From NCBI GenBank assembly GCA_947627715.1, contig CANQXK010000012.1, positions 1 to 64,000 of the forward strand: 64,000 nt of DNA, written 5' to 3'. How positions within the stretch are numbered: position 1 is the first letter of the stretch; each line of letters begins with the position of its first letter. The translations under genes were made by a program, and so were the position numbers. The notes under the pieces were generated by a model. The model was not told the origin of the DNA, did not search any database, and was given only the letters and a program-made list of their open reading frames with translations. This DNA is from an uncultured Oscillospiraceae bacterium (GTDB lineage Bacteria > Bacillota > Clostridia > Oscillospirales > Oscillospiraceae). Shown piece by piece: positions 1 through 64,000 of the stretch.

Positions 1-78
1 AGTAATTTGATTGTTGTCGGGATGCCATAGATGAGAACGTCTATCAGCTGACGTATTCTAATCAGCAATCTACCCATG
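1..78 (-). CDS. N-terminal fragment of an unidentified protein, cut by the window edge
   Basis: Only 26 codons are visible, starting at an ATG after a purine-rich GAAGGTGGGG stretch. The peptide begins MGRLLIRIRQLIDVLIYGIP, an amphipathic start as seen in some membrane-associated acyl- or glycosyltransferases, but I do not recognise the family. It lies downstream of the polysaccharide genes on the same strand and is probably the next gene of that operon. The product cannot be named from this fragment. Confidence 0.35.
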
Positions 79-231
79 TTACGACACCCCACCTTCTTAA
101 CTATGTTTCTAATCTTACTGCATCATAGGAGCGACTGATTTCGTGTATATCGTGTATATTCTGTATTTTCTCATGGTATTGCAAACAAAAGGATATTCAA
201 TGCCATCATGACCTTTGGCCCACTCGATATT

Positions 232-408
232 TTAGTATGAGATTTCTGAGGCTTGAATAAAGAGCCGTGGAAGATACCGCATGGTGACGTAGCAGTACTT
301 TTTGATAGTCATCGATAACACCGCCCCGCCGTACTTATTAAAAAAACTCTCCATATCCGTCCCACCGCCAAAGAACGACATCCGAAACGGGGTCTTGGTA
401 ATGATCAT
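232..408 (-). pseudogene. Remnant of a GHMP-family sugar kinase (heptose 7-phosphate kinase-like)
   Basis: An ATG at 408 opens a frame beginning MIITKTPFRMSFFGGGTD, followed by KYGGAVLSMTIKKYCYVTMRYLP. This is the typical amino end of D-glycero-D-manno-heptose 7-phosphate kinase-type GHMP kinases (about 320 residues). The frame stops at TAA after 58 codons. Homology-like residues (IEWAK, HDGIEYPF) continue in the same frame past the stop and then fade, so a nonsense change plus further decay is likely. Intact relatives phosphorylate a sugar for nucleotide-sugar synthesis; this copy should be inactive. It follows the sugar transferase gene in the same operon. Confidence 0.7.
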
Positions 409-441
409 ATATTGATTCCTATAATTAAAAATGATTGTTTA

Positions 442-1125
442 TCAGGACGCCCCTTTTTGGCACAAAACCGCCGGGATTGTTCTGAATAGTAAGGACAAAT
501 CTGTCCAGATGCTCTGATTACGTATGTATTTGAAGTCCAGCTCTATCCACTCGGCAAACATGATGTTATTTCGGCCAGAAATCTGCCAGTAACATGTAAG
601 CCCCGGTTTGACCAATTCTCTCTGCCGCTGATATGCATTGCATGCAAGCTCTTCGGCGACAGGAAGGGGACGCGGCCCAACCAAACTCATATCACCAATG
701 AAAACATTCCAAAGTTGGGGGAGCTCATCTATACTGAACTTGCGGATAACTCTTCCTACCTTTGTAACGCGGGGGTCATTCTTGATTTTAAATACAGGCC
801 CGTCCATCTCATTTTGGTCCATTAAGGATGCCTTAATCTCATCGGCATTTGAGTACATACTCCTGAGCTTATGTAAAGAGAACGTTTTTCCGTTCAGCCC
901 TATTCTCGGTTGATGATAGAAAACTGTGCCTTTTGAATCCTCAATTTTAATTGCTATTCCTACAATCAAAAATATAGGAACACAAATGAATAATCCCAAT
1001 AGAGACGCAACAACATCAAAGGTGCGTTTCAAAAACCTATATACTATACTTGTATTGGGGACAAGTTCTACGAGTTCCTCTTTGATCTGCTCGTCCATAA
1101 CGGCTACTTTATTGTTACTCTCCAT
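442..1125 (-). CDS. Polyprenyl-phosphate sugar-1-phosphate transferase (initiating glycosyltransferase)
   Basis: This 227-residue protein has one hydrophobic segment near residues 32-60 and the bacterial sugar transferase domain (PF02397 type). Visible motifs are KLRSMYSNAD, the FSIDELPQLWNV block, MSLVGPRPLP and the C-terminal PGLTCYWQISGRNN. The family moves a sugar-1-phosphate from UDP-sugar to undecaprenyl phosphate at the membrane, the first step of polysaccharide repeat assembly. The ATG at 1125 follows GGAGAGATACCCA. It lies 24 bp after the SDR gene stop and appears to be the functional copy, because a second homologue at 3556-4086 is truncated. Confidence 0.9.
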   Translation of the reverse strand: MESNNKVAVMDEQIKEELVELVPNTSIVYRFLKRTFDVVASLLGLFICVPIFLIVGIAIKIEDSKGTVFYHQPRIGLNGKTFSLHKLRSMYSNADEIKASLMDQNEMDGPVFKIKNDPRVTKVGRVIRKFSIDELPQLWNVFIGDMSLVGPRPLPVAEELACNAYQRQRELVKPGLTCYWQISGRNNIMFAEWIELDFKYIRNQSIWTDLSLLFRTIPAVLCQKGAS

Positions 1126-1149
1126 TGGGTATCTCTCCAGATATTCAGC

Positions 1150-2094
1150 TTAAATCTTTTTTGTCATCAAATCTCTGTAATACTCAATTACCCTATCCAG
1201 TCCCTCACGGACCGGGACCTGCGGTTTCCACCCCAAAAGCTCTCCGGCTCTCGTGATGTCTGGCCTTCTCTGCTTGGGATCGTCCTTGGGCAGTGGGAAA
1301 TGAACTATCTTCGAGCTGCTACCGATGTGGGTTTTCACACGCTCGGCAATCTCGTTGATGGTAAATTCCTCTGGATTACCGAGATTTACAGGGCCGGTGA
1401 TGTCGTCGGAGGAGGCCATCATGCGGACGATGCCCTCGATGAGATCGTCCACAAAGCAAAAGCTCCGAGTCTGCTCGCCAGTTCCGTAGACGGTGATGTC
1501 CTCATTCCTCAGCGCCTGATTGACGAAGTTGCTGATAACTCTTCCGTCCGCAGGGTTCATCTTCGGCCCGAAGGTGTTGAAGATGCGGATGATTTTGATC
1601 TTCGTCCCGTACATCCTGTGGTAATCAAAACACAGCGTCTCCGCCGCCCGCTTGCCTTCGTCATAGCAGGCACGGATACCGTCCGGGTTCACGTTGCCCC
1701 AGTAGTCCTCCTTTTGTGGGTGCTGAAGCGCATCGCCGTAGACCTCAGAGGTGGAAAACTGAAGAAGCTTCGCGTCATTCTTTCTGGCCAGCTCCAGCAT
1801 ATTGAGGATGCCGAAAACGCTGGTCTTCATGGTATGCACCGGGTCCTCCTGATACGCCGGAGGGCTGGCCGGGCAAGCGGCGTTATAGATCTCGTCGACC
1901 TCAAGGTCAATAGGCTCCACAATGTCGTGCTGTATGAACGTGAAATTCGGCCTGTCCATCAGCTCCGCGATGTTTTCCATCCTGCCGGTCTGGAGGTTGT
2001 CCAAGCAATATATGTGATCTTCGCTATTTTTAGCAAGTCTCTCGCAAAGATTGGCGCCTAAGAATCCCGCTCCCCCGGTAACAAGGATATTCAT
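1150..2094 (-). CDS. UDP-glucuronate decarboxylase-like NAD-dependent epimerase/dehydratase
   Basis: This 314-residue extended SDR has an N-terminal Rossmann motif GGAGFLGANLC and the catalytic block CYDEGKRAAET (YxxxK). The run RIFNTFGPKM and the C-terminal RRPDITRA are also typical of UDP-xylose synthases and related UDP-glucuronate decarboxylases. It should convert UDP-glucuronate to UDP-xylose in the cytoplasm. The gene begins two bases after the UDP-glucose dehydrogenase stop, and that enzyme makes its substrate, so the pair forms a two-step pathway supplying the polysaccharide. A dTDP-glucose dehydratase or C4 epimerase role is less likely given the motif set. Confidence 0.85.
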   Translation of the reverse strand: MNILVTGGAGFLGANLCERLAKNSEDHIYCLDNLQTGRMENIAELMDRPNFTFIQHDIVEPIDLEVDEIYNAACPASPPAYQEDPVHTMKTSVFGILNMLELARKNDAKLLQFSTSEVYGDALQHPQKEDYWGNVNPDGIRACYDEGKRAAETLCFDYHRMYGTKIKIIRIFNTFGPKMNPADGRVISNFVNQALRNEDITVYGTGEQTRSFCFVDDLIEGIVRMMASSDDITGPVNLGNPEEFTINEIAERVKTHIGSSSKIVHFPLPKDDPKQRRPDITRAGELLGWKPQVPVREGLDRVIEYYRDLMTKKI

Positions 2095-2096
2095 AC

Positions 2097-3311
2097 TCAG
2101 TTCCTCCCGAAGATGTCTCTCGTGTAGACCTTGGTCTTTACAGCATCCAGCTTCTCATCTACGCGGTTTGCAATGATGAGTCCGCAGCAGGCGCAGAACT
2201 TCTCAAAATCTTTCTCCACGGCATAACCCATGTAGCTGTCCTCTACCGTTGGTTCGTAGACAAGGACATCGACGCCTTTGGCCTTTAGAAGTCCCATAAC
2301 ACCCAATATGGCGCTCTCGCGGAAATTGTCCGACCCTGACTTCATGGCGAGGCGGTAAACGCCCACGGTCTTCTTATCCGCCTTATCAAGATGCCTTACA
2401 ACCTCCTCGGCGATATGCTCTTTACGCACATCGTTGGTCTCAACTACGGCCTGCATAAGACGCTGGGGCGTATCACCAAAGTTTGCAAGCATCTGCTTGG
2501 TGTCCTTGGGGAAACAATAGCCGCCGTACCCGAAGGAGGGGTTGTTGTAGTGAGTCCCGATACGGGGGTCAAGGCAGACACCGTCAACGATGGCCTTGGC
2601 ATCTAATCCATTGACCTCGGCGTAGGTGTCCAGCTCATTGAAGAAGCCTACCCGCATGGCCAAATATGTATTGGCAAAGAGCTTCACGGCCTCCGCCTCG
2701 GTGAAGCCCATGAGAAGGGTGTCGATATTCTCCTTTATTGCTCCCTCACAGAGAAGACCAGCAAAGTCATGGGCCGCCTTGACGAGGCGCTCGTCGTTGA
2801 GGTCGGTGCCGACGACTATGCGGGAGGGGTAGAGGTTGTCATAGAGAGCCTTGGACTCGCGTAAAAATTCCGGGCTGAAGATGATATTCTTACTCCCCGT
2901 TTTCTCTCTTATTGAGGCGGTATAACCCACGGGAATGGTACTCTTTATGACTATGATCGCATGGGGCGCATACTCCATGGCAAGGCCGATAACGTTCTCA
3001 ACAGCGGAGGTGTCGAAATACCTGGTGGCGGGGTCGTAGTTCGTGGGAGCTGCCACAACTATGAAATCCGCTCCTGTATAGGCGGCCCTGGCATCCATGG
3101 TGGCCGTCAGGTTTAAGTCCTTCTCCGTCAGGTACTTCTCGATGTACTCGTCCTGGATGGGACTTTTCCGATTATTCAAAAGCGCCACCTTTTCAGGAAT
3201 AATATCCACCGCCCAGACCTCATGGTGCTGAGCTAAGAGAGTGGCAATGGACAGGCCAACATAGCCCGTCCCAGCTACAGCAATCTTCATTGGAGCTTTC
3301 TTTTTATACAT
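2097..3311 (-). CDS. ugd: UDP-glucose 6-dehydrogenase
   Basis: The 404-residue protein begins with a Rossmann motif IAVAGTGYVGLSIATLLAQ and carries the substrate-binding stretch FSPEFLRE. It also has the FANTYLAMRVGFFNELD helix and the catalytic cysteine block GGYCFPKDTKQM near residue 265. It oxidises UDP-glucose to UDP-glucuronate with NAD. The ATG at 3311 gives MYKKKAP before the conserved start; an internal ATG at 3290 (MKIAVAG) is an alternative and neither has a strong ribosome site. The next gene downstream uses its product. A 244-bp AT-rich gap separates it from the truncated sugar transferase upstream. Confidence 0.92.
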   Translation of the reverse strand: MYKKKAPMKIAVAGTGYVGLSIATLLAQHHEVWAVDIIPEKVALLNNRKSPIQDEYIEKYLTEKDLNLTATMDARAAYTGADFIVVAAPTNYDPATRYFDTSAVENVIGLAMEYAPHAIIVIKSTIPVGYTASIREKTGSKNIIFSPEFLRESKALYDNLYPSRIVVGTDLNDERLVKAAHDFAGLLCEGAIKENIDTLLMGFTEAEAVKLFANTYLAMRVGFFNELDTYAEVNGLDAKAIVDGVCLDPRIGTHYNNPSFGYGGYCFPKDTKQMLANFGDTPQRLMQAVVETNDVRKEHIAEEVVRHLDKADKKTVGVYRLAMKSGSDNFRESAILGVMGLLKAKGVDVLVYEPTVEDSYMGYAVEKDFEKFCACCGLIIANRVDEKLDAVKTKVYTRDIFGRN

Positions 3312-3555
3312 AACTTACTTCACTGCTCTCAAACATCAATAGAATTACACTCACACGTTATAGCCCCGAGAGGAATAAGGTGTCGTATTATAATCATTAT
3401 CGCGTACTTTTCTATACCTTTTCACAAAAGGCATATTTAAACCGCGATCTCTTTTCAGAAAAATCGGTCGCCTTTATCCGCTTTAATTTGCCCATATGTA
3501 GAAAGCACAAATTGTACAGGAAATAATTCCAAGTCGCTTACGAATTTAAGTATTA

Positions 3556-4086
3556 TTATATGGTGCAATGGGTTACTTCGCGGAGGATGGGGCGGGGTCC
3601 GACGATGGACATATTGCCTTTGATACATATGTTCCATATAATCTGGGGCAATTCGTCTATGCTCAGCTGGCGGAGTTTTGCGTCAAAACACTTATCGCCA
3701 TCTCCAGGATTCTTGTAGCCTATCAATCTCGGATCGTCTTTAAGCTTAAATTCTATCTTATACTCTTCAATCTGGGACGGCGTCAGCACATGCTCCAGTT
3801 CGTCCGCGCCAACGCGCATAGTCCTGAATTTGGCTATCTTGATTTCCTTACCATTTTTCCCAATCCGGCGCTGCATATAAAACGGGTTGCCGTGATCCTT
3901 TACAAAGATGATCACGGCAATTATCGCCATGGGTATCAATAAGAGGAGGCCCACCACAAGGGAGGAAATAAAATCAAATATTCTTTTTAAAAATATGTAC
4001 CCTGCCTGTCTTTTTTCTGTGGATAGCACTTTTTCAGTCTCGCCTACAGGTATATCCAGGACAGCTGTGCTCTGTTCTCTGTCCAT
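3556..4086 (-). pseudogene. C-terminally truncated polyprenyl-phosphate sugar transferase
   Basis: This 176-residue frame starts well (ATG 4086 after GGAAGACAAGAT). It carries a membrane segment, MQRRIGKNGKEIKIAKFRTM, LSIDELPQIIWN and MSIVGPRPILRE. It then diverges to VTHCTI and stops, so the last 50 or so residues of the family, including the PGLTGYWQ-type block, are missing. No continuation is obvious in the other frames of the 244 bp that follow. Loss of the C-terminal catalytic part makes activity doubtful. An intact paralogue sits at 442-1125, so the breakpoint probably marks a past rearrangement joining two polysaccharide cassettes. Confidence 0.75.
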
Positions 4087-4133
4087 ATCTTGTCTTCCTT
4101 CCGTTTTGTTCCATGCCGGGATGCAGGGCGGTG

Positions 4134-4844
4134 TTACCGCTTTGCCCCGCTGCTCTCCTCATAATACTTGCTGCCGTAATATTTTCCATAATAACGGCCG
4201 TAGTATTTTCCGTTCTTCTTCCGATCCACCTTGTTGAGGATGACCCCCAAAACCGGGCAGCCGGTGTTGCGGAGCTTGTGCTCCACATCCTGGGCGGCGC
4301 GGTAACTCACCTCGCCGGAGGATATGAGGATCATGGCGCCGTCGCAGTACTGCGCTATGACCGCAGCGTCCACCACCATGCCGAGGGGCGGGGTGTCCAC
4401 TATGACGTAATCAAAGCTTTCTCTCGCCGCCTGGAGAAGCTCCTCCATCCGCTTACTGCTGAGTATCTCCGAGGGGTTCGGAGGCGTCACCAGCGAGAAG
4501 ATGATGGTAAGGCCCTTCACATTCGTGCGGCAGGTGACATCGTCAAGGGAGCACTGGCCCGTCAGGAGGTGGGAGAGGCCAAAGCGAAGCTTACCGACGA
4601 CGATGCTTTTCCTCAGAACAGATTTGCGCAGGTCCGCGTCAATAAGCAGGACCCTTTTATTCTGCTCCGTCAGCGACCGACAGAGATTGAGCACCGTGGT
4701 ACTCTTCCCCTCGCTGGCCACGGCGCTGGTGATGCAAATCACCTTCTTGTCCGTCCCGCAAAATTGCAGATTTGTGCGGAGAAGCTTTATCTCCTCGTTG
4801 ATCTCGTATGGAAGCTCCGCAAGCTTCAGCTCCACGTACTCCAA
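4134..4844 (-). CDS. CpsD/CapB-type bacterial tyrosine kinase
   Basis: The 236-residue cytoplasmic kinase has Walker A ASEGKSTTVLN near residue 44, Walker A' LLIDADLRKS and Walker B-like YVIVDTPPLG. It ends in a tyrosine-rich tail with repeated YYG units, the usual autophosphorylation cluster. BY-kinases of this class work with a CapA/Wzz-type membrane adaptor to set polysaccharide polymerisation; that adaptor is encoded at 8074-8802. Translation seems to begin at a TTG (4844) after AAAGGAGAGTAAGGC. It is followed by the truncated sugar transferase and preceded four bases upstream by the phosphatase that would reset it. Confidence 0.9.
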   Translation of the reverse strand: MEYVELKLAELPYEINEEIKLLRTNLQFCGTDKKVICITSAVASEGKSTTVLNLCRSLTEQNKRVLLIDADLRKSVLRKSIVVGKLRFGLSHLLTGQCSLDDVTCRTNVKGLTIIFSLVTPPNPSEILSSKRMEELLQAARESFDYVIVDTPPLGMVVDAAVIAQYCDGAMILISSGEVSYRAAQDVEHKLRNTGCPVLGVILNKVDRKKNGKYYGRYYGKYYGSKYYEESSGAKR

Positions 4845-4848
4845 AGCC

Positions 4849-5568
4849 TTACTCTCCTTTATCCAGTGATAATATCTTTACCGGGCCGTCCCACAGCACC
4901 TTTTTGGCGCGGTCTTGTCCCAGCTTATGTCCGATTTTATTGGCGCAAAGCGCCAGTTCGTTGGGCCGGTAGTTCGGGTCATGGGCATCCGACGCCACGG
5001 CGCTGACAAGGTCGTGCCTCAGAAGCGACCAGCAGAGCTTTTTCTGCCAATGTCCCTCCCGTCCCAGCACGCTGCCGGCGTTGATCTGCACCTTGGCGCC
5101 CATTTCGACAAATCCCCTGATTTTATCCTCGTCCAGGCTCCCGTATCGCTCCACGTGGGCGATGAGTGGGGTCCATCCGGCATCCAAGATTTTTTTCAGG
5201 CAGTCTTCGATCTTCTCCGCCGAATACCTCCCGGAAAATTCAGCTAAAACGGTGTTTCCCCATCCCATGGGGATCAGCCGCTTTTCGTTCAGCCTCCGCA
5301 AAAAAGAGTCGTCGCAAAAATATTCCCGGCTGAGGAAAAGACGTATCGGAAGTCCCTTCTCCTCTATGTACCCGCAGGCGCGCCGGTATTGCCTGACGAT
5401 CTCCTCGTCCGTGGACTCGAACATCCCATGCCGCAGGTGGGGCGTGGCGCAGATGATCTCAATGCCCTGCTCCACAGCGGAGGCTAAAAGCGCCTCCATC
5501 TCCTCGATATGCTCCGCGCCGTCGTCAACGTAGGGGAGGATATGACAGTGGATATCCGCGAGCCTCAC
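4849..5568 (-). CDS. CpsB/YwqE-type PHP-domain tyrosine phosphatase
   Basis: The 239-residue protein starts with the metal-binding signature DIHCHILPYVDDG and later has ATPHLRHGMF, IAHVERYG and ASDAHDPNYR. These supply the histidines and aspartates of the PHP metal site. The family dephosphorylates the tyrosine tail of the cognate BY-kinase. The start is a GTG at 5568 after AAAGGAGTTGAAGTC. The gene sits directly before the kinase gene, and the pair forms the usual on/off module of Gram-positive capsule operons. A strong hairpin lies just upstream. Confidence 0.9.
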   Translation of the reverse strand: MRLADIHCHILPYVDDGAEHIEEMEALLASAVEQGIEIICATPHLRHGMFESTDEEIVRQYRRACGYIEEKGLPIRLFLSREYFCDDSFLRRLNEKRLIPMGWGNTVLAEFSGRYSAEKIEDCLKKILDAGWTPLIAHVERYGSLDEDKIRGFVEMGAKVQINAGSVLGREGHWQKKLCWSLLRHDLVSAVASDAHDPNYRPNELALCANKIGHKLGQDRAKKVLWDGPVKILSLDKGE

Positions 5569-5590
5569 GACTTCAACTCCTTTTAGGGGT

Positions 5591-5627
5591 GTCCCGGGAC
5601 CGTGTCCTAGGAACGCGGTCCCGGGAC
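5591..5627. other. Intergenic hairpin between the surface protein and the phosphatase gene
   Basis: GTCCCGGGACCG (5591-5602) is matched by CGGTCCCGGGAC (5616-5627), with further T-G and G-C pairing towards the loop. No run of T follows on the operon strand, so it is not a classical terminator. Possible roles are an RNA-processing or stability element, or a partial barrier that makes the upstream SPKTG protein more abundant than the phosphatase and kinase. Confidence 0.6.
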
Positions 5628-5642
5628 CTGGGAAATGTTCGC

Positions 5643-6230
5643 TTACATTTCCTCTTTCTTCTTCAGGGCGACAACCGCAACAGCTCCGGCAAGCAGAACT
5701 ACAGCAGTGGCGGCCAGAAGGACAGGCTCCTCGCCAGTCTTGGGGGACTCATCGCCGGGCTTGGGCGCAACGGTCGGCTCGCCCTTCTCCATGACAAGCG
5801 CGACAGGAGACAGGCTGGTGAACTCGGCCGAAATGGCGTTGCCCTTGCATTTAGCGACGGTAACCCACGCGGAGTTCTCGAAGTGGAGAACATAGACGGT
5901 GTCGTCAGCAGTGGCACCAGGCACCTCAAAGGTGATGGTGACAGAGCCGCCGGCGGGGATGTTTGCTTTGATGTCCCTTACCCAGGCAACGGTCAGGTTC
6001 TCGGCTTTGACGTCGGAGTTCGTGGCCTTGATGGTCGCGGCGGCATCAGCGACAGAGGGGGTAACGCTGGATTCGCTGATAGTCGTTGCAACTTCGTTGC
6101 CGTTGTTGTCGCGAGCAATTCCGACTCCCGGACCGCCTTCACTGTCATTGTCACCGGGGGCAGCAAAAGCGGTGATACCGAGCGCCATGGCCAGGCAAAG
6201 GACAACCGCGATTCTTAAGAGCTTTTTCAT
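5643..6230 (-). CDS. Secreted surface protein with C-terminal SPKTG sorting signal
   Basis: The chosen ATG at 6230 follows AAGGAGGAACAAACAA and opens with MKKLLRIAVVLCLAMALG, a signal peptide with likely cleavage after AFA. The mature part (about 130 residues) has no recognised domain and looks beta-rich. The C-terminus is a complete wall-sorting signal: SPKTG at residues 162-166, a hydrophobic stretch, then KKKEEM. SPKTG is the type of motif handled by class B sortases such as that of Clostridioides difficile (from memory), and a class B sortase gene lies two genes upstream. I infer a wall-anchored partner or carrier for the polysaccharide machinery. Confidence 0.8.
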   Translation of the reverse strand: MKKLLRIAVVLCLAMALGITAFAAPGDNDSEGGPGVGIARDNNGNEVATTISESSVTPSVADAAATIKATNSDVKAENLTVAWVRDIKANIPAGGSVTITFEVPGATADDTVYVLHFENSAWVTVAKCKGNAISAEFTSLSPVALVMEKGEPTVAPKPGDESPKTGEEPVLLAATAVVLLAGAVAVVALKKKEEM

Positions 6231-6292
6231 TTGTTTGTTCCTCCTTCCCAATAAGATTTATTCAACGGCGCTCCCACACCGTGGAATACAAA

Positions 6293-7249
6293 TTACTGCA
6301 CGGGCCGGTAAAAAAGCTTTATCACAAGCTCTCTCAGGCCCTCCTCGTCCACATAAAACTCGTTATGAAACTGGCCCTGCCGGACCTCGCCCGGCACCTT
6401 GTAGGTCTCTGACATTGTGGACTCGGTCAGAAGCTTTAAGGTCTCGGCATCCACATCCGTCTCGATATAGTCGTCTGCCGCCTCAAGTATCCGTTCCACC
6501 TTGTCCTCCAGATCGTCCACGGTCCTCATCTGGCGGAACATCTCCGTGACAAACCAGCTTTGGCGGGCATTTCTGTCCTCATTGCTTCCGAACTCATTGA
6601 GATCCCGGTAGCGTGCGAACCGCTCCGCCTCCTCGCCGTTCAGAGTGACGGTGGATCCCTTTGTATAGCGGCTGTCTATCTTTGTGTAATCCTCCGGCAT
6701 TGTCAGGGTTATACCGCCCAACTCCTCCACAATGACCGGGATGCCGTCCATGGTCAGGGAGAAGTACCCGTCTATACGGGCGTCATAGAGAAGCTCCGAC
6801 ACGGTCCTCTGGGTGAGGAAACAGCTTCGCTTTGCGCTGTTGCCGAAGGTGTACTGGAGGTTGATATGCATGGGTCTGGAATATTGAAGGTCTCCCAATC
6901 CGTCGTAGACGTCCACCTCGGTGATGGTGTCGCGGGAGATCGTGAGAAGCTCTGTGGTCTTCGCCTTGGTGTCGGTAATGAAGACCATGATGGCGTCGGC
7001 CCGTCCGTTGTTGCCGACAATACCCTCCCCAAATTCGGCGGTGGCGGTGTTGTCCACGCCCAGGAAGAGCACGGTCTTCACATCGGTCCTGCGCCTGTAT
7101 TCAGCGCCGTCATACATGACGGTGCCGGTCCAGTCCGTGTCATCGACATCAAGGCCGGGGCCGTCGTCTATATCTATATTCTGCGGCTCCTTATGGCATC
7201 CGGCGCATATGAGCGCCAGCGCCAACATAAATAAGATGGTTTTTTTCAT
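6293..7249 (-). CDS. LytR-CpsA-Psr (LCP) family lipoprotein
   Basis: The 318-residue protein starts with a lipoprotein-type signal (MKKTILFMLALALICAGC, lipobox cysteine at residue 18). The LCP domain follows: KTVLFLGVDN, GRADAIMVFITD, LLTISRDT, and later NGEEAERFARYRD. The arginines and aspartates of these motifs bind the polyprenyl pyrophosphate substrate. LCP enzymes transfer polymers from lipid carrier to the cell wall. Its ATG overlaps the sortase stop (ATGA), indicating translational coupling. Lipid anchoring instead of a transmembrane helix is somewhat unusual for this family. The product probably attaches the polysaccharide made by this operon. Confidence 0.88.
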   Translation of the reverse strand: MKKTILFMLALALICAGCHKEPQNIDIDDGPGLDVDDTDWTGTVMYDGAEYRRRTDVKTVLFLGVDNTATAEFGEGIVGNNGRADAIMVFITDTKAKTTELLTISRDTITEVDVYDGLGDLQYSRPMHINLQYTFGNSAKRSCFLTQRTVSELLYDARIDGYFSLTMDGIPVIVEELGGITLTMPEDYTKIDSRYTKGSTVTLNGEEAERFARYRDLNEFGSNEDRNARQSWFVTEMFRQMRTVDDLEDKVERILEAADDYIETDVDAETLKLLTESTMSETYKVPGEVRQGQFHNEFYVDEEGLRELVIKLFYRPVQ

Positions 7250-8070
7250 TTTGTGGAGTTTTCCCTGTCAAGCACGCCCACCACCAGCAGCCTGTACGCA
7301 TCGTTTCCCATGCAGGTGCTCAAGACTACCAGCCTATCCTCGGTTGTGACCTCAATGTCCTTGTTGATATAGCTGCTCAGATCCCGGACATTCGTTATTG
7401 AATCTATGAATCCCTGCCGCCCGGTCTCGGTTTCGTAATCAAAAGCCGTGGGCAGATAGGCGTTTGAATATGTGACGGCGGCGAAGATCCTGTAATGGTA
7501 TTCTCCCTCCGGCGTGTAGAAGGAGATCACAGGGTGTTCCTCCATGTAGCTTTTCGCCCGGAAACTCTTGAGGCTGCCGAACATGGTGCCGTTTTTCATA
7601 TTGTGGCCGTAGACCACAGTGAGAAAATCGCTGAAATCCTGGCTGTTCCATTTTTCGGTATAGATGGAACCCGGAAGCCGGTTTGCGCCCTCCACGGTGT
7701 GGTTCAAATAATAGGTGTCGTCCGTGGGGTGCTGTACCACCGGGTAGCGTATATCTGTGTCCTGGATCTCCATCCACGCATAGATATGCTCGTTAGGCTC
7801 GCGGATCTCGTCAAAATCCAGCGGCGAAACGTAGGGAGGCTCCGTGGGTTCGGTCACGGGTTCCGTGGCGGCCTCCGTCTCCACCGGCTTCGTCGTCGCG
7901 GTCTCGACGGGTTTGGTGGGTTCGCTTGTGGGAGAAGTCACCTTCTCTTGAAGGTCCTCGTATACTTTCCCCGCCTCGCGCTGGCCCAGAAGATAAACCG
8001 CTATAAACGCCAATCCCGCGATCATGACGATAACGGCGCAGACGAAGACGATCTTCCTTGCTTTGCTCAT
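7246..8070 (-). CDS. Class B sortase
   Basis: The 274-residue protein has an N-terminal transmembrane anchor (residues 7-29), a Thr/Pro/Glu-rich spacer (TKPVETE repeats, about residues 45-85) and the sortase B domain. The catalytic histidine is in VVYGHNMKNGTMF, the cysteine in LSTCMGND and the arginine three residues later (AYRLLVV). It cleaves a sorting motif and attaches the substrate to the wall. Its likely substrate is the SPKTG protein encoded two genes downstream. The presence of a sortase between the CapA-like and LCP genes makes protein anchoring part of the polysaccharide operon. Confidence 0.92.
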   Translation of the reverse strand: MSKARKIVFVCAVIVMIAGLAFIAVYLLGQREAGKVYEDLQEKVTSPTSEPTKPVETATTKPVETEAATEPVTEPTEPPYVSPLDFDEIREPNEHIYAWMEIQDTDIRYPVVQHPTDDTYYLNHTVEGANRLPGSIYTEKWNSQDFSDFLTVVYGHNMKNGTMFGSLKSFRAKSYMEEHPVISFYTPEGEYHYRIFAAVTYSNAYLPTAFDYETETGRQGFIDSITNVRDLSSYINKDIEVTTEDRLVVLSTCMGNDAYRLLVVGVLDRENSTK

Positions 8071-8073
8071 GTC

Positions 8074-8802
8074 TTATCCACGCCCTTTGCCGCTTTTTGC
8101 CTCATCTCCGATAAAACGCTCCAGCGGTATAGCCGCCAGGGTGTCAAGGCCCAGATAGCGTTTGACGTCGTCCTCGTCCTTGATGGTGTCGTCCATAAAG
8201 TGGCCTATGAGGATCGCCGCAGCGGCGATAACGAAGAAGATCAGCCCACCCACGACGCAGTTGATAAGAAGGCTGGGACTCGACTGCTCCTCCGGGACCA
8301 CCGCGTCGGAAACGGAGGACGGCGTGTCGGTGCTCATGACCTCGGCAATGCGCATACGAAGCTGATCCGCCAGGGCGTTGCAGACATTCGCCGCCAGTAC
8401 CGGGTCCTTATTTGTGACCGTAAGCTCCAGCATATGGGAGTTGGTGGGGTTTGTGACCTCAATGGTCTCAACGAAGTCCTCGTACCTTTCGTCGATGCCC
8501 AAGTCCGCCATGACCGGCTCCACTACCTCGCGGGTGGTGGCGATGATCTGGAAGTCCGCCGCCAGCGATGCGCCTATCTGCAGGTCCGCCAGCGAGGTTA
8601 TGCTGGTGGTCTTGGAAAGTATGTATATCTCCGCCTTGGCCTCATATTCCGGCGTTATGAAAAAGACGGTCACTGCGGCGCTGAGGGCCACTCCCACCAC
8701 CAGGCTGAGCACCAGGATCCAGGCCCTTCTCCAGAGCGTGTAAAATACCTCTACAAGATCGATCTCCTGTTCTTCGACCTGCTGATTCTCGTACTTTTCC
8801 AT
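8074..8802 (-). CDS. CapA/Wzz-type chain-length and kinase-adaptor protein
   Basis: Start ATG 8802 (MEKYENQQ) is chosen over an upstream in-frame ATG because TAGGAGAGACG precedes it and the family similarity starts there. The 242-residue protein has a first membrane helix at about residues 30-52 (FYTLWRRAWILVLSLV), an external Wzz domain and a second helix near residues 190-215. It then has a short cytoplasmic tail ending KSGKGRG. Such proteins activate the BY-kinase and control polymer length. It is the first gene of the operon and lies about 230 bp downstream of promoter P1 and recombination site A. Confidence 0.88.
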   Translation of the reverse strand: MEKYENQQVEEQEIDLVEVFYTLWRRAWILVLSLVVGVALSAAVTVFFITPEYEAKAEIYILSKTTSITSLADLQIGASLAADFQIIATTREVVEPVMADLGIDERYEDFVETIEVTNPTNSHMLELTVTNKDPVLAANVCNALADQLRMRIAEVMSTDTPSSVSDAVVPEEQSSPSLLINCVVGGLIFFVIAAAAILIGHFMDDTIKDEDDVKRYLGLDTLAAIPLERFIGDEAKSGKGRG

Positions 8803-8975
8803 ATCGTCTCTCCTACATTTTTTTGGATCCCGCCAAAGCCGGGCTTTTCTGCCTCGAACGCGGCATTGCCTCTTCCCCGCCCCACTGGACCGGCAGGCAC
8901 GCGAAAAAAGCGGAAAACTCCGCCCGCGTTTTTCCACCGCAGCCATACGCCGCTTCTCCCCTCACAAGAAGCACT

Positions 8976-8993
8976 ACATTATCCGCATAATGT
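8976..8993 (+). repeat. Candidate recombinase crossover site A
   Basis: The sequence ACATTATCCGCATAATGT is a 7-bp inverted repeat around an asymmetric CCGC core, the layout expected for a tyrosine recombinase crossover site. It has the same orientation as site B and the opposite orientation to site C. It sits between promoter P1 and the first polysaccharide gene. Confidence 0.7.
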
Positions 8994-9039
8994 TTTGACA
9001 TAAAAAGCTTGAAGGCGCGCAGAAATTTAATTTGTTGAT

Positions 9040-9068
9040 ATTGTAGCACTTTTTCTTTGCAAATTCAA
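9040..9068 (-). promoter_or_regulatory. Promoter P1 reading into the polysaccharide operon
   Basis: On the minus strand TTGAAT (9063-9068) and TACAAT (9040-9045) are exactly 17 bp apart, and TGC directly before the -10 gives an extended -10 element. Transcription would start near 9033, cross site A and enter the CapA-like gene. In the orientation shown this puts the operon in an ON state, if P1 is active. Confidence 0.65.
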
Positions 9069-9477
9069 GACGTCCCGCAGAAGAATTTATGTCATTTTAG
9101 CCAAATTTAAGGGTTTTCTCGCACAGCTGTAAGGCTCCCGTCCACATTGTTGGGAAATGATGTCAGGCAGGGGCTTTGCCGTCGTGGCCAAAAGCCGCTC
9201 ATTTTGCAATATTTTCTCAAACCAGGCAATCAATAAATGAAATCTCCAGCGGCTCCGCGCCCGCCGTATGGAAACTCGTCCAGCACATGGAGACCCCGAT
9301 CAACGTTTGAAATTTCTGCGGCTGTGTAGAGGGAGAATTTGTTGTATGTGGCAACGGTGATGGTCCGGGAAATTTCCGCCTCCCCCCCCTTCCGGCAAGC
9401 TTAAATAACGACGGCAATATACCCTCAAAAGTGTTCTCCTGCCGTCGTGACTTTTTCATCTTTGTCCCGGACAGCGC

Positions 9478-9501
9478 ACCACGTTATCCGCATAATGTGG
9501 T
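9478..9501 (+). repeat. Candidate recombinase crossover site B
   Basis: ACCACGTTAT and ATAATGTGGT flank the CCGC core, giving 10-bp arms with one G:T-type mismatch. The 18-bp centre differs from sites A and C at a single position. It is a direct repeat of A and an inverted repeat of C; B and C bound a segment of about 295 bp. Confidence 0.72.
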
Positions 9502-9546
9502 ATCGTTTTAAAATGTGACCGCACCATTTTGTCCATTATAAAAATT

Positions 9547-9620
9547 TCAGGCACAATGAGAGGACCCTTACAGCCAAGATTTAGAAAGTTCCACGGTAAG
9601 GGTCTTGTCACTATGCCTGA
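9547..9620 (+). other. Long stem-loop inside the B-C segment
   Basis: An outer stem TCAGGCA (9547-9553)/TGCCTGA (9614-9620) encloses an 11-bp inner stem AGGACCCTTAC (9561-9571)/GTAAGGGTCTT (9596-9606). One pair is a G-U wobble in RNA of the plus strand. The loop is about 24 nt. No U-run follows, so it is not a plain terminator. It may insulate the two promoters or act as a binding site. Confidence 0.55.
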
Positions 9621-9698
9621 ATTCATATGAATTTTTAAATTTCGGAAACAATGCCATAGATTTTTCGCCGAACCTGCTGAATTTTATGTAAAATGGCC

Positions 9699-9727
9699 TT
9701 GAAAAACAGATTTTAATCTGCTAAAAT
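9699..9727 (+). promoter_or_regulatory. Promoter P2, rightward, pointing away from the polysaccharide operon
   Basis: TTGAAA (9699-9704) and TAAAAT (9722-9727) are separated by 17 bp, and TGC before the -10 forms an extended -10. In the present orientation it reads through site C and antisense into the recombinase gene. Inversion between A and C or between B and C would turn it towards the polysaccharide genes. Confidence 0.65.
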
Positions 9728-9770
9728 AGGTGTCGATATGTACAGGTTTTTACTGCTATATATCAATTTT

Positions 9771-9796
9771 CACCACATTATGCGGATAATGTGGTG
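9771..9796 (-). repeat. Candidate recombinase crossover site C, overlapping the recombinase stop codon
   Basis: This is the most symmetric copy: 11-bp arms CACCACATTAT and ATAATGTGGTG around the core, which reads GCGG on the plus strand, so it is inverted relative to A and B. The recombinase gene ends within it (codons TTA TCC GCA TAA). Because the site is so symmetric, recombination would leave those last codons and the stop unchanged. Confidence 0.75.
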
Positions 9797-10650
9797 ATTT
9801 TTCTTTTCTCAAAATACCTCCTGTCCAGGACCATTTCCACTCTGGCCCGGACCTCCTCCTCGGTGGTTTTGACATAAATTTTCGTGGTGTTGATACTGCT
9901 GTGGCCTAAGATGCAGGCCAACTGTACAATGTCATGCGTCCGTTCATAAAACGTGCGGGCAAACAGCTTTCGCAGGTTGTGGGGAAACACCTTGCTGGCC
10001 GCGACGCGCGCTTTCTCGCAGAGGTTTTTCATCTGCTTCCAGATGTTGCTCCGATCCAGGGGCTTTCCGTTCCTTGTGCAGAAGATAGGCCCGGAGGTAA
10101 GCCCGTTGTCCCGGATATACGCCAAAATCTCCCGTTTCAGACCGTCCGCTATCAGTACGCGGCGGTTTTTCTTTTTGCACCGCACACAGACGCGCACCGA
10201 ATCCCGCTTTGATTGGAAGGACTCCACCGTGAAGTATTTAAGCTCCGACACGCGGATGCCCGTGGCGAAAAAGACCAGCAGCATAAGCCGCAGCCTCTTA
10301 TTCCCCTCCGCTGCCTCAAGAAGCCTGTCAAATTCCTCCCGCGTCAGGTTTTTCTCCTCCGGGTTGAAGGGAAGCTCCTGAATGCGGATATTCTTGACGT
10401 TACAATCAGAGCGTCCGATGAATTTGAGAAACGCCCGAACGGAGGACAGAATGGAATTGACGCTGGAATCCGTAAACTCTCCACATTCCATGAGGTGTTT
10501 TTTAAAGGCCAGCGTTTTCTCCTTCGACAGCGGCTCCCCTCCCAAAAACGCGGCGAACGTTCTGATGTCCCGCAGGTATTTATCTATCGTGAACTCGCTC
10601 TTTTCCTGCCGGCGAAGCTCCTCCTCAAATTCGGAAATGTTCTTTTCCAT
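9778..10650 (-). CDS. Tyrosine recombinase, probable DNA invertase of the adjacent switch
   Basis: This 290-residue protein has an N-terminal SAM-like core-binding domain (about residues 1-85) and a C-terminal catalytic domain. Catalytic residues are visible: the Arg in ATGIRVSEL, the Lys near KKKNRRVLIADG, HNLRK, and LGHSSINTTKIYVKT with the nucleophilic Tyr. The ATG follows GGAGGAAAATAC. The small size and lack of an extra N-terminal arm-binding domain fit XerC/FimB-like invertases better than phage or ICE integrases. Its stop codon lies in site C and two more sites lie downstream, strongly suggesting it acts on them. A XerC-like resolvase role or integrase of the neighbouring island remains possible. 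Confidence 0.88.
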   Translation of the reverse strand: MEKNISEFEEELRRQEKSEFTIDKYLRDIRTFAAFLGGEPLSKEKTLAFKKHLMECGEFTDSSVNSILSSVRAFLKFIGRSDCNVKNIRIQELPFNPEEKNLTREEFDRLLEAAEGNKRLRLMLLVFFATGIRVSELKYFTVESFQSKRDSVRVCVRCKKKNRRVLIADGLKREILAYIRDNGLTSGPIFCTRNGKPLDRSNIWKQMKNLCEKARVAASKVFPHNLRKLFARTFYERTHDIVQLACILGHSSINTTKIYVKTTEEEVRARVEMVLDRRYFEKRKITTLSA

Positions 10651-10671
10651 GTATTTTCCTCCAAAAAATAA

Positions 10672-10695
10672 ATTCGCGCGGTTTTCCGCACGAAT
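10672..10695 (-). promoter_or_regulatory. Hairpin in the leader of the recombinase gene
   Basis: On the minus strand ATTCGTGCGG and CCGCGCGAAT pair over 10 bp (one G-U) around an AAAA loop. It ends roughly 10 nt before the GGAGG ribosome site. It could stabilise the leader, affect initiation, or be an operator for a dimeric regulator. Confidence 0.45.
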
Positions 10696-10820
10696 CTATT
10701 CTACCAAATTCAATCACAGTTGTATTCCAAAAACCGGGCGGCAATATCTGGAGAACCCGCCGATGAACATTTTGGATGAGCCGGCGCCCGCCGCGGCGTT
10801 TGCGGAGGCTGCGGCTAAAA

Positions 10821-11309
10821 TCAGTCTTTTCCAGAGTCCGTCGCTTTGCGCTTCTTTCCTGCCATATATGTCAGCAGAAGCATCAGAAGATACCCCGCAA
10901 GCGCCCCGGCGGCATTCAGGCAAGACTCGCTCCACGTCAGATGCCTTCCGGGTATCCACACCTTCGGCACATCGGCAAAGAGGGCCATCGCGCAGACGCA
11001 AAGCGCCACGCCGGCCCTGAACCAGCCCCCCAGGGGCTTGATCCGCAGAACGGCCTCCGCCGTCCCGCAGAAAAGAATTCCAGAGACAAAGAACACGGCA
11101 AAATGGGCAAGCTTTCTTAACAGCATATGAAAAGCCGCCTCTTCAGGGCACAACCCTACAAGCCTGAGTCCCCGCAGAAGCAGTCTTGCCAAAGCGAGGC
11201 TCAGTTTCCCGGTCCCCTCCCCCGTCTGCCAGGAGAAGAAAAGACACAGCCCCATCCATATTGCCGTGGTCCCCGCCCACAGGGCGGCCGCCAATACCCG
11301 TTTTTTCAA
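10821..11309 (-). CDS. VanZ-like membrane protein
   Basis: The 162-residue protein has four or five hydrophobic segments and VanZ-family marks: FFSWQTGEGT after the first helix, LLRKLAHFAVFF, and DVPKVWIPGRHLTWSE before the last helix. VanZ-like proteins are small membrane proteins; one is linked to teicoplanin resistance, but for most the activity is unknown. It stands alone between the recombinase and the mobilization island on the minus strand. No resistance role can be claimed from sequence. Confidence 0.8.
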   Translation of the reverse strand: MKKRVLAAALWAGTTAIWMGLCLFFSWQTGEGTGKLSLALARLLLRGLRLVGLCPEEAAFHMLLRKLAHFAVFFVSGILFCGTAEAVLRIKPLGGWFRAGVALCVCAMALFADVPKVWIPGRHLTWSESCLNAAGALAGYLLMLLLTYMAGKKRKATDSGKD

Positions 11310-11404
11310 ATCATGCCTCCAAAGCGTCCCGTGATTTCTCTGTCACCCAGACATTATATTCCCGCCGGGAGAAAAATACAAGTCCGCTTTCCGCATCGGT
11401 ATTG

Positions 11405-11602
11405 TCAGGCCATGCTGTTTCGGTTGTGTATAAGCAGTCCGGCGGTGAGGCCGGCGAGATCCTCGCCGCCTGATTTGAATACCGCCACAAGATACCCCCG
11501 CTCCCTGCAGCGGGCGCAGAGAGATTTCAGTCCGGGTGCGCTCTCGGATTTCTTGAGCCAGACCTCAACCATTTTCTTTTCCTCGCAAATATTGATCTCC
11601 AC
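11405..11602 (-). CDS. Small conserved protein of the mobilization island (copy 1)
   Basis: This 65-residue protein, starting at a GTG (11602), is clearly paralogous to the 88-residue protein at 14620-14886. Both share the pattern MEI-I--E-K-VEVWL-K-E, then VAVFKSG--DL--LT-GLL. I do not know its function. The shared sequence supports both being real genes. It lies just past the relaxase gene, and its ribosome site is inside a hairpin (see 11610-11645). Confidence 0.65.
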   Translation of the reverse strand: MEINICEEKKMVEVWLKKSESAPGLKSLCARCRERGYLVAVFKSGGEDLAGLTAGLLIHNRNSMA

Positions 11603-11609
11603 GCCGTTT

Positions 11610-11645
11610 CCCTCCCGCCGGATATTTTTCCCATTGGCGGGAGGG
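11610..11645 (-). promoter_or_regulatory. Hairpin that may mask the ribosome site of the small gene
   Basis: CCCTCCCGCC (11610-11619) and GGCGGGAGGG (11636-11645) form a 10-bp stem. On the minus-strand mRNA the GGCGGGAGGG arm lies just before the GTG start of the 65-residue protein and contains its best Shine-Dalgarno match. No U-run follows, so control of translation is more likely than termination. Confidence 0.45.
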
Positions 11646-11651
11646 ATTTAT

Positions 11652-12944
11652 TCACATGGTCATGGTCCAGGTCTGTTCGTCCTCATGGTCGTCGGGCTTG
11701 TGGCCCATGGCTATTTTCTTTCTCCGTGTCTCCTTGAGAGCTTTTGAATCAACATGGTAGTGTGTCGTGGTGGCGTCGCGGACCGGAGCGTTGTCCTCCA
11801 GAGCAACGGCGGTCACAGCAGCAACTGCAACAGTGCCAGCAAGATAGTCGAGGTCAGGGAGGTCAGCGCCGTCAGGATGATCCAGGTTTTCGCGGTATGC
11901 GTTAAGTTGCGAACGGACTTCCTCGAAGCTCTCTCCACGTTTTCGGTGCTCGTAGAAAGACTCTCGCTCATCTTCCCAACCTGTTTTTGCAGATTCTGTA
12001 TGCGGTTGCTCAGACTGGCTGTCTGACTTAGGATCGTCTCCATATTCTCTTTGGTCGACAGCGTCGTGAGTATCTCTTCTATTTTTGCCTGCCGTTGGAG
12101 CAGACCACTGAGGAATGAAAGCATCTCCGCTTGGGGTGGCTTGTTCATGGCCTTCAGCTCCTCCAGAGACTTGGGCCTGTCGGATTGCGAATTCATATTC
12201 CATGTTCTCCTTTAAATATTTTGATTCATGTAGCTTGTTGTCCCGGCAACGTTGCTTATCCGATATTGTGTAGGTGATGTACTTTCGCTCATCTGTCCAC
12301 TTCACCTGGTAGCCCTCACTTCGCATCAGGTCTATGAACTCGTCCTTGCTTCCGGCATAGGCCATGCACTCATCGATGGTAGCCATCAGCCGCAGCTTCC
12401 AGCTCTGCCCCTTATCTGCCGAGCGGTACTCGCGGGCGCTCATGCCGTTGGACTTTTGCTCCGGGTTTTGAGGCAGAACAGAGAGGCCGTGGGCGCGGCA
12501 TATCTCATCGGAGATTTGCCGGAGACCTTTCAGCGTGTTCGGCCCCTGCCTCAGCATCTTTCCACTCTCGTAGCAGACGGCATTGACGATGAAGTGGCTG
12601 TGGATGTGGGCGGCATCGATGTGGGTGGCGATCAGCACCTCGCTGTCCGGCCACGCATGGGCCGCGAACTCTTTGGCGATGTCATGAGCCTGTTGGCCTG
12701 TGATATTTTCCTCCTGGCTGAACGACTGTGTGTAGTGGTAGAAGTACACCGGGCTGTCCTTGCGGTACACCATTCGTGTCGCCAGAAACTCTTTATCAGC
12801 AAACTGCGGGGTGCAATTCTGGCCGCTGACAAGATGAGTGCCGGACGGGTCAAGCGTTTTCTTCTCCTGCTCCACGTATCTTTTCACACCGCCGAGGGCA
12901 CCGGATGACTGCTTCTTGTTGCGGATGAACGTCACCGTCGCCAT
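11652..12944 (-). CDS. MOB_P-type relaxase (mobilization nuclease)
   Basis: The 430-residue protein has an N-terminal relaxase domain (PF03432 type). A candidate catalytic tyrosine lies in the YFYHYTQSF stretch, and the metal-binding triad motif HIDAAHIHSHFIVNAV is near residue 110. Relaxases nick oriT, stay covalently bound and lead the strand into a recipient. The C-terminal third (from about residue 250) is low-complexity and acidic, and overlaps another gene in a different frame. The start ATG overlaps the MobC stop by one base (TAATG). No conjugation pore genes are nearby, so the island is probably mobilizable rather than self-transmissible. Confidence 0.9.
   Translation of the reverse strand: MATVTFIRNKKQSSGALGGVKRYVEQEKKTLDPSGTHLVSGQNCTPQFADKEFLATRMVYRKDSPVYFYHYTQSFSQEENITGQQAHDIAKEFAAHAWPDSEVLIATHIDAAHIHSHFIVNAVCYESGKMLRQGPNTLKGLRQISDEICRAHGLSVLPQNPEQKSNGMSAREYRSADKGQSWKLRLMATIDECMAYAGSKDEFIDLMRSEGYQVKWTDERKYITYTISDKQRCRDNKLHESKYLKENMEYEFAIRQAQVSGGAEGHEQATPSGDAFIPQWSAPTAGKNRRDTHDAVDQREYGDDPKSDSQSEQPHTESAKTGWEDERESFYEHRKRGESFEEVRSQLNAYRENLDHPDGADLPDLDYLAGTVAVAAVTAVALEDNAPVRDATTTHYHVDSKALKETRRKKIAMGHKPDDHEDEQTWTMTM
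11813..12196 (-). CDS. Nested out-of-frame mobilization protein with coiled coil and C-terminal membrane helix
   Basis: Inside the relaxase gene, in another frame of the same strand, is a 127-residue frame with ATG at 12196. An AAAGGAG lies about 10 nt upstream, within relaxase codons. The protein is well formed: a basic start (MNSQSDRPKSLEELKAMN), a long heptad-like region (KIEEILTTLSTKENMETIL, then RIQNLQKQVGKMSESL) and a C-terminal helix (TWIILTALTSLTSTILLALL). ColE1-type plasmids carry small mobilization genes nested in the relaxase gene in the same way. I infer a relaxosome or membrane-tethering partner; sequence identity to those proteins is not evident. Confidence 0.7.
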   Translation of the reverse strand: MNSQSDRPKSLEELKAMNKPPQAEMLSFLSGLLQRQAKIEEILTTLSTKENMETILSQTASLSNRIQNLQKQVGKMSESLSTSTENVERASRKSVRNLTHTAKTWIILTALTSLTSTILLALLQLLL

Positions 12945-13252
12945 TAGCGCCGCTCCTGATCGGACAGGATGTAGAGCTGTCCGTAGATTTTGTCCAGCTT
13001 GTCCACCATCCCGGAGAGGTCGGGCGAGGTGAAGCGTCCCTCGTTGGCGAGGATGGTGAGTTGGTTGAGGTTGCGTCCGATGCCGCGAACCTCGTGGACC
13101 ATTTCCCGCAGGCCCTCCACCACCACGACCTTGTGCCGCATGGCCGCCGCGCGGATGTAGGCACTGGGCGTCATCTGAGCCGAGGCCGCTTTTTCATTGA
13201 TAGTCTTTATCTGCTCGTCAGTGAATCTGACTGTGATTCGATTCTCTTTCAT
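12944..13252 (-). CDS. MobC-like relaxosome accessory protein
   Basis: The 102-residue protein begins with a ribbon-helix-helix-like segment (ITVRFTDEQIKTINEKAA, then TPSAYIRAAAM). It continues with the MobC signature VRGIGRNLNQLTILANEG. MobC proteins bind oriT and help the relaxase open the strand. The stop codon overlaps the relaxase start by one base, so the two are translationally coupled. The start at 13252 lies next to the hairpin-rich candidate oriT. Confidence 0.85.
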   Translation of the reverse strand: MKENRITVRFTDEQIKTINEKAASAQMTPSAYIRAAAMRHKVVVVEGLREMVHEVRGIGRNLNQLTILANEGRFTSPDLSGMVDKLDKIYGQLYILSDQERR

Positions 13253-13492
13253 TTCTTCCTCCGTTCCTGAGTGGGTGCGGGCTTCTGCCCGCAGATCGTG
13301 CCGTCCGACAAAGTCGGACAGGCGCTCTGCTTGCCTCTTCGTCGTCGCTGAAGTCGCTTGACCTCGGAGCCGCGCAAGCGCAGCCCCTCAGGCGCTGACT
13401 TCGCTCCTCCTCTCCCCGCACGTCCACGGACGTGCGGGGTGCGAGTTTTTGCGGGAGACTGCCGCAACGTGCGGCTTGAGAATTGGCTGGTG
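13253..13492. other. Candidate origin of transfer (oriT) with a cluster of hairpins
   Basis: The gap between the ATPase gene and mobC holds several inverted repeats. They are TGCGGGC-TTCT-GCCCGCA near 13275-13293, GTCCGAC-AAA-GTCGGAC near 13301-13319, and a 12-bp-arm palindrome CCCCGCACGTCC (13414-13425)/GGACGTGCGGGG (13428-13439). CCGCA/TGCGG repeats follow near 13462-13473. The location just upstream of mobC-relaxase is where oriT normally lies in such modules. The nic site is not identified. Confidence 0.5.
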
Positions 13493-14566
13493 TCACGATG
13501 CCGCCTTCCGAAGCAGCTCGGCACCTGCGGCGGCGTGTGCGGTCACAGGGTCGATAGTGCCGATGTTTTCGGGTCCCGGCGTATCGTCACTATCGGCACT
13601 GGTAAGCTCGATGATCCGCTTGCCGTTGCTCCGACGGAAGACGGCATTGATGCCAGCCTTCCTTAGCGCCGCAGCACTTTGCAGGAGCTTGCGAGAGAGC
13701 GTCCGGGTACTGATGTTCTCTGTGCCGGCAGGGTCGATGGTGCTGACAAGCTCCGTGGAAGTGCCGATAAATTTTCCGTGGGTCTTCACGAACACAGAGA
13801 GCAGAGAAATGAGGTTGTCGGATTTGTTGACCGGCAGGAGCGTATTCTCCACGTCCCACACGTTGCACTCACTTCTGACGAGAGACAGCTCCCGGTACTC
13901 GATGTCCCGTCCGATGCAGTAGAGCGTAGCTTGTCCGCTCCCGCGCCCGTCCTCCACCAGCGTGAAGCTGGAGTCCACCGCACCGCTGATGGCGGTGGTC
14001 CCGCTGATGCGCTTGAACACATCGTCGTCCGCGTTCTCTTTTCGCAGGTGGTGGATAAGCAGGATGGCGAGGCTGTGCGCATCGGCGATTTTCTTCAGTG
14101 CCGACAGGTCCGAGTAGTCGTTGGCGTAGGTGTTGTCCCGTTTAGCGCTTCTCACCATCTGCAAGGTGTCGATGATGACCAGCGACGTATCCGGGTGTTC
14201 GGTGAGGAACGTCTCAAGCTGTTCCTCCAACCCCGCGCCCACGACCCGGCTTTCCGTGCAGAAGTGGACGTTGGCAGGGGCGTCCTCCGTGATCTCGAAG
14301 AGCCGGTTCTGGATTCGCAGAGTGGAATCCTCCAGGCAGAGGTAGAGCGTCGTGCCCTGCCTCACACTCATACCCCACACCGGCTCTCCCTTCGCCACCG
14401 TCACGGCCAGCCACAGTGCCAGCCACGACTTCCCCACCTTCGGCGCTCCGGCCAAAATGTGTAACCCCTGAGAGAGCAGAGAGTCCACAATAAAGTTGGG
14501 TGGCCGGATAGGTTCGTTCATCAGTTCCTCGCCTGTGACGGTTTTCAATCGTTCTGTGTTTTTCAT
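13493..14566 (-). CDS. RepA-like RecA-fold ATPase (AAA_25 type)
   Basis: The start is taken at ATG 14566 (MKNTERLKTV), with a strong CAAGGAGGATAAAC before it, rather than 36 bases upstream. The protein has 357 residues. It carries Walker A LAGAPKVGKSWLALWLA, Walker B SLVIIDTLQMV and LLIHHLRKENADDDVFKRISGTTAISGAVD, typical of plasmid RepA-type hexameric helicase/ATPases. The C-terminus is a probable winged-helix segment. Such genes often accompany relaxase modules of integrative elements and may support their replication. It is transcribed with mobC and the relaxase. Confidence 0.82.
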   Translation of the reverse strand: MKNTERLKTVTGEELMNEPIRPPNFIVDSLLSQGLHILAGAPKVGKSWLALWLAVTVAKGEPVWGMSVRQGTTLYLCLEDSTLRIQNRLFEITEDAPANVHFCTESRVVGAGLEEQLETFLTEHPDTSLVIIDTLQMVRSAKRDNTYANDYSDLSALKKIADAHSLAILLIHHLRKENADDDVFKRISGTTAISGAVDSSFTLVEDGRGSGQATLYCIGRDIEYRELSLVRSECNVWDVENTLLPVNKSDNLISLLSVFVKTHGKFIGTSTELVSTIDPAGTENISTRTLSRKLLQSAAALRKAGINAVFRRSNGKRIIELTSADSDDTPGPENIGTIDPVTAHAAAGAELLRKAAS

Positions 14567-14619
14567 GTTTATCCTCCTTGTTAATTCATCTTTTAATCCC
14601 ATTCACTATCATATAATTG

Positions 14620-14886
14620 TTACATTCCCATCGTCATTGACGGCCCCGTTGCGCGCTCGTTCTCCACCTCCTGTTCTGCCAGTTTGCGCCGGTTGGTGGT
14701 CAGGAGGCCGGAGGTCAATTCAAAAAGGTCGCCCTCGCCGGATTTGAACACGGCTACGGTGTAATTGCGCTGTCTGTACGCGGCGTAAATTTGACGCAGG
14801 GATTCGGCAAGTCCCGGATCGTCCCGCTCGGCCTTGCTCAACCAAACCTCCACAATTTTCTGTTCATCCCGAATATCAATTTCCAA
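14620..14886 (-). CDS. Small conserved protein of the mobilization island (copy 2)
   Basis: The 88-residue protein starts at a TTG (14886) and shares the MEI-VEVWLSKAE and YTVAVFKSGEGDLFELTSGLL blocks with the 65-residue protein at 11405-11602. It has an extra C-terminal tail (KLAEQEVENERA). Function unknown. It is the first gene of the leftward mobilization operon, directly after the bidirectional promoter at 14942-14986. Confidence 0.7.
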   Translation of the reverse strand: MEIDIRDEQKIVEVWLSKAERDDPGLAESLRQIYAAYRQRNYTVAVFKSGEGDLFELTSGLLTTNRRKLAEQEVENERATGPSMTMGM

Positions 14887-14941
14887 ACAGCCACCGCCTC
14901 CATAGTCGATAATTTATTCTCTATTCTAATTATCTACTTCC

Positions 14942-14986
14942 AGTGTAACATACCCTCTTGACTTTTGTCAAGCGATAATGTACACT
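14942..14986. promoter_or_regulatory. Overlapping divergent promoters with nested palindromes
   Basis: Rightward: TTGACT (14958-14963), 17 bp, TACACT (14981-14986). Leftward: TTGACA (14966-14971), 17 bp, TTACAC (14943-14948). The two -35 boxes form the palindrome CTTGAC-TTTT-GTCAAG, and AGTGTA (14942-14947) mirrors TACACT (14981-14986). One repressor dimer at the centre could switch the mobilization operon and the DUF6076-like gene together. Confidence 0.6.
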
Positions 14987-15035
14987 TAAAACACATACAC
15001 TACCGCATTGACCGCATTATCTACGGAGGTACACT

Positions 15036-16121
15036 ATGGGCGTTTTGGGGAAAGACCTTTTTGACTTTCGGCGGCCACGAACCCACGTCAAGGTCCAGTT
15101 TGGCGAGGATGGGTATTGGATTGAGGATCGGTCAGAGCTTATTCCATACGGGACTACTCTCCTGGCTGTGCTGGAGCTTGACGCCCGGAAATACTGCGGC
15201 CTTGTGGAGCGGCTTGAGGACAGGATCGCGGCGCGTGACCGTGTGGGAACGCTGAAGGCTTTTTCTCCAATGGTGAATGCTTTCGTGCGTCTGCCGCTAT
15301 ACAATCTTTACATCAGGAAACCAAACCTTGTGGAGGCCGAGATATTCTATAGGATGTCCTCTGGCGAGGCGAGGACCTCCATCGCAGATGATATAATACA
15401 TGACGACGGCGCGATCCTGAACAAGTACCGCTGGGCGCGGGACGATGTTCTGCTCATCCAGCGCCGGTATGCCTGGTTCCTGGATGAGATGGCAAAGTCC
15501 CGGCGCAAAGAGAAAAAGCTTCAGAAAAAATTTTCCCTGCCGGAACAGGTATACTGGGGCGGCGTTGATGCCCTCGTCAGTGGGGTGAGCCTGGGCGAGG
15601 ACACAGAGGTGGACGCCCCGCAGGTCAACGTGCAGTACGCCATCCGCTCGTCTACGGACGAGGAGACCGACGAGGTCCACGCGGAGGTGGTGGAGAAGAT
15701 GTACTTTGACCGGCTCCGGGATTTCGTCTATGTGGAGCTGATGAAGGGCCTCCAGAAAGGCTATGCGCCCCGCCGGTGCCTCAACTGCGGCCGGTGGTTT
15801 TTGCAGATACCGGGCGTGTCTTACTCCTACTGCGGGAACATCGCCCCCGGCGAGACGGAACGGACCTGCCGGGATGTGGGCGCCCTCACCAGCTTTCGGG
15901 AGAAGGTGCAGGAGAACGAGATCTGGCAGATCCACCAGCGGGCATACAAAAAGTATTACGCCCGTGTCCTGAAAAAGAAAATGACCAGGCCGGAGTTTGA
16001 GCAGTGGGCGCGAACCGCCGAACAAACACGCGACGCGGCCCTTCCACGCTATGAACGCGCCTCTCAGAAGGAGCGCGAACGCCTCGCGGAAGAAATCAGG
16101 CGGAAGCTGAACGCGCTGTGA
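15036..16121 (+). CDS. DUF6076-like protein with zinc-finger-like cysteines
   Basis: This 361-residue protein resembles proteins annotated DUF6076, common in mobile elements of gut Firmicutes (assignment from memory). The C-terminal half has a cysteine cluster RRCLNCGRWFLQ, then YSYCGN and RTCRDVGA, suggesting a bound zinc. This is followed by a basic helical tail rich in Arg, Lys and Glu. The ATG follows ACGGAGGTACACT. No catalytic motif is recognised; function unknown, possibly nucleic-acid binding. It reads away from the mobilization operon and ends at a terminator near 16199. Confidence 0.6.
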   Translation: MGVLGKDLFDFRRPRTHVKVQFGEDGYWIEDRSELIPYGTTLLAVLELDARKYCGLVERLEDRIAARDRVGTLKAFSPMVNAFVRLPLYNLYIRKPNLVEAEIFYRMSSGEARTSIADDIIHDDGAILNKYRWARDDVLLIQRRYAWFLDEMAKSRRKEKKLQKKFSLPEQVYWGGVDALVSGVSLGEDTEVDAPQVNVQYAIRSSTDEETDEVHAEVVEKMYFDRLRDFVYVELMKGLQKGYAPRRCLNCGRWFLQIPGVSYSYCGNIAPGETERTCRDVGALTSFREKVQENEIWQIHQRAYKKYYARVLKKKMTRPEFEQWARTAEQTRDAALPRYERASQKERERLAEEIRRKLNAL

Positions 16122-16198
16122 TGAGGGCGGAGAGACCATACGCTGTACCGGGTTCAGGGCACATGGTGTACGTAGAGTATATCCTCGAACACGACAAA

Positions 16199-16226
16199 GG
16201 CAGGGCTTCGGCCCTGCCTTGCTTTT
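16199..16226 (+). terminator. Terminator after the DUF6076-like gene
   Basis: GGCAGGGC-TTCG-GCCCTGCC (16199-16218) forms an 8-bp stem with a stable UUCG-type loop and is followed by TTGCTTTTTA. It lies about 80 bp past the gene stop. Confidence 0.85.
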
Positions 16227-16295
16227 TACGTTTTTTACGCCGCCGTAGACCCCAGCGGGTTTGGAATACGGCCATACCCCGTCATAGCGGTAATT

Positions 16296-16922
16296 CGCCG
16301 TTATGATGGCCTTTACATGAAAAAGCCGCCTTTTTATGATTTAATGTAAGGAGGTGGCATAGGATGGAAATACAGAAAAATATATCTGCCACTATGCGTA
16401 GGAAACTTAGGGAGCACAAAAATCAGGAGGAATTTGCGCAGGAGCTTGGGATCGGTCATACGACCTTCCAAAACATCCTCGCCGGGAGAGGCAACCCAAG
16501 CGCGGACACCATTGAGCTTTTGGCCAAGGGAATGAATCTATCTCCGGCACAGCTGGTGTCCGGGGAGATCACACCCGTGGACAGGGCTTTTACCCTCATA
16601 AGCGGGATGGTAGACGCCCTGCACCCATCGCTTCAGGAGGCCGGCGTGATCATATTGGAACTCTTGCGGCAAATCTTTCAGCTCTCCGAGGAACGCTACG
16701 CCAAGGGACTCTGCTGGAAGTACGTTGTCACCGAGCCGCGCCCGTTCCATTACGCGCTCAAAGCCGTGGAACGGTCAAAGCACGGCTGGATACTCAGCTC
16801 CACGGAATCAAGCTCCTTTACCGGCGACTACCGCGTTGCCGAAGCCGCCGCCGAACTCTTTACCCGCAATTCCCTCTCTCCGATCCATCTTGAAGACGCC
16901 ATCGAGGACTACATGAACAGCC
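16296..16922 (+). repeat. Left copy of a 627-bp direct repeat
   Basis: Starting at CGCCGTTATGATGGCC, this stretch matches 18622-19248 base for base in register (offset 2326, no gaps), apart from scattered, mostly synonymous changes. It covers the leader, ribosome site and almost all of the XRE-type gene. The two copies bracket the AAA_14 ATPase gene. Confidence 0.9.
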
Positions 16923-16927
16923 TTTAA
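16364..16927 (+). CDS. XRE-type helix-turn-helix regulator, copy 1
   Basis: The 187-residue protein has an N-terminal HTH_XRE domain (residues about 8-60: NQEEFAQELGIGHTTFQNIL, then NPSADTIELLAKGMNLS). A roughly 120-residue C-terminal part contains WKYVVTEPRPFHYALKAVERSKHG and is probably a ligand or oligomerisation domain. The ATG follows AAGGAGGTGGCATAGG. A near-identical copy lies at 18690-19253. It probably regulates itself, the ATPase between the copies, or both. The C-terminal domain is not one I recognise. Confidence 0.85.
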   Translation: MEIQKNISATMRRKLREHKNQEEFAQELGIGHTTFQNILAGRGNPSADTIELLAKGMNLSPAQLVSGEITPVDRAFTLISGMVDALHPSLQEAGVIILELLRQIFQLSEERYAKGLCWKYVVTEPRPFHYALKAVERSKHGWILSSTESSSFTGDYRVAEAAAELFTRNSLSPIHLEDAIEDYMNSL

Positions 16928-16938
16928 TCTTTCATCAC

Positions 16939-16986
16939 GGAAACTCCTGGCTACGGCATTGGGCCTGGCCGGGAGTTTCCTTTACT
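16939..16986 (+). terminator. Terminator after XRE copy 1
   Basis: GGAAACTCC-TGGC and GCC-GGGAGTTTCC pair over about 12 bp around a loop of roughly 20 nt, followed by TTTACT. It lies 12 bp after the stop of the first XRE gene. Confidence 0.7.
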
Positions 16987-17037
16987 CTCTCCCCCACAGG
17001 CCCCTCCAGGCCCCCAATGCTTTTTTGTCGAAAAATC

Positions 17038-17108
17038 AATCTTTGTTATCAAAGATTATAAGTATAGTTATAATCTTTGTTGACAAAGATGAAGATTAGG
17101 GCTATAAT
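17038..17108 (+). promoter_or_regulatory. Tandem operators and consensus promoter of the AAA_14 ATPase
   Basis: Two near-identical palindromes, AATCTTTG-TTAT-CAAAGATT (17038-17057) and ATCTTTG-TTGA-CAAAGAT (17073-17090), precede the gene. The second overlaps a perfect -35 TTGACA (17080-17085), which is 17 bp from a perfect -10 TATAAT (17103-17108). Tight repression by a dimeric regulator is the obvious reading; the XRE proteins encoded on both sides are candidates. Confidence 0.75.
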
Positions 17109-17129
17109 AGCTGCAAAGGAGGGATTCTG

Positions 17130-18578
17130 ATGGCCATTATCAGTAAAGAAGGCATCCTCAAGGTGCTGACATCCTATAATCCCTGGTGGAAGACGGGGAC
17201 AATCAATCCAAAACTCTCAAAGACATATAAAAGATTTGCGTTTTACGAGGCAATGAAGCGGCTCATGCGGCAGGATATCCGCCGAACCGTTATCCTGACA
17301 GGAACACGCCGGGTAGGAAAGACTACGATCCAATATCAAATGATCGAAGAACTACTGAACAAGGGCGTTCCTCCCCAGAAAATCGTTTTTATATCCATGG
17401 ATCACCCCATGCTGAAGCTCAGTGGATTTAATGATATTTTGGAGTGCTACCACGAGAATATTTACCCTGAACAGGATGTCTATTATTTTTTTGACGAGGT
17501 ACAATACGCGCAGGATTGGGACAAATGGCTCAAAACGATCTATGATATGCAGCCGGACACCAGGGTCGTTGCGACGGGTTCAGCAAGTCCCGCGCTGATA
17601 AAGGGCAATCAGGAAAGCGGAGCCGGACGTTGGTCAACGATTCAAGTCCCCACGATGTCCTTTTATGAATACTGTGAGCTTCTTGACGTTGACAGGCCCG
17701 TACTTCCAAACGATTTGAAAATAACGCCGCTGATTTACAAGGCCCAGCAGGAACGTACAAACATCATGCTCCAGCTATCCAAGGTGCAAAAATATTTCAA
17801 CCGCTATTTGCAGGTAGGCGGATTCCCGGAGCTGGCGTTAGCCGACAACGACGTGATGGCACAGCAGATCATGCGGGAGGACGTGGTGGATAAGGTCCTG
17901 AAGCGGGATCTTCCGTCTCTCTATAGCATCAGAAACGCCACGGAATTGGAGCGGATCTTTTTATACCTCTGCAACGTCTCATCAGAGATCGTTTCCGTTG
18001 ACGCCATAGCAAGAGAGCTGAGCGGAGTGTCCCGCCCAACCGTAGAAAACTATATTCAATATTTGGAGAGCGCAAATCTCATCTATCAAAGCTGGCCGGT
18101 GGACATGGCGGGGAAAAAGGCCCTGAAAGCAAGTCCCAAAATCTATATTGCGGATGCCGCTATCAGAAACGCCGTTTTGATGGATGATTCACTGCTCACC
18201 GACCCTGTTGAAATGGGGAAGATCGTAGAAACCGCCATATATAAGCACGTAGCGGCATTTTATTATCAGCAGGCGACCGCTGTGGGTTATTACCGTGGAG
18301 GCAGGAAGGGAAAAGAAGTTGATATAGTCGTAGATTACACAAATACAAAAAAAATTCTGATAGAGGTCAAGTATCGAGAAAACGCCCCCATCGCCGATGA
18401 TGATGCCATCTGCGAATTGTGCGGCGAGGCGGCAGCGTCCATCGTAGTGACAAAGAACGCGAACGACTTTGGCGTCCACAACACAAAAGCAGGAAAGGAC
18501 CTGATCCGCATCCCCGCCTTTGCCTTCCTATATCTCCTGGGCCACGCAGAGAAACATGGGTATAAGGGGATGGAGTAA
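17130..18578 (+). CDS. AAA_14/DUF4143 P-loop ATPase
   Basis: The 482-residue protein has an N-terminal AAA_14 domain with Walker A LTGTRRVGKTTIQ (near residue 60), a Walker B-like DVYYFFDEVQYAQDWDKWLK and sensor VVATGSAS. A middle helical region is followed by a winged-helix segment (AIARELSGVSRPTVENYIQYL). The C-terminal DUF4143 nuclease-like part contains GRKGKEVDIVVDY and KILIEVKYRE, the D-(E/Q)xK arrangement of PD-(D/E)xK folds. The biological role of this large family is unsettled. It is more AT-rich than its surroundings and sits between two XRE gene copies, consistent with a recently acquired cargo module. Confidence 0.85.
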   Translation: MAIISKEGILKVLTSYNPWWKTGTINPKLSKTYKRFAFYEAMKRLMRQDIRRTVILTGTRRVGKTTIQYQMIEELLNKGVPPQKIVFISMDHPMLKLSGFNDILECYHENIYPEQDVYYFFDEVQYAQDWDKWLKTIYDMQPDTRVVATGSASPALIKGNQESGAGRWSTIQVPTMSFYEYCELLDVDRPVLPNDLKITPLIYKAQQERTNIMLQLSKVQKYFNRYLQVGGFPELALADNDVMAQQIMREDVVDKVLKRDLPSLYSIRNATELERIFLYLCNVSSEIVSVDAIARELSGVSRPTVENYIQYLESANLIYQSWPVDMAGKKALKASPKIYIADAAIRNAVLMDDSLLTDPVEMGKIVETAIYKHVAAFYYQQATAVGYYRGGRKGKEVDIVVDYTNTKKILIEVKYRENAPIADDDAICELCGEAAASIVVTKNANDFGVHNTKAGKDLIRIPAFAFLYLLGHAEKHGYKGME

Positions 18579-18621
18579 TCTGCATCGCTTTTTTAACTAA
18601 AATGCGGGTCCTGCGGTGATC

Positions 18622-19248
18622 CGCCGTTATGATGGCCTTTACACGAAATAGCCGCCTTTTTATGATTTAATGTGAGGAGGTGGCATAGGATGGAAATACA
18701 GAAAAATATATCTGCCACTATGCGTAGGAAACTTAGGGAGCACAAAAATCAGGAGGAATTTGCGCAGGAGCTTGGGATCGGCCATACGACCTTCCAAAAC
18801 ATCCTCGCCGGGAGGGGCAACCCAAGCGCGGACACCATTGAGCTTTTGGCCAAGGGAATGAATCTATCTCCGGCCCAGCTGGTATCCGGGGAGATCACGC
18901 CCGTGGACAGGGCTTTTACCCTCATAAGCGGGATGGTAGACGCTCTGCACCCATCGCTTCAGGAGACCGGCGTGATCATATTGGAACTCTTGCGTCAAAT
19001 CTTTCAGCTCTCTGAGGAACGCTACGCCAAGGGACTCTGCTGGAAGTACGTCGTCACCGAACCGCGCCCGTTCCATTACGCGCTCAAAGCTGTAGAACGG
19101 TCAAAGCACGGCTGGATACTCAGCTCCACGGAATCAAGCTCCTTTACCGGCGACTACCGCGTCGCTGAAGCCGCCGCCGAACTCTTTACCCGCAATTCCC
19201 TCTCTCCGATCCATCTTGAAGACGCCATCGAGGACTACATGAACAGCC
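18622..19248 (+). repeat. Right copy of the 627-bp direct repeat
   Basis: This copy is collinear with 16296-16922 without gaps. It contains the second XRE-type gene with the same leader. Homologous recombination between the two copies would excise the ATPase gene and leave a single XRE gene. Confidence 0.9.
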
Positions 19249-19253
19249 GTTGA
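18690..19253 (+). CDS. XRE-type helix-turn-helix regulator, copy 2
   Basis: This 187-residue protein differs from copy 1 at only two residues that I can see: an Ala-to-Thr change in LQEAGVIIL versus LQETGVIIL, and the last residue, Leu to Arg. The start at 18690 is chosen over an in-frame upstream ATG because GAGGAGGTGGCATAGG precedes it exactly as in copy 1. The high protein identity, with many silent differences in the DNA, indicates purifying selection after duplication rather than a very recent copy. It is followed directly by a terminator. Confidence 0.85.
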   Translation: MEIQKNISATMRRKLREHKNQEEFAQELGIGHTTFQNILAGRGNPSADTIELLAKGMNLSPAQLVSGEITPVDRAFTLISGMVDALHPSLQETGVIILELLRQIFQLSEERYAKGLCWKYVVTEPRPFHYALKAVERSKHGWILSSTESSSFTGDYRVAEAAAELFTRNSLSPIHLEDAIEDYMNSR

Positions 19254-19268
19254 CCGAACGAGAAAAAT

Positions 19269-19312
19269 CCCTCCTGCCAGCGCCAATGGTGCTGGCAGGA
19301 GGGCGCTTTTTC
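19269..19312 (+). terminator. Terminator after XRE copy 2
   Basis: CCCTCCTGCCAGC (19269-19281) pairs with GCTGGCAGGAGGG (19291-19303), followed by CGCTTTTTCC. It is a strong 13-bp stem 15 bp after the stop codon. Confidence 0.9.
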
Positions 19313-19365
19313 CAAAGCGGCATATCCTCAACTCGTCAAAAAGCAGAATTTTTTCAAGGCAGCGA

Positions 19366-20310
19366 TCACTTTCTCCCGTCTTTAAGCCTCTGGCGCTCAC
19401 GGGCCCGCTTGTAATACGCCAATGCCTTCACGACATAATTCTCCCTCTGCTGTGGCGACAGGCCAGCGGGGATGTACTGTCTCAGCCTGTCCGCCTGAAA
19501 GGTGTACTTTTCCCGTTGGTTGGGCTTTTCTTCTGACATAACGGACCATATCACACTCTCGCTGAGCGTCCCGCTTTGGGACAATTTCTTCAGCTTGACA
19601 GCCTGCGCCAGCGACGGGGTGGCCTCGTTGTAGGCTATGGCCTCCGCCAGAACCGCCTGCTCCTTATCCGAGAGCCAGGAAAGCTCCACGGCGGGGCGGA
19701 AAGCGATTTTTTCCTCGTCCACAAGGTCAAGGAGCGGCGGGATGAGGTTTGTGAGGCGTATATAGCGGAAAACCTGCCTTGCGCACGTGCCCTGCGCTTT
19801 CCCCACCTCATATGCGCTGTTGAACTTTGTGACCACTGGGCACGAAGTCAAATCCGTGCGAAGTCCCTGCCTCTTTATGGCTTCCTGCTTCATCTTGTAG
19901 GCAAAGGCGCGCTCTGAGGGAAGCACCCTCTCCCGCTGCAGGTTGGAGTCCACCATTACGATTATGGCCTCAAGGTCGTTAAGCTCCCGCACGATACATG
20001 GAACGGTCTCAACCCCCGCTATCTCGCTGGCCCGCTTTCGCCTGTGGCCGGACACCATCTGATAGGACCCGTCCTCCAGGGGACGTACAAGCACGGGGCT
20101 GAGTACGCCGTGTTCCTGGACACTCTCCACGAGGTTTTCCATCTCCTCGTCCATTCGCACCTTGAAGGGACAGCCAGGGAAATCGGAAATCGACTCCAGA
20201 GGAATATCCCGGAGAAGCAGGCGGCCGGCGCAGTTCCGATCGTTCCCGGCGGAGAGCTGGCCTCCAAACGCCTCTATCGGGTCTATCGTGTCAATTCCGT
20301 TCTTTTCCAA
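19366..20310 (-). CDS. ParB/Spo0J-like partition protein
   Basis: The 314-residue protein has the ParB N-terminal domain with MENLVESVQEHGVLSPVLVRP, SGHRRKRASEIAG (GxxRxxA-type CTPase/DNA-clamp motif) and DSNLQRERVLPSERAFAYKMK. A helix-turn-helix (SAYEVGKAQGTCARQVFRYIRL) and a basic C-terminus follow. The start is a TTG at 20310 after GGAGGAGGTAGAGGTCA. No parA is next to it, so it probably belongs to the mobile island and may act as a regulator or orphan centromere-binding protein rather than chromosomal Spo0J. Confidence 0.85.
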   Translation of the reverse strand: MEKNGIDTIDPIEAFGGQLSAGNDRNCAGRLLLRDIPLESISDFPGCPFKVRMDEEMENLVESVQEHGVLSPVLVRPLEDGSYQMVSGHRRKRASEIAGVETVPCIVRELNDLEAIIVMVDSNLQRERVLPSERAFAYKMKQEAIKRQGLRTDLTSCPVVTKFNSAYEVGKAQGTCARQVFRYIRLTNLIPPLLDLVDEEKIAFRPAVELSWLSDKEQAVLAEAIAYNEATPSLAQAVKLKKLSQSGTLSESVIWSVMSEEKPNQREKYTFQADRLRQYIPAGLSPQQRENYVVKALAYYKRARERQRLKDGRK

Positions 20311-20433
20311 TGACCTCTACCTCCTCCACAAGCGCAGTGTACGATGTCAAGGTCCCGCAACGAACCAGGCATACACTTTACATGTTATGTATGTAGTCGG
20401 TAAGGCATTTTGTTACACCAAAAATCCGATTTT

Positions 20434-20483
20434 TCAAAAAAATACCGCCTGCGCCTCCGGGCACAGACGGAGGTGCAGGCGGT
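20434..20483 (-). terminator. Terminator after the AbrB-like gene
   Basis: Read on the minus strand, ACCGCCTGCACCTCCG pairs with CGGAGGCGCAGGCGGT, followed by ATTTTTTTG. This is a classical intrinsic terminator about 80 bp downstream of the short AbrB-like gene. Confidence 0.88.
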
Positions 20484-20563
20484 AAACAGGCTTTTCAGTT
20501 TGGTCCTTTGGAGCTGCCTTCCGCTTGCGGCGCTGTGAATGCGCCGTTATTTCGCGGACGATT

Positions 20564-20740
20564 TTATGTACCTCCTGTTCTCTCGGCGAAAGCCATCATA
20601 GCGAGGCAAAACCGCTCCCACCATGTCAATGCTGTCAGTGACGGGTCGCCGTCACGGATGCGAAGGGTGCGGCGGATCTCCTTGGGGATGACGACTCTTC
20701 CCAGGTCGTCGATCCTTCTGACTATGCCAGTTGCTTTCAT
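20564..20740 (-). CDS. Truncated AbrB/SpoVT-type DNA-binding protein
   Basis: A 58-residue frame starts at ATG 20740 after GACAGGAGGACTATAAA. Residues 1-33 are a textbook AbrB/SpoVT swapped-hairpin half (KATGIVRRIDDLGRVVIPKE, IRRTLRIRDGDP). After GDP the family normally continues with a second strand such as LEIF; here it becomes SLTALTWWERFCLAMM, unrelated to the family. The protein may be a frameshifted remnant or a short variant that still forms part of the fold. It is followed by a good terminator, so it is at least a transcription unit. Confidence 0.7.
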   Translation of the reverse strand: MKATGIVRRIDDLGRVVIPKEIRRTLRIRDGDPSLTALTWWERFCLAMMAFAERTGGT

Positions 20741-20826
20741 TTTATAGTCCTCCTGTCTCTATTTGTATCGACAGGAATTAGTATCCGCCGAAATTTCCCC
20801 AATATGCAGCTGGTCGGATTTGGATA

Positions 20827-20873
20827 AAAACGCGGCATGGACCGGCGCTCTGCGCATCGGTCCATGCCGTTTT
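20827..20873 (-). terminator. Terminator after the CAP/SLH protein gene
   Basis: CGGCATGGACCG and CGGTCCATGCCG form a 12-bp stem with a 13-nt loop. On the minus strand the stem is followed by CGTTTTTATCC. It lies about 70 bp after the stop codon of the secreted protein gene. Confidence 0.85.
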
Positions 20874-20941
20874 CACCCCCGTATGGCGGGGATGGACTTA
20901 TAAATTTATGTCCCTCTTTTGTCTTTCCGAGGTCCGGCTTT

Positions 20942-22546
20942 TCACGGATTCCCGGTCTTCCAGCGGTAAAGGAAGGTGATCATCTGCCCCCGCTCCACCG
21001 GGGCATAGGGGGAGAAGGCGGTGTCTGAGGTCCCGGAGGTGATGGGCGGTGTCTGGCTGACGGCCCACAGGATGGCCTGGGTATACGCGCCCTCCGCCGG
21101 CACATCCGTAAAGGGATTTTCCGCCTCGGCGGCGATCTCTCCCGCCGCCCGGTGGATGAAGGTCATGGCCGCCGCGCGCTCCACGGTGCTCTCCGGGGAG
21201 AAGACCGTTTCATTGACGCCCTTGGCGACGCCCTTCTCATAGGCCCACAACAGCGCCTCATAGTAGGGCGCGGACGCGGGAACGTCGGTGAAGGGCATCT
21301 GCGTGGAGGTGGGCTTGGGCGAGCCGCAGGCGTTCCAGAGCATGGCGACCACCTCCCAGCGCGGGCAGGCGGAGTACGTCCCGAACGCGGTGTCGCTCAC
21401 AGGGTCCACATAGCCGTTTTTCACGCCCCACAGGATGGCAGGGGTGTAGCTTCCGCCCTCCGGCGCGTCGCTGAAGTGCAGGTCAAGCTTCCTGATGGCG
21501 CTTTGCAGGTCGAAAAAGTCCACGCTGTAGGTAAAATCCGCGTTGTCCCCGGAGGGGGTTTTAAGGCCGGTGACGGTCACGGTATATCTGCCGTCGTAGC
21601 TGTCGATCCCGCTGGGGCGGAAGATGATGCAGTTGTCAACGCCGTAGTTCGACCCCTCCACATTGAAGTAATCCCCCGTGGCGGAGGGTATCTGGCCGGG
21701 GCCGGAGAACTCCCACTGCCTCCCGTCGCTCTCACGTGTCAGCGTGACCTTCACCGCGTTTATCGAGGGCTTGGCGTATTTTTTCGGGTTCAGCGTTATG
21801 CTCCAGGCGGTATCGCTCTCAAAAAAGTCCTCTCCCGCCGGGAAATTGCCCGACGCGGGCCACGACAGGAAGTCATAGCTCTGTTCAGGTCCCGAACGGC
21901 TGAAGGAATACATGGCCGTGAAGCTCCCCGCGTCCTCCGAGAAGCAATAGCCGAAGCCGGTCTTGTCCATCGTGGGATTCAGCGCCCAGCGCCGGTGACC
22001 CAGCTTGCTGATATTGGCTTCATCCGTATCGTTGACCCACAGGTCCACGGAAAACACAAGGTCCGTCTTCCAGCTGGACCACGCGATGTTGGAGGAGGCC
22101 GCGCCCTTTGCCCCCAGGGCGTAGAGGGAGTTTCCCAGGCCCTCCGCCTGTCCGGGGTAGTGGCTGAGCGCACCGTACAGGGCGTCCACATACGCCCCCG
22201 CCTGGGCCAGTTCCTCATACTGCGCCTCTATCGTCACAGGAGGAAGCCCCGCCAGCCTGCGCAGATCGTTGAGGCGCGTCAGAGCCGCGTTGTTGTGGGC
22301 CTCCGCGATTTTGCCCGCGTCCTCATAGGGGGCGTCCAGGTCCGGCTCGCGCTGGTACAAGGCCTCCGGGTCCACCTTCGGCTCATCGGCGAACAACGCC
22401 GCGATCTTTTCCTGCGTAAGCTTCTCCTGCCCGTAAACGCCGCTCTCAAGGGCGGGGAGGCCGTCGGCCCTGGCGGGAGCGGGGACCAGGGCGGCCAACA
22501 GCGCAAGGGCAAGGGCTAACGCCGCCGCTCTTCCACGTTTCCTCAT
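20942..22546 (-). CDS. Secreted CAP-domain protein with S-layer-homology repeats
   Basis: The 534-residue protein starts with a signal peptide (AALALALALLAALVPAPARA). A CAP/SCP-like domain follows (about residues 75-230; NNAALTRLNDLRRLAGLPPV, LSHYPGQAEGLG, KLGHRRWALNPTM), then a beta-rich middle region. Three SLH-like repeats at the C-terminus (about 360-534) have FSDAP, FTDVP and FTDVPAEGAYTQAI motifs. SLH repeats usually bind pyruvylated wall polymers, so the protein is probably surface-attached. CAP proteins have varied, often unknown functions. It lies directly upstream of a terminator and 12 bp from rluD on the same strand. Confidence 0.82.
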   Translation of the reverse strand: MRKRGRAAALALALALLAALVPAPARADGLPALESGVYGQEKLTQEKIAALFADEPKVDPEALYQREPDLDAPYEDAGKIAEAHNNAALTRLNDLRRLAGLPPVTIEAQYEELAQAGAYVDALYGALSHYPGQAEGLGNSLYALGAKGAASSNIAWSSWKTDLVFSVDLWVNDTDEANISKLGHRRWALNPTMDKTGFGYCFSEDAGSFTAMYSFSRSGPEQSYDFLSWPASGNFPAGEDFFESDTAWSITLNPKKYAKPSINAVKVTLTRESDGRQWEFSGPGQIPSATGDYFNVEGSNYGVDNCIIFRPSGIDSYDGRYTVTVTGLKTPSGDNADFTYSVDFFDLQSAIRKLDLHFSDAPEGGSYTPAILWGVKNGYVDPVSDTAFGTYSACPRWEVVAMLWNACGSPKPTSTQMPFTDVPASAPYYEALLWAYEKGVAKGVNETVFSPESTVERAAAMTFIHRAAGEIAAEAENPFTDVPAEGAYTQAILWAVSQTPPITSGTSDTAFSPYAPVERGQMITFLYRWKTGNP

Positions 22547-22558
22547 CGTTCATCCTCC

Positions 22559-23470
22559 TTATCCGTTCTTTTTTCTCAGCTTCTCAAGCGTCTTTTCAAA
22601 ATAGGCCGGCAGGGGGCACTCCAGCTCCACGCTCTCCCCGGTGGCAGGGTGGATAAACCGCAGCTTCCTGGCGTGCAGGCACTGGCCGGCGACGCCCGGC
22701 ACGGGCTTTTTCGACCCGTAGACCGTATCCCCCAGGATCGGGTGGCCGATATACGCCATGTGCACCCGGATCTGGTGCGTCCGGCCCGTCTCCAGCCGGC
22801 ACTCCACCCGCGTAAACCCGTCAAACCTCTCAAGCACCCGCCAGTGGGTGACGGCGGGCTTGCTGTTTTTCTCCGTGACGCACATACGCTTGCGGTCCGC
22901 CCCGTGCCGTCCGATGGGCGCGTCCACGGTGCCGGAATCCTCTCTCAGATTCCCGGTGACTACGCACTCGTATGTCCTTGAAAGGGTGTGGTCGGCCAGC
23001 TGTGCCGCCAGCTTTTTATGGGCGGCGTCGTTTTTCGCCGCGATGATGAGGCCCGACGTGTCCTTGTCGATGCGGTGGACGATGCCCGGACGCAGAACGC
23101 CGTTGATCCCCGAAAGCTCGTCCCCGCAGTGGGCGATGAGGGCGTTGACAAGCGTGCCGTCCGGGTGTCCCGGCGCGGGGTGGACCACCAGCCCCTTGGG
23201 CTTGTTGACCACGATCACGTCTCCGTCCTCAAAGACCACGTCCAGCGGTATATCCTCCGCCGCGGCCTTCGGCTCCTCCGGCTTTGGAATGTCCAGGACA
23301 AGCTCGTCCCCCGGCTCAGGCCGGAAGCTCTTCTTCACCGGCTTTCCCCGGCAGGTGACACGCCCCTCCTCCAGCAGCTTCTGAACGAACGCGCGGCTCA
23401 GCTCCGGCATGGCCCGCGCAATGAGGGCGTCGGCCCGGCCGGACTCATTGACCGTCAGGGTCTCCGTCAC
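22559..23470 (-). CDS. rluD: RluD-family 23S rRNA pseudouridine synthase
   Basis: The protein starts with an S4 domain (RADALIARAMPELSRAFVQKLLEEGRVTCRG). The catalytic domain follows with HRIDKDTSGLIIAAK (active-site Asp), TYECVVTG, RVECRLETGRTHQIRVH and GDTVYG. It isomerises uridines in 23S rRNA helix 69 or a related site. I chose the GTG at 23470, preceded by GAAGGAGGGGGAGAACG, giving 303 residues and a 26-bp overlap with lspA. The frame remains open further upstream but is low-complexity Arg-rich there. lspA-rluD is a usual Firmicute pair. Confidence 0.9.
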   Translation of the reverse strand: MTETLTVNESGRADALIARAMPELSRAFVQKLLEEGRVTCRGKPVKKSFRPEPGDELVLDIPKPEEPKAAAEDIPLDVVFEDGDVIVVNKPKGLVVHPAPGHPDGTLVNALIAHCGDELSGINGVLRPGIVHRIDKDTSGLIIAAKNDAAHKKLAAQLADHTLSRTYECVVTGNLREDSGTVDAPIGRHGADRKRMCVTEKNSKPAVTHWRVLERFDGFTRVECRLETGRTHQIRVHMAYIGHPILGDTVYGSKKPVPGVAGQCLHARKLRFIHPATGESVELECPLPAYFEKTLEKLRKKNG

Positions 23471-23948
23471 CGTTCTCCCCCTCCTTCGCGGTCCTCTTTT
23501 TCCGTTCCTCACGGGTGGTGCGGACTATATACAGCACGCAAAACAGCGCCGCCCCCACGTCGATAAAGGCGTCCGCCAGATTGAACACGGCAAACCGCAC
23601 GAATTCCGGGTTGATCATGTCCACCACGTAGCCCAGAAACGCCCGGTCGATGAGATTCCCCACGGCGCCGCCCAGGATCATGGCGAGGCTCGCCTTCTCC
23701 CAGCCGGTAAATTTTCCCCGCGCAAGGAGCACGATCAGCGCCGCCGCCACCACGGCGGACACGACCGTCAAAATCCACGTGTGCTCGGACAGCATGGAGA
23801 ACGCCATCCCGGTATTTCGTATGTTCGTCAGCCCCACAACGCCGGGGATCAGCTCCAGATACCCATCAGGCGGGATGGTGTGGACCACCCATAGCTTAAA
23901 GAGCTGATCCGCCGCGCAGACTGCGGCGGCAAGGAGGAGATAGATCAT
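23445..23948 (-). CDS. lspA: Lipoprotein signal peptidase (signal peptidase II)
   Basis: The 167-residue membrane protein has four hydrophobic helices and the two catalytic aspartate motifs: GGAVGNLIDRAFLGYVVDM and VFNLADAFIDVGA. It removes signal peptides from prolipoproteins after lipidation. The start ATG 23948 follows AAGGAGAGCCTT; the frame upstream overlaps the ileS terminator region and is not part of the protein. The last codons overlap the start of rluD. Confidence 0.93.
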   Translation of the reverse strand: MIYLLLAAAVCAADQLFKLWVVHTIPPDGYLELIPGVVGLTNIRNTGMAFSMLSEHTWILTVVSAVVAAALIVLLARGKFTGWEKASLAMILGGAVGNLIDRAFLGYVVDMINPEFVRFAVFNLADAFIDVGAALFCVLYIVRTTREERKKRTAKEGENGDGDPDGQ

Positions 23949-23968
23949 AAGGCTCTCCTTACGGATAA

Positions 23969-23990
23969 GAGGGCAGCGGACGCTGCCCTC
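23969..23990. terminator. Hairpin between ileS and lspA
   Basis: GAGGGCAGCG (23969-23978) and CGCTGCCCTC (23981-23990) form a 10-bp stem. A short T-run (GTTTTG) follows only on the plus strand, so on the gene strand it may act as a weak attenuator or processing site rather than a full terminator. Confidence 0.5.
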
Positions 23991-24012
23991 GTTTTGATTG
24001 GATCGCGGTCCG

Positions 24013-26823
24013 TTACAGGCTCTTGACCACGTGGGCGCACCTGTCGCACAGCTCCGGGTGGTCCGGGTCATGGCCCACGGTCTCGCTTCTTGTCCAGCAG
24101 CGGGCGCATTTGGCGTCCTCGCAGGGCCGGACTTCCACGGTGACGCCGGGGAAGCTCTCGCCCGCCAGGCCCTCGCCTCCGCCTCTCACCACGGTGACCT
24201 TGGAGACGATAAACATCTGGGCCAGATCAAGCCCGTCCAGCTTGCCGAAGTCCGCCTCCGCCTCCTGGGAGACGTAGAGGGTGACCTGCGCGTCCAGGGG
24301 CTTGCCGATGGACTTGTCGGCGCGCCTGGCCTCCAGCGCCTTGAGCACGTCGGTCCGCAGCGCGATGAGCTTATTCCACCGCTCCGTCTCCGCCTCGTCA
24401 AAGACGTACTCCGGGTGGACCCTGGGCATATCGTTGAGCATCACGTGCCGGGGATTGGCGCTCCCGTCGTGGGGCATGGCCTGCCAGATCTCATCGCTGG
24501 TGAAGGCCAGGATGGGGGCCAGGAGCCGCACCACGGCGTCCAGGATGGCGTAAATGGCGCTCTGGGCGCTGCGGCGGGAGAGGGAATCCGGCGCGTCGCA
24601 GTAGAGCCGGTCCTTGATGATGTCCAGATAAAAGCTGGACATCTCCACCACGCAGAAGTTGTGGATGGCGTAGGTGACGCCGTGGAACTCGTACCGCTCG
24701 TAGGCCGCAAGGCACTTCTCCACCAAGGCGTTGAGCTGCACCATGGCCCACTGGTCCAAGGGGAGCATATCCCTGTACGCCACAGGCGCGTCCGGGTCAA
24801 AGCCCGTAAGGTTGCCCAGAATGTACCGGGCCGTGTTGCGGATCTTCAGGTACTTATCGCTGAGCTGCTTGAAGATGTTCTCCGAGCAGCGCATATCGTT
24901 GCGGTAGTCGGCGGAGGCGGCCCAGAGCCGGACCAGGTCCGCGCCGTACTTCTTGACGATGTCCTCCGGGGCGATGCCGTTGCCCAGGGACTTGTGCATG
25001 ACGCGGCCCTCGCCGTCCACGGTCCAGCCGTGGGTGAGGACGGTCTTATAGGGCGCGGCGCCCTTCACCGCCACGGCGGTGAGGAGGCTGGACTGGAACC
25101 ACCCGCGATACTGGTCGTTGCCCTCCATGTACATATCGGAGGGCCAGCAGCCGGGGGCGTCCAGCTCCATGCTGGCGATGTGGGTGGAGCCGGAGTCGAA
25201 CCAGCCGTCCAGGGTGTCCGTCTCCTTCTCGAAGTGACGGCAGCCGCACTCCGGGCATACAAGCCCCTCCGGGGCCAGTTCGTCCGCGTCCAGCTCAAAC
25301 CAGGCGTTGGACCCCTTCTCGCGGAAGAGGTTTGAGATCTTCTCGATGGTCTCCGGGGTGCAGATGGGCTTGCCGCACTCCTTGCAGTAGAGCACCGGGA
25401 TGGGCAGGCCCCAGTGGCGCTGACGGGAGATGCACCAGTCCGCGCGCTCGCGGATCATGGAGCTGATACGGTCGCGGCCCCAGTCGGGCAGCCAGGTGAC
25501 CGCCTCGGCGGCCTTCACCGCCTCCTCCTTAAAAGCGTCCACGGAGCAGAACCACTGGTCGGTGGCCCGGAAGATGATGGGGTTCTTGCAGCGCCAGCAG
25601 TGGGGATAGGAGTGGGTGATGTTCTCGGAGGCCAAAATCGCCCCGCACGCCACCAGGTCGTTGAAAATCGGCTCGTGGGCCTTGAGGACGCTGAGGCCCT
25701 CGTACTTTCCCGCGTCGGCGGTGAAGCGCCCCGCGTCGTCCACGTTCACCACAAGGTCCCGCCCGGAGGGGATCTGGGGGTAGCGCTGGCAGACGAAGAA
25801 GTCGTCCGCGCCGTAGGCCGGGGCGGTGTGGACGCAGCCGGTGCCGGCGTCCAGCGTCACGTGGTCGCCCAGAATGACAAGGCTGGTCTGATCAAAGAGC
25901 GGGTGCTGGGCGGTGATCAGCTCCAGCTCGGACCCCTTGAAGGTGGCCAGGACTTCGACGGCCTCCAGCCCCGCCTTTTGGAGGACGGACCCGGCAAGCT
26001 CCTTGGCCATGATATAGACCTCACCGTTGGAGGCGCGGGTCAGGGTGTAGTCGTAGCCGGGGTTCAGGCAGATGGCCAGATTCCCCGGGATCGTCCAGGT
26101 GGTGGTGGTCCAGATGACGAAGTAGATGTTGCTGAGGGGGGCGTAGGCGGCCAGCTTCCCCAGGTCGTCCTTGACGCGGAACTTCACGAAGATCGTGGTG
26201 ACGGGGTCCTCGCTGTACTCGATCTCCGCCTCGGCCAGAGCCGTCTCGTCGTGGGGGCACCAGTAGACGGGCTTCTTGCCCTTGTAGATGTAGCCCTTCT
26301 CGTACATCTTCCCAAAGACGCGGACCTCCTCGGCCTCGAACTTCGGGTCCATGGTGAGATACGGGTGGTCCCAGTCGGCCAGATACCCAAGCCGCTTGAA
26401 CTCGTCCCGCTGGATGTTCACGAAATTCTGCGCAAACTCCTGGCAGGCGGAGCGAAACTCAGGGACGCTCATGGCCTTGCGGTTCAGCTTTTGCTGCTTG
26501 ATGATGGCCGACTCGATGGGCATCCCGTGGTTGTCCCAGCCGGGGGTAAAGGGGGTGCGGTACCCGGACATGGATTTGTAGCGGACGATAAAGTCCTTGA
26601 TGGCCTTGTTGAGGGCGTGGCCCATGTGCAGATGGCCGTTGGAGAACGGGGGGCCGTCGTGGAGAATGAAAGCGGGCTTTCCCTCGTTCCTTTTGAGCAT
26701 TTCACGGTAGAGGTCCATGTCGTTCCAGCGCTCCAGCATCGCCGGCTCGCGGGCCGGGAGGTTTGCGCGCATGGGGAACTCCGTCTTGGGGAGATTAACT
26801 GTCTGATTATAGTCCTGTGGCAT
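24013..26823 (-). CDS. ileS: Isoleucyl-tRNA synthetase
   Basis: The 936-residue protein has the class I signature HMGH (PFSNGHLHMGHALNK) and the editing domain (WTTTTWTIPGNLAICLNP). The KMSKS-equivalent is MHKSLGNGIAPEDIV, the anticodon-binding domain follows, and a C-terminal zinc site has CARCW and CDRC. It charges tRNA-Ile and edits valine. Length is normal for the Firmicute type. It starts 26 bp after the divIVA stop, so it is likely co-transcribed with the division genes. I see no T-box leader in that short gap. Confidence 0.97.
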   Translation of the reverse strand: MPQDYNQTVNLPKTEFPMRANLPAREPAMLERWNDMDLYREMLKRNEGKPAFILHDGPPFSNGHLHMGHALNKAIKDFIVRYKSMSGYRTPFTPGWDNHGMPIESAIIKQQKLNRKAMSVPEFRSACQEFAQNFVNIQRDEFKRLGYLADWDHPYLTMDPKFEAEEVRVFGKMYEKGYIYKGKKPVYWCPHDETALAEAEIEYSEDPVTTIFVKFRVKDDLGKLAAYAPLSNIYFVIWTTTTWTIPGNLAICLNPGYDYTLTRASNGEVYIMAKELAGSVLQKAGLEAVEVLATFKGSELELITAQHPLFDQTSLVILGDHVTLDAGTGCVHTAPAYGADDFFVCQRYPQIPSGRDLVVNVDDAGRFTADAGKYEGLSVLKAHEPIFNDLVACGAILASENITHSYPHCWRCKNPIIFRATDQWFCSVDAFKEEAVKAAEAVTWLPDWGRDRISSMIRERADWCISRQRHWGLPIPVLYCKECGKPICTPETIEKISNLFREKGSNAWFELDADELAPEGLVCPECGCRHFEKETDTLDGWFDSGSTHIASMELDAPGCWPSDMYMEGNDQYRGWFQSSLLTAVAVKGAAPYKTVLTHGWTVDGEGRVMHKSLGNGIAPEDIVKKYGADLVRLWAASADYRNDMRCSENIFKQLSDKYLKIRNTARYILGNLTGFDPDAPVAYRDMLPLDQWAMVQLNALVEKCLAAYERYEFHGVTYAIHNFCVVEMSSFYLDIIKDRLYCDAPDSLSRRSAQSAIYAILDAVVRLLAPILAFTSDEIWQAMPHDGSANPRHVMLNDMPRVHPEYVFDEAETERWNKLIALRTDVLKALEARRADKSIGKPLDAQVTLYVSQEAEADFGKLDGLDLAQMFIVSKVTVVRGGGEGLAGESFPGVTVEVRPCEDAKCARCWTRSETVGHDPDHPELCDRCAHVVKSL

Positions 26824-26849
26824 TTTGGCTGTCCTCGCTTACTAAGAAC

Positions 26850-27782
26850 TTACTTCTTTTTCCTGCCGTCCCCTTCGTCGGTATAGTTGGTGCCGAATTT
26901 GAGGTCGGAAAAATCAAATTTTGGCCGGGGGGTGGTCATCTCGTCCTCCTCGTCCCAGGCGATCCGCTTTGTCTCGCCGTCGCCGGAGTAGATGCGGCGC
27001 ACCGCCTCGATGTCGATGCGGCGGGTGGCGCCGCCGGTCTCGCCGTCGTCTGCGGAGATCACGGGAGGGGCGATTTCCTCCCCCAGGTCCACATCCGCCG
27101 GGGGCGCGGGCGTCTCCTCAGCCGCCGGCTGGGAGGCGGGACTGAACGCGGGTTCCTCTTCGGTCTCCGACTCCGGGGCGGGTTCCTCCCCGGCTGGCGC
27201 GGCTTCGGGGGCCTCCGGTGCGGGGGCCGGGGCCGCCTGAACGGGGGCGGCGCGCTCAGGCTCCGGGGAGAACACCGGCTCCGGGGCGGACTCCGGGGCC
27301 TTCTCAGGAGCTTTCGTGCCGCCGAACTGGGCGGTCACGCCGTCCAGCTTGGTGAGAAACGCCTCATATTGTTCAAGTATCTGGCGCGACGCGGCCACGA
27401 AGGAGGCTGTCTTGACCTTGGCGGCCTCCAGCTTCATGTCCTCGTGGGAGATGTCCTCCGCCACCTTGGCCCTGGACTCGTCGGAATCCCTGGCCGCTGC
27501 GGCCACCATCTCGTCGCACTTGGCCTTCGTCTCGGCCATCATGTCGTCGCTCATCTTCTGTGCCGTCAGGAGCGCCATGCGCATGGCGTCCTCGGTGGAG
27601 CGGTATTCCTCCACCTTCTCAACCAGCACCTTGAGCTTTCCCTTGAGGACCATGTTGTCCTTGTAAAGGGCGGCGTAGTCCGCGGCAAGCTCCTCCAGGA
27701 ACTCGTCCACCGACGTCATGTCATACCCGCCGAATACCGCCTTGGGAAGCTCCTTACTCTCAATATCCTGAGGTGTCAACAT
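26850..27782 (-). CDS. divIVA: DivIVA-domain cell-division protein
   Basis: The 310-residue protein starts with the DivIVA membrane-curvature domain (LTPQDIESKELPKAVFGGYDMTSVDEFLEEL). A coiled coil runs to about residue 150. A long acidic Pro/Ala/Glu-rich region follows (about 165-265; repeats of PAPEAPEAA type), then a short conserved tail. DivIVA proteins gather at negatively curved membrane at septa and poles. It lies between sepF and ileS, as in many Firmicutes. The disordered insert makes it longer than the B. subtilis protein. Confidence 0.9.
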   Translation of the reverse strand: MLTPQDIESKELPKAVFGGYDMTSVDEFLEELAADYAALYKDNMVLKGKLKVLVEKVEEYRSTEDAMRMALLTAQKMSDDMMAETKAKCDEMVAAAARDSDESRAKVAEDISHEDMKLEAAKVKTASFVAASRQILEQYEAFLTKLDGVTAQFGGTKAPEKAPESAPEPVFSPEPERAAPVQAAPAPAPEAPEAAPAGEEPAPESETEEEPAFSPASQPAAEETPAPPADVDLGEEIAPPVISADDGETGGATRRIDIEAVRRIYSGDGETKRIAWDEEDEMTTPRPKFDFSDLKFGTNYTDEGDGRKKK

Positions 27783-27925
27783 ACCAATCCCATCCTTTCG
27801 TCGCAGCGAGCGCCGCTTCGCCCCGCCTTCCGGCGTGGACGCGGCCCCCGCTCCTCCTCTTTTGCCGCGTCCCGCATCGGCGGGCGCACGGCGGTTTTTC
27901 TCTTAAAATTCCCGGCCGCGGGAGA

Positions 27926-28396
27926 TCAGAAATAGAGGCCGTTGTTCTCCAGCTCGTCAATGAGGTCGCCCATCAGATTGACGTTGTACGGCGTAATGAG
28001 ATACGTCCCCTGGGCGACCTTCTTGATCTTGCCGTCCTGAGCGAAGGCCACGCCCGACAGGAAGTCCAAAAGCCTTCTGGAGACGTCCTTGTTGGTGGAC
28101 TCCAGGTTCAGCACCACCGTGTGCTTGTCCCGGAGGTGCTCGGCGATGTTGGCCGCGTCCTCAAATTTGTCAGGCTTTACAAGCACCACCTGGAGCTGTG
28201 TGGTGGCGTGGATGTTCACCACCCGGTTGGACTCCCGGCGGTCCTCCGCCGTATTCCCGGTGGGCACACGGGTGGGGGCGGCGGTGCGGGGCGTCACGGG
28301 GATCTTCTCCGGCGCGCGCGGCGTAAAGTCCTCAAATTCGTCGTCCTCATCGTCATAGGGCCGTGTCAGTTTTTTAAGCTCGCTCAGAAATCCCAT
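27926..28396 (-). CDS. sepF: Cell-division protein SepF
   Basis: The 156-residue protein has an N-terminal amphipathic membrane anchor (MGFLSELKKLTR) and an acidic linker (DDEDDEFEDF). The SepF core contains HATTQLQVVLVKPDKFEDAAN and FLSGVAFAQDGKIKKVAQGTYLITP. SepF binds FtsZ and tethers it to the membrane. ATG 28396 after GGAGGCTACACAA is preferred because the anchor starts there. It follows the yggS-type gene, the usual order in Gram-positives. Confidence 0.95.
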   Translation of the reverse strand: MGFLSELKKLTRPYDDEDDEFEDFTPRAPEKIPVTPRTAAPTRVPTGNTAEDRRESNRVVNIHATTQLQVVLVKPDKFEDAANIAEHLRDKHTVVLNLESTNKDVSRRLLDFLSGVAFAQDGKIKKVAQGTYLITPYNVNLMGDLIDELENNGLYF

Positions 28397-28428
28397 TTGT
28401 GTAGCCTCCAAAATTGAAAGTAGTGGGT

Positions 28429-29130
28429 TTACCTGTCATAATGTCTCTCGCCGAAGATGGCCGAGCCGACCCTCACCATGTTGGAGCCGCAGGCGATGGC
28501 CGTCTCAAAATCGGCGCTCATTCCCATGGACAAAATGCTCATGGTAACATTATCGTATTTTTTTGCGCCCATGTCAATAAAAAGCTTGCGCATTTGCTCA
28601 AAATATCTTTCCGTTTTTCCCTTTTCCGTCTCCACAGGGGGGACGGTCATCAATCCTCGGACAAAAATCCCGCGCGTTTTCGCCGCCTCGTCCACAAGCG
28701 CGGCAAGCTCCCGGGGCGCGACGCCGGATTTTGCCTCCTCCATGCCGATGTTGACCTCCAGCAGCACGTCCTGGGTCGTCCCCAGCTCCTCCGCCTTCCG
28801 GCCGATCAGTCTCAGAAGCTCCGGCGAGTCAACGGACTCGATCAGGTCCACCCGGCCCACCAGGTTCTTCACCTTGTTTTTCTGGAGGTGCCCGATAAAG
28901 TGAAGCGACGCGCCCTCATAGGCGTTCTCGGAGAGCTTTCCCTCCAGCTCCTGCACCCGGTTTTCCCCGAAGAAGCGGATCCCCGCCTCATAGGCGGCCC
29001 GGACGCGGCGCGTGTCGTTCATCTTCGAGGCGGCCACGACGGTGACCTCCCGGCCCGCCCTTTGCGCGGCGGCGGCCGCCCGCTCAAGTACCCTCCGGGC
29101 GTTGTCCCGGATCAGGCTCAGCTCCTCCAT
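28429..29130 (-). CDS. YggS/PLPBP-family PLP-binding protein
   Basis: This protein of about 233 residues has a TIM-barrel PLP site with the lysine in VTVVAASKMNDT, then FGENRVQELEGK, LHFIGHLQKNKVKN and LSMGMSADFETAIACGSNMVRVGSAIFG. The family binds PLP without known catalysis and helps PLP and amino-acid homeostasis. Either the GTG at 29136 or the ATG at 29130 could be the start; the ATG has GGAGGAG at better distance. It overlaps or abuts the upstream HlyD-like gene and precedes sepF. Confidence 0.92.
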   Translation of the reverse strand: MEELSLIRDNARRVLERAAAAAQRAGREVTVVAASKMNDTRRVRAAYEAGIRFFGENRVQELEGKLSENAYEGASLHFIGHLQKNKVKNLVGRVDLIESVDSPELLRLIGRKAEELGTTQDVLLEVNIGMEEAKSGVAPRELAALVDEAAKTRGIFVRGLMTVPPVETEKGKTERYFEQMRKLFIDMGAKKYDNVTMSILSMGMSADFETAIACGSNMVRVGSAIFGERHYDR

Positions 29131-29132
29131 GC

Positions 29133-30320
29133 TCACTCCTCCACCACGGCGTTGTCGTAAAGATTGGCGGCGCGGACGATGATGATGTCGCCCTCCCGCA
29201 GGCCGTCATGCTCGGACTCCACCATGTAATAGTCCCCGCTCTCGGCGATGATGTTGACGGGCGTTTCGTGGGCGGTGATGCCCTGGAGGATATAGCAGAC
29301 GGTCCCGCCCTCCTCATCCAGGTGGACCGCCTCCCTGGGCACGCCCACCCCGGTGAGGGTGTCGAACACGATCTCCGCCGTGGCCTCCCTCACCGCCGCG
29401 ATGTCCTGCATATATTTGTCCGTGGAGAACACGGCGGCGCACTTCCCGTTGTCCGGGAAGCTCACGCTCTCCACCCTCATGGTCAGCTCCGCGGAATAGG
29501 TCCTGGAAAAGACCAGCTTTACGTTCTTCCCCGGCGTCAGTTTCCCGGCGCTGGCCTCGTCGACCTCGGTGACGTAGTACCACCGAATGCCGCGCACCAG
29601 CTTCCCCACGACGTTGGCCCCCACGGGCTTCGGTGCGGAAAAGAGGTTCTTGTACTGGGCCACGCTGAGGGACTCCAGGTCCGAGGGCGTGACGCTCTCA
29701 AACCCGTCCACGGAGAAGGAGAACGTGCCGGAAAACGGCGCGGTCACCCGTCCCGTGTCCGACGAGGCGCTCTGGGCCAGTGCCCGAAGCTGCGTCTCCA
29801 GGGCGGCGATCTCCTCCGCCTCGCTGCCCGTCGCCAGGGCCGTGCCGGAGAGGATATAGGCGTCCACGTCCTGCTCGATCTCATAGAGCTGCGAGAGGTT
29901 CCCGCCGGAGACCGCCTTGGAGAGGGCGATGATGGTCTCCTTGGAAAGCTGGTCCTCGCTCTTGCCGTTTTTGATGGCCGTGAGCTGGCGGATCTTCAGC
30001 TGGATCTGGCTGATCTGCTGCGCCCGCTCCATGGCCTCCGCGCCGGAGTAGCGCACGGCCACCGTCTCCCCGGAGGCCAGCTTCGCCCCCTCCGTCACCG
30101 TGACGGCGAGGTTCGAGCCGGAGGCCGTCAGCGGCTGCTCGTCCCGGACGATGTAGCCGGAGGTCTCCAGCCCGTCAAGAAGCTCCATGCCGGAGGCGTT
30201 GACGGTGCGCAGGGGGTTGCGGTAGCTGGCCACAAAGGAGACGCCCAGATACGCCATAACGGCCACGAAAACCAGCACCGCCACGAATTTGATGATGGCG
30301 TCGCTGCGCTCCATCTCCAT
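29133..30320 (-). CDS. HlyD-like membrane-anchored protein
   Basis: The protein of about 395 residues has one N-terminal membrane helix (IIKFVAVLVFVAVMAYLGV). It then has a biotinyl-lipoyl-like segment (SGSNLAVTVTEGAKLASGETVAV), a helical hairpin (about residues 85-175) and beta-barrel parts with VTAPFSGTFSFSVDG. The layout resembles membrane-fusion (HlyD) proteins, but no transporter gene is adjacent. In Clostridia such proteins occur just upstream of yggS-sepF. A role at the division site or in envelope assembly can be inferred from context only. Confidence 0.65.
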   Translation of the reverse strand: MEMERSDAIIKFVAVLVFVAVMAYLGVSFVASYRNPLRTVNASGMELLDGLETSGYIVRDEQPLTASGSNLAVTVTEGAKLASGETVAVRYSGAEAMERAQQISQIQLKIRQLTAIKNGKSEDQLSKETIIALSKAVSGGNLSQLYEIEQDVDAYILSGTALATGSEAEEIAALETQLRALAQSASSDTGRVTAPFSGTFSFSVDGFESVTPSDLESLSVAQYKNLFSAPKPVGANVVGKLVRGIRWYYVTEVDEASAGKLTPGKNVKLVFSRTYSAELTMRVESVSFPDNGKCAAVFSTDKYMQDIAAVREATAEIVFDTLTGVGVPREAVHLDEEGGTVCYILQGITAHETPVNIIAESGDYYMVESEHDGLREGDIIIVRAANLYDNAVVEE

Positions 30321-30404
30321 GCTCCCGCCCCCTTTCGGCATACCTTATCCAATTGATTATACCACACTTTCATTGATTTGTCCACAACAATCCCGCCTGG
30401 CAAC

Positions 30405-30444
30405 CATAAAAATCAGGGCAGGAAATCCTGCCCTGATTTTTATG
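30405..30444. terminator. Bidirectional terminator between hfq and the HlyD-like gene
   Basis: CATAAAAATCAGGGCAGG and CCTGCCCTGATTTTTATG form a perfect 18-bp stem with an AAAT loop and A/T tracts on both sides. It terminates the mutL-miaA-hfq unit and separates it from the division cluster. Confidence 0.93.
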
Positions 30445-30459
30445 CTTTTTTCCCGGAGG

Positions 30460-30729
30460 TCATCGGAGCGCCGGTTCCCTCTCCGGCAGCAGCTCCGGCT
30501 CCTCCTCCAGCTCCGGGATGTTAAGGCTCCTGGCCGGGGCGATGGTGGAGATGGCGTGCTTGTACACCATCTGCTGCTTCCCCTCGCTCTCCAGCATCAC
30601 CGTAAAGTTATCGAAGCCCAGCACCGCGCCGCGCATCTGAAACCCGTTGACCAGAAACACCGTCAACGGCGCCCTCTTCTTCCGCGCCTCGTTTAAAAAG
30701 GAATCCTGAATGTTAAGTGCCTTTATCAT
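30460..30729 (-). CDS. hfq: RNA chaperone Hfq
   Basis: The 89-residue protein has the Sm1 region ([37 protein letters not shown]) and the Sm2 motif [10 protein letters not shown]. An acidic/Arg C-terminal tail replaces the usual glycine-rich one. Hfq hexamers bind small RNAs and mRNAs. The order mutL-miaA-hfq is conserved in many Clostridia. A gap of about 80 bp with GC-rich repeats lies between miaA and hfq. Confidence 0.95.
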
Positions 30730-30809
30730 ATGTAAGCCGCCTTTCCGCGCGTTCTCGCGCGCTTTATATAGTGGGAAGGGCGCGCCCTCCCCCTCCGACA
30801 GCTTACATA

Positions 30810-31742
30810 TTATACCAGTCCCTTTACGAAATCTGTCGAAAGAGACACGGCTTTTTCAAAATCAGGCTCTTTTTCAAAATTCAAATGAAGCGCGCCCTCG
30901 TACCGCCGGCACCAGCTGATCTGGCGCTTGGCGTACCGGCGCGATTCCCGCTTGACGGTCTCCACGGCCTCGTCCAAAGAGGTCTCCCCGGCCAGGGCGG
31001 CGCAGATCTCCTTATAGCCGATGGCCTGCATGGCGGTGTGCCGCGGCGTCAGGCCCATCCGAAGAAGGCCTTCCACCTCCTCCGTCAGTCCCCGCTCCAT
31101 CATCCTGTCCACCCGCCGGTCGATGCGGGCATAGAGGTCCGCCCGGCCGGCAAACCCCAGGACCACGGTTTTGGCCGCGTACCTCGGCGGCCTTTTTTTC
31201 GTCTCAAGGTCGTGCTCCGAGATGTTCCCGCCGCATTTGGCGATCTCCAGCGCCCGGACGATGCGTTTTTTGTCGTTGGGGTGGAGCTTCGCGGCCCGCT
31301 CCGGGTCAGCGGCGGCCAGCTCCTCAAGCAGCCTCGCCCCGCCCACCTCGTCGTACCGCGCCGCCAGCTCCTCCCGCAGCCGCCCGTCCTCCGGCCTCCC
31401 CTCAAAATCCCGGCCGGAGATCAGCGACTCGATATACAGTCCCGTGCCGCCCACGATGAACGGCGTCCGCCCCCGCCGGAGAATGTCGTCGCAGACTGCG
31501 GCGGCCTCCTCCACATAGCGGGAGACGGAGTAGCTTTCAAAGGGGCTGACCACGTCGATCATATGGTGGGGCACCCCGCCCATCTCGTCCTTTGTGGGCT
31601 TTGCCGTCCCCACGTCCATGTATTTGTACACCTGCATGGAATCGGCGGAGACCACCTCGCCCCCCAGGGCCCTCGCCAGGCGCACGCCCAGCTCCGTCTT
31701 GCCCGTGGCGGTGGGTCCCGTGATGACCACCACTTCTCTCAT
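30810..31742 (-). CDS. miaA: tRNA dimethylallyltransferase
   Basis: The 310-residue enzyme has the P-loop [64 protein letters not shown] and [13 protein letters not shown]. It adds a dimethylallyl group to A37 of tRNAs that read UNN codons. The start codon overlaps the mutL stop (ATGA). MiaB, encoded at 34946-36355, acts on the product of this reaction. Confidence 0.95.
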
Positions 31743-33694
31743 GCTCTCTTGAAGCTCCTGTCAAGCTGATTTTTCGTAAGCTCCAGGCTCACCGGCCGCC
31801 CGTGGGGGCAGTAGCGGACCTGGCCGGACAGCACCTTCCCGATCAGCCCCTCAAGCTCCGCAGGCTCCGTCCGTTTCCCCGCCTTGATGGCCGCCTTGCA
31901 GGCCACCGTGTGCAAAACATCGTCCCGCATGGCCTCCACATCGCGTTTCCCGCCGGTCTTCAGCTTCTCCGCGATCTCCTCCAGTGTCCCCTCCGGGTCG
32001 GTGAGGTCCATGTCGATGGGCGTCTGGCTCAGGGCCACGGTGCCGCCGCCGTAGTCGGAGATCAAAAAGCCCAGCTCCGACAAAACGCCCTCGTTCTCCA
32101 TGAGCACCCCGGCCGTCTCCGCGTCCAGCTCGCACACCACGGGGGTCAGGAGCATCTGGCCCGCGGCCTGGCGCTTCTGGCTTTTCAGCTTGTCGAAGAG
32201 GATCCTCTCGTGGGCCGCGTGCTTGTCGATGAGGAAGAGGCTGTCGCCCCGCTCCACAAGGATATACGTCCCCAGCGCCTCGCCCACGTACCGCCAGTCC
32301 CGCCCCATGGGGGCTTCCGGCGGCGAATCCGGCACGCGCCCCGCCGGCTCCGGGATCTCCATAAAGGTCTGGGCCTCGGCGACGGAATCCCGGAGGGTAA
32401 AGGCGTCCTCCAGCACCGTCTCGGCCTTTTTCGGCGTCTCCTCGCTGCCCACCCGGGCGGGGCGGATGGCGGTCTTGAAGCCCGCCCCTCCGGCGTATTC
32501 CGTTCGGAACGTGTCGGCGGTGACCCGCCTGTAGAACTCGTCCCCGCTCTTCACGTTGGCCCTGCCCACGACGAATCCGCCGGATACGGGGGGCTTTTTC
32601 GCCTCCTCCGGGGCGAACACCCTGTGGCCCGGAAGGTCTGCGGCCTGTACGCCGCCCCGCAGGGCGGTCTCGGTGCTCCGGGACAGCTCCAGCTCCTTGG
32701 GCTTCTCCTCCCGCTCCAGCGCCCCGCGCACGGCCCAGTAGACCGCGTCAAAGGCGGCCCGTTCGTCGGCAAAGCGCACCTCCATCTTCGTGGGATGGAC
32801 GTTCACATCCACGGCGGAGAGGCCCATATCCAGCTCGATGAGGCACACGGGGAAGCGCCCGGTGAACAGGGAATTTTTATACGCCTGCTCCACCGCCGCC
32901 TGTAAGAGCTTCGACTTGATGAACCGGCCGTTGATAAAGAAAAACTGCCAGGCCCGGTTGCCCCTCGCGGCGGCGGGCGTGGACACAAAGCCCGTGACGG
33001 CCACGCCGTTCACCCGGTTCTCCACCGGCAAAAGTCCCCTGGCAAACTCCCGGCCCAGGGTGCAGTAGGCGGCGGACTGGAGGTTCCCGTCCCCCGGCGT
33101 GTGGTACTCCTCCCGGCCCTCCCGGATGTACTTGATGGATACCTCCGGGTGGGAGAGGGCCAGGCGCACCACGGCGGTGGTCACCGCCGACCCCTCCGCC
33201 CTGTCGTTCTTCACGAATTTCTGGCGGGCGGGGGTGTTGTAGAAAAGGTCCCGCACATAGATGGTGGTCCCCGCCGGATGGCCCGCCGGGGCCTTGGCCT
33301 TTTTGACGCCGCCCTCCAGCACAAGGCGCGTGCCCTCGCCCGCGCCTTTTTCGCAGGTGATAAGCTCGACGCGGGAGACGCTGGCGATGGCGGCCAACGC
33401 CTCGCCCCGAAATCCCAGGGTGCCGATGGCCTCCAGGTCCCGCTCATTGCGCAGCTTCGACGTGGCGTGGCGCAGAAAGGCCGTCTCCACGTCCTCCCGC
33501 GCGATCCCGCAGCCGTCGTCCGTCACCCGTATCTCGCCCATTCCGCCGGAGCGGATCTCCACGGTGACGGCCCTGGCCCCCGCGTCGATGGCGTTTTCCA
33601 CCAGCTCCTTGACCACGGAGGCCGGCCTCTCCACCACCTCGCCGGCCGCGATAAGGTCGGCCAGGTGCGGAGGCATCTCATAAATCTTTGGCAT
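31739..33694 (-). CDS. mutL: DNA mismatch repair protein MutL
   Basis: The 651-residue protein has the GHKL ATPase motifs (VVKELVENAIDAGA, VTDDGCGI, TLGFRGEALAAIASV, GTTIYVRDLFYNTPAR). Its C-terminal domain has DKHAAHERILFDKL and GQVRYCPHGRP. These correspond to the endonuclease metal motifs of Gram-positive MutL, with the usual DQHA written DKHA here. The ATG 33694 after GCGAGGAGAGGTACAGT starts at the conserved MPKIYEMPPHLADLIAAGEV; the open frame beyond it is a shadow. Together with MutS it repairs replication errors. Confidence 0.95.
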   Translation of the reverse strand: MPKIYEMPPHLADLIAAGEVVERPASVVKELVENAIDAGARAVTVEIRSGGMGEIRVTDDGCGIAREDVETAFLRHATSKLRNERDLEAIGTLGFRGEALAAIASVSRVELITCEKGAGEGTRLVLEGGVKKAKAPAGHPAGTTIYVRDLFYNTPARQKFVKNDRAEGSAVTTAVVRLALSHPEVSIKYIREGREEYHTPGDGNLQSAAYCTLGREFARGLLPVENRVNGVAVTGFVSTPAAARGNRAWQFFFINGRFIKSKLLQAAVEQAYKNSLFTGRFPVCLIELDMGLSAVDVNVHPTKMEVRFADERAAFDAVYWAVRGALEREEKPKELELSRSTETALRGGVQAADLPGHRVFAPEEAKKPPVSGGFVVGRANVKSGDEFYRRVTADTFRTEYAGGAGFKTAIRPARVGSEETPKKAETVLEDAFTLRDSVAEAQTFMEIPEPAGRVPDSPPEAPMGRDWRYVGEALGTYILVERGDSLFLIDKHAAHERILFDKLKSQKRQAAGQMLLTPVVCELDAETAGVLMENEGVLSELGFLISDYGGGTVALSQTPIDMDLTDPEGTLEEIAEKLKTGGKRDVEAMRDDVLHTVACKAAIKAGKRTEPAELEGLIGKVLSGQVRYCPHGRPVSLELTKNQLDRSFKRA

Positions 33695-33723
33695 ACTGTA
33701 CCTCTCCTCGCGGGGCCGCAGGA

Positions 33724-34779
33724 TCAGCGGTAGATCCTGGGAAGCCCCTTCACGTTCACCGGGTCCACGTCCATGGTCACCACGTCCCCGACTCTGCACT
33801 GTACGTCCGTCACGTCCAGGACCGTGTGCATCATGCCCACCTCGCCCACGATCTTCAGCTTCGTGCCGCCCAGCTTCACGGTGGGCCGCTTCCTCCAGGA
33901 GCGGATCATATCCCATAGGCTCTGCCCCTGCTCGTGGCGGGTGACGGAGAAGCCGTGATAATATCCCACGGAGACCACGGCGAGCCTGGCGGGCTTTTTC
34001 AGCACCCGGTCGCCAACGCGGTGGCCCTTGGGGAACCAGCCGACCTCTTCAATGCCGGCCTCTATGTATCCCACCCTGGTAAGTCCCGGCGCCGCGTTCC
34101 CCGCGACACGCCCGGAGAAGGCCGTGCCCACCCGCACCGCGTCCAAAAGGTCAAAATCATAGGCGAACAGCGCCGCCGAGTCGCAGATGTGGGCAAGCCC
34201 CGTCTCAAAGCCCTGGTCGTGGAGCGCCGAGAGGACGGACTTGAATGCGTCCAACTGCTGGAGGGTGGTCTTCCGGCTCTTCCAGGACTGGGCGTAGCTG
34301 GAAAAGACGCCCACCACCGCCAGATTCGACATGAAGCGGTAGATGGAGGCGATCTTGTCGATCTCCGCGATGGTGAAGCCGTACCGCCCAAGGCCGGTGT
34401 CGATCTTGATCTGCACCTCCGCCACGGTCTTCTTGCTCTCGGCGATCCCGTTGACCGCCACCGCCGCCTCGTAGGACCCGACGGTGCAGACCACGTTGAG
34501 GTCGATAAGCTCCTCCAGCTCCTTCTCATCCGCGGTGGAGCGGAGCATCATCAGCGTCTCCTCGGTGAAGCCCGCCTCCCGCAGCGCCTCCGCGTCCCTG
34601 GGGTCGGAGACGGCAAAGCAGCGGATCCCCTCCTGGCGCAGGACCCGCGCCGTGGCGAGAAGCCCCAGCCCGAAGGCGTCCCCCGTGAGGTCCGCCCAGA
34701 TCTGCGCCCCCCTGGCCCGCGCCTTCACCGCGTCCAGGTTGGATTTGATGGCCTTTTTGTCGATGACAAGATTTTTCAT
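33724..34779 (-). CDS. Alanine racemase-like protein without the PLP lysine
   Basis: The 351-residue protein starts at ATG 34779 (MKNLVIDKKAIKSNLDAV) after AAGGAGAGAACCGTAT. It follows the fold of alanine racemase: IDTGLGRYGF, HICDSAALF, DAVRVGTAFSG, SVGYYHGF and GEVGMMHTVLDVT. However, the PLP-lysine motif VVKADAYGHG is replaced by ADLTGDAFGLG, so threonine 32 stands where the Schiff-base lysine should be. The VGYADG and RVCMDQ motifs are also altered. It is therefore unlikely to racemise alanine. It could bind PLP or an amino acid as a regulator. It reads divergently from miaB, just downstream of mutL's start. Confidence 0.75.
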   Translation of the reverse strand: MKNLVIDKKAIKSNLDAVKARARGAQIWADLTGDAFGLGLLATARVLRQEGIRCFAVSDPRDAEALREAGFTEETLMMLRSTADEKELEELIDLNVVCTVGSYEAAVAVNGIAESKKTVAEVQIKIDTGLGRYGFTIAEIDKIASIYRFMSNLAVVGVFSSYAQSWKSRKTTLQQLDAFKSVLSALHDQGFETGLAHICDSAALFAYDFDLLDAVRVGTAFSGRVAGNAAPGLTRVGYIEAGIEEVGWFPKGHRVGDRVLKKPARLAVVSVGYYHGFSVTRHEQGQSLWDMIRSWRKRPTVKLGGTKLKIVGEVGMMHTVLDVTDVQCRVGDVVTMDVDPVNVKGLPRIYR

Positions 34780-34886
34780 ATACGGTTCTCTCCTTACAGG
34801 GAGTACCCCTCCGTCCCGTGCCGCCCGCTTCCCATCAAGGCCGGGGCGGGAGGATCTTATTCGGAAATTATTATACACTATATCTC

Positions 34887-34915
34887 TTGTAAAATCCACT
34901 GGATTTTGTTAAAAT
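34887..34915 (+). promoter_or_regulatory. Promoter for miaB-mutS
   Basis: TTGTAA (34887-34892) and TAAAAT (34910-34915) are 17 bp apart with an extended -10 TGT. A small palindrome AAAATCC-ACT-GGATTTT lies within the spacer region. A TATAAT on the other strand (34870-34875) may serve the divergent racemase-like gene, but its -35 is poor. Confidence 0.6.
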
Positions 34916-34945
34916 ACGAATACAAATACAAATTACCCGGAGAGA

Positions 34946-36355
34946 ATGACCGTGAACACCAGGAGAATTGAGATCACTCAGGAACAGCTTGCCCGCCAGC
35001 GCGCCTTCATGGAGCGCGTATCGGGCTTAAACGCCCGGCGCGATACGCGCCCCCTGGCCCTTGTGGACACATACGGCTGCCAGCAGAACGAGGCGGACAG
35101 CGAAAAGCTTCGCGGGATGCTGAAGGTCATGGGCTACGACATGACCTCGGACGAGTACGCCGCAGACGTTATCGTCATCAACACCTGCGCCGTGCGCCAG
35201 CACGCCGAGCAGCGGGTCTTAGGCAATGTGGGCGCCCTCTCCCACACAAAGAAGGCCAAGCCCTCCCAGATCATCTGCCTGTGCGGCTGTATGATGCAGG
35301 AGGCAGGCATGGCGGACAGGATCAAGACCTCCTACCCCCATGTGCGCGTGGTCTTCGGCCCCCACGAGCTGTGGCGGTTCCCGGAGTTCCTTCTGTGCCA
35401 GCTGGAGGGCGGCAGGCGCGTCTTTGAGACCTCCCCCTCCGACGGCTGCGTCACCGAGGGGCTGCCCTCGGAGCGGGACAGCGCCGTCAAGGCGTGGCTG
35501 CCCGTGATGTACGGCTGCAACAACTTCTGCTCCTACTGCATCGTCCCCTATGTCCGCGGGCGGGAGCGGTCCCGCCGCGCCGAGGACGTGCTGGCGGAGG
35601 CCGAGGGGCTTGTCCGGGCCGGCTACCGGGACATCACCCTTCTGGGGCAGAACGTCAACTCCTACGGCAAGGACCTGCCCGATGGCGTCGATTTCTCCGA
35701 CCTCATCGCCAAAATCAACGACATCCCCGGCGATTTCCTCATCCGCTTCATGACCAGCCACCCCAAGGACGCGGGGGAGAAGCTCTTCTCCACCATGGCA
35801 AAATGCGAAAAGTGCGCCCGCCACATCCACCTGCCCTTCCAGTCCGGCTCTGACCGGGTCCTCTCCGCCATGAACCGGCGCTACACGCGGGAGGATTACC
35901 TGGCGCTTGTGCGGTCGGCCCGCGCGCATATGCCCGACGTCGTCCTCACCTCAGACGTGATCGTGGGCTTTCCCGGCGAGACGGAGGCGGAGTTTGAGGA
36001 GACCATGTCGCTGGTGGAGGAGGTGCGCTTCGACGCGCTCTTCACCTTCATCTTCTCCCCCCGCGCCGGGACCCCCGCCGCCTCCATGCCCGACCCCTTT
36101 ACCCGCGCCGACAAGCAGCGCCGCTTCGACCGGCTGGTGGAGCTTCAGACCCGCATCTCGGAGGAGAAGCACCGCGCCTATGTTGGCTCCAGCGTCCGCG
36201 TCTTAGTGGACGGACAGGAGGACGGCGTTCTCACCGCCCGCACCTCCGGCGGAAGGCTCGTCCGCCTCAGGGGAGATCAGAGCCTCATCGGAACATTTCA
36301 AACCGTCAGGATCACCGGCTCCAACACCTGGGCGCTGTCCGGCGAGCTGATCTGA
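34946..36355 (+). CDS. miaB: tRNA-2-methylthio-N6-dimethylallyladenosine synthase
   Basis: The 469-residue radical-SAM enzyme has an N-terminal UPF0004 domain with three cluster cysteines (DTYGCQQNEADSE, INTCAVR, CLCGCMMQ). The SAM motif MYGCNNFCSYCIVPYVRGRE lies near residue 190 and a TRAM domain is at the C-terminus. It methylthiolates A37 of tRNA. ATG 34946 or the GTG two codons later may be the start; GGAGAG is spaced better for the GTG. mutS follows after 50 bp, so the two are probably one unit. Confidence 0.95.
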   Translation: MTVNTRRIEITQEQLARQRAFMERVSGLNARRDTRPLALVDTYGCQQNEADSEKLRGMLKVMGYDMTSDEYAADVIVINTCAVRQHAEQRVLGNVGALSHTKKAKPSQIICLCGCMMQEAGMADRIKTSYPHVRVVFGPHELWRFPEFLLCQLEGGRRVFETSPSDGCVTEGLPSERDSAVKAWLPVMYGCNNFCSYCIVPYVRGRERSRRAEDVLAEAEGLVRAGYRDITLLGQNVNSYGKDLPDGVDFSDLIAKINDIPGDFLIRFMTSHPKDAGEKLFSTMAKCEKCARHIHLPFQSGSDRVLSAMNRRYTREDYLALVRSARAHMPDVVLTSDVIVGFPGETEAEFEETMSLVEEVRFDALFTFIFSPRAGTPAASMPDPFTRADKQRRFDRLVELQTRISEEKHRAYVGSSVRVLVDGQEDGVLTARTSGGRLVRLRGDQSLIGTFQTVRITGSNTWALSGELI

Positions 36356-36405
36356 CGGCCTTTGCGCGCAGCCGCGCCCACTACAGAGAAGAAAGAAGGC
36401 CCCCT

Positions 36406-39003
36406 ATGTCTGAACTGACCCCCATGAAGAAGCAGTACAACGCCATCAAGGCCCAGCACGGCGACTGCATCCTCTTCTTCCGCCTCGGCGACTTCTACGA
36501 GATGTTCGACGAGGACGCCCTCCTGGCCGCCCGCGAGCTGGACCTGACCCTCACCACCCGCGACCGGGGCAAGGACAAGGAGGATCAGACCCCCATGTGC
36601 GGCGTGCCGTACCACTCCTCGGAGGCATACATAGGCCGCCTCATCGCCCGCGGCTACAAGGTGGCCATCTGCGAGCAGTTAGAGGACCCCGCCCTGGCCA
36701 AGGGCCTTGTGGACCGGGACGTCATCCGCATCATCACCCCCGGCACGGCCACGGAGGCCTCCATGCTCAAGGAGGGCGCGGCCAACTACATCGGCTCTAT
36801 CTTCATCGACGACGCCGGGGCGGCGGTGTGCTTCTGCGACGTGTCCACCGGCGAGATCTGCGCCCGCTCCTTTGACGCGGGTTCCTCCGTGCGCATCATC
36901 AACGAGCTGGGCCGCTTCTCCCCCTCGGAGCTTGTGCTGAACAGCGGCGCGGCGGCCAGCCGCGACCTGACCGCGATCCTCAAGTCCTGGTTCCACGCCC
37001 TGACCCAGACGGCGGACGAGCGGTTTGAATACGCCGCCTGCGAGAGCTTGGTCTGCGCCCAGTTCGGCGCGGACTCCCTGGACGAGCTGGGCCTTGGCCG
37101 CGAGACGCAGGCCGTCCGCGCCGTGGGCGCGGTGCTCTCCTACGTCACCGAGACCCAGAAGGCCGACCTCTCCTACATCAACAAGCTGGACTTCTACTCC
37201 GACGGCCGCTTCATGGAGCTGGACCTGCAGACCCTCCGCAACATGGAGCTTCTTTACAATATGCGCACCCGCGAAAAGCGCGGGAGCCTCCTGTGGGTCA
37301 TGGACAAGACGAAGACCCCCATGGGGTCCCGCCTCATCCGCTCCTGGGTGGCCCGGCCCCTTCTGTCCCTGGCCCCCATCAGCCGGAGGCTGGCCGCCGT
37401 CAACGAGCTTTTCTCCGACAACGTCGCCCGGGGCGAGATCATAGACGGCCTCCGGGGCATCGGCGACATGGAGCGCATCATCGGCAAGACCGTCTACGGC
37501 ACCGTCAACTGCAAGGACCTTCTCTACCTTGCCTCCTCCATTGGCCGCCTCCCCGGCGTTCTCTCCCATTTGGAGCATATGTCCTCCCCCCTCATCCGGG
37601 AGATCCGGGACGCGGACCGTCTGGAGGACATCAAAAAGCAGATCGACGAGACCGTCTGCGACGATCCCCCGGTGTCCGTCCGGGAGGGCGGCATGATCCG
37701 CCCCGGCTTTGACCCGGAGGTGGACCGGCTCCGCTCCCTTCTCAGGGGCAGCAAGGGCGCGCTGGCCGACATCGAGGCCCGCGAGAAGGCCCGCACCGGC
37801 AAGAAGCTGCGGATAAGCTACAACAAGGTCTTCGGCTACTACATCGAGATCCCCCGGTCCCAGTCCGAGGACGTGCCGGAGGATTACATCCGCAAACAGA
37901 CCTTGGTGAACTGCGAACGCTTCGTCACCGAGGAGCTTAAAAATCTGGAGGAGGAGCTGCTCACCGCCAACGACCGCCTTGCGGAGCTGGAATTCAACCT
38001 CTTCTCCAAGCTGCGCGCCTCCATCGCCGGCAAGACGCTCCGCGTCCAGTCCACGGCCCAGGAGGTCGCCGCCCTCGACGTGCTCTGTTCCTTCGCCCAG
38101 TGCGCCTCGGACTACAACTGGTGTATGCCGGAGATGACCGCCCAGACCGGCATCGACATCGTGGACGGCCGCCACCCGGTGGTGGAGCTGACCCAGAAGG
38201 AGACTCTTTTCGTCCCCAACGACACCCACCTGTCCCCGTCCGGCGCGCGGACCGCTATCATCACCGGCCCCAATATGGCCGGTAAGTCCACCTATATGCG
38301 CCAGACGGCCCTCATTTGCCTCATGGCCCAGATCGGCTCCTTCGTCCCCGCCCGCTCGGCCACGCTGGGCGTGGTGGACCGGGTCTTCACCCGCATCGGG
38401 GCGTCGGACGACCTGTCCTCCGGGATGTCCACCTTCATGGTGGAGATGAGCGAGGTGGCCTCCATCCTGAAAAACGCCACCCCCCGCTCCCTCATCCTCC
38501 TGGACGAGATCGGCCGCGGCACCTCCACCTACGACGGCATGGCCATCGCCCGCGCCGTTTTGGAGCACTGCGCCGGGAAGAAGCAGCTGGGCGCGCTGAC
38601 CATGTTCGCCACCCACTACCACGAACTCACCGCCCTGGAGGGGCAGGTCCCCGGCGTGAAGAACTACAACATCTGCGCCAAGAAGCGGGGCGACGACATC
38701 ATCTTCCTGCGAAAGATCGTCCCCGGCGGCGCGGACGACAGCTACGGCGTGGAGGTGGCTAAGCTTGCCGGCGTGCCGGATTCCATCATCCGGCGGGCAA
38801 AGGCCGTCCTGGCGGAGCTCACCTCCGGCGGCCGCGCCCCCGCCCCCGCCGCCGCCAGCGCCCCGGCCTCCGATCAGATCACCCTCGGCTCCATGGCCTC
38901 GGACCAGGTGTCCGAGCTTCTCAGGAACCTTGACCTCAACACCATCACCGGCCTTGAGGCCCTGAATCTGCTCAACGAACTGAAAAAGAAGGTGACCCTA
39001 TGA
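36406..39003 (+). CDS. mutS: DNA mismatch repair protein MutS
   Basis: The 865-residue protein has the mismatch-binding Phe-x-Glu motif (FFRLGDFYEMF). The connector and clamp domains follow, then the ABC ATPase with Walker A TGPNMAGKSTYMRQ (near residue 621), SSGMSTFMVEM, Walker B LILLDEIGRGTSTYDG and the FATHYHEL histidine switch. Length and domain order are standard for MutS1. The stop overlaps the start of the CPBP protease gene (ATGA). Confidence 0.97.
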   Translation: MSELTPMKKQYNAIKAQHGDCILFFRLGDFYEMFDEDALLAARELDLTLTTRDRGKDKEDQTPMCGVPYHSSEAYIGRLIARGYKVAICEQLEDPALAKGLVDRDVIRIITPGTATEASMLKEGAANYIGSIFIDDAGAAVCFCDVSTGEICARSFDAGSSVRIINELGRFSPSELVLNSGAAASRDLTAILKSWFHALTQTADERFEYAACESLVCAQFGADSLDELGLGRETQAVRAVGAVLSYVTETQKADLSYINKLDFYSDGRFMELDLQTLRNMELLYNMRTREKRGSLLWVMDKTKTPMGSRLIRSWVARPLLSLAPISRRLAAVNELFSDNVARGEIIDGLRGIGDMERIIGKTVYGTVNCKDLLYLASSIGRLPGVLSHLEHMSSPLIREIRDADRLEDIKKQIDETVCDDPPVSVREGGMIRPGFDPEVDRLRSLLRGSKGALADIEAREKARTGKKLRISYNKVFGYYIEIPRSQSEDVPEDYIRKQTLVNCERFVTEELKNLEEELLTANDRLAELEFNLFSKLRASIAGKTLRVQSTAQEVAALDVLCSFAQCASDYNWCMPEMTAQTGIDIVDGRHPVVELTQKETLFVPNDTHLSPSGARTAIITGPNMAGKSTYMRQTALICLMAQIGSFVPARSATLGVVDRVFTRIGASDDLSSGMSTFMVEMSEVASILKNATPRSLILLDEIGRGTSTYDGMAIARAVLEHCAGKKQLGALTMFATHYHELTALEGQVPGVKNYNICAKKRGDDIIFLRKIVPGGADDSYGVEVAKLAGVPDSIIRRAKAVLAELTSGGRAPAPAAASAPASDQITLGSMASDQVSELLRNLDLNTITGLEALNLLNELKKKVTL

Positions 39004-39725
39004 CCGCCAAACGGCGCGCCGGAAACGGCTTTCCCTACCCCATGACCCAGGTGGAGCTTGTCCTGGGCTGGGTCTATGTGTTCGTGCATATGTTCGCCAT
39101 GACGTATATCCTCTCCGCCCTGAACGCCTACGTCTTCCCGCTGATGGGCTTCCAGCTCTCGTCGGTGTGGCTGAACCTCATCTATTACGCCGTGGGCTTC
39201 TTTTACCTGCTGGGCTTCCTCTTCCACTATCTCCGGGAGTCCTTCGCGGATATGTGCGGCAATTTCCTGAACACCGTCATCGCGGTCCTGGTGGGCTTCA
39301 TCGCCTACGTGCTTCTCTTTAACTTGGTGAGCTTCGGCCTGGACTTCTTCCTGGACGACCTCACCAACCCCAACTCCGCCGCCGTCAACGCCACCGCCAA
39401 GCTGAACCCCAACACCATGCTGGTGATCGGCGTGCTCCTGGCCCCCGTGGTGGAGGAGACCCTGTTCCGGGGCGTGGTCTTCGGCTCCCTCCGGCGCAAA
39501 AACGCCATCCTCGCCTACGCCGTCTCCACCCTTCTCTTCGCCGTCTATCACCTGTGGAGCTACCTCGTCTACGACTTCCATCCCTCGCTCTTCCTCTACC
39601 TTCTCCAGTACCTCCCCGCCGGCCTCGCCCTGGGCTGGGCCTACGACTACTCCAAGACCCTCTACGCCCCCATTTTCCTCCATATGGTGATCAACTACGT
39701 GGTCATCTCGGTCCAGATCGGCTGA
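39000..39725 (+). CDS. CPBP-family intramembrane metalloprotease
   Basis: The 241-residue protein has six or seven hydrophobic helices and the CPBP (ABI) motifs: VVEETLFRGVVFGSLRRK (EExxxR) and FAVYHLW (second metal-binding helix), with HMVINY at the end. These Rce1-like enzymes may process membrane peptides or confer bacteriocin immunity. It is coupled to mutS by a 4-bp overlap, which may be incidental. A group of unrelated orphan genes of different composition follows. Confidence 0.85.
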   Translation: MTAKRRAGNGFPYPMTQVELVLGWVYVFVHMFAMTYILSALNAYVFPLMGFQLSSVWLNLIYYAVGFFYLLGFLFHYLRESFADMCGNFLNTVIAVLVGFIAYVLLFNLVSFGLDFFLDDLTNPNSAAVNATAKLNPNTMLVIGVLLAPVVEETLFRGVVFGSLRRKNAILAYAVSTLLFAVYHLWSYLVYDFHPSLFLYLLQYLPAGLALGWAYDYSKTLYAPIFLHMVINYVVISVQIG

Positions 39726-39911
39726 CCCCGCCCCAAAGCCCAGCTGCCTCATGTATTATTTTTGATAACTATGAACATCTTTTTCTTGTATTTTTTATTA
39801 TCACGTGCGTCTCCGTGGCAAATATCGTCCTGGCAAAGTTGCAGCTGAAATTAACATTGGGACAATATATTGTAAAAGCGTTCATTATATATTGCGTGGA
39901 GGCGGTATTTG

Positions 39912-40358
39912 ATGCGCCAAAATGATGTCCAGGGGCAGGGAGACGAACAATCGGAAAATGCGCTCCGGGGCCAGATGGAAAAGCTTCAAAAACAGCAAAA
40001 GATTTGTATAACGGCGCAAATCGTGTTGGCAGTGTTGTCAATCGTGTTGTTCTGGCTGGCTGTTATTTTGCTGTTTGTCCATGCGGCAATAGCCATCTTT
40101 TTCGGATGGATCCTAAGCGCCAGGGCATCCGCCCTTGCCGCGAAGGAATACCCCTATGTGCCTTACCCCGTAAGTTCTATTGGAGGGGGCAGCAGCCGTG
40201 ACAAGCTCTTCATCGCCGAAGCGAAACGCAATGGCGATTCCCTGACGGCTAAAATCATCGCGTTTCGGTATCGTTCTTTTGCCCTTTTCTTTGGGGGTAC
40301 TCTTGGGAATATTATTATGTGGATACTGCTGGTGCTCGTGGGAAAGGTTCTTGAGTGA
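39912..40358 (+). CDS. Small membrane protein of unknown function
   Basis: The 148-residue protein starts at ATG 39912 after GTGGAGGCGGTATTTG. It has a polar amino end (RQNDVQGQGDEQSEN), a hydrophobic hairpin of two helices (about residues 32-72) and a last helix (FGGTLGNIIMWILLVLVGKV). No family is recognised. It opens a four-gene patch of lower GC, and its stop overlaps the next gene's GTG, suggesting co-translation. Confidence 0.55.
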   Translation: MRQNDVQGQGDEQSENALRGQMEKLQKQQKICITAQIVLAVLSIVLFWLAVILLFVHAAIAIFFGWILSARASALAAKEYPYVPYPVSSIGGGSSRDKLFIAEAKRNGDSLTAKIIAFRYRSFALFFGGTLGNIIMWILLVLVGKVLE

Positions 40359-40687
40359 TTTTTTCAGCCGACAAATTCGTGAAACCGGGTGATCCTATGG
40401 ATATGAGAGAACAAATAATTTTACTGCTCCATTCCTATGTTCAAGGGAAATATGACTTCCCCACATTCTGCGATGTGTTCAGCTCATTATATTATACGTC
40501 AGGCGGGTATAAGCTTTTCGGAGAGGGCGACAGGGAAAACCTCGATCAAATCGGGGCCGCTGTGGAACGGTTTTCGCCCTCATCAGACGATCTCCGGCGC
40601 TACCCCAAAACGTATTACTCTGAGCGGCAGGCCAGAGAGATCGTCGATAACATCCTGCCGCGCCTAAGCTTCCTGGGCACGATTTAG
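40355..40687 (+). CDS. Small acidic protein of unknown function, immunity-protein-like
   Basis: The frame opens with a GTG at 40355 overlapping the previous stop (GTGA); an ATG at 40397 (MDMREQIILLLHSYV) is an alternative giving 96 residues. The peptide YVQGKYDFPTFCDVFSSLYY resembles the short helical proteins that act as immunity factors to nuclease bacteriocins or polymorphic toxins, but this is a weak impression. No toxin gene is present nearby. Confidence 0.5.
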   Translation: MIFSADKFVKPGDPMDMREQIILLLHSYVQGKYDFPTFCDVFSSLYYTSGGYKLFGEGDRENLDQIGAAVERFSPSSDDLRRYPKTYYSERQAREIVDNILPRLSFLGTI

Positions 40688-40734
40688 GGGAAGTCTTTGT
40701 CTGTGGCCTGAGCGGCTGATGGGAGATGAGAATC

Positions 40735-41244
40735 ATGTCGTTTGAAATCAATATTATCTCCGTGGCGCAAGAACAGCCCGTCAATTTTTTGGGCAATTCC
40801 CGCGTGCAGCTGCGCAGCGAACTCACGTGCGGAGATGTTATGAGGTATTATAAAATATGGCCTGTTTTTTGTAATACCCGCGGAATATTATATGACATTG
40901 TGGTTGAAGACGAATCCGGGCTTTCCTGGTCATTTCCAATTTGCGACAGCGACTTTTCACATAAGGCGCCCGCTAATATTCCTTCCTATATACCCGATGA
41001 TGCGGCCTATAATTTGACGCCGCTGATAATCAAAAATGATTTTATTGGTGACGTGAAGTCAATCATACACCTGCTTATTAAATCCTCGCCTGTTAAGACG
41101 ATATTATTTCAGACGCGCTACCAGGACGGAGATTTTGAAGTTATCCAGGGGACGTATTGCGAGACAGATTTTCTTGAAAAGCTGCAGCAGGGAGAATTAA
41201 TGTTTAATGTATGCTATGTCGTTACTGACGCCGCCCCCCTATAA
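40735..41244 (+). CDS. Hypothetical protein in the orphan gene patch
   Basis: The 169-residue protein starts at ATG 40735 (MSFEINIISV) after GGGAGATGAGAATC; an in-frame ATG lies three codons upstream. It is predicted soluble, alternating beta strands with few charged helices (YYKIWPVFCNTRGILYDIVV). No known domain is recognised. It shares strand and AT-richer composition with the genes on both sides, so it probably came with them. Confidence 0.5.
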   Translation: MSFEINIISVAQEQPVNFLGNSRVQLRSELTCGDVMRYYKIWPVFCNTRGILYDIVVEDESGLSWSFPICDSDFSHKAPANIPSYIPDDAAYNLTPLIIKNDFIGDVKSIIHLLIKSSPVKTILFQTRYQDGDFEVIQGTYCETDFLEKLQQGELMFNVCYVVTDAAPL

Positions 41245-41363
41245 GACGGCTGCGGCGGCATGATCTGTGCGCATATGCGGAGCAAAGACATCGGTGAGGC
41301 AGCGGCGCCGCCCATCGGTTCCAGCGGCGCGGCGTTTATTCCCATGCTTTAAAGGAGTAAAAA

Positions 41364-42185
41364 ATGCGGATCGTACATCGGTTTGGGTTTTCCAGCGGCA
41401 GGAAGGATATTGTCGATTTTCTAAAGGGCCTGGGCGCGGCTTATAAAGAGGGCGGCCTTGTCTCCACGCTGGACATAGCGCAGGATGACGCCCATTTTTC
41501 CGAGATAGTCTCTTTCTTCGAGGCAAACGGCATTCACCCCGTTTCCGAGGCGGTTTTTTCAAATGCCGAGCTGGAGAGCGCCGGCTGGCTTCGCGTGCGC
41601 AGTACCTGGCGCTGCGGGTATCCGCTTCCGTCCGATGGCAGGAAATACATTTCCGCCACCTACGACACAGCGCATTATTGCGCGAAATGCGGCGCCGGAT
41701 TGGTGCAAAAGAAGTGCTTTGCGTTGAAGAAAGCGCCAAATTGGAACTCCAGAAGCTTTTTGATGCTCAACTGGGTCCACGATGAGTTGTTCGTATCGCA
41801 AAAGGCCGCTGGACTCCTGTGCGACAGCGGCTTGAGCGGGTTTACTGTGAGGGACGTCCTGGACAAATCGGGGAATCGCCTGGACGGGATCTATCAGCTG
41901 TACATACCCCACGCCCTTGAAGACGGACTCTGTACGGACTCCGCCGGCAAGGTGTCGATCTGCCCCGATTGCGGCGGAAAACGGCATCTATTATCGGCCG
42001 GGCGCGTTCATTACAAAAGGAGCGTTTTTGACCGCGCGCCAGTGGATATCGTCAAGTCGGCGGAGCTTTTTGGGGAGATCGCCTGTTGCAGGATGATCTT
42101 TATATCCCAAAATTTCTATCAGTTTCTTTTGGCCCACAAGCTTGAGCGCGGGCTTGCCTTTGAGCCGGTGGGGCTTGTGGATTAA
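41364..42185 (+). CDS. Hypothetical zinc-ribbon-like protein in the orphan gene patch
   Basis: The 273-residue protein starts at ATG 41364 after AAAGGAGTAAAAA. It has paired cysteines at HYCAKCGAG (about residue 110) and SICPDCGGK (about residue 200), suggesting a split zinc ribbon. The last third is hydrophobic-aromatic (MIFISQNFYQFLLAHKL). The arrangement recalls double-CxxC immunity proteins of polymorphic toxin loci, but no family can be assigned. A strong terminator follows. Confidence 0.55.
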   Translation: MRIVHRFGFSSGRKDIVDFLKGLGAAYKEGGLVSTLDIAQDDAHFSEIVSFFEANGIHPVSEAVFSNAELESAGWLRVRSTWRCGYPLPSDGRKYISATYDTAHYCAKCGAGLVQKKCFALKKAPNWNSRSFLMLNWVHDELFVSQKAAGLLCDSGLSGFTVRDVLDKSGNRLDGIYQLYIPHALEDGLCTDSAGKVSICPDCGGKRHLLSAGRVHYKRSVFDRAPVDIVKSAELFGEIACCRMIFISQNFYQFLLAHKLERGLAFEPVGLVD

Positions 42186-42225
42186 CACGCGGGGCGCGAA
42201 GGCCCCCGCCCCCTCCATACACGGC

Positions 42226-42272
42226 TTTGAGGCCGTTGGAACAGGGAACTTCCCTGTTCCGGCGGCCTCAAA
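42226..42272. terminator. Bidirectional terminator between the orphan patch and the M23 peptidase gene
   Basis: TTTGAGGCCG, a two-base bulge and GGAACAGGGAA pair with TTCCCTGTTCC, a two-base bulge and CGGCCTCAAA. This gives a 20-bp interrupted stem with A/T tracts outside. The convergent genes on each side would both end here. Confidence 0.88.
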
Positions 42273-42300
42273 AATATGGCTTTTCGTTTTTTGGCGGCGC

Positions 42301-43149
42301 TTACCGCTTTTTCAAATAGTCCATGGGGTCCGCCGTCTCGCCGTTCACCGTCACCGACAGGTGCAGGTGCGCCTCCTGGGCGCTCTCATAGGCGGCGGTG
42401 GCGCCCACCGAGCCGATGACGGACCCGGCTGTGACGCTGTCCCCCACGTTCACCGCGGGGACGCCCGCCAAATTGGCGTAGACCGTCTCCACGCCCGCGC
42501 CGTGGTCAATGGTCACCACGGTGCCGTACCCGTCGCCGGCGTCCTCCACCTTCGTCACCGTCCCGTTGGCGCAGCTGAGAACGCGGGTGCCCTGCCGGGC
42601 GGCGATGTCGATGCCGTTGTGGACCCGCCAGTCGTCCAGCGTCTCGCTGTAGACCAGCCTGTCGGGGGCGTAGTCCTTAATGACCTCCCCGGTCACCGGC
42701 CAGAGGAAGCTCAGCTTCCCAACGCTGGCCGTCCCCGTCTCCGGCTTTTGCTCCTCCCCGCCGGAGCCGCCGTCATCCGGCTCCTCCGTGACCGTCAGCG
42801 CCCCGGCGGTACTCTCGCCGGGACGGTTCGGCTCCTGGGCCTGTCCCCTGGGGGGGACGATGTGTTCCGGCTGATCGTCCGCGTCCTTTGCGGCGTCTCC
42901 GCCCTCTCCGGCGGTGGACCCGCCCGTCTGCGTCCCGTCATCCGTCTGTCCGGGGAGCGTTGTGCCCGCTTCCCCCATCACGTCAAGATAGTCCTCCTCA
43001 TCGCCACCGGCAAGGGGCGACCACTGCGAGAAAAGCAGCAGCCAGGCCGAAACGCCGATGATGGCGACGCACGCGAAAAGGACTATGTAAAAGCCCTTAC
43101 CGCTGAGGAACTCATCCGCAAACCGCGAAAAGCTCTTCCTCTCGTGCAT
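42301..43149 (-). CDS. SpoIIQ-like M23 peptidase-domain membrane protein
   Basis: The 282-residue protein has a short cytoplasmic start and a membrane helix (GFYIVLFACVAIIGVSAWLLL). An acidic Thr/Glu-rich linker (about residues 45-150) precedes a C-terminal LytM/M23 domain with VHNGIDIAARQG and EAHLHLSVTVNG, i.e. the metal-binding His, Asp and HxH. This layout matches SpoIIQ of clostridia, which works with SpoIIIAH across the engulfing septum. It could also be a vegetative murein hydrolase. The metal residues are intact, unlike B. subtilis SpoIIQ. Confidence 0.75.
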   Translation of the reverse strand: MHERKSFSRFADEFLSGKGFYIVLFACVAIIGVSAWLLLFSQWSPLAGGDEEDYLDVMGEAGTTLPGQTDDGTQTGGSTAGEGGDAAKDADDQPEHIVPPRGQAQEPNRPGESTAGALTVTEEPDDGGSGGEEQKPETGTASVGKLSFLWPVTGEVIKDYAPDRLVYSETLDDWRVHNGIDIAARQGTRVLSCANGTVTKVEDAGDGYGTVVTIDHGAGVETVYANLAGVPAVNVGDSVTAGSVIGSVGATAAYESAQEAHLHLSVTVNGETADPMDYLKKR

Positions 43150-43260
43150 TCTTTTACCTCCGTACAGCGGAAACCCGCTTTTTGATTGCAGAGGTAGTAT
43201 TGACGCGGAAAGGGAGAATTATACAGCGCCCGAAAAGTTTTTTGCGCCACGCCGTCCGGG

Positions 43261-43299
43261 CAAAAAGGGGGAGGGTCCGCAGACCCTCCCCTTTTTGTG
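43261..43299. terminator. Terminator between the M23 peptidase and permease genes
   Basis: CAAAAAGGGGGAGGGTC and GACCCTCCCCTTTTTG form a long GC-rich stem around a short CGCA loop, with T-runs after it. It lies about 40 bp past the permease stop. Confidence 0.92.
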
Positions 43300-43340
43300 T
43301 TTTTGCGTTGAGCCTGTGTTCCGGGCGTTCTTTGAAGGTC

Positions 43341-44783
43341 TCAGACGGCCAGGAAGAACTTCACCAGGAACAGAACGGAGATGACATAGGTGAGGACGGA
43401 GACGTCCTTGGCCTTGCCGGTGAAGACCTTGATGACGGTGTAGGTGATGAGGCCGAGGCCGATGCCGTGGCCGATGGAGCTGGAGACGGGCATGGCCAGG
43501 AGCATGATGAACACGGGGGCGGCGATGGCCATGTCGCTAAAGTCGATGCTCTTGATGCCGCTGAGCATCAGGATGCCCACGTAGATGAGGGCGGCGGAGG
43601 TGGCGGCGGGAGGAATGATAGCCGCGATGGGGCTGATGAAAATGCAGGCCAGGAACAGGATGCCGGTGGTGAGGGCGGTGAGGCCCGTGCGGCCGCCGGC
43701 CTCAACGCCGGAGGCGGACTCCACGAAGGTGGTGACGGTGGAGGTGCCGGTGCAGGCGCCCACCACAGTGCCCACGGCGTCGGAGAGCAGGGTCTCGCGC
43801 ATCTTGGGCATATTGCCGTTCTTGTCGGTCATCCCGGCGCGGTTGGCGGTGGCGAGGACGGTGCCGATGGTGTCGAACATATCAATGATGCAGAAGGTGA
43901 TGATAAGCAGGACCACCGTGCCCCAGCCAATGGACATCAGGGTCGCGAAGTCAAACTTGAAAAGCGTGGTCTTGGCCATGTCGGCGAAGGGAGGCAGCCA
44001 GCTGGCGGTCTTGAGGCTGGCAAAGGGGTTCTGATGGAGGAAGATGGCCTGACCGGCCCAGTTGAGAATGGAAGCGCCCAGCATACCCACCAGCACAGCG
44101 CCCTTCATCTTGTAGTGGGCCAGGATGATGATGAGGAAGAGGCCGATGAACATGGTGACCACGGCCAGGACCATGGCGGGCCAGTACTCGCCCAGCTTCT
44201 CCTTGGCGGAGCTGGCGGAGAGAGCGCCGAAGAAGTCACGCATGACGTAGTTCTCGTTGGAAGCGCCCTGGCCGGCGTTGGAGCCGAAGCCGATGTTCAT
44301 GAGCATGAGGCCGATGGCCGGGCCGATGCCCAGGCGCACGCCCAGAGGAATGGCCTCCACGATCTTCTGACGGATGTTGAAAACGGAAAGGAGAACGAAC
44401 ACGATGCCCTCCACAAGGATGATGCACAGGCCCGCCTGAAGTCCCGCGAGCATGGAGCATCCGGCAGCGCCGGCGATCTGGGCGATAACTACGGCAAAGT
44501 AGCTGTTCAGGCCCATGCCGGGAGCCAGGGCAAAGGGCTTGTTGGCCAGGAACGCCATGCAGAACATCGCCACGGCGGAAGCAAGGCACGTCGCCATAAA
44601 GACGCCGTTCCACGCCGCCAGGCCGTCCTCTCCGAAGCCGCCGAAAGCGCCCTGGCCGAAGCCCACGATCAGGTTGGGGTTCAGGGCGATGATGTAGGCC
44701 ATGGTCATGAAGGTAGTCAGACCTGCCACGATCTCGGTGCGGACGGTGGTGCCGTTTTGCTTGAGTTTGAACAGTTTCTCCAT
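43341..44783 (-). CDS. NCS2/AzgA-type purine permease
   Basis: The 480-residue protein has about 12 hydrophobic helices and family marks TEIVAGLTTFMTMAYIIALNP, PGMGLNSYFA, DMFDTIGTVLATANRAGM, GACTGTSTVTTFVESASGVEAGGRTGL and LSGIKSIDF. These place it with the guanine/hypoxanthine/adenine permeases (PbuG, PbuO, AzgA). The ATG 44783 follows GTAGGAGGCTAAAAA. A divergent phosphoribosyltransferase gene next door would convert the imported base to nucleotide. Confidence 0.92.
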   Translation of the reverse strand: MEKLFKLKQNGTTVRTEIVAGLTTFMTMAYIIALNPNLIVGFGQGAFGGFGEDGLAAWNGVFMATCLASAVAMFCMAFLANKPFALAPGMGLNSYFAVVIAQIAGAAGCSMLAGLQAGLCIILVEGIVFVLLSVFNIRQKIVEAIPLGVRLGIGPAIGLMLMNIGFGSNAGQGASNENYVMRDFFGALSASSAKEKLGEYWPAMVLAVVTMFIGLFLIIILAHYKMKGAVLVGMLGASILNWAGQAIFLHQNPFASLKTASWLPPFADMAKTTLFKFDFATLMSIGWGTVVLLIITFCIIDMFDTIGTVLATANRAGMTDKNGNMPKMRETLLSDAVGTVVGACTGTSTVTTFVESASGVEAGGRTGLTALTTGILFLACIFISPIAAIIPPAATSAALIYVGILMLSGIKSIDFSDMAIAAPVFIMLLAMPVSSSIGHGIGLGLITYTVIKVFTGKAKDVSVLTYVISVLFLVKFFLAV

Positions 44784-44827
44784 TTTTTAGCCTCCTACTT
44801 TATTTATCCCCGGAAAAAATGAAAACC

Positions 44828-44853
44828 GGCGCGAAATGTGAACTTTCCGCGCC
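44828..44853 (-). promoter_or_regulatory. Leader hairpin upstream of the purine permease
   Basis: On the minus strand GGCGCGGAAA pairs with TTTCGCGCC across a 7-nt loop and is followed by GGTTTTCATTTTTT. It looks like an intrinsic terminator in the permease leader, about 45 nt before the start codon, so attenuation is possible. Confidence 0.55.
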
Positions 44854-45025
44854 AGATGACCTTTTTCCGAAAATATTTTGAATACGCTTGAAATATACCA
44901 CATTCCGGGACAAAATTCCACATATTTTTTGAAATTATGAAAAAATTGTGAATATTTTGGTGGATTGTACAATTTCTCCACGGATTTGCGGCGGGCATTG
45001 GGCATATTGCGGCGCTCAAAGGGAT

Positions 45026-45054
45026 TTGACTGTTGCCGCGAAACGTGCTATGAT
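45026..45054 (+). promoter_or_regulatory. Promoter of the phosphoribosyltransferase gene
   Basis: TTGACT (45026-45031), 17 bp, TATGAT (45049-45054), with TGC directly before the -10. Transcription would start near 45061, about 30 bp before the GTG start. Confidence 0.75.
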
Positions 45055-45090
45055 GAGAATAGAATATTTTAAAAAACGGAGTTGATACAA

Positions 45091-45645
45091 GTGACCTATA
45101 CTCTGCACGTGGCGGGTCTCACCCGCCAGCTTCCCATCTGCCGCCTCAACGACAACCTGTCCATCGCGGGCTTCGTCATCTTCGGGGACGTGGAGCTGAC
45201 CTGCGCCTGCGCCCGCGCCCTTCTGGAGAAGGCCCCGGCCTATGACTACATGGTCGCCCCGGAGGCCAAGGCCATCCCCCTCATCCACGAGATGGCCAAA
45301 CAGGCCGGCCGCAACGACTACTTTCTGGTGCGCAAGAAGGCCAAGGCGTATATGCACGACGTGTTCCGGGTGGAGGACCACTCCATCACCACCGAGGGCA
45401 CCCAGTACCTCTACATGGACGGGGAGGACGCGCGGAAGATGCGGGGCAAGCGCGTCCTGGTCATCGACGACGTGATCTCCACAGGCGGCTCCATCGCCGC
45501 GGTAGAGGAGCTGGTGCGGGAGGCCGGCGGCACCGTGGCCGCCAAGATGGCCGTCCTTGCCGAGGGCGACGCGGCCATGCGCGACGACATCATCTTCTTA
45601 GAGCGCCTGCCCCTCTTCGACGGGGACGGCAACCCCCTGGCCTGA
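45091..45645 (+). CDS. Purine phosphoribosyltransferase-family protein
   Basis: The protein of about 184 residues has the PRPP-binding motif RVLVIDDVISTGGS and an N-terminal APT/xanthine-type fold (AGFVIFGDVELTCACARALLEK, then YDYMVAPEAKAIPLIHEMAK). It resembles adenine phosphoribosyltransferases, but base specificity cannot be read. GTG 45091 is preferred (ACGGAG 9 nt upstream); an upstream in-frame TTG at 45082 overlaps the ribosome site. It pairs divergently with the permease, suggesting purine salvage. Confidence 0.88.
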   Translation: MTYTLHVAGLTRQLPICRLNDNLSIAGFVIFGDVELTCACARALLEKAPAYDYMVAPEAKAIPLIHEMAKQAGRNDYFLVRKKAKAYMHDVFRVEDHSITTEGTQYLYMDGEDARKMRGKRVLVIDDVISTGGSIAAVEELVREAGGTVAAKMAVLAEGDAAMRDDIIFLERLPLFDGDGNPLA

Positions 45646-45679
45646 CGCGCCCCGGCCTTTCCAAAAACTCGATATAAAC

Positions 45680-45718
45680 TTTTTCCCAGGGCCGTTCACC
45701 CTGGGAAAAAGCCTTTTT
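45680..45718 (+). terminator. Terminator after the phosphoribosyltransferase gene
   Basis: TTTTTCCCAGGG and CCCTGGGAAAAA form a 12-bp stem with a CCGTTCA loop, followed by GCCTTTTTCA. Confidence 0.92.
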
Positions 45719-45769
45719 CACCTTCTCAGGACCGCCGCGAGGCGGTCCTCTCTTTTTTGGGGCGCGGCC

Positions 45770-46570
45770 TCACGGCCGCAGTCCCATACCGCCCTCCAGC
45801 GTCAGCGTCTCGCCGGAGAGATACTTGAAGTCTTTCGTTGAAAGCTGTACGCACACCCGGCCGATCTCGGTCTCCGGGTCGCCGTAGTGGCCCATGGGCG
45901 GCATATGCACGTTGGCCTTGAAGGCGTCGGGATAGGCGTCCCGGAAGGTCTCCAACTGCGCCGTCCAGGCCAGGGGGCAAATCACGTTGACGTTGATGCC
46001 GTCAGGCCCCCACTCGGTGGCGGCGACGCGGGACAGGCCCCGTATGCCCTCCTTGGCGGCGGCGTAGGCGCACTGGCCGAAGTTGCCGAAAAGCCCCGCG
46101 CCGGAGGCGAAGTTGATGACCGCGCCCTTCGTCTCCCGCAGATACGGGTAGCACGCCTTCATGTAGTAAAACGTGCTGTACAGCCCCGAATAAACCGCCA
46201 GGTCGAACTGCTCCGTGGTGTGCTGGGCCAGCGTCACGCCGGAGGCGGACGCCTGGGCGTTGTTGATGAGCACGTCGATGCGTCCGAACTCCGCCGCGGC
46301 CTCCTCCGCCACGCGCCGCGCCGCGGCCTCGTTGTCCGCTCCGGCACAGATGTCCGCCCTGGCGGGCAGGACCCGCACGCCGTAGAGCCGCTCCAGCTCC
46401 TCCTTCGCGTCCGTGAGTTTCTTCACGTTCCGCCCGGTGAGGACGAGATTCGCCCCCTCCTTTGCGAAAGCGATGGCGATGCCGTAGCCGATGGACCCGG
46501 CCCCTCCGTCCTTGAGCGCGGCCCGGCCTCCGCCCGTTATGATGACCGTTTTCCCGGTAAGCTCACCCAT
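45770..46570 (-). CDS. Short-chain dehydrogenase/reductase (SDR)
   Basis: The 266-residue enzyme has the nucleotide motif VIITGGGRA...GSIGYGIAIAFAKEG, here with a seven-residue insertion (ALKDGGA) in the glycine loop. It also has LINNAQAS, INFASGAG, the catalytic YAAAKEG and NVICPLAW. It is an NAD(P)-dependent oxidoreductase of unknown substrate. The C-terminus LSGETLTLEGGMGLRP is typical of classical SDRs. It starts divergently from the vWA operon and stands alone. Confidence 0.85.
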   Translation of the reverse strand: MGELTGKTVIITGGGRAALKDGGAGSIGYGIAIAFAKEGANLVLTGRNVKKLTDAKEELERLYGVRVLPARADICAGADNEAAARRVAEEAAAEFGRIDVLINNAQASASGVTLAQHTTEQFDLAVYSGLYSTFYYMKACYPYLRETKGAVINFASGAGLFGNFGQCAYAAAKEGIRGLSRVAATEWGPDGINVNVICPLAWTAQLETFRDAYPDAFKANVHMPPMGHYGDPETEIGRVCVQLSTKDFKYLSGETLTLEGGMGLRP

Positions 46571-46693
46571 GGTAAAACCCCTTTCTGTTGAATTGATGGA
46601 TCGTGTCCTGAGACTGCTTTCAGTATACCAGCCTTTCCCGCGCTTGAAAAGCCCAAATATACATTTTTTGTTTTAAAAAATCCGCTCTCCACC

Positions 46694-46722
46694 TTGCGTT
46701 CTATGGCCGAATGTGATAAAAT
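46694..46722 (+). promoter_or_regulatory. Promoter of the vWA-tubulin-GTPase operon
   Basis: TTGCGT (46694-46699), 17 bp, TAAAAT (46717-46722), with TGA giving an extended -10. It leaves a leader of about 65 nt containing a small GCGGG/CCCGC hairpin before the AAAGGAGG ribosome site. No comparable promoter was noticed in the short gaps of the following genes. Confidence 0.6.
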
Positions 46723-46792
46723 AATCAAAAATGTGTCAAAATCGGCACTGCGCGGGCCAGCCTGTCCCGCCCGTCAAAAAGGAGGTCTTCCA

Positions 46793-48961
46793 GTGAAACG
46801 CTTTTTCCCGGCGCTCATGGCGCTGCTCCTTCTTCTGCTTCTGGCCGTGCCCGGCGCGGCGGCCGCCGGCGAATCCTCTGCCGCCGCGAACCGCTTCAAC
46901 GTGGTGCTCGTCATGGACGCCAGCGGCTCCATGAAAACCACCGACCCCCAGGGCTACCGCTTCAACGCCGTCAACCTGTTCACCGACCTTCTGGCTGAGA
47001 GCGGCAACGTTCTGGGCTGTGTGGTGTTCTCCACCGGCATCGACGGCGGCGGCTCCATCTCCCCCTTCCGGGTCGATGGAAGCGCGGACAAGGACAAGGT
47101 GCTGAACGCCATCAGATCCTGGCCGAACGACGTCCAGAACACCAACATCGGCCTGGGCCTTGAGGAGGCGCTGGCGCAGCTTGAGGATTACGGCGACCCG
47201 AATCTGCCCTCCGTCATCATCCTTTTGAGCGACGGCAACACCGACATGGGCCGGAACAAGGACGCCCAGGCGGAGTCCATCGCCAAGAGGGACGCCGCCA
47301 TCAAGACCGCCCACGACCGGGGCACCCCGATCTACACCGTGCGCCTCAATGTGGACGGCAGGGCCGACGATGAAAAAGGCTCGCAGCCCAACGAGATGGA
47401 GCTTATCTCCTCCGGCACCGGCGGCGTGGCGATGGAGGTCCGCGACGCTCAGGACCTCAGCGACGTGTTCAACACCTTCTATAACCTCATCTACGGCACC
47501 TCCACCATCCCCCTGACGGACGAGGACGCCACCTTCCCCGATAACGGTCTTTTGGAGACCGCCTTTGATGTTCCGGGCATAGGCGTGGAGGAGGTCAATA
47601 TCATTATTCAGGGCGGCGCGGAGGAGGTCACCCTCCTCACCCCGGACGGGACGGTCAGCCCCGTCAATATGTCCGTCAACCCCACCTTCACTTCCATCAA
47701 GCTTACCAACATCCTCCCCGGCGTGTGGACGCTTCAGACTCGCGGCGTCCCCGGCGACCATATCAAGATCAACATGGTGTACAACACCAACCTTGAGGTG
47801 ACCGCCGCCATCGACGCGCCTGACGACTCTTTTGACAGCGCCTCCGGCACGTATGACTGCGCCGTCCCCGTCTCCGTCACCGCCGTCCTCTCCGGCGGCG
47901 GAAAAACCGCCTCCGCCGACGCCGATTACAGCGGCTACACTGCGGAACTCATCGTGGAGGACGCCTATCTGGAGCCGCTTCGGACCGTCCCCATGACCGT
48001 CTCCGGCGGCCGCTTCACCGCGGAGGATCTCACCTTTGCGGACGGCGACGTCTGCCATTTCCGGGTCCACGTGACCGCAAGCTACCTGGACCGCGACTCC
48101 GAGACCCTCGGCCCCGTCACCTTCGCGGAACGCCATCACGAAAACGAGTCCACGCCCCCTGCCCCGCTCAACACGGCCCCCGTCCCCGTGGAGGACCCTG
48201 TGGATTATTCCGTCAACATCTGGCCCTTCAGGGACAACTCCCTCTCCATCGATCTCACGGAGCTGGCCGAGGACGGGGAGGACAGCGAGCTGCGCTATAA
48301 GGTGGAGAGCACCACCTTCCCCGCCTCCGACTACGAGGTGGAGGACGACATCCTCACCATCTCCCATTACAGCCTGAGCACCGGCGATTTCCTCATCCGC
48401 GCCACCGACTCCGGCGGCCTGTACTGCACCGTCACCGTCAACATAAAGAGCCGCAACATCGGCCTCATGGCCCTCATCGGCATCGGGGCCGCGGCCCTTG
48501 TGGCCCTGGCCATCGTCGCCATTTTGGCCTACGTCGCCTCCACGAAGCCCTTCCGGGGCCGCATCACCGCCCGCAGCGACTGCAACGGCGTCCTCAAGAA
48601 CGGCGTTCCCCGCTCCCCCAGGCGCGGCAAGTGCAAGCTCGCCCTGCTGGGCGTGGACAACATCGGCCTGAACCCCTCCAAGAGCTGCTTCCAGGCCAGC
48701 GGCCAGCGGTACGTCACCTTCAACACCGACAAGAAGGTCTCCTGCAACGGACAGGAGACGAACCGCATCAGGATCGAGAGCGGCGTGGAGGTCTGCGTAT
48801 TCCTCCCCGCCACCCCCACCAAACGCCTCTATATCCGATTTGACAGCATCATGAAGAGCGCCCCCCACGGCGGAGGCCACAAGCCCCCCAAGGGCGTGCC
48901 TGTCCAAAAGAAAAACGCCCCCGTCTCCCCCGGCGGAAGCGTCCCCACCGGCAAGTGGTGA
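46793..48961 (+). CDS. Membrane-anchored vWA-domain protein, first gene of the conflict-like operon
   Basis: Start GTG 46793 follows AAAGGAGGTCTTCCA; the protein has 722 residues. A signal peptide (FFPALMALLLLLLLAVPGAAA) is followed by a vWA domain with the MIDAS motif MDASGSMKTTDPQ (residues 42-46 DASGS), NTNIGLGLEEAL and ILLSDGNTD. A long beta-rich external region follows. Near residue 570 is a membrane helix (LMALIGIGAAALVALAIVAI), then a cytoplasmic beta domain of about 130 residues (KCKLALLGVDN...RIRIESGVEVCVFLP). It is likely an external metal-dependent binding or sensing subunit. The tubulin-like gene follows after 72 bp. Confidence 0.85.
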   Translation: MKRFFPALMALLLLLLLAVPGAAAAGESSAAANRFNVVLVMDASGSMKTTDPQGYRFNAVNLFTDLLAESGNVLGCVVFSTGIDGGGSISPFRVDGSADKDKVLNAIRSWPNDVQNTNIGLGLEEALAQLEDYGDPNLPSVIILLSDGNTDMGRNKDAQAESIAKRDAAIKTAHDRGTPIYTVRLNVDGRADDEKGSQPNEMELISSGTGGVAMEVRDAQDLSDVFNTFYNLIYGTSTIPLTDEDATFPDNGLLETAFDVPGIGVEEVNIIIQGGAEEVTLLTPDGTVSPVNMSVNPTFTSIKLTNILPGVWTLQTRGVPGDHIKINMVYNTNLEVTAAIDAPDDSFDSASGTYDCAVPVSVTAVLSGGGKTASADADYSGYTAELIVEDAYLEPLRTVPMTVSGGRFTAEDLTFADGDVCHFRVHVTASYLDRDSETLGPVTFAERHHENESTPPAPLNTAPVPVEDPVDYSVNIWPFRDNSLSIDLTELAEDGEDSELRYKVESTTFPASDYEVEDDILTISHYSLSTGDFLIRATDSGGLYCTVTVNIKSRNIGLMALIGIGAAALVALAIVAILAYVASTKPFRGRITARSDCNGVLKNGVPRSPRRGKCKLALLGVDNIGLNPSKSCFQASGQRYVTFNTDKKVSCNGQETNRIRIESGVEVCVFLPATPTKRLYIRFDSIMKSAPHGGGHKPPKGVPVQKKNAPVSPGGSVPTGKW

Positions 48962-49033
48962 ACCCCGCCTATGCGGCGATCCACAGTAAATAACGCAAAC
49001 GCTTACTATATATTTTAAGGAGGAATCAACCCA

Positions 49034-52000
49034 ATGGCCGTTTATCAGAATCTTCTGCTCAGCACCGGCGGAGGCATCATCTCCAACAAGCAGCAGGCCG
49101 ACCAGGTCCGAAACACCGCCACCCTTCTCATCGGTCTGGGCGGCACGGGCGTCCACTGCATCAGGACGATCAAGACCCAGGTATACGACAGGCTCAAGCC
49201 CGACCGGCCTGAGGACATCGTCCCCCAGTACTCCCACATCCGCTTTTTGGGCGTGGACACCGACCGGCAGAGCTTTTCCAATGAGATCGGCGGCTCCATC
49301 GCCGACAAGGTACATAAGCCCAAGAGCACCGGCACCCTGCCCCTCACGAGCAGCGAGTATTTCTCCATCGAGAATCTCAACATCAGCCAGACCATCAACT
49401 CCCCTCTCGCCCTTCAGCACCACCACGAGTTCGACTGGCTGGAGCACGAGAAGATCGCCGTTCCCCAGCTGGGCACCGCCGGCGCCGGCGGCATCCGCCA
49501 GATCGGCCGCTTCATGATGATGGATAAATCCACCGAGTTTATCGACCGGGTCACAAGCGAGCTGCACGCCGCCCGCGAGGGCCTTATCAACCCCACCATC
49601 AACGTCCATATCTTCACCGGCCTCTCCGGCGGAACGGGCGCGGGGTGCTTCCTGGATGTGTGCTACATGGTCCGCTCCATCACTAAGGACATCGGCGGCG
49701 TGAACATCTTCGGCTACTTCTTCCTGCCCGACGTCAACCTCGCCAACGTCCCCATGGAGGCCACCCATGTGCGCCAGTACATCCCCAACAACGGCTATGC
49801 CGCCATGCAGGAGCTGGAGTACTGCATGGGCCTTCCCCACAACGGCGGCGCCTTCGAGCAGACCTATAAGAACAACAAGGTCATTCAGTGGGACGCGCCC
49901 CCTGTGGATATGGCCCACCTCATCTGCGCCACGGATTCCCACGGAAACGTCATCCCTCACGCCTACGAGCACGCCATGAACGTGGCCGCCGAGTACATCA
50001 TGGACTTCCTGACCCATGACACCAGCGCCTTCGGCCTCTCCTCGCATCTGGCAAACTTCCACTCCATGTGGGGCGTCGCCGACGCGAAAAAGCCCGTCGG
50101 CTCCCGCACCGACTACTGCGTCATCGGCGCGGCCTGCGCCTCCATCCCCCTCCGGGAGATCAACACCTTCCTGGCGGCGGAGCTTTTTGAAAAATTCTCC
50201 GCCATTGAGGTCAATATGCCGGAGGACAACGCCGTCAACGCCCTCGCCGTCGCCTCTCTGGCCCCCGGCGCGCAGGGCCTCCAGGACGTTTACAACGCCA
50301 TCCTTCAGGCGGTGACCCTGGGCGCGGACGCCAACTATGAACCCTACACCGCCGACTGGAAATACGTTTTTGATTACGGCAACGCCGACATGGTCGCCCA
50401 CTTCACCAATCAGACGGCCGCCAAGCAGAACGTCCACACCACAAACGCCTCCGCCCTCGCCGACCCCAAGAACGAGCAGTCCCTGATGGGCCGGCTGAAC
50501 GCCGCTCTGAGGCCCATTCTGGGCGACCTCTCCCGCGGCCCCATCTACGCCCACCGGCTTCTCTCCGCCGCGGAGAAGAGGAGCTTCCTCAACATCATCG
50601 ACGGCCTCATCGCCGAGAACGAGGCCCGCTACAGCCAGGAGGCCGCCCAGTCCACCCTTCGCTTGAACGACTACGAGGGCGCCAAGAGTGACTTTGAAAA
50701 CAGGACACGTCGCTCTCTGTTTGACTCCAATCAGCATCGGTATGAAAGCTACAAATACTATCTGCTCCTCCACCAGCAGCACACCCTGGTCATGTCCGAC
50801 TACGAGCTGATGCGCGACCTCCTGAACACCTTCAAGCAGCAGGTCATGGACATCGACGCCGACTACTATATGAAGCTTGCCCGCGTCACGGAAAACCTGA
50901 TGGAGACCTTCCGCGACAACAGGAACGCCGTGTACGCCTCCATCAACGCCAACGGCAAGGTCGCCAACGCCACCTTCTCCTTCGCCACTCCCATGGTCAC
51001 CATCAAGGAGCTGATGCCCCGCATCCAGGCGGAGGTCGAGGCCAAGAACGTGGGCGGTCTCCTGCAGCAGTTTGTGAACACGCTGGTCGCCCATCCCGAC
51101 GAATGGATCAACGAGGACGAGAACCACATCACCCGCCTGGTCACCGACTTCTTCATCAACACCGCCTTCGGGAACTTCGCCGGCCACACCATCACCGAAT
51201 TTTTGCGCGACAAGTACCAGGCTAAGGTGGGCGGCACCGTAAACGACGAGATGCTCAAGACCTTCGTTTTAGAGGACTGGATCAAGCCCCTCACCGTGAA
51301 GGCAAGCCCGCTTTTCCACTTCAACTCCGCCATCTGGACCCTGGCTCAGTCCTCCACCCTGGCCTTCCTCTCCTACCCCACCTCCTCCGCGCCGATCTCC
51401 AACGCCGCGGCGGAGATGAACAAGATCAATCAGCTGTGGAACCTGAAGGCCAGCGCCCTCACCGACCGCATCTTCGTCATGTGCAGCGCCTGCGGCCTCC
51501 CGCTCAGCTCCTACAATAACTGCTCCGCCTACGAGCAGATCTACTACGGCAGCGAGAGCGTGGGCCGTCACTACTACGAGGGCAAGCCTATCTTCAAGCA
51601 GGGCGTGGGCGATCCCCTCCCCGGCCAGCTCTTCAGCAACTGGAACCAGCTGCCCCCCGTCACGCCCCAGAGCGTGATCGACGTGGACGCTCCCCCGCTG
51701 TCGCGGGGCAACAGCCTGCGGCCCGTAAAGGAGCTCTTCGACCGCGCCGTCGCGTCCGGCGTGTTCAACGCGGACGACGGATATTTCTACGAGCCCTCCG
51801 CCGCCGATCTGGCCGCCGCCGCCCAGGTCCGGGAGCGCGCCGCCGCTCTCCTGGCCTCCGCCTCCAAGCCTGAGGACATCCCCGCCCTTGAGAACGCCGT
51901 CAAGGCCCTCCGGGACGTTGGGGAAATCAAGCTCACAAAGACCTCCCTGTACCTGCCCCGCAACGGCGCCCGGATCAGCGAAGCGGCCATCGCCAACCTC

Positions 52001-52558
52001 AACAAGGACTACTTCGTCTACTTCCCCGCCATCCGCCCGAAGGTCCGCAAGTACGTGGAGGACGTGGAGGCCCTCCGCTCCGGCAGCGATAAGCTCATCT
52101 CCGACCTGGAGGCCAGGATTGAGGACATCAAGCGCCTCGGCAACATCCTGGTGGACTATTGCGACGCCATCTTCCACGGCGTCCTCTCCATCGAGGGGAA
52201 CCAAATCGTCTACCATCAGTCGGAGTACGGCATCCAGAACGACACGGTCCTCTCCAACTTCGACAGCAGCTTCCCCTACGGTAAGCTGCCCTTCTACCAG
52301 GGCTTCGTCAGCTTCTCCAAGCTGGACGCTCCGACGCTTATCAAGATCCGCAAGGAGGTCCAGGACCTGGCCAACGCCAACTCGTCCCAGATCGCGGAGA
52401 CGGGCAAGAAGATCAGGAGCCTTCTCTCCGACAACAGGATCTCCGCGATGGTCCAGCTGGCGGATCAGCACGCAAACAAGGCCGAGATCGTGGACTTTGT
52501 GAAGAAGCTCAGACAGCAGTTCCATATCTTCTGCCTCTCCCACGACATCGAGGAATAA
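49034..52558 (+). CDS. Large tubulin-like (Tubulin_2-type) protein
   Basis: The 1174-residue protein starts after TAAGGAGGAATCAACCCA. Its amino end has LLIGLGGTGVHCIRTIK (about residues 31-47), and residues 196-204 are GLSGGTGAG. The latter matches the GTP-binding T4 loop GGGTGTG of FtsZ/tubulins, as in the Tubulin_2 (PF13809) family of bacterial tubulin-like proteins. The remaining 900 residues are mostly helical with no recognised domain. It may assemble GTP-dependent filaments or act as a switchable scaffold. It belongs to an operon with a GTPase and two vWA proteins. No membrane segment is seen. Confidence 0.85.
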   Translation: MAVYQNLLLSTGGGIISNKQQADQVRNTATLLIGLGGTGVHCIRTIKTQVYDRLKPDRPEDIVPQYSHIRFLGVDTDRQSFSNEIGGSIADKVHKPKSTGTLPLTSSEYFSIENLNISQTINSPLALQHHHEFDWLEHEKIAVPQLGTAGAGGIRQIGRFMMMDKSTEFIDRVTSELHAAREGLINPTINVHIFTGLSGGTGAGCFLDVCYMVRSITKDIGGVNIFGYFFLPDVNLANVPMEATHVRQYIPNNGYAAMQELEYCMGLPHNGGAFEQTYKNNKVIQWDAPPVDMAHLICATDSHGNVIPHAYEHAMNVAAEYIMDFLTHDTSAFGLSSHLANFHSMWGVADAKKPVGSRTDYCVIGAACASIPLREINTFLAAELFEKFSAIEVNMPEDNAVNALAVASLAPGAQGLQDVYNAILQAVTLGADANYEPYTADWKYVFDYGNADMVAHFTNQTAAKQNVHTTNASALADPKNEQSLMGRLNAALRPILGDLSRGPIYAHRLLSAAEKRSFLNIIDGLIAENEARYSQEAAQSTLRLNDYEGAKSDFENRTRRSLFDSNQHRYESYKYYLLLHQQHTLVMSDYELMRDLLNTFKQQVMDIDADYYMKLARVTENLMETFRDNRNAVYASINANGKVANATFSFATPMVTIKELMPRIQAEVEAKNVGGLLQQFVNTLVAHPDEWINEDENHITRLVTDFFINTAFGNFAGHTITEFLRDKYQAKVGGTVNDEMLKTFVLEDWIKPLTVKASPLFHFNSAIWTLAQSSTLAFLSYPTSSAPISNAAAEMNKINQLWNLKASALTDRIFVMCSACGLPLSSYNNCSAYEQIYYGSESVGRHYYEGKPIFKQGVGDPLPGQLFSNWNQLPPVTPQSVIDVDAPPLSRGNSLRPVKELFDRAVASGVFNADDGYFYEPSAADLAAAAQVRERAAALLASASKPEDIPALENAVKALRDVGEIKLTKTSLYLPRNGARISEAAIANLNKDYFVYFPAIRPKVRKYVEDVEALRSGSDKLISDLEARIEDIKRLGNILVDYCDAIFHGVLSIEGNQIVYHQSEYGIQNDTVLSNFDSSFPYGKLPFYQGFVSFSKLDAPTLIKIRKEVQDLANANSSQIAETGKKIRSLLSDNRISAMVQLADQHANKAEIVDFVKKLRQQFHIFCLSHDIEE

Positions 52559-52640
52559 ACGGCTTCCTGCCGGCCGGCGGGCCGCAGGGATCTCCTGCTG
52601 CCCGCCCTTTTTCCGGCACCGCCAGGATAGGGGGTATCTC

Positions 52641-54524
52641 ATGGACGCGAACCTGACTGTTCAAAGCGTCATCGAATATTTTGAGGATAAGCTCCGCCAT
52701 CAGGAGGGGGCGATCTCCGGCTCCAAATCCGGCAGCGCGCCCCAATATCCCATGATGGTGTTCCACCTGGGACCCTGCGAGCGCGGGGCCGCGCTGGCCG
52801 ACGGCCTTATGTACCTGTGGCCTCAGTTCCGGCAGGAGATCCCGTTCCTCTCCGTCAAGCCCGCGCCCGGCGGGGCGGAGCTGCGCGAATTTTTCCCGCA
52901 GGGGAACGGAAAATACGCCGTCTCCCCTGACCGCGTAGACGCCGGCCGGGCGGCCGATCTCGCCTCCGGCCTCTCCTCCATCGACCGGCACTTCAGAAGC
53001 TATGTAAAAATCGTCTCCTATTTCGTGATCGACACCTTCGGCCTTCAGGACCTGAAGGCCTTTTCCGCCTGTCTTGACGCGGTCTCTCAGGCCCAGAGCG
53101 CCACGGGCATCAGCGCCGCCATGTCCATGTCCATGCTCATTATCCTTTTGGACGAGTCCAACAGCTCGCGCCAGAAGCTGGCGGGACAGATCAGGAACCT
53201 GCTTGCCCAGAACGTTTCCCAGGGATCGTCTGCCAGCGTCTGCCTTGTGAGCAACCGCCTGAACGACCAGCGCATCGCGCCCCCGGAGGTCTGTACCAGC
53301 CTCTCCACCGCCGTCATCGCCGTCTCCAACAACCAGGACGCCCAGACCGTGCAGGACACGTTCTTTAACCACCGCCTCTTCACCGCCGGCTACCGCCGGG
53401 CGGAGAAGCCCATCGCCGATATTTGCCAGTTCATGGTGACCCGGCTCGTCAACCGCCTCTCCCGCCTCCAGACCGCCGGGGAAAATCTCCCCTCCGGCCG
53501 GGAGCTTGCCCAGCGCCTGGGTGTCTCGCAAAACGGCACCATCGTCACGCTGGACCGTTACGTCCAGGACAACTTCGCCTCCCTTCTCCCCACGCCCCAG
53601 CAGTTGGAGCTGTTCCCCCGCAGATCGTGCGCCGATTTCTCCGGCAGCCCTGAGGCCATGTCCGCCAGCGACTTTAACGAGGAGACCATGGGCGCCTGGA
53701 GTGCGTACCTGGCCGGACTGATGGCCGAGGCGGGGTCCCGCCTGGAGCTGAACCGGGTGGAGATGGAGCGGCTTGCCGCGGACTACGGGGCGTATCTGCG
53801 CCGGGAATTTACCGTCAGGGAGCTTATCTGGCTCTCCGAGCACGGGGAGGCGGTGGACGCCTGCTTTGCCTCGCCCCGCGAACCCTTCCCCCATCTGGGG
53901 ACTCTGGAATACGCCGGGGAATACCTCAAATACCTTCTCTCCTCCAATCAGGAGCTTCGCGCCCTCTGCCGCGGGGCGCTGGACCGGGCCTGTACGGAAG
54001 CCGCGGAGTACCTGAAGGACTGGAACGCCTTGGTCGGCTCCATGTCCTCCCTCCACCCCATCCGGCAGGGGGACGGCTTCACCGGCTTCTACAGCGGCCT
54101 TTTCAACGACTATTACGACAAGCAGAGCCACTTCATCGAGGACGACTTCAAAAAGCTCTCCTCCAGAGAGGGCCTGCGGAAATTCTTCACCCGCGCCGTG
54201 GACGGGATGCTCCAGGACGACGCGCTGAAAAACGCCCTGTGCGCCTCCTTTGTGAGCGAACTCACCTACAACGACCAGGACGACGCCAGCAGTTTGGTGA
54301 AAAAGATGCTGGTGCCCGGTCAGGTGCCGGTATACCTCCAGACGCTCTTCGCTCTGGGCGCGCCCTTCCGCTCCTTCCTCCTGGCCGATTCCGGCTCTCT
54401 GCCCGCCGCGCTGAACATCCCCTCCGGCATCGCCGTCTACGATACGGGCCGGGGCAGCGCGGTGGAGGCGCTCTATCTCTACGGACTGCGCCCCGATTCC
54501 ATCATGTTCGGAGGTGACCTGTGA
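52641..54524 (+). CDS. Unrecognised 627-residue protein coupled to the tubulin-like gene
   Basis: No known domain is recognised. The protein begins with an alpha/beta segment (YPMMVFHLGPCERGAALADG), then LQDLKAFSACLDAVSQ and MSMLIILLDESNSS. The later part is mainly helical with RLVNRLSRLQTAGENLP and YLKDWNALVGSMSSLHP. The LGPCERG pattern could be a degenerate nucleotide-binding loop, but this is speculation. It starts 83 bp after the tubulin-like stop, and its TGA overlaps the next ATG (TGATG). A dedicated partner of the tubulin-like protein is the natural inference. Confidence 0.7.
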   Translation: MDANLTVQSVIEYFEDKLRHQEGAISGSKSGSAPQYPMMVFHLGPCERGAALADGLMYLWPQFRQEIPFLSVKPAPGGAELREFFPQGNGKYAVSPDRVDAGRAADLASGLSSIDRHFRSYVKIVSYFVIDTFGLQDLKAFSACLDAVSQAQSATGISAAMSMSMLIILLDESNSSRQKLAGQIRNLLAQNVSQGSSASVCLVSNRLNDQRIAPPEVCTSLSTAVIAVSNNQDAQTVQDTFFNHRLFTAGYRRAEKPIADICQFMVTRLVNRLSRLQTAGENLPSGRELAQRLGVSQNGTIVTLDRYVQDNFASLLPTPQQLELFPRRSCADFSGSPEAMSASDFNEETMGAWSAYLAGLMAEAGSRLELNRVEMERLAADYGAYLRREFTVRELIWLSEHGEAVDACFASPREPFPHLGTLEYAGEYLKYLLSSNQELRALCRGALDRACTEAAEYLKDWNALVGSMSSLHPIRQGDGFTGFYSGLFNDYYDKQSHFIEDDFKKLSSREGLRKFFTRAVDGMLQDDALKNALCASFVSELTYNDQDDASSLVKKMLVPGQVPVYLQTLFALGAPFRSFLLADSGSLPAALNIPSGIAVYDTGRGSAVEALYLYGLRPDSIMFGGDL

Positions 54525-55165
54525 TGCGCTTTACCTACGCCGACCCCTCCCCCTCCTGCTGCGCCTATTCGCTGCGCCTTTCGGACCGGCGCGACACGCT
54601 TTTGTGGGACTGCACTCACGGCGCGGACACCCTGGTGCTGGAGACCCCCTTCGGCCAGTGCGCCACGGAGCTTTTCCCGGCGTTCTGTGAGGCGCTTGAA
54701 GCCGCCGATTTGGCGGCGGACTCCTTTGTCCAGCTTCGCGCCGGCGTCTGGGCAAGGTACGTCTCCGCCGGGGCCAGGGCGCGTATGAACGGCGGCTGCC
54801 CCCTCCACCGGGAGGCCTGCACGTACACCGTCCTCGCCTGCGAGATAAACGGGAACGTCTGCACCGTCTACGCCCCCGCGAAGACCAACATGGTCCAGCC
54901 CTCCCTTGACGTGCCCCTGCAGATCCATGTGGAGGTATCCCCGGAAATGCGCCGGAATTTTCCCTGGTCCCATCCGAAGTTCATCGGTTACTTTCGCATC
55001 GACCTGCCCCGCGCCGGGGTGCCGGGGGACGGGACGCTCTCCTATACCGTGGGCGGCATCCGCGTGCCCATCACGGACGGGATGCTCGCCCAGGGCGCGG
55101 TGTACGTGAGATCCGACGTCCCGCCCACCCTTGTCTCCACAAACCCCGGACTGAAGCTCAAATAG
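54524..55165 (+). CDS. Unrecognised 213-residue beta-rich protein
   Basis: ATG 54524 overlaps the previous stop codon and follows GGAGGTGACCTG. The sequence is rich in beta-strand patterns (YSLRLSDRRDTLLWDC, LQIHVEVSPEMRR, GYFRIDLPRAG). It has several cysteines (CTHGADTL, GGCPLHREACTYTVLACEI) but no clear metal motif, and no signal or membrane segment. It ends VSTNPGLKLK. Function unknown. Tight coupling implies that it works with the flanking tubulin-like partner and GTPase. Confidence 0.65.
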   Translation: MRFTYADPSPSCCAYSLRLSDRRDTLLWDCTHGADTLVLETPFGQCATELFPAFCEALEAADLAADSFVQLRAGVWARYVSAGARARMNGGCPLHREACTYTVLACEINGNVCTVYAPAKTNMVQPSLDVPLQIHVEVSPEMRRNFPWSHPKFIGYFRIDLPRAGVPGDGTLSYTVGGIRVPITDGMLAQGAVYVRSDVPPTLVSTNPGLKLK

Positions 55166-55188
55166 ACAGACCTTAAGGGAGAACCGAT

Positions 55189-56787
55189 ATGAGTTACGAT
55201 ATTACCTGCCCCTATTGTTTTGAACATTTCAGGGATGAAGACGTGATGTTCCGCTCGGAGAAGATCAACCAGGGCGACCCTCACATCATCCCCGACGAAT
55301 ATGACGACCTGGACGACTTTATCGCCCGCTACCACGGCCCCGACAAGGAGGCGCTGGTTTTCCGCCAAGCGGACTGGGATTTCTTCGCGGAGGGCGAGGA
55401 CGAGGTCTACGAAGCCTTCTGGAAACGGTATAACGGCACCACCGAGACAAATTACGCCGACAAGGTCCTCAATCTTCCCCCCGCCTACCGCCGGCGCGTG
55501 CTGAACCCCTCCGACCCCCACCACCAGACGTATCTCGCCGTCCAGCCCGACGGGGGCTATTTTATCCGGGACAACCAGGGCATGGTGGCCCAGGTGCAGC
55601 TGTTGACAGGCGAACACTGCAACCGGCGCGTCTGCCCCCACTGCCACAACCCCCTGCCGGACGGGTACGGAAAAAATACCGTGAAATTCGTCACCGTCAT
55701 CGGTATCACCGGCTCAGGCAAGACGGTGTACCTCTCCCAGCTCCTTCGGAAAATGCAAAATTACGCCGCTCTTGTGGGCCTCTCCGCCATCGTCAACGCC
55801 CCCTCCGCCCGCGTCTTTGTGGAGAGCAACGTGGTGGCCGACCGCAAACCCCTTCCCGGCTCCACCCCGGCAAACAGGCTCCAGCAGCCCATCTTCTACG
55901 AGATGGTCCGCAACTCCGAGGGCAGTCAAAAGGTGTCCAACACCTTCGTCCTCTACGATGTGGCGGGCGAGGTATTCAGCTCAGGGGACAACACCCTGGT
56001 CAATCGCTTCGCCCCCTATGTGGAGCACGCCGACGGCGTGATCGTCCTCATCGACCCTTTGCAGTTCGACATCATCAGCAGCGCCTCCCGGAACAAAAAG
56101 GCGCTGGTCGATCCCACCATCGTGTTCGACACCATCCACACGCTCATCTCCCACGGCGACCAAAACCGCAAGTGCGACATCCCCTTCGCCGTGTGCATCT
56201 CCAAGGACGACACCGGCGATTTCCAGCAGGTCCTCTCGCAAAATATGCGGACCTTGCTTCTGAAGGACGTAAGCAGTGTGCGCGACAACAACGGCTTTGC
56301 GGTCCCCATCTTTAACGCCGCTGAGTATAACGCCATCCTCCGAGAGCTGACGGACTTCATGCAGGGTCCCAACGTCAATGACAACCGCATGGCCCTGGCG
56401 ACCCTTCTCCACAACAACTACTCCCGGTATTCCTTCTTCGCCATCACCGCCCTTGGCTGTGAGGTCGAGGAGAGCGGCGAGGGCGTTCAAAAGTACCAGT
56501 ACCCCGTGGGTCCCGTGATCCCACGGCGCATCGAGGAGCCGCTTCTGTGGCTCTTCCATTGCCTGGGCTATATCGGCGTCAACCAGCCCATCGAATACCC
56601 CTACAACCCCAGATGCCCCAACTGCGGCTCCAGGGCGACCTTCCCCCTGCCGGAGGATGAGCGCACGGCGCGTATACGCGAGGGGTTCCTCAGATCCCGA
56701 ACGGTCAATGTGGACGCCGGCTGCGCGGCGTGCTGGTCAAGATGGAATCTTCAAACCGGGGAGATCGTCCCCCCGGGCAATAAGTGA
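55189..56787 (+). CDS. Zinc-ribbon P-loop GTPase (double-GTPase-like)
   Basis: The 532-residue protein starts with a zinc ribbon (ITCPYCFEHF), and its second half (CNRRVCPHCHNPL) lies near residue 144. The GTPase core has Walker A GITGSGKT at residues 172-179, the DxxG motif DVAGE at 257-261, and a likely G4 motif CISKDD near residue 338. A last cysteine pair (RCPNCGSRA, CAACWSRW) sits at the C-terminus. It resembles the double-GTPase families known from comparative genomics to pair with GAP1 proteins, and such a gene is next. This family assignment is from memory. It probably cycles GTP to control the complex. Confidence 0.75.
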   Translation: MSYDITCPYCFEHFRDEDVMFRSEKINQGDPHIIPDEYDDLDDFIARYHGPDKEALVFRQADWDFFAEGEDEVYEAFWKRYNGTTETNYADKVLNLPPAYRRRVLNPSDPHHQTYLAVQPDGGYFIRDNQGMVAQVQLLTGEHCNRRVCPHCHNPLPDGYGKNTVKFVTVIGITGSGKTVYLSQLLRKMQNYAALVGLSAIVNAPSARVFVESNVVADRKPLPGSTPANRLQQPIFYEMVRNSEGSQKVSNTFVLYDVAGEVFSSGDNTLVNRFAPYVEHADGVIVLIDPLQFDIISSASRNKKALVDPTIVFDTIHTLISHGDQNRKCDIPFAVCISKDDTGDFQQVLSQNMRTLLLKDVSSVRDNNGFAVPIFNAAEYNAILRELTDFMQGPNVNDNRMALATLLHNNYSRYSFFAITALGCEVEESGEGVQKYQYPVGPVIPRRIEEPLLWLFHCLGYIGVNQPIEYPYNPRCPNCGSRATFPLPEDERTARIREGFLRSRTVNVDAGCAACWSRWNLQTGEIVPPGNK

Positions 56788-56800
56788 GAGGAGGCCCTGC

Positions 56801-59110
56801 ATGGACAGTAAAGTTTATCAGTGCTGCTACACCAACGCCATCCGTCAGCTGGGAGACACCCGCACCACCGGCTGGCAGACCGTGGCGGTCTCGCCGGACA
56901 TCCCCCACGAGGCTTACGCCGCCTGCTCTAAGCTCCAGATCGCCAACTCCTCCATCCAGTCCGTGCCCACGGACGAGAACGGCGATGTGCTGAAGCTCAC
57001 CGAGATCTACGGCGACGGAAGCTCCCTGTACGTCCTTCGCACCGTCTATGGGCTTATGGACGACAAGGGGCGGCCCAATATGTTCTCCCACGCCTACATA
57101 TTCCCCCTCGCCGGCGGCCTTCAGGCCATCCAGGACCCCAACCTCTTCCTCTCTCTTGACGAGCGCTGCTTTAAGGACTCCGAGGAGGCCGCGGAGAGTT
57201 GGGACGGCCGCCTTGCGTACCTTGAGCCCCTGACGCTGGAGACGGCGCTGGCGCGCGCCGGCCTCGACCGGGAGAAGTATATCAAGCTCATCCACTGCGT
57301 TTACGCCCAGCTCTCCGAGAAGAGGTCCACCCAGCCGCTCTACGTCCAGTACGACGGCACGGCGGAGAATATGCGCGCCATCCTCTACTGCGTCTATTAC
57401 GGCCTCCCCTACGGCATAAGGCGTTCGCTGAAGATCGCCTCATGCCCCTCCTGGGGAGACGCCTCCAAGAACCTGGTCTTTTCCCGCAATGCCGGGGAAA
57501 AGGGCCTCTACGTGGACCCCGCCTCCGGGGAGGAAAACATCCTCACCGGCGCCGTGGAAAAGCGCATCGCCCGCAACGGCTTCATCGACCACGCCGTCCG
57601 TGACCTGCCCTACGGGGCGTTCGGCGGCTTCTTCTCCGGCCTCGACCAAATGACCGCCTCCCTGGGGGACCCCCTGGGGAAGAGCGAACTCACCGTAAGG
57701 CTGGCCTACACCCTTCTTGAGGGCGGCGACGTGACGGCCATGTCCGAGGACGGACTGGAACGGACCCTCAGCGACACCCTGCGCCTGAAGCCCACCTCCG
57801 ACGAGCGCGTCTGCGGCTTTATCGCCCAACTGGTGGGCGAGCTGGACGCCCGCCGCTTCCCCCTGTCCGACGAGATCGAGCAGACTTTGAGCGACTGGAT
57901 CACCTCCTCCGGCTCCGACGTTCTGCGCGCCGCCGGCACCAGCCACAGCGTACACCGCCTCTTCTCCCTGACAGACAGCGAGGCCGTGGAGAAGCTGGCC
58001 TCCATGTCCCAGGAGTCGAGGGCCTTCTATACCGGCGTTATCCGTGATCAGGCCCGCGGCCAGGAGATCCTCCGCCTCTACTTTGACAGCCGCCTGGCCG
58101 CCGCCGGCGAGACCTGGGCAGGGCTGCACTCCCTCCTTGACGACGCCGCCGTTTTAGACGACCCGTCCGCCCTCCACGCCGCCGTTTTACAGCGGGCCGA
58201 GGCGCTCTATGCCCAGGGCGTGTCCCTGGGCGCCGACCCGGTGGAGAACCTGGTGGGCTACCGGGACGTGATGATGCGCGTTCTCCCCCAGGAGGAGACC
58301 AATGCCCGCGGCCAGCGCGCGCTGGAGGCGTATTGGAGCGGCGTGAACTACGACAACTTCTCGTTCGACAAGGCCCACGAGTATATATCCATGCGCACCA
58401 CCAACCCCCAGTGCTCCGCCATTTTGAACCTCATCGTCATGGGCGCGAAATACCGTGAGGACAACGAGACGGAATTTTTCCTCTCCCTGCGCCGGTTCCT
58501 CCGGGATCCGGCCCTCTCCGCCCAGAACCGGGAAAAGGTCCTTGCGCGCCTTCGTGAGGTCGTCGCCTCCCGCGCCCCTGAGAGGGCGGAGAACTTCGAC
58601 ATATGGGCGGACATGGCAAGCAGCGCCGGCACCGTCACCCAGCTGAACGCCCTCCTGGCCCTCCGCGCGGCGCTGATGCCCTTTGACGCGCAAACGCTCA
58701 TCCAGGTCCTGCAGGAGCATGACCTGTCCGAATTCCGCAAACGGCGCTCCGGCGCGGTCCTCTTCCAGATGCTCTACCGCGAGTGTACGCGGAACGACCT
58801 CAAAGACGCCCCGCTGCCCCTGGATTTGTGGCTGCGCCTTGGGAGCCTGAGCTTCAACAATCCCTTCGACATTTTCAACAAGTGCGAAGGGTGCGTCCTC
58901 TCCGCCAGCCCCGCCGCGGTCGTCCGGGACAGCCAGCTTATGAAGACGGCGAAATACAGGACCTTGGCCGAGAACTATGTGCTCATGAAGGGCGATGCCT
59001 CCAAGGCGGTGAAGCGGTGGCTCTCCGAGGCCAGGGACACCCATAATACCGCCGCCCCCGGCGGCGAGGCTCCTCGCTCCGGGTACAAGGGCCTCTTTGG
59101 CAAGAAGTGA
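56801..59110 (+). CDS. GAP1-like GTPase-associated protein
   Basis: The 769-residue protein starts at ATG 56801 after GAGAGGAGGCCCTGC. Its amino end, with YQCCYTNAIRQL, TTGWQTVAVSPDIP, LYVLRTVYGLMDDKGRPN and FSHAYIFPL, fits the N2-type domain of GTPase-associated protein 1. A long helical middle and C-terminal part follows. Proteins of this class accompany double-GTPases in predicted signalling or conflict operons. The role as activator, substrate or scaffold is not established. The following gene starts about 10 bp past the stop. Confidence 0.7.
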   Translation: MDSKVYQCCYTNAIRQLGDTRTTGWQTVAVSPDIPHEAYAACSKLQIANSSIQSVPTDENGDVLKLTEIYGDGSSLYVLRTVYGLMDDKGRPNMFSHAYIFPLAGGLQAIQDPNLFLSLDERCFKDSEEAAESWDGRLAYLEPLTLETALARAGLDREKYIKLIHCVYAQLSEKRSTQPLYVQYDGTAENMRAILYCVYYGLPYGIRRSLKIASCPSWGDASKNLVFSRNAGEKGLYVDPASGEENILTGAVEKRIARNGFIDHAVRDLPYGAFGGFFSGLDQMTASLGDPLGKSELTVRLAYTLLEGGDVTAMSEDGLERTLSDTLRLKPTSDERVCGFIAQLVGELDARRFPLSDEIEQTLSDWITSSGSDVLRAAGTSHSVHRLFSLTDSEAVEKLASMSQESRAFYTGVIRDQARGQEILRLYFDSRLAAAGETWAGLHSLLDDAAVLDDPSALHAAVLQRAEALYAQGVSLGADPVENLVGYRDVMMRVLPQEETNARGQRALEAYWSGVNYDNFSFDKAHEYISMRTTNPQCSAILNLIVMGAKYREDNETEFFLSLRRFLRDPALSAQNREKVLARLREVVASRAPERAENFDIWADMASSAGTVTQLNALLALRAALMPFDAQTLIQVLQEHDLSEFRKRRSGAVLFQMLYRECTRNDLKDAPLPLDLWLRLGSLSFNNPFDIFNKCEGCVLSASPAAVVRDSQLMKTAKYRTLAENYVLMKGDASKAVKRWLSEARDTHNTAAPGGEAPRSGYKGLFGKK

Positions 59111-59120
59111 GGGCGCGGCC

Positions 59121-60209
59121 TTGAGAAACAGATATTACGGGCCGGAGGACCTGGCCTTCAGCGCCATGTACGGCGGCGCCGTCTATGAGCGTTCGGAAAA
59201 CACCGTGCCCGACCCCTTCTCCCCTCCGGGGGAGAGTCCCGGCGAGAGCCCGATGATGGTCAACGTCCTGACGGGGGAGACCATGTTTCTCCGCCGCCTG
59301 AACGCCGCCGCCTCCCAGGAGGTGGAGCTTTACCGTCTGCGGATCTTAGAGAAGCCCTCTTTTGACGGGGTCTTCTGGCCCATCGACCTGATGATCCTCT
59401 CCCCGGAGCTTCAGGCGAAATGCACCCTCTTCGCGGATAACCAGTACACCGACCAGACGCTCCCGCCGCAGGCCCGCCAGGGGGAGCTGGCCGCCGCCTT
59501 CATCTACCGGGATATGTCGGCCTACGAGCGGTTCGACCGCTGGCTTTCCCACGCGGGGCCTCTCTCCTGGGAAAACGCCGCCGTGGTAACGGCCAGCGCG
59601 GCGATCCTCCGGGCGCTGAACCGCCTCAACCGATCCGGCTTTACCCTCAACGACTTCCATTTCTCCCGTTTCTTCTACAGCGGCTCGGGGCGGATCATGC
59701 TGGACTACTCCACGCTCATAAACTCCAGGCGGGAGATGACCCGGCGCACGATGCTGCGGACGAATTTTGAAAACAACTATCCCATGGAGTTCGGCCACCC
59801 CCGCGTCTTTGACGGTTCCCTCAAATACCTGAGCGTCCAGACCCAGAACTACAGTCTGGCCGCCATGCTCTTCTACCTGTTCTTCGGGCGGTACGCCTAC
59901 GACGGCCGGCTGATGACCGGGTACGCCGACACCGACCTCCTGAGCCACTACGTCAAATTCCGGCAGTATCACAAGATGACGTTTTTCATCTTCGATCCCA
60001 ACGACCACCGCAACTCCATCGGCACCTTTTCCGACGAGGAAAGGGTCATTCAGCTGTGGAACAGGTGCCCGGAGGCGCTGCGCCGCCGCTTCTGCGACGC
60101 GCTGGTCCTCCCGGCGGAGGGCGCTTCCGGCTCCTCCCCCTCGCTGCCCACGCCCACAGACTGGCTCTCCACCCTGGAACAGTGCGGTCTTCTTCGAGGT
60201 GCTCTATGA
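59121..60209 (+). CDS. Protein-kinase-fold-like protein
   Basis: Start TTG 59121 (LRNRYYGPEDLAF) is chosen because it lies just after GTGAGGGCGCGGCC; the open frame extends 24 bases further upstream. The protein has 362 residues. The stretch LNRLNRSGFTLNDFHFSRFFYSGSG followed by RIMLDYSTL matches the spacing of the catalytic loop and DFG segment of kinase-fold proteins, with LND and LDY in place of HRD and DFG. Early residues MMVNVLTGETMFLRRL may hold the ATP lysine region. It may be a pseudokinase or a divergent kinase. It overlaps the next gene by four bases. Confidence 0.55.
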   Translation: MRNRYYGPEDLAFSAMYGGAVYERSENTVPDPFSPPGESPGESPMMVNVLTGETMFLRRLNAAASQEVELYRLRILEKPSFDGVFWPIDLMILSPELQAKCTLFADNQYTDQTLPPQARQGELAAAFIYRDMSAYERFDRWLSHAGPLSWENAAVVTASAAILRALNRLNRSGFTLNDFHFSRFFYSGSGRIMLDYSTLINSRREMTRRTMLRTNFENNYPMEFGHPRVFDGSLKYLSVQTQNYSLAAMLFYLFFGRYAYDGRLMTGYADTDLLSHYVKFRQYHKMTFFIFDPNDHRNSIGTFSDEERVIQLWNRCPEALRRRFCDALVLPAEGASGSSPSLPTPTDWLSTLEQCGLLRGAL

Positions 60210-61288
60210 ACGAAATCAACAACCTGTCCGGCGCTGTCTCCGCCCTGAAGGGCATCGCCGGCGTCCCCACCGCCCGCCTCTCCGACGTGGGCCGCGCCGT
60301 GCGCAGTCTGCTTGAGACCTCCGGGCGCGAGGCGTTTGCCGACCGGGAGGCGCTTCCCGCCCGGCTGCGCAGTCTGGGCCTCTCCGAGGAGGACGTCTAC
60401 CGTCTGTGCCTTTTGAGCGCCGTCAGCGGCTTTGAGGACCTGATCGACACCGGGGAACCGGCCACCCAGATGGAGCTGGACCGCTACGCCGCCAACGCCG
60501 CCTCCACGGGGCTAAGCCGCAGCGTGATCATGTCGATGATGGCGGAGCTGACCTGCGCCGCCGGGAACACGGTGTGCGTCTCGCAGCTCTCCTCCCTGCC
60601 CGGCCCGGAGCAGGCGGACGCCCCCGCCTTTGTCATCCCCTGGCGCGTCTATGCCGACGACCTGCGGGCGGTGAAAGCCGCCTTTACCAAGTGGAAGGAG
60701 AACGGCGGCCCCCTGCCGCAGGATATGCTGGACCAGCTCTGGCCCCTGGTACACGCCGGGATCGCCGAGGCCCAGTATTACATGGGCTATATCCTCCTCC
60801 ACGGCGACGAAACAGGCGGCCAGGAGGCGGACTCCCAGGAGAAGGGCGTGGAGCTTCTGACTGCGGCCGCGGACGCCGGAAACGGCCCCGCCGCCTCCGC
60901 CCTGGGGGATTACTACTACTTCAAGGGCGGCTCCGAAAACTGGGGCGTGGCCTACGACTACTACACCGGCTTTGCCGCCCCGGTCCTGAGCGAACCCCAG
61001 CGGCGGGCGATGATGGACATTTTCAACCACCGGCGCTTCAACAGGATCCTCCTGCAATTCAGCGCCCTTCTCCTGGCGGTACTGCTGGTCAGCGTCCTGT
61101 GGGCGCCCGGCGCGCCGGTCTTTTCCGTGATGCCCGCAGCCGGCGTCGCGGCCCTGGTCCTGGCCGCCGCCCTGCTGGTGTTTGGCTTCATCCGCCACCA
61201 AAATTCCCCCTACGGCAACGTATATTACGTCCCCACCGGGATGTTTGCGATCTGGGCGGTCTATATGTTCCTCCGCCTTGTGTTTTGA
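60206..61288 (+). CDS. Sel1-repeat protein with C-terminal membrane helices
   Basis: The 360-residue protein starts at ATG 60206 overlapping the previous stop (ATGA), after CGAGGTGCTCT. A helical N-terminal part (LSDVGRAVRSLLET) precedes Sel1/TPR-like repeats at about residues 185-260 (AGIAEAQYYMGYILLHGDE, AADAGNGPAASALGDYYYFK). Three hydrophobic helices close the protein. Sel1 repeats are protein-interaction modules. It probably tethers soluble components such as the GTPase or kinase-like protein to the membrane. Confidence 0.7.
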   Translation: MNEINNLSGAVSALKGIAGVPTARLSDVGRAVRSLLETSGREAFADREALPARLRSLGLSEEDVYRLCLLSAVSGFEDLIDTGEPATQMELDRYAANAASTGLSRSVIMSMMAELTCAAGNTVCVSQLSSLPGPEQADAPAFVIPWRVYADDLRAVKAAFTKWKENGGPLPQDMLDQLWPLVHAGIAEAQYYMGYILLHGDETGGQEADSQEKGVELLTAAADAGNGPAASALGDYYYFKGGSENWGVAYDYYTGFAAPVLSEPQRRAMMDIFNHRRFNRILLQFSALLLAVLLVSVLWAPGAPVFSVMPAAGVAALVLAAALLVFGFIRHQNSPYGNVYYVPTGMFAIWAVYMFLRLVF

Positions 61289-61307
61289 CGCGGGGAGGGA
61301 GAGCCGG

Positions 61308-62867
61308 ATGAACAACACGCTTCTGAACCGCGGCATCTATTTTACCGTGAATGCCCTCCTGTCCGCCCTTGCGCTGATGGGAAACATCTCCCTGATCACC
61401 GTCTGCATCTTTCTGGCGGTGCAGGCGCTGATGGGCTTCCTCTTCTTCCGAGCGCCCGTCCGGGAGGCCCCCGCCGCAGCGGACCTGCCGCTGCTCCTCT
61501 TTTTTGATGTGCTCCTGTACGCCGGGATCCGTTATGAGCTGATCCTCCGGGGTCTTGATTTCAGCCAGAACTCCGTCCCCTTCGACAACATCCTTGTCAC
61601 CGGCGTCTTTTCTGCGGCCTTTGGCCTCTTCGGCCTTCTGAAAAAGAAGCGGACGCCCAAGTGGATCGCCGCCCTCTTCCTGGGGTTTGGCGCGTTCCTG
61701 TCGCTGACAAGTCTGTATGTCTTTCAGTTCCTCCTGTATGTGCTCTTCGTCTTTATGTGGATGGCCGCCTCCATCGTCTCTGAGCGCATCGACCGGGGCA
61801 AGGCCGTCCGCAACAACTGTTTTGGCGTCCTTCTGTGCGCCCTCTTTTTTGCCGTCTATCTTTTTGAACCGCAACTCTTTATGGCGCTGGGGAACGAGTG
61901 GGCGTCCGTCATCGCCTTTGCCGGGGGCCTGCTGGCCACACCCTGGCAGGTGCTGCTCATCGCCGTGGGCCTGATCGCCCTCTCCCTGCCCATGTGCTCC
62001 TTCTCCCCCGGAAGGGTGACCGTGGACGCCTGCGTCCTCCTGACGCTGGCATCCCTCACCGTTGTCTGGGGCTTTGCCGGGTGGCGTCTTTTTATGTGGT
62101 CCCCCCTCGTCGCCGCTGCGGCCGTGGTCCCGGCCATCATATGCCTTACCCGGTTCGCCTCCGGGAAGGACGCCCACGGCTTCTTCCCCGTGCCCCTGGC
62201 GCTGGGCGGGATCCTGATCCTCTACCTGGCCTATGACGGACTGTGGCTGACCATGCTGGCCATCGCCGCCTCCGCCGCCGTCTTGCGGTTCGCCTCCAGG
62301 AAGATCGAGTACTACAAGGAGAGTCCCGTCTTCTGGATGCTCATTCCCCTGTGCGTCTTTGCCGTGTCCCTCTCGTGGCTCCTCTTTAAGCGCCGGTCGG
62401 TCCCCGGCGTGCTGGTGCTCATCCTCATCACCGCCGTCACCCTCGCCGCCCTTTGGGTACTGGAAAGGCCCCACCCCGCCGGATTGCGGGCCGGGTTCAG
62501 ATACCGCGCCGTCATTTGCGGCCTCTCGGCGCTTTTGTGCGCCGTCACGCTGTGCCGCGGCGGCTTCGCCGCCAATATCGAACCCTCCGCACAGGGGGAC
62601 ACGATCCTTGTGGAGATCCGCTGCCGCGACAGGGACGCCACCATCGGCCAGGTCTCCTATGTCTGGACAGACCCCCTGGGTCTGGAAGAGGGGATCCACT
62701 ATAAGAAGCTCTATCTCAGCGGGGAACACTCCACCGCCGCCACCTTCTCCTGCCAGGACGAACGCCTCGTCATCCGCGCCGCCGACAGCCTCGGCGTCTC
62801 CACCAGGATCATCCTCTGGAGGCGTTACGACCTGGACCGCCTGCTCTTTACGCGGTTCTATTTCTAA
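61308..62867 (+). CDS. Polytopic membrane protein with external C-terminal domain
   Basis: The 519-residue protein starts at ATG 61308 after GGGGAGGGAGAGCCGG. About 12-14 hydrophobic helices fill residues 10-430. After them comes a beta-rich region (AQGDTILVEIRCRDRDATIG...LGVSTRIILWRRYDL) of about 85 residues, probably outside the membrane. No transporter signature is seen. It follows the Sel1 protein by 19 bp. It may form the membrane platform of the system. Confidence 0.6.
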   Translation: MNNTLLNRGIYFTVNALLSALALMGNISLITVCIFLAVQALMGFLFFRAPVREAPAAADLPLLLFFDVLLYAGIRYELILRGLDFSQNSVPFDNILVTGVFSAAFGLFGLLKKKRTPKWIAALFLGFGAFLSLTSLYVFQFLLYVLFVFMWMAASIVSERIDRGKAVRNNCFGVLLCALFFAVYLFEPQLFMALGNEWASVIAFAGGLLATPWQVLLIAVGLIALSLPMCSFSPGRVTVDACVLLTLASLTVVWGFAGWRLFMWSPLVAAAAVVPAIICLTRFASGKDAHGFFPVPLALGGILILYLAYDGLWLTMLAIAASAAVLRFASRKIEYYKESPVFWMLIPLCVFAVSLSWLLFKRRSVPGVLVLILITAVTLAALWVLERPHPAGLRAGFRYRAVICGLSALLCAVTLCRGGFAANIEPSAQGDTILVEIRCRDRDATIGQVSYVWTDPLGLEEGIHYKKLYLSGEHSTAATFSCQDERLVIRAADSLGVSTRIILWRRYDLDRLLFTRFYF

Positions 62868-63006
62868 TGGTTCCTGCGTATTATAACATATATCTAACCA
62901 CTTTTCAAGGGGTTATTTAATTATTCTGAAATATTTTTCGGCGTTCCTGCTTTTGAGCGCCGTTTCCCTCCGGCTGACGCCGGCGGGATGAAAGGAGCTG
63001 TGCCAA

Positions 63007-64000
63007 ATGCCCACCCCCAAGCCTCCCCGCAGGCCCTCCAAGTCCCCCTACGGGTCCTCTCCGTACTCGTCCCCCTACGGGACGACCCCGCACAATCCCT
63101 CCCCTTACGCCCCTTCCCAGGGCGCTCCCTCCCCCTACGGCCCGTCTGTGAGCGGCCCCTCCCCCTACTCCAAGTCGTCCAACGGGGGCCGCCAGGCGAA
63201 GGGTCCGACGCGCCCCACCACCCAGGCGCTCAACGTGCTGGTGCTTCTGGCCTCTCTGCTGCTGGGCTTCCTCTTCTGGGTCGTGACGGAGTCCTGCTGG
63301 AACTCGCTCCTTGAAAACTGGGCCGCCCCGGTGCGCATCGGGTTCCTCTTCTCCATTATGGCGCTGCTGGTCTCCCTCCTGGTCCTGGGCCTGTCGGCCC
63401 TCACCGGCTCGCTGAAGGACAACGTGGTCTTTCGCGGCCAGGGGATGGGGTCCGCTTTCCTCTTCTCCCTGCTGCTGTGCATCGTGATCTTCGGCGCCGG
63501 GGCGCTCTTCCAGTGGATCTACAGCGTGGACTTTGTCGCCGGGGCCCGCAAGCCCACCTCCCTCGTCTTTGTGATCGATGACTCCGGCTCCATGTCCATC
63601 ACCAATGACCCCCTTAATTTGCGCTACGACGCCATCGACGACGTGCTGGACGAGGAGGACGACAGCTTCCCCTACATGGTCTACAGCTTCGGTAGAGACG
63701 TCGTCCTGCTGCGTGATATGGCCCCGGCAAGGACGCCCGGCATGGAGTCCGCCGACGTGGGCAGCGGCGAAACCAACATCCACGCCGCGCTGACGCAGGT
63801 GATCGAGGATTACGAGGACGGCCTGTGGGAGGGCGGCCGCGTGCCCCGCGTCATTCTGCTCACAGACGGGGACGCCTCGGATATTTACTCCACTTCCCAG
63901 GTGGATCCCCTTCTGCGCCGCTATCTCCGCGCCGGCATCTCCATCAGCACCGTGGGCCTGGGCGATGCGGACTTAGGACTTCTCGCCCACATCGCGGAGG
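63007..64000 (+). CDS. Second membrane vWA-domain protein, cut by the window edge
   Basis: The frame opens at ATG 63007 after AAAGGAGCTGTGCCAA and stays open to the end (331 codons). The first 60 residues are a proline-rich region with repeated SPYG/SPYS units and a basic tail. Three membrane helices follow (about residues 75-95, 111-131 and 148-172). A vWA domain then carries the MIDAS motif IDDSGSM (near residue 192), SGETNIHAAL and LTDGDASD. With the first gene it makes two vWA proteins at opposite ends of the operon. The amino end is likely cytoplasmic and the vWA domain external. Confidence 0.82.
   Translation, partial: MPTPKPPRRPSKSPYGSSPYSSPYGTTPHNPSPYAPSQGAPSPYGPSVSGPSPYSKSSNGGRQAKGPTRPTTQALNVLVLLASLLLGFLFWVVTESCWNSLLENWAAPVRIGFLFSIMALLVSLLVLGLSALTGSLKDNVVFRGQGMGSAFLFSLLLCIVIFGAGALFQWIYSVDFVAGARKPTSLVFVIDDSGSMSITNDPLNLRYDAIDDVLDEEDDSFPYMVYSFGRDVVLLRDMAPARTPGMESADVGSGETNIHAALTQVIEDYEDGLWEGGRVPRVILLTDGDASDIYSTSQVDPLLRRYLRAGISISTVGLGDADLGLLAHIAE

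Follow-up and report, generated by a model that had tools for sequence, protein, structure and literature searches.

The operon g1 to g10 represents the GAP1-N2 tubulin theme in a gut-lineage form and, judging from predicted structures, two of its products are pseudoenzymes: g3, a second tubulin without either canonical GTP loop, and g7, a protein-kinase fold without its catalytic residues. The operon lies at the right-hand end of the window, that is, the whole stretch of 64,000 nucleotides that was analysed. The association of a tubulin with two vWA proteins, a DO-GTPase and GAP1-N2 was described for Firmicutes by Kaur et al. (2020, PMC7159879), within a "tubulin theme" of predicted NTP-dependent conflict systems to which about 52% of GAP1-N2 neighbourhoods belong, and operons combining vWA, FtsZ-like-1, GTPase and kinase genes had been described before that (Makarova & Koonin 2010, PMC2875224). 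Thus, the view in the initial annotation that this is a candidate undescribed system has to be given up, and the link of a tubulin with two vWA proteins, which it called unusual, is part of the published Firmicutes theme. What is new here is the recognition of g3 as a tubulin fold lacking GTP loops, of g7 as a pseudokinase, and of g7-g8-g9 as a gut-lineage block. We found no experimental work on the GAP1-N2 tubulin theme or on FtsZ-like-1 operons in the open library that was searched; since 2010/2020 the class has existed as a prediction only, and it is now recast as defined, testable claims on g3 and g7.

Gene content and boundaries of the operon

All ten open reading frames that had been annotated as one co-directional operon exist on the + strand, from 46793 to 64392 (ORF check of the window plus the contig beyond), and the same ten genes are found in the same order in G006, a genome of another species of the genus, with protein identities of 54-80%. 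The genes are as follows.

g1, 46793..48961, + strand: vWA protein, 722 aa (Pfam VWA 4.9e-12; hydropathy)
g2, 49034..52558, + strand: Tubulin_2 protein (FtsZ-like 1 family), 1174 aa (Pfam Tubulin_2 9.3e-55; loop alignment)
g3, 52641..54524, + strand: pseudo-tubulin by predicted fold, 627 aa (AlphaFold2 model, VIA-align, hhalign, loop alignment)
g4, 54521..55165, + strand: soluble protein, 214 aa, 4-bp overlap with the end of g3 (no Pfam domain)
g5, 55189..56787, + strand: zinc-ribbon DO-GTPase2, 532 aa (Pfam DO-GTPase2 1.1e-8)
g6, 56801..59110, + strand: GAP1 with N2-type N-terminal domain, 769 aa (Pfam GAP1-N2 4.7e-8)
g7, 59121 (probable start)..60209, + strand: predicted pseudokinase with a protein-kinase fold, ~362 aa (AlphaFold2, Foldseek, Z score)
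g8, 60206..61288, + strand: Sel1-repeat protein with C-terminal TM helices, 360 aa (Pfam Sel1 1.3e-5; hydropathy)
g9, 61308..62867, + strand: polytopic membrane protein, 519 aa (hydropathy)
g10, 63007..64000 and on to contig position 64392, + strand: vWA membrane protein, 461 aa (Pfam VWA 2.8e-9; hydropathy)

The beginning of the operon, previously placed at 46694, is moved to the GTG at 46793, which is preceded by AAGGAGG, and g7, which was listed from TTG 59097, probably starts at TTG 59121 as judged by comparison with its orthologue. Spacing between the genes is -14 to 82 bp with the exception of 139 bp ahead of g10, and a purine-rich ribosome-binding site is present at most of the ten starts. 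A single promoter had been assigned to the operon, but no sigma-70-like site on the + strand passed the scan. When the sequence beyond 64000 was examined, the stop codon of g10 was found 392 bp past the window edge, and since a perfect 20-bp hairpin (64426-64472) and then convergent genes follow it, the operon terminates there. All ten genes are under purifying selection (dN/dS 0.18-0.46). We rejected the SDR gene at 45770-46570 as a possible partner of the operon because it is divergent and occurs in 20/34 genomes of the genus with the operon present or absent. RNA families and tRNAs were searched for in the window and none was found.

The earlier calls of two vWA proteins, a tubulin-like protein, a zinc-ribbon GTPase and a GAP1-like protein are all borne out by Pfam matches. 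The g5 protein (PF19993, 1.1e-8) has the Walker A motif GITGSGKT, which is present in 30/30 g5 members, together with a DVAGE Walker B, SKDD and CxxC pairs, and its gene sits 13 bp upstream of g6, whose match to PF20013 scores 33.6 bits against a cut-off of 24. This agrees with the systems of Kaur et al. (2020), in which an N2-type GAP1 is usually directly preceded by a zinc-ribbon DO-GTPase of the TRAFAC clade with a Walker B Glu. Their FNIII-repeat component has a candidate in g4 by position only; FNIII models did not match g4 or its relatives. The g4 protein is conserved across gut-type loci, showed no domain when compared with Pfam and with PDB sequence profiles, and is probably the counterpart of a ~211-aa Paenibacillus protein encoded upstream of the GTPase (hhalign probability 83-85%).

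Four of the ten products are membrane proteins by hydropathy. In g1 a signal peptide is followed by a vWA domain with the MIDAS motif DASGSM, beta domains and one TM helix (560-578), after which a region of ~140 aa is predicted to be cytoplasmic; g10 has three TM helices, the vWA domain, and then two or three more. Both vWA domains are predicted to be external, which would fit the two vWA proteins of the published Firmicutes theme, one of them multi-TM with an external vWA. Relatives of g1 also match Hemicentin GBD-like and TerF-like vWA models, while the YtkA domain, listed for that theme along with a tubulin C-terminal coiled coil and a polar GAP1 tail, was not found in them. The description of g8 as a Sel1 membrane protein stands with a single Sel1 repeat whose score is under the Pfam curated cut-off and with TM helices seen by hydropathy. 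The g9 protein has about 12-15 hydrophobic segments and a C-terminal soluble part, and no Pfam domain was found in 13 members of its family.

The predicted second tubulin fold and kinase fold

The Tubulin_2 domain of g2 spans residues 31-387 and is followed by a long C-terminal extension, and alignment of the loops showed that both GTP loops, GLGGTG and SGGTGAG, are intact. The g3 protein of the window, on the other hand, was not recognised by Pfam. Its AlphaFold2 model (pLDDT 87.9), in which long helices run from 437 to 470 and from 478 to 504, aligned with tubulin at Z 14.7 and an rmsd of 4.2 over 270 residues, and all 50 listed structural neighbours belong to the tubulin/FtsZ family (Z 12-14.7, VIA-align). 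Foldseek alone was ambiguous: IniA and dynamin-like chains were top-ranked at TM 0.13-0.16, and TubZ was matched with a probability of ~0.95 and an E of 0.05. Comparison by hhalign with the ~800-aa protein of Paenibacillus-type operons gave E values of 1e-14 to 2e-22, and 7/33 members of the g3 family weakly matched Tubulin_2, the best at 3.5e-4. When the profiles of g3 and g2 were compared directly, the match was not significant, and therefore the assignment rests on the predicted model and the fold comparison, according to which g3 is a divergent second tubulin.

The glycine-rich T1 and T4 GTP loops are missing from 25/25 gut-type and 48/48 Paenibacillus-type g3 proteins (73/73), whereas the partner tubulins keep both loops in 25/26 gut-type and 42/42 Paenibacillus-type members (67/68). 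The sole match to the loop pattern among g3-type proteins, at residue 102 in locus L111, falls in a low-complexity stretch. On the strength of the model and these alignments, g3 appears to be a pseudo-tubulin that has lost both canonical GTP loops, and we predict that proteins of this type do not bind GTP and pair with the Tubulin_2 protein. If g3 were instead an active tubulin binding GTP by unusual loops, it would form a true alpha/beta-like pair with g2; the shared predicted fold would suit this, as would the listing of the second Firmicutes tubulin gene in 2020 merely as a tubulin-domain protein (PMC7159879), but we consider it unlikely because both loops are replaced in every g3 member examined while the partner retains them in 67/68. 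The published theme likewise has two tubulin-domain proteins, corresponding here to g2 by sequence and to g3 by fold and homology to the Paenibacillus-type protein, but g3 has diverged so far that it escapes Pfam, and it has neither GTP loop.

The g7 protein had been called kinase-fold-like, and structure comparison agrees with this: its AlphaFold2 model (pLDDT 84.7) matched the kinase fold in Foldseek with an E of 2.4e-8 and a probability of 1.00, and aligned with the STK40 kinase homology domain at Z 17.7. None of the 18 g7 members has the complete K-D-N-D catalytic set (catalytic Lys, HRD Asp, Asn, DFG Asp), the residues in the window protein being R66, D186, R191 and D203. From the modelled fold, g7 would be a pseudokinase that has lost its catalytic residues, and it is predicted not to phosphorylate.

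Related operons and their distribution

Co-occurrence in other genomes had been set beforehand as a check and the genes do co-occur: the operon core was found in about 26 further loci, and among gut-type loci the order g2-g3-g4-g5-g6 is constant, with g7 in 20 of them. In Paenibacillaceae and Bacillaceae (L077, L079-L129) the operon reads vWA1, tubulin, ~800-aa pseudo-tubulin, vWA2, ~211-aa protein, GTPase, GAP1. Each of these proteins is homologous to a window gene product, the ~211-aa one probably so; vWA2, however, is within the core and not at the end, and the protein equivalent to g3 is larger, at about 770-890 aa. The g7-g8-g9 block is typical of the gut lineage and absent from Paenibacillus-type operons, and relative to the theme of Kaur et al. 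(2020) it is an addition between GAP1 and the second vWA gene. With FtsZ-like 1 operons the window operon has in common a long-tailed FtsZl1/Tubulin_2 protein, vWA, a diverged cysteine-rich GTPase, a kinase-fold protein and lineage-specific membrane proteins; it differs in having no recognised OmpA-family protein, in its kinase being a predicted pseudokinase, and in the added GAP1 and second tubulin. Prosthecobacter offers an analogy only, for which we claim no common ancestry: its BtubA/BtubB/Bklc operon resembles the present one in having two tubulin-fold proteins and a membrane-linking TPR protein, but both Btubs are tubulins structurally highly similar to the eukaryotic ones and the operon has neither GTPase/GAP1 nor vWA (PMC5372463).

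The operon is rare and patchy, GAP1-N2 being present in 2/34 genomes of the genus and g3 in 3/393 genomes of the class, while the Paenibacillus-type relative is found in dozens of species. The tree intermixes Actinomycetota, Lactococcus and Clostridia, suggesting transfer. Carriage by phages was rejected, as the phage collection had no tubulin match and none of the viral contigs a confirmed relative; carriage by plasmids was rejected too, the Tubulin_2 matches there being distant only (14-17% of the protein, in plasmids of Thermus, Meiothermus and Paraburkholderia).

Possible function of the operon

We propose, with confidence that is evenly balanced, that a membrane-docked GTPase/GAP1 switch controls tubulin:pseudo-tubulin assembly. 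The vWA domains of g1 and g10, predicted to be external, would sense an extracellular or envelope ligand and relay the signal across the membrane to g5 and g6, the cytoplasmic GTPase with its GAP1 partner, which, going by the published family analysis, may act as a thresholding switch. The switch would permit GTP-driven assembly of g2, with its intact loops, and g3, blind to nucleotide, would join in by capping, nucleating or tethering the polymer. Docking of the g2/g3 assembly on the membrane could be the part of g7, g8 and g9, in the way that a TPR protein links bacterial tubulin to the membrane in Prosthecobacter (PMC5372463), and NTP-gated, membrane-proximal assemblies have been inferred for such systems. 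The output on triggering would most likely be a local membrane or envelope change. The family assignments of g1, g2, g5, g6 and g10, the predicted fold of g3, the contrast in GTP loops between the two tubulin families, the kinase fold of g7 with its incomplete catalytic set and the constant gene order support this switch, and the separate normal FtsZ encoded elsewhere in the genome, the patchy distribution and a neighbouring defence candidate also count for it. On the other hand, a role in housekeeping or development would be compatible with the dozens of species that have the Paenibacillus-type relative; neither a toxic effector nor a nuclease was found among the ten genes, in keeping with the initial annotation, and this also counts against the switch. 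More broadly, there is an even chance in our estimate that a catalytic tubulin with an obligate nucleotide-blind pseudo-tubulin is a cytoskeletal switch common to Paenibacillaceae and gut Clostridia, to which the gut lineage added a pseudokinase, so that two pseudoenzymes would regulate assembly of one membrane-docked machine. If true, this would give bacteria a counterpart of the tubulin heterodimer, with one of the two subunits no longer carrying nucleotide.

Use of the output in conflict with phages or competitors is a reasonable but tentative suggestion. In such anti-phage or inter-bacterial defence a vWA or cytoplasmic sensor would fire the GTPase/GAP1 and the tubulin assembly, with the polytopic protein, would damage or seal the membrane in an abortive response. 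This explanation, which we put somewhat short of even, draws on the placing of GAP1-N2 systems among predicted conflict systems (PMC7159879), on the rarity and apparent transfer noted above, on TerD genes that adjoin or sit within the operon in L057 and lie near it in L062, and on a gene for the PADLOC phage-defence candidate PDC-S53 (E 8e-238) 129 bp from the end of g10. That gene does not adjoin the operon in G006, which weighs against the switch. The ten proteins had no meaningful PADLOC match, by which a known PADLOC defence system was rejected; this counts against both the switch and defence. The lack of a confirmed tubulin relative in the phage collection and viral contigs, the distance of the plasmid matches, the breadth in Paenibacillaceae, and the fact that several loci that mix in the tree are metagenome bins also speak against defence.

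The output could, more doubtfully, be an envelope-stress or remodelling response. An envelope machine for vesicle formation or wall-stress repair was the first proposal for FtsZ-like-1 operons, inferred from their combining vWA, GTPase and kinase genes with membrane proteins as is the case here (Makarova & Koonin 2010, PMC2875224), and the four membrane proteins with both vWA domains predicted outside would fit it. We give it a limited chance, since that proposal was based on gene context alone and the scarcity of GAP1-N2 in the genus makes the operon dispensable for normal envelope growth. A protein secretion or surface-assembly system, which many membrane proteins and a GTPase within one operon might suggest, is highly improbable: we recognised none of the ten genes as coding for a secretion ATPase, pilin, secretin or substrate, and the nearest tad-type genes lie downstream of the operon in L057 only. 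The match is to a predicted system, and not to a characterised pathway, a match to which the initial annotation had named as its second refuting condition. Among cultured bacteria, Lactococcus hodotermopsidis, [Eubacterium] cellulosolvens and Bifidobacterium callimiconis carry the operon, whole or in part.

Layout of the ten-gene operon

Ten ORFs in one direction run from the GTG start codon of g1 at 46793, preceded by AAGGAGG, to the end of g10 at 64392; nine are complete inside the window and g10 (461 aa) crosses its edge, on a contig extending to 69696. Pfam assigned VWA to g1 and g10, Tubulin_2 to g2, DO-GTPase2 to g5, GAP1-N2 to g6 and, weakly, Sel1 repeat to g8, and gave no meaningful match for g3, g4, g7 or g9. 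By hydropathy g1 has one TM helix besides its signal peptide, g8 ends in two or three TM helices and g9 has about a dozen or more; in g10 three TM helices precede the vWA domain and at least two follow it. The junctions from g1 to g10 are 72, 82, -4, 23, 13, -14, -4, 19 and 139 bp, with 10 bp instead of -14 for g6-g7 if the revised g7 start is used. Past g10, between convergent genes, lies a hairpin that is terminator-like on both strands:

contig 64426-64472 (L002:1627-1673, L002 being the contig stretch continuing past the window), 3' of g10: hairpin AGAAGGTCGCTATAGCTGTC-ggattat-GACAGCTATAGCGACCTTCT, perfect 20-bp stem, 7-base loop

Because of the gene direction, the junctions, this hairpin and then the opposite-strand genes beyond it, the ten genes look like a single transcription unit, as far as sequence tells. 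The initial annotation had described a one-promoter operon; no sigma-70-like promoter passed the scan of the + strand.

The second tubulin and the kinase-fold protein

The AlphaFold2 model of g3 was built from 33 sequences and has a mean pLDDT of 87.9. A second structural aligner placed the tubulin/FtsZ family in 50 of the 50 matches listed (best Z 14.7, rmsd 4.2 over 270 residues), and Foldseek gave TubZ and CetZ at high probability, with poor E-values and ranked under unrelated dynamin-like chains. Tubulin_2 was matched weakly by 7 of the 33 family members (best 3.5e-4). The GTP loops of the partner tubulins, T1 (GLGGTG) and T4 (GGGTGSG or SGGTGAG), are both intact in 25/26 proteins of the gut-type and 42/42 of the Paenibacillus-type operons, and both are absent from the g3 proteins of each type (25/25 and 48/48), the only pattern match among those 48 lying in a low-complexity stretch (L111, residue 102). 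In most gut-type g3 proteins the strand leading to T4 terminates in a DT motif. By its predicted model g3 is a pseudo-tubulin, a tubulin fold without the GTP loops, and we infer from sequence that this second tubulin has no canonical GTP binding.

That g7 is kinase-fold-like, as initially noted, was borne out by its predicted model (pLDDT 84.7), which matched protein kinases at E 2.4e-8; the best structural match was the STK40 kinase homology domain (Z 17.7), and Tribbles pseudokinases were also in the top rows. Pkinase was matched weakly by 4 of 18 g7 members (best 4e-4) and in no member is the Lys/Asp/Asn/Asp set complete; at these positions the window g7 has Arg, Asp, Arg and Asp. On this modelling g7 is a pseudokinase, a kinase fold without the complete catalytic set.

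Conservation and two operon architectures

The co-occurrence of the genes in other genomes, a check named in the initial annotation, was found: another species of the genus (G006) has the complete operon in identical gene order, with protein identities of 54-80%, and the core order recurs in gut-type loci. Both species share the stretch that starts at the end of an SDR gene and closes with the final bases of g10; beyond it they differ on either side. Between the two, dN/dS is 0.18-0.46 across all ten genes, which marks the unrecognised ORFs as genuine, constrained genes.

When species genomes were scanned with the GTPase, 244 related stretches came up, and the 80 best were retained. Gut-type loci have the order g1-g2-g3-g4-g5-g6, followed in most by g7-g8-g9 (g7 in 20 loci) and in several by a terminal g10; g7-g9 are missing from the rumen Oscillibacter group (L058-L064) and [Eubacterium] cellulosolvens (L057). 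The Paenibacillaceae/Bacillaceae order is vWA1, tubulin (~1129 aa), a ~800-aa protein, vWA2, a ~211-aa protein, GTPase and GAP1. Comparison of sequence profiles (98-99.5%, E 1e-14 local and 2e-22 global) shows the ~800-aa protein to be a homologue of g3. The ~211-aa protein is probably the g4 counterpart (profile match 83-85%), and the vWA2 profile matches g10 and also g1, both being vWA proteins.

Six loci (L056, L066, L067, L069, L071 and L076) have, upstream of g2, an additional tubulin copy that in many cases is truncated or carries a frameshift, which suggests duplication and decay. Bifidobacterium callimiconis has three DO-GTPase-like genes in a row (1054, 1201 and 525 aa) after GAP1-g7-g8-g9 (L073:6756-15238). 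At L078:8349-11024 and L080:12673-15348 and 17615-20758, the GAP1 position holds an 891-aa protein without Pfam match and the g9 position a 1047-aa C-type-lectin protein.

Relation to known systems and possible role

The operon had been put forward as a candidate undescribed system, a view that the literature does not support: the text of PMC7159879 describes this association as the tubulin theme of GAP1-N2 systems in Firmicutes, and it also falls among the FtsZ-like-1 operons set out in PMC2875224. The former text already gives two tubulin and two vWA genes in Firmicutes, terms its three themes non-overlapping and places active kinases in a separate, actinobacterial theme. Compared with that text, the window operon adds the g7-g8-g9 block, and thereby a kinase-fold protein within the tubulin theme; also new are the recognition of g3 in gut-lineage operons and the finding that the second tubulin has systematically lost its GTP loops. 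Of the literature listed for GAP1-N2, that 2020 study alone contains the term, and the literature found on Tubulin_2 was evolutionary or incidental.

By sequence or model the operon encodes vWA proteins of the membrane, an intact GTPase together with GAP1, one tubulin with its GTP loops intact, one tubulin-fold protein lacking them and a kinase-fold protein without the catalytic set. Following the published family analysis, g5/g6 would form a threshold switch governing an NTP-gated multimeric assembly close to the membrane; our own additions are that g3 may be a nucleotide-independent partner of g2 and that g7-g8-g9 may serve to dock this assembly at the membrane. In Prosthecobacter the link between bacterial tubulin and membranes is a TPR protein (PMC5372463), a possible analogy confined to g8. 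Elsewhere the genome encodes a normal FtsZ, and therefore the g2 tubulin is not the division protein. We give this switch-plus-assembly model roughly even chances.

The operon may serve in conflict (defence) or in envelope remodelling. GAP1-N2 is in 2/34 genus genomes, the SDR gene beside the operon in 20/34; g3 profile matches occur in 3/393 genomes across the class and a related tubulin in 21/394 genomes of the order. Such rarity and patchiness in genus and class favour conflict, as does a tree that mixes phyla, to be read with caution since several rows are metagenome bins, whereas the wide presence in Paenibacillaceae is neutral or speaks against it. The same holds for phage carriage, none of which was found, and for plasmid matches, which were distant only. 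Likewise neutral or against is that the operon proteins themselves had no meaningful PADLOC match. In favour of conflict, a split copy of a defence candidate lies 129 bp past the end of g10, in two ORFs (742 and 299 aa) as if frameshifted:

contig 64522-67577 (L002:1723-4778), just past the window, convergent with the operon: PDC-S53, SF1 helicase, PADLOC phage-defence candidate (8e-238)

TerD genes in two relatives also point towards conflict. In [Eubacterium] cellulosolvens they adjoin and interrupt the operon (L057:357-1592 and 13189-14160), with TerD-domain genes just upstream and a SEC-C-TerD fusion between GAP1 and vWA2, and in an Oscillibacter bin three TerD-like ORFs lie downstream of it (L062:14732-17932).
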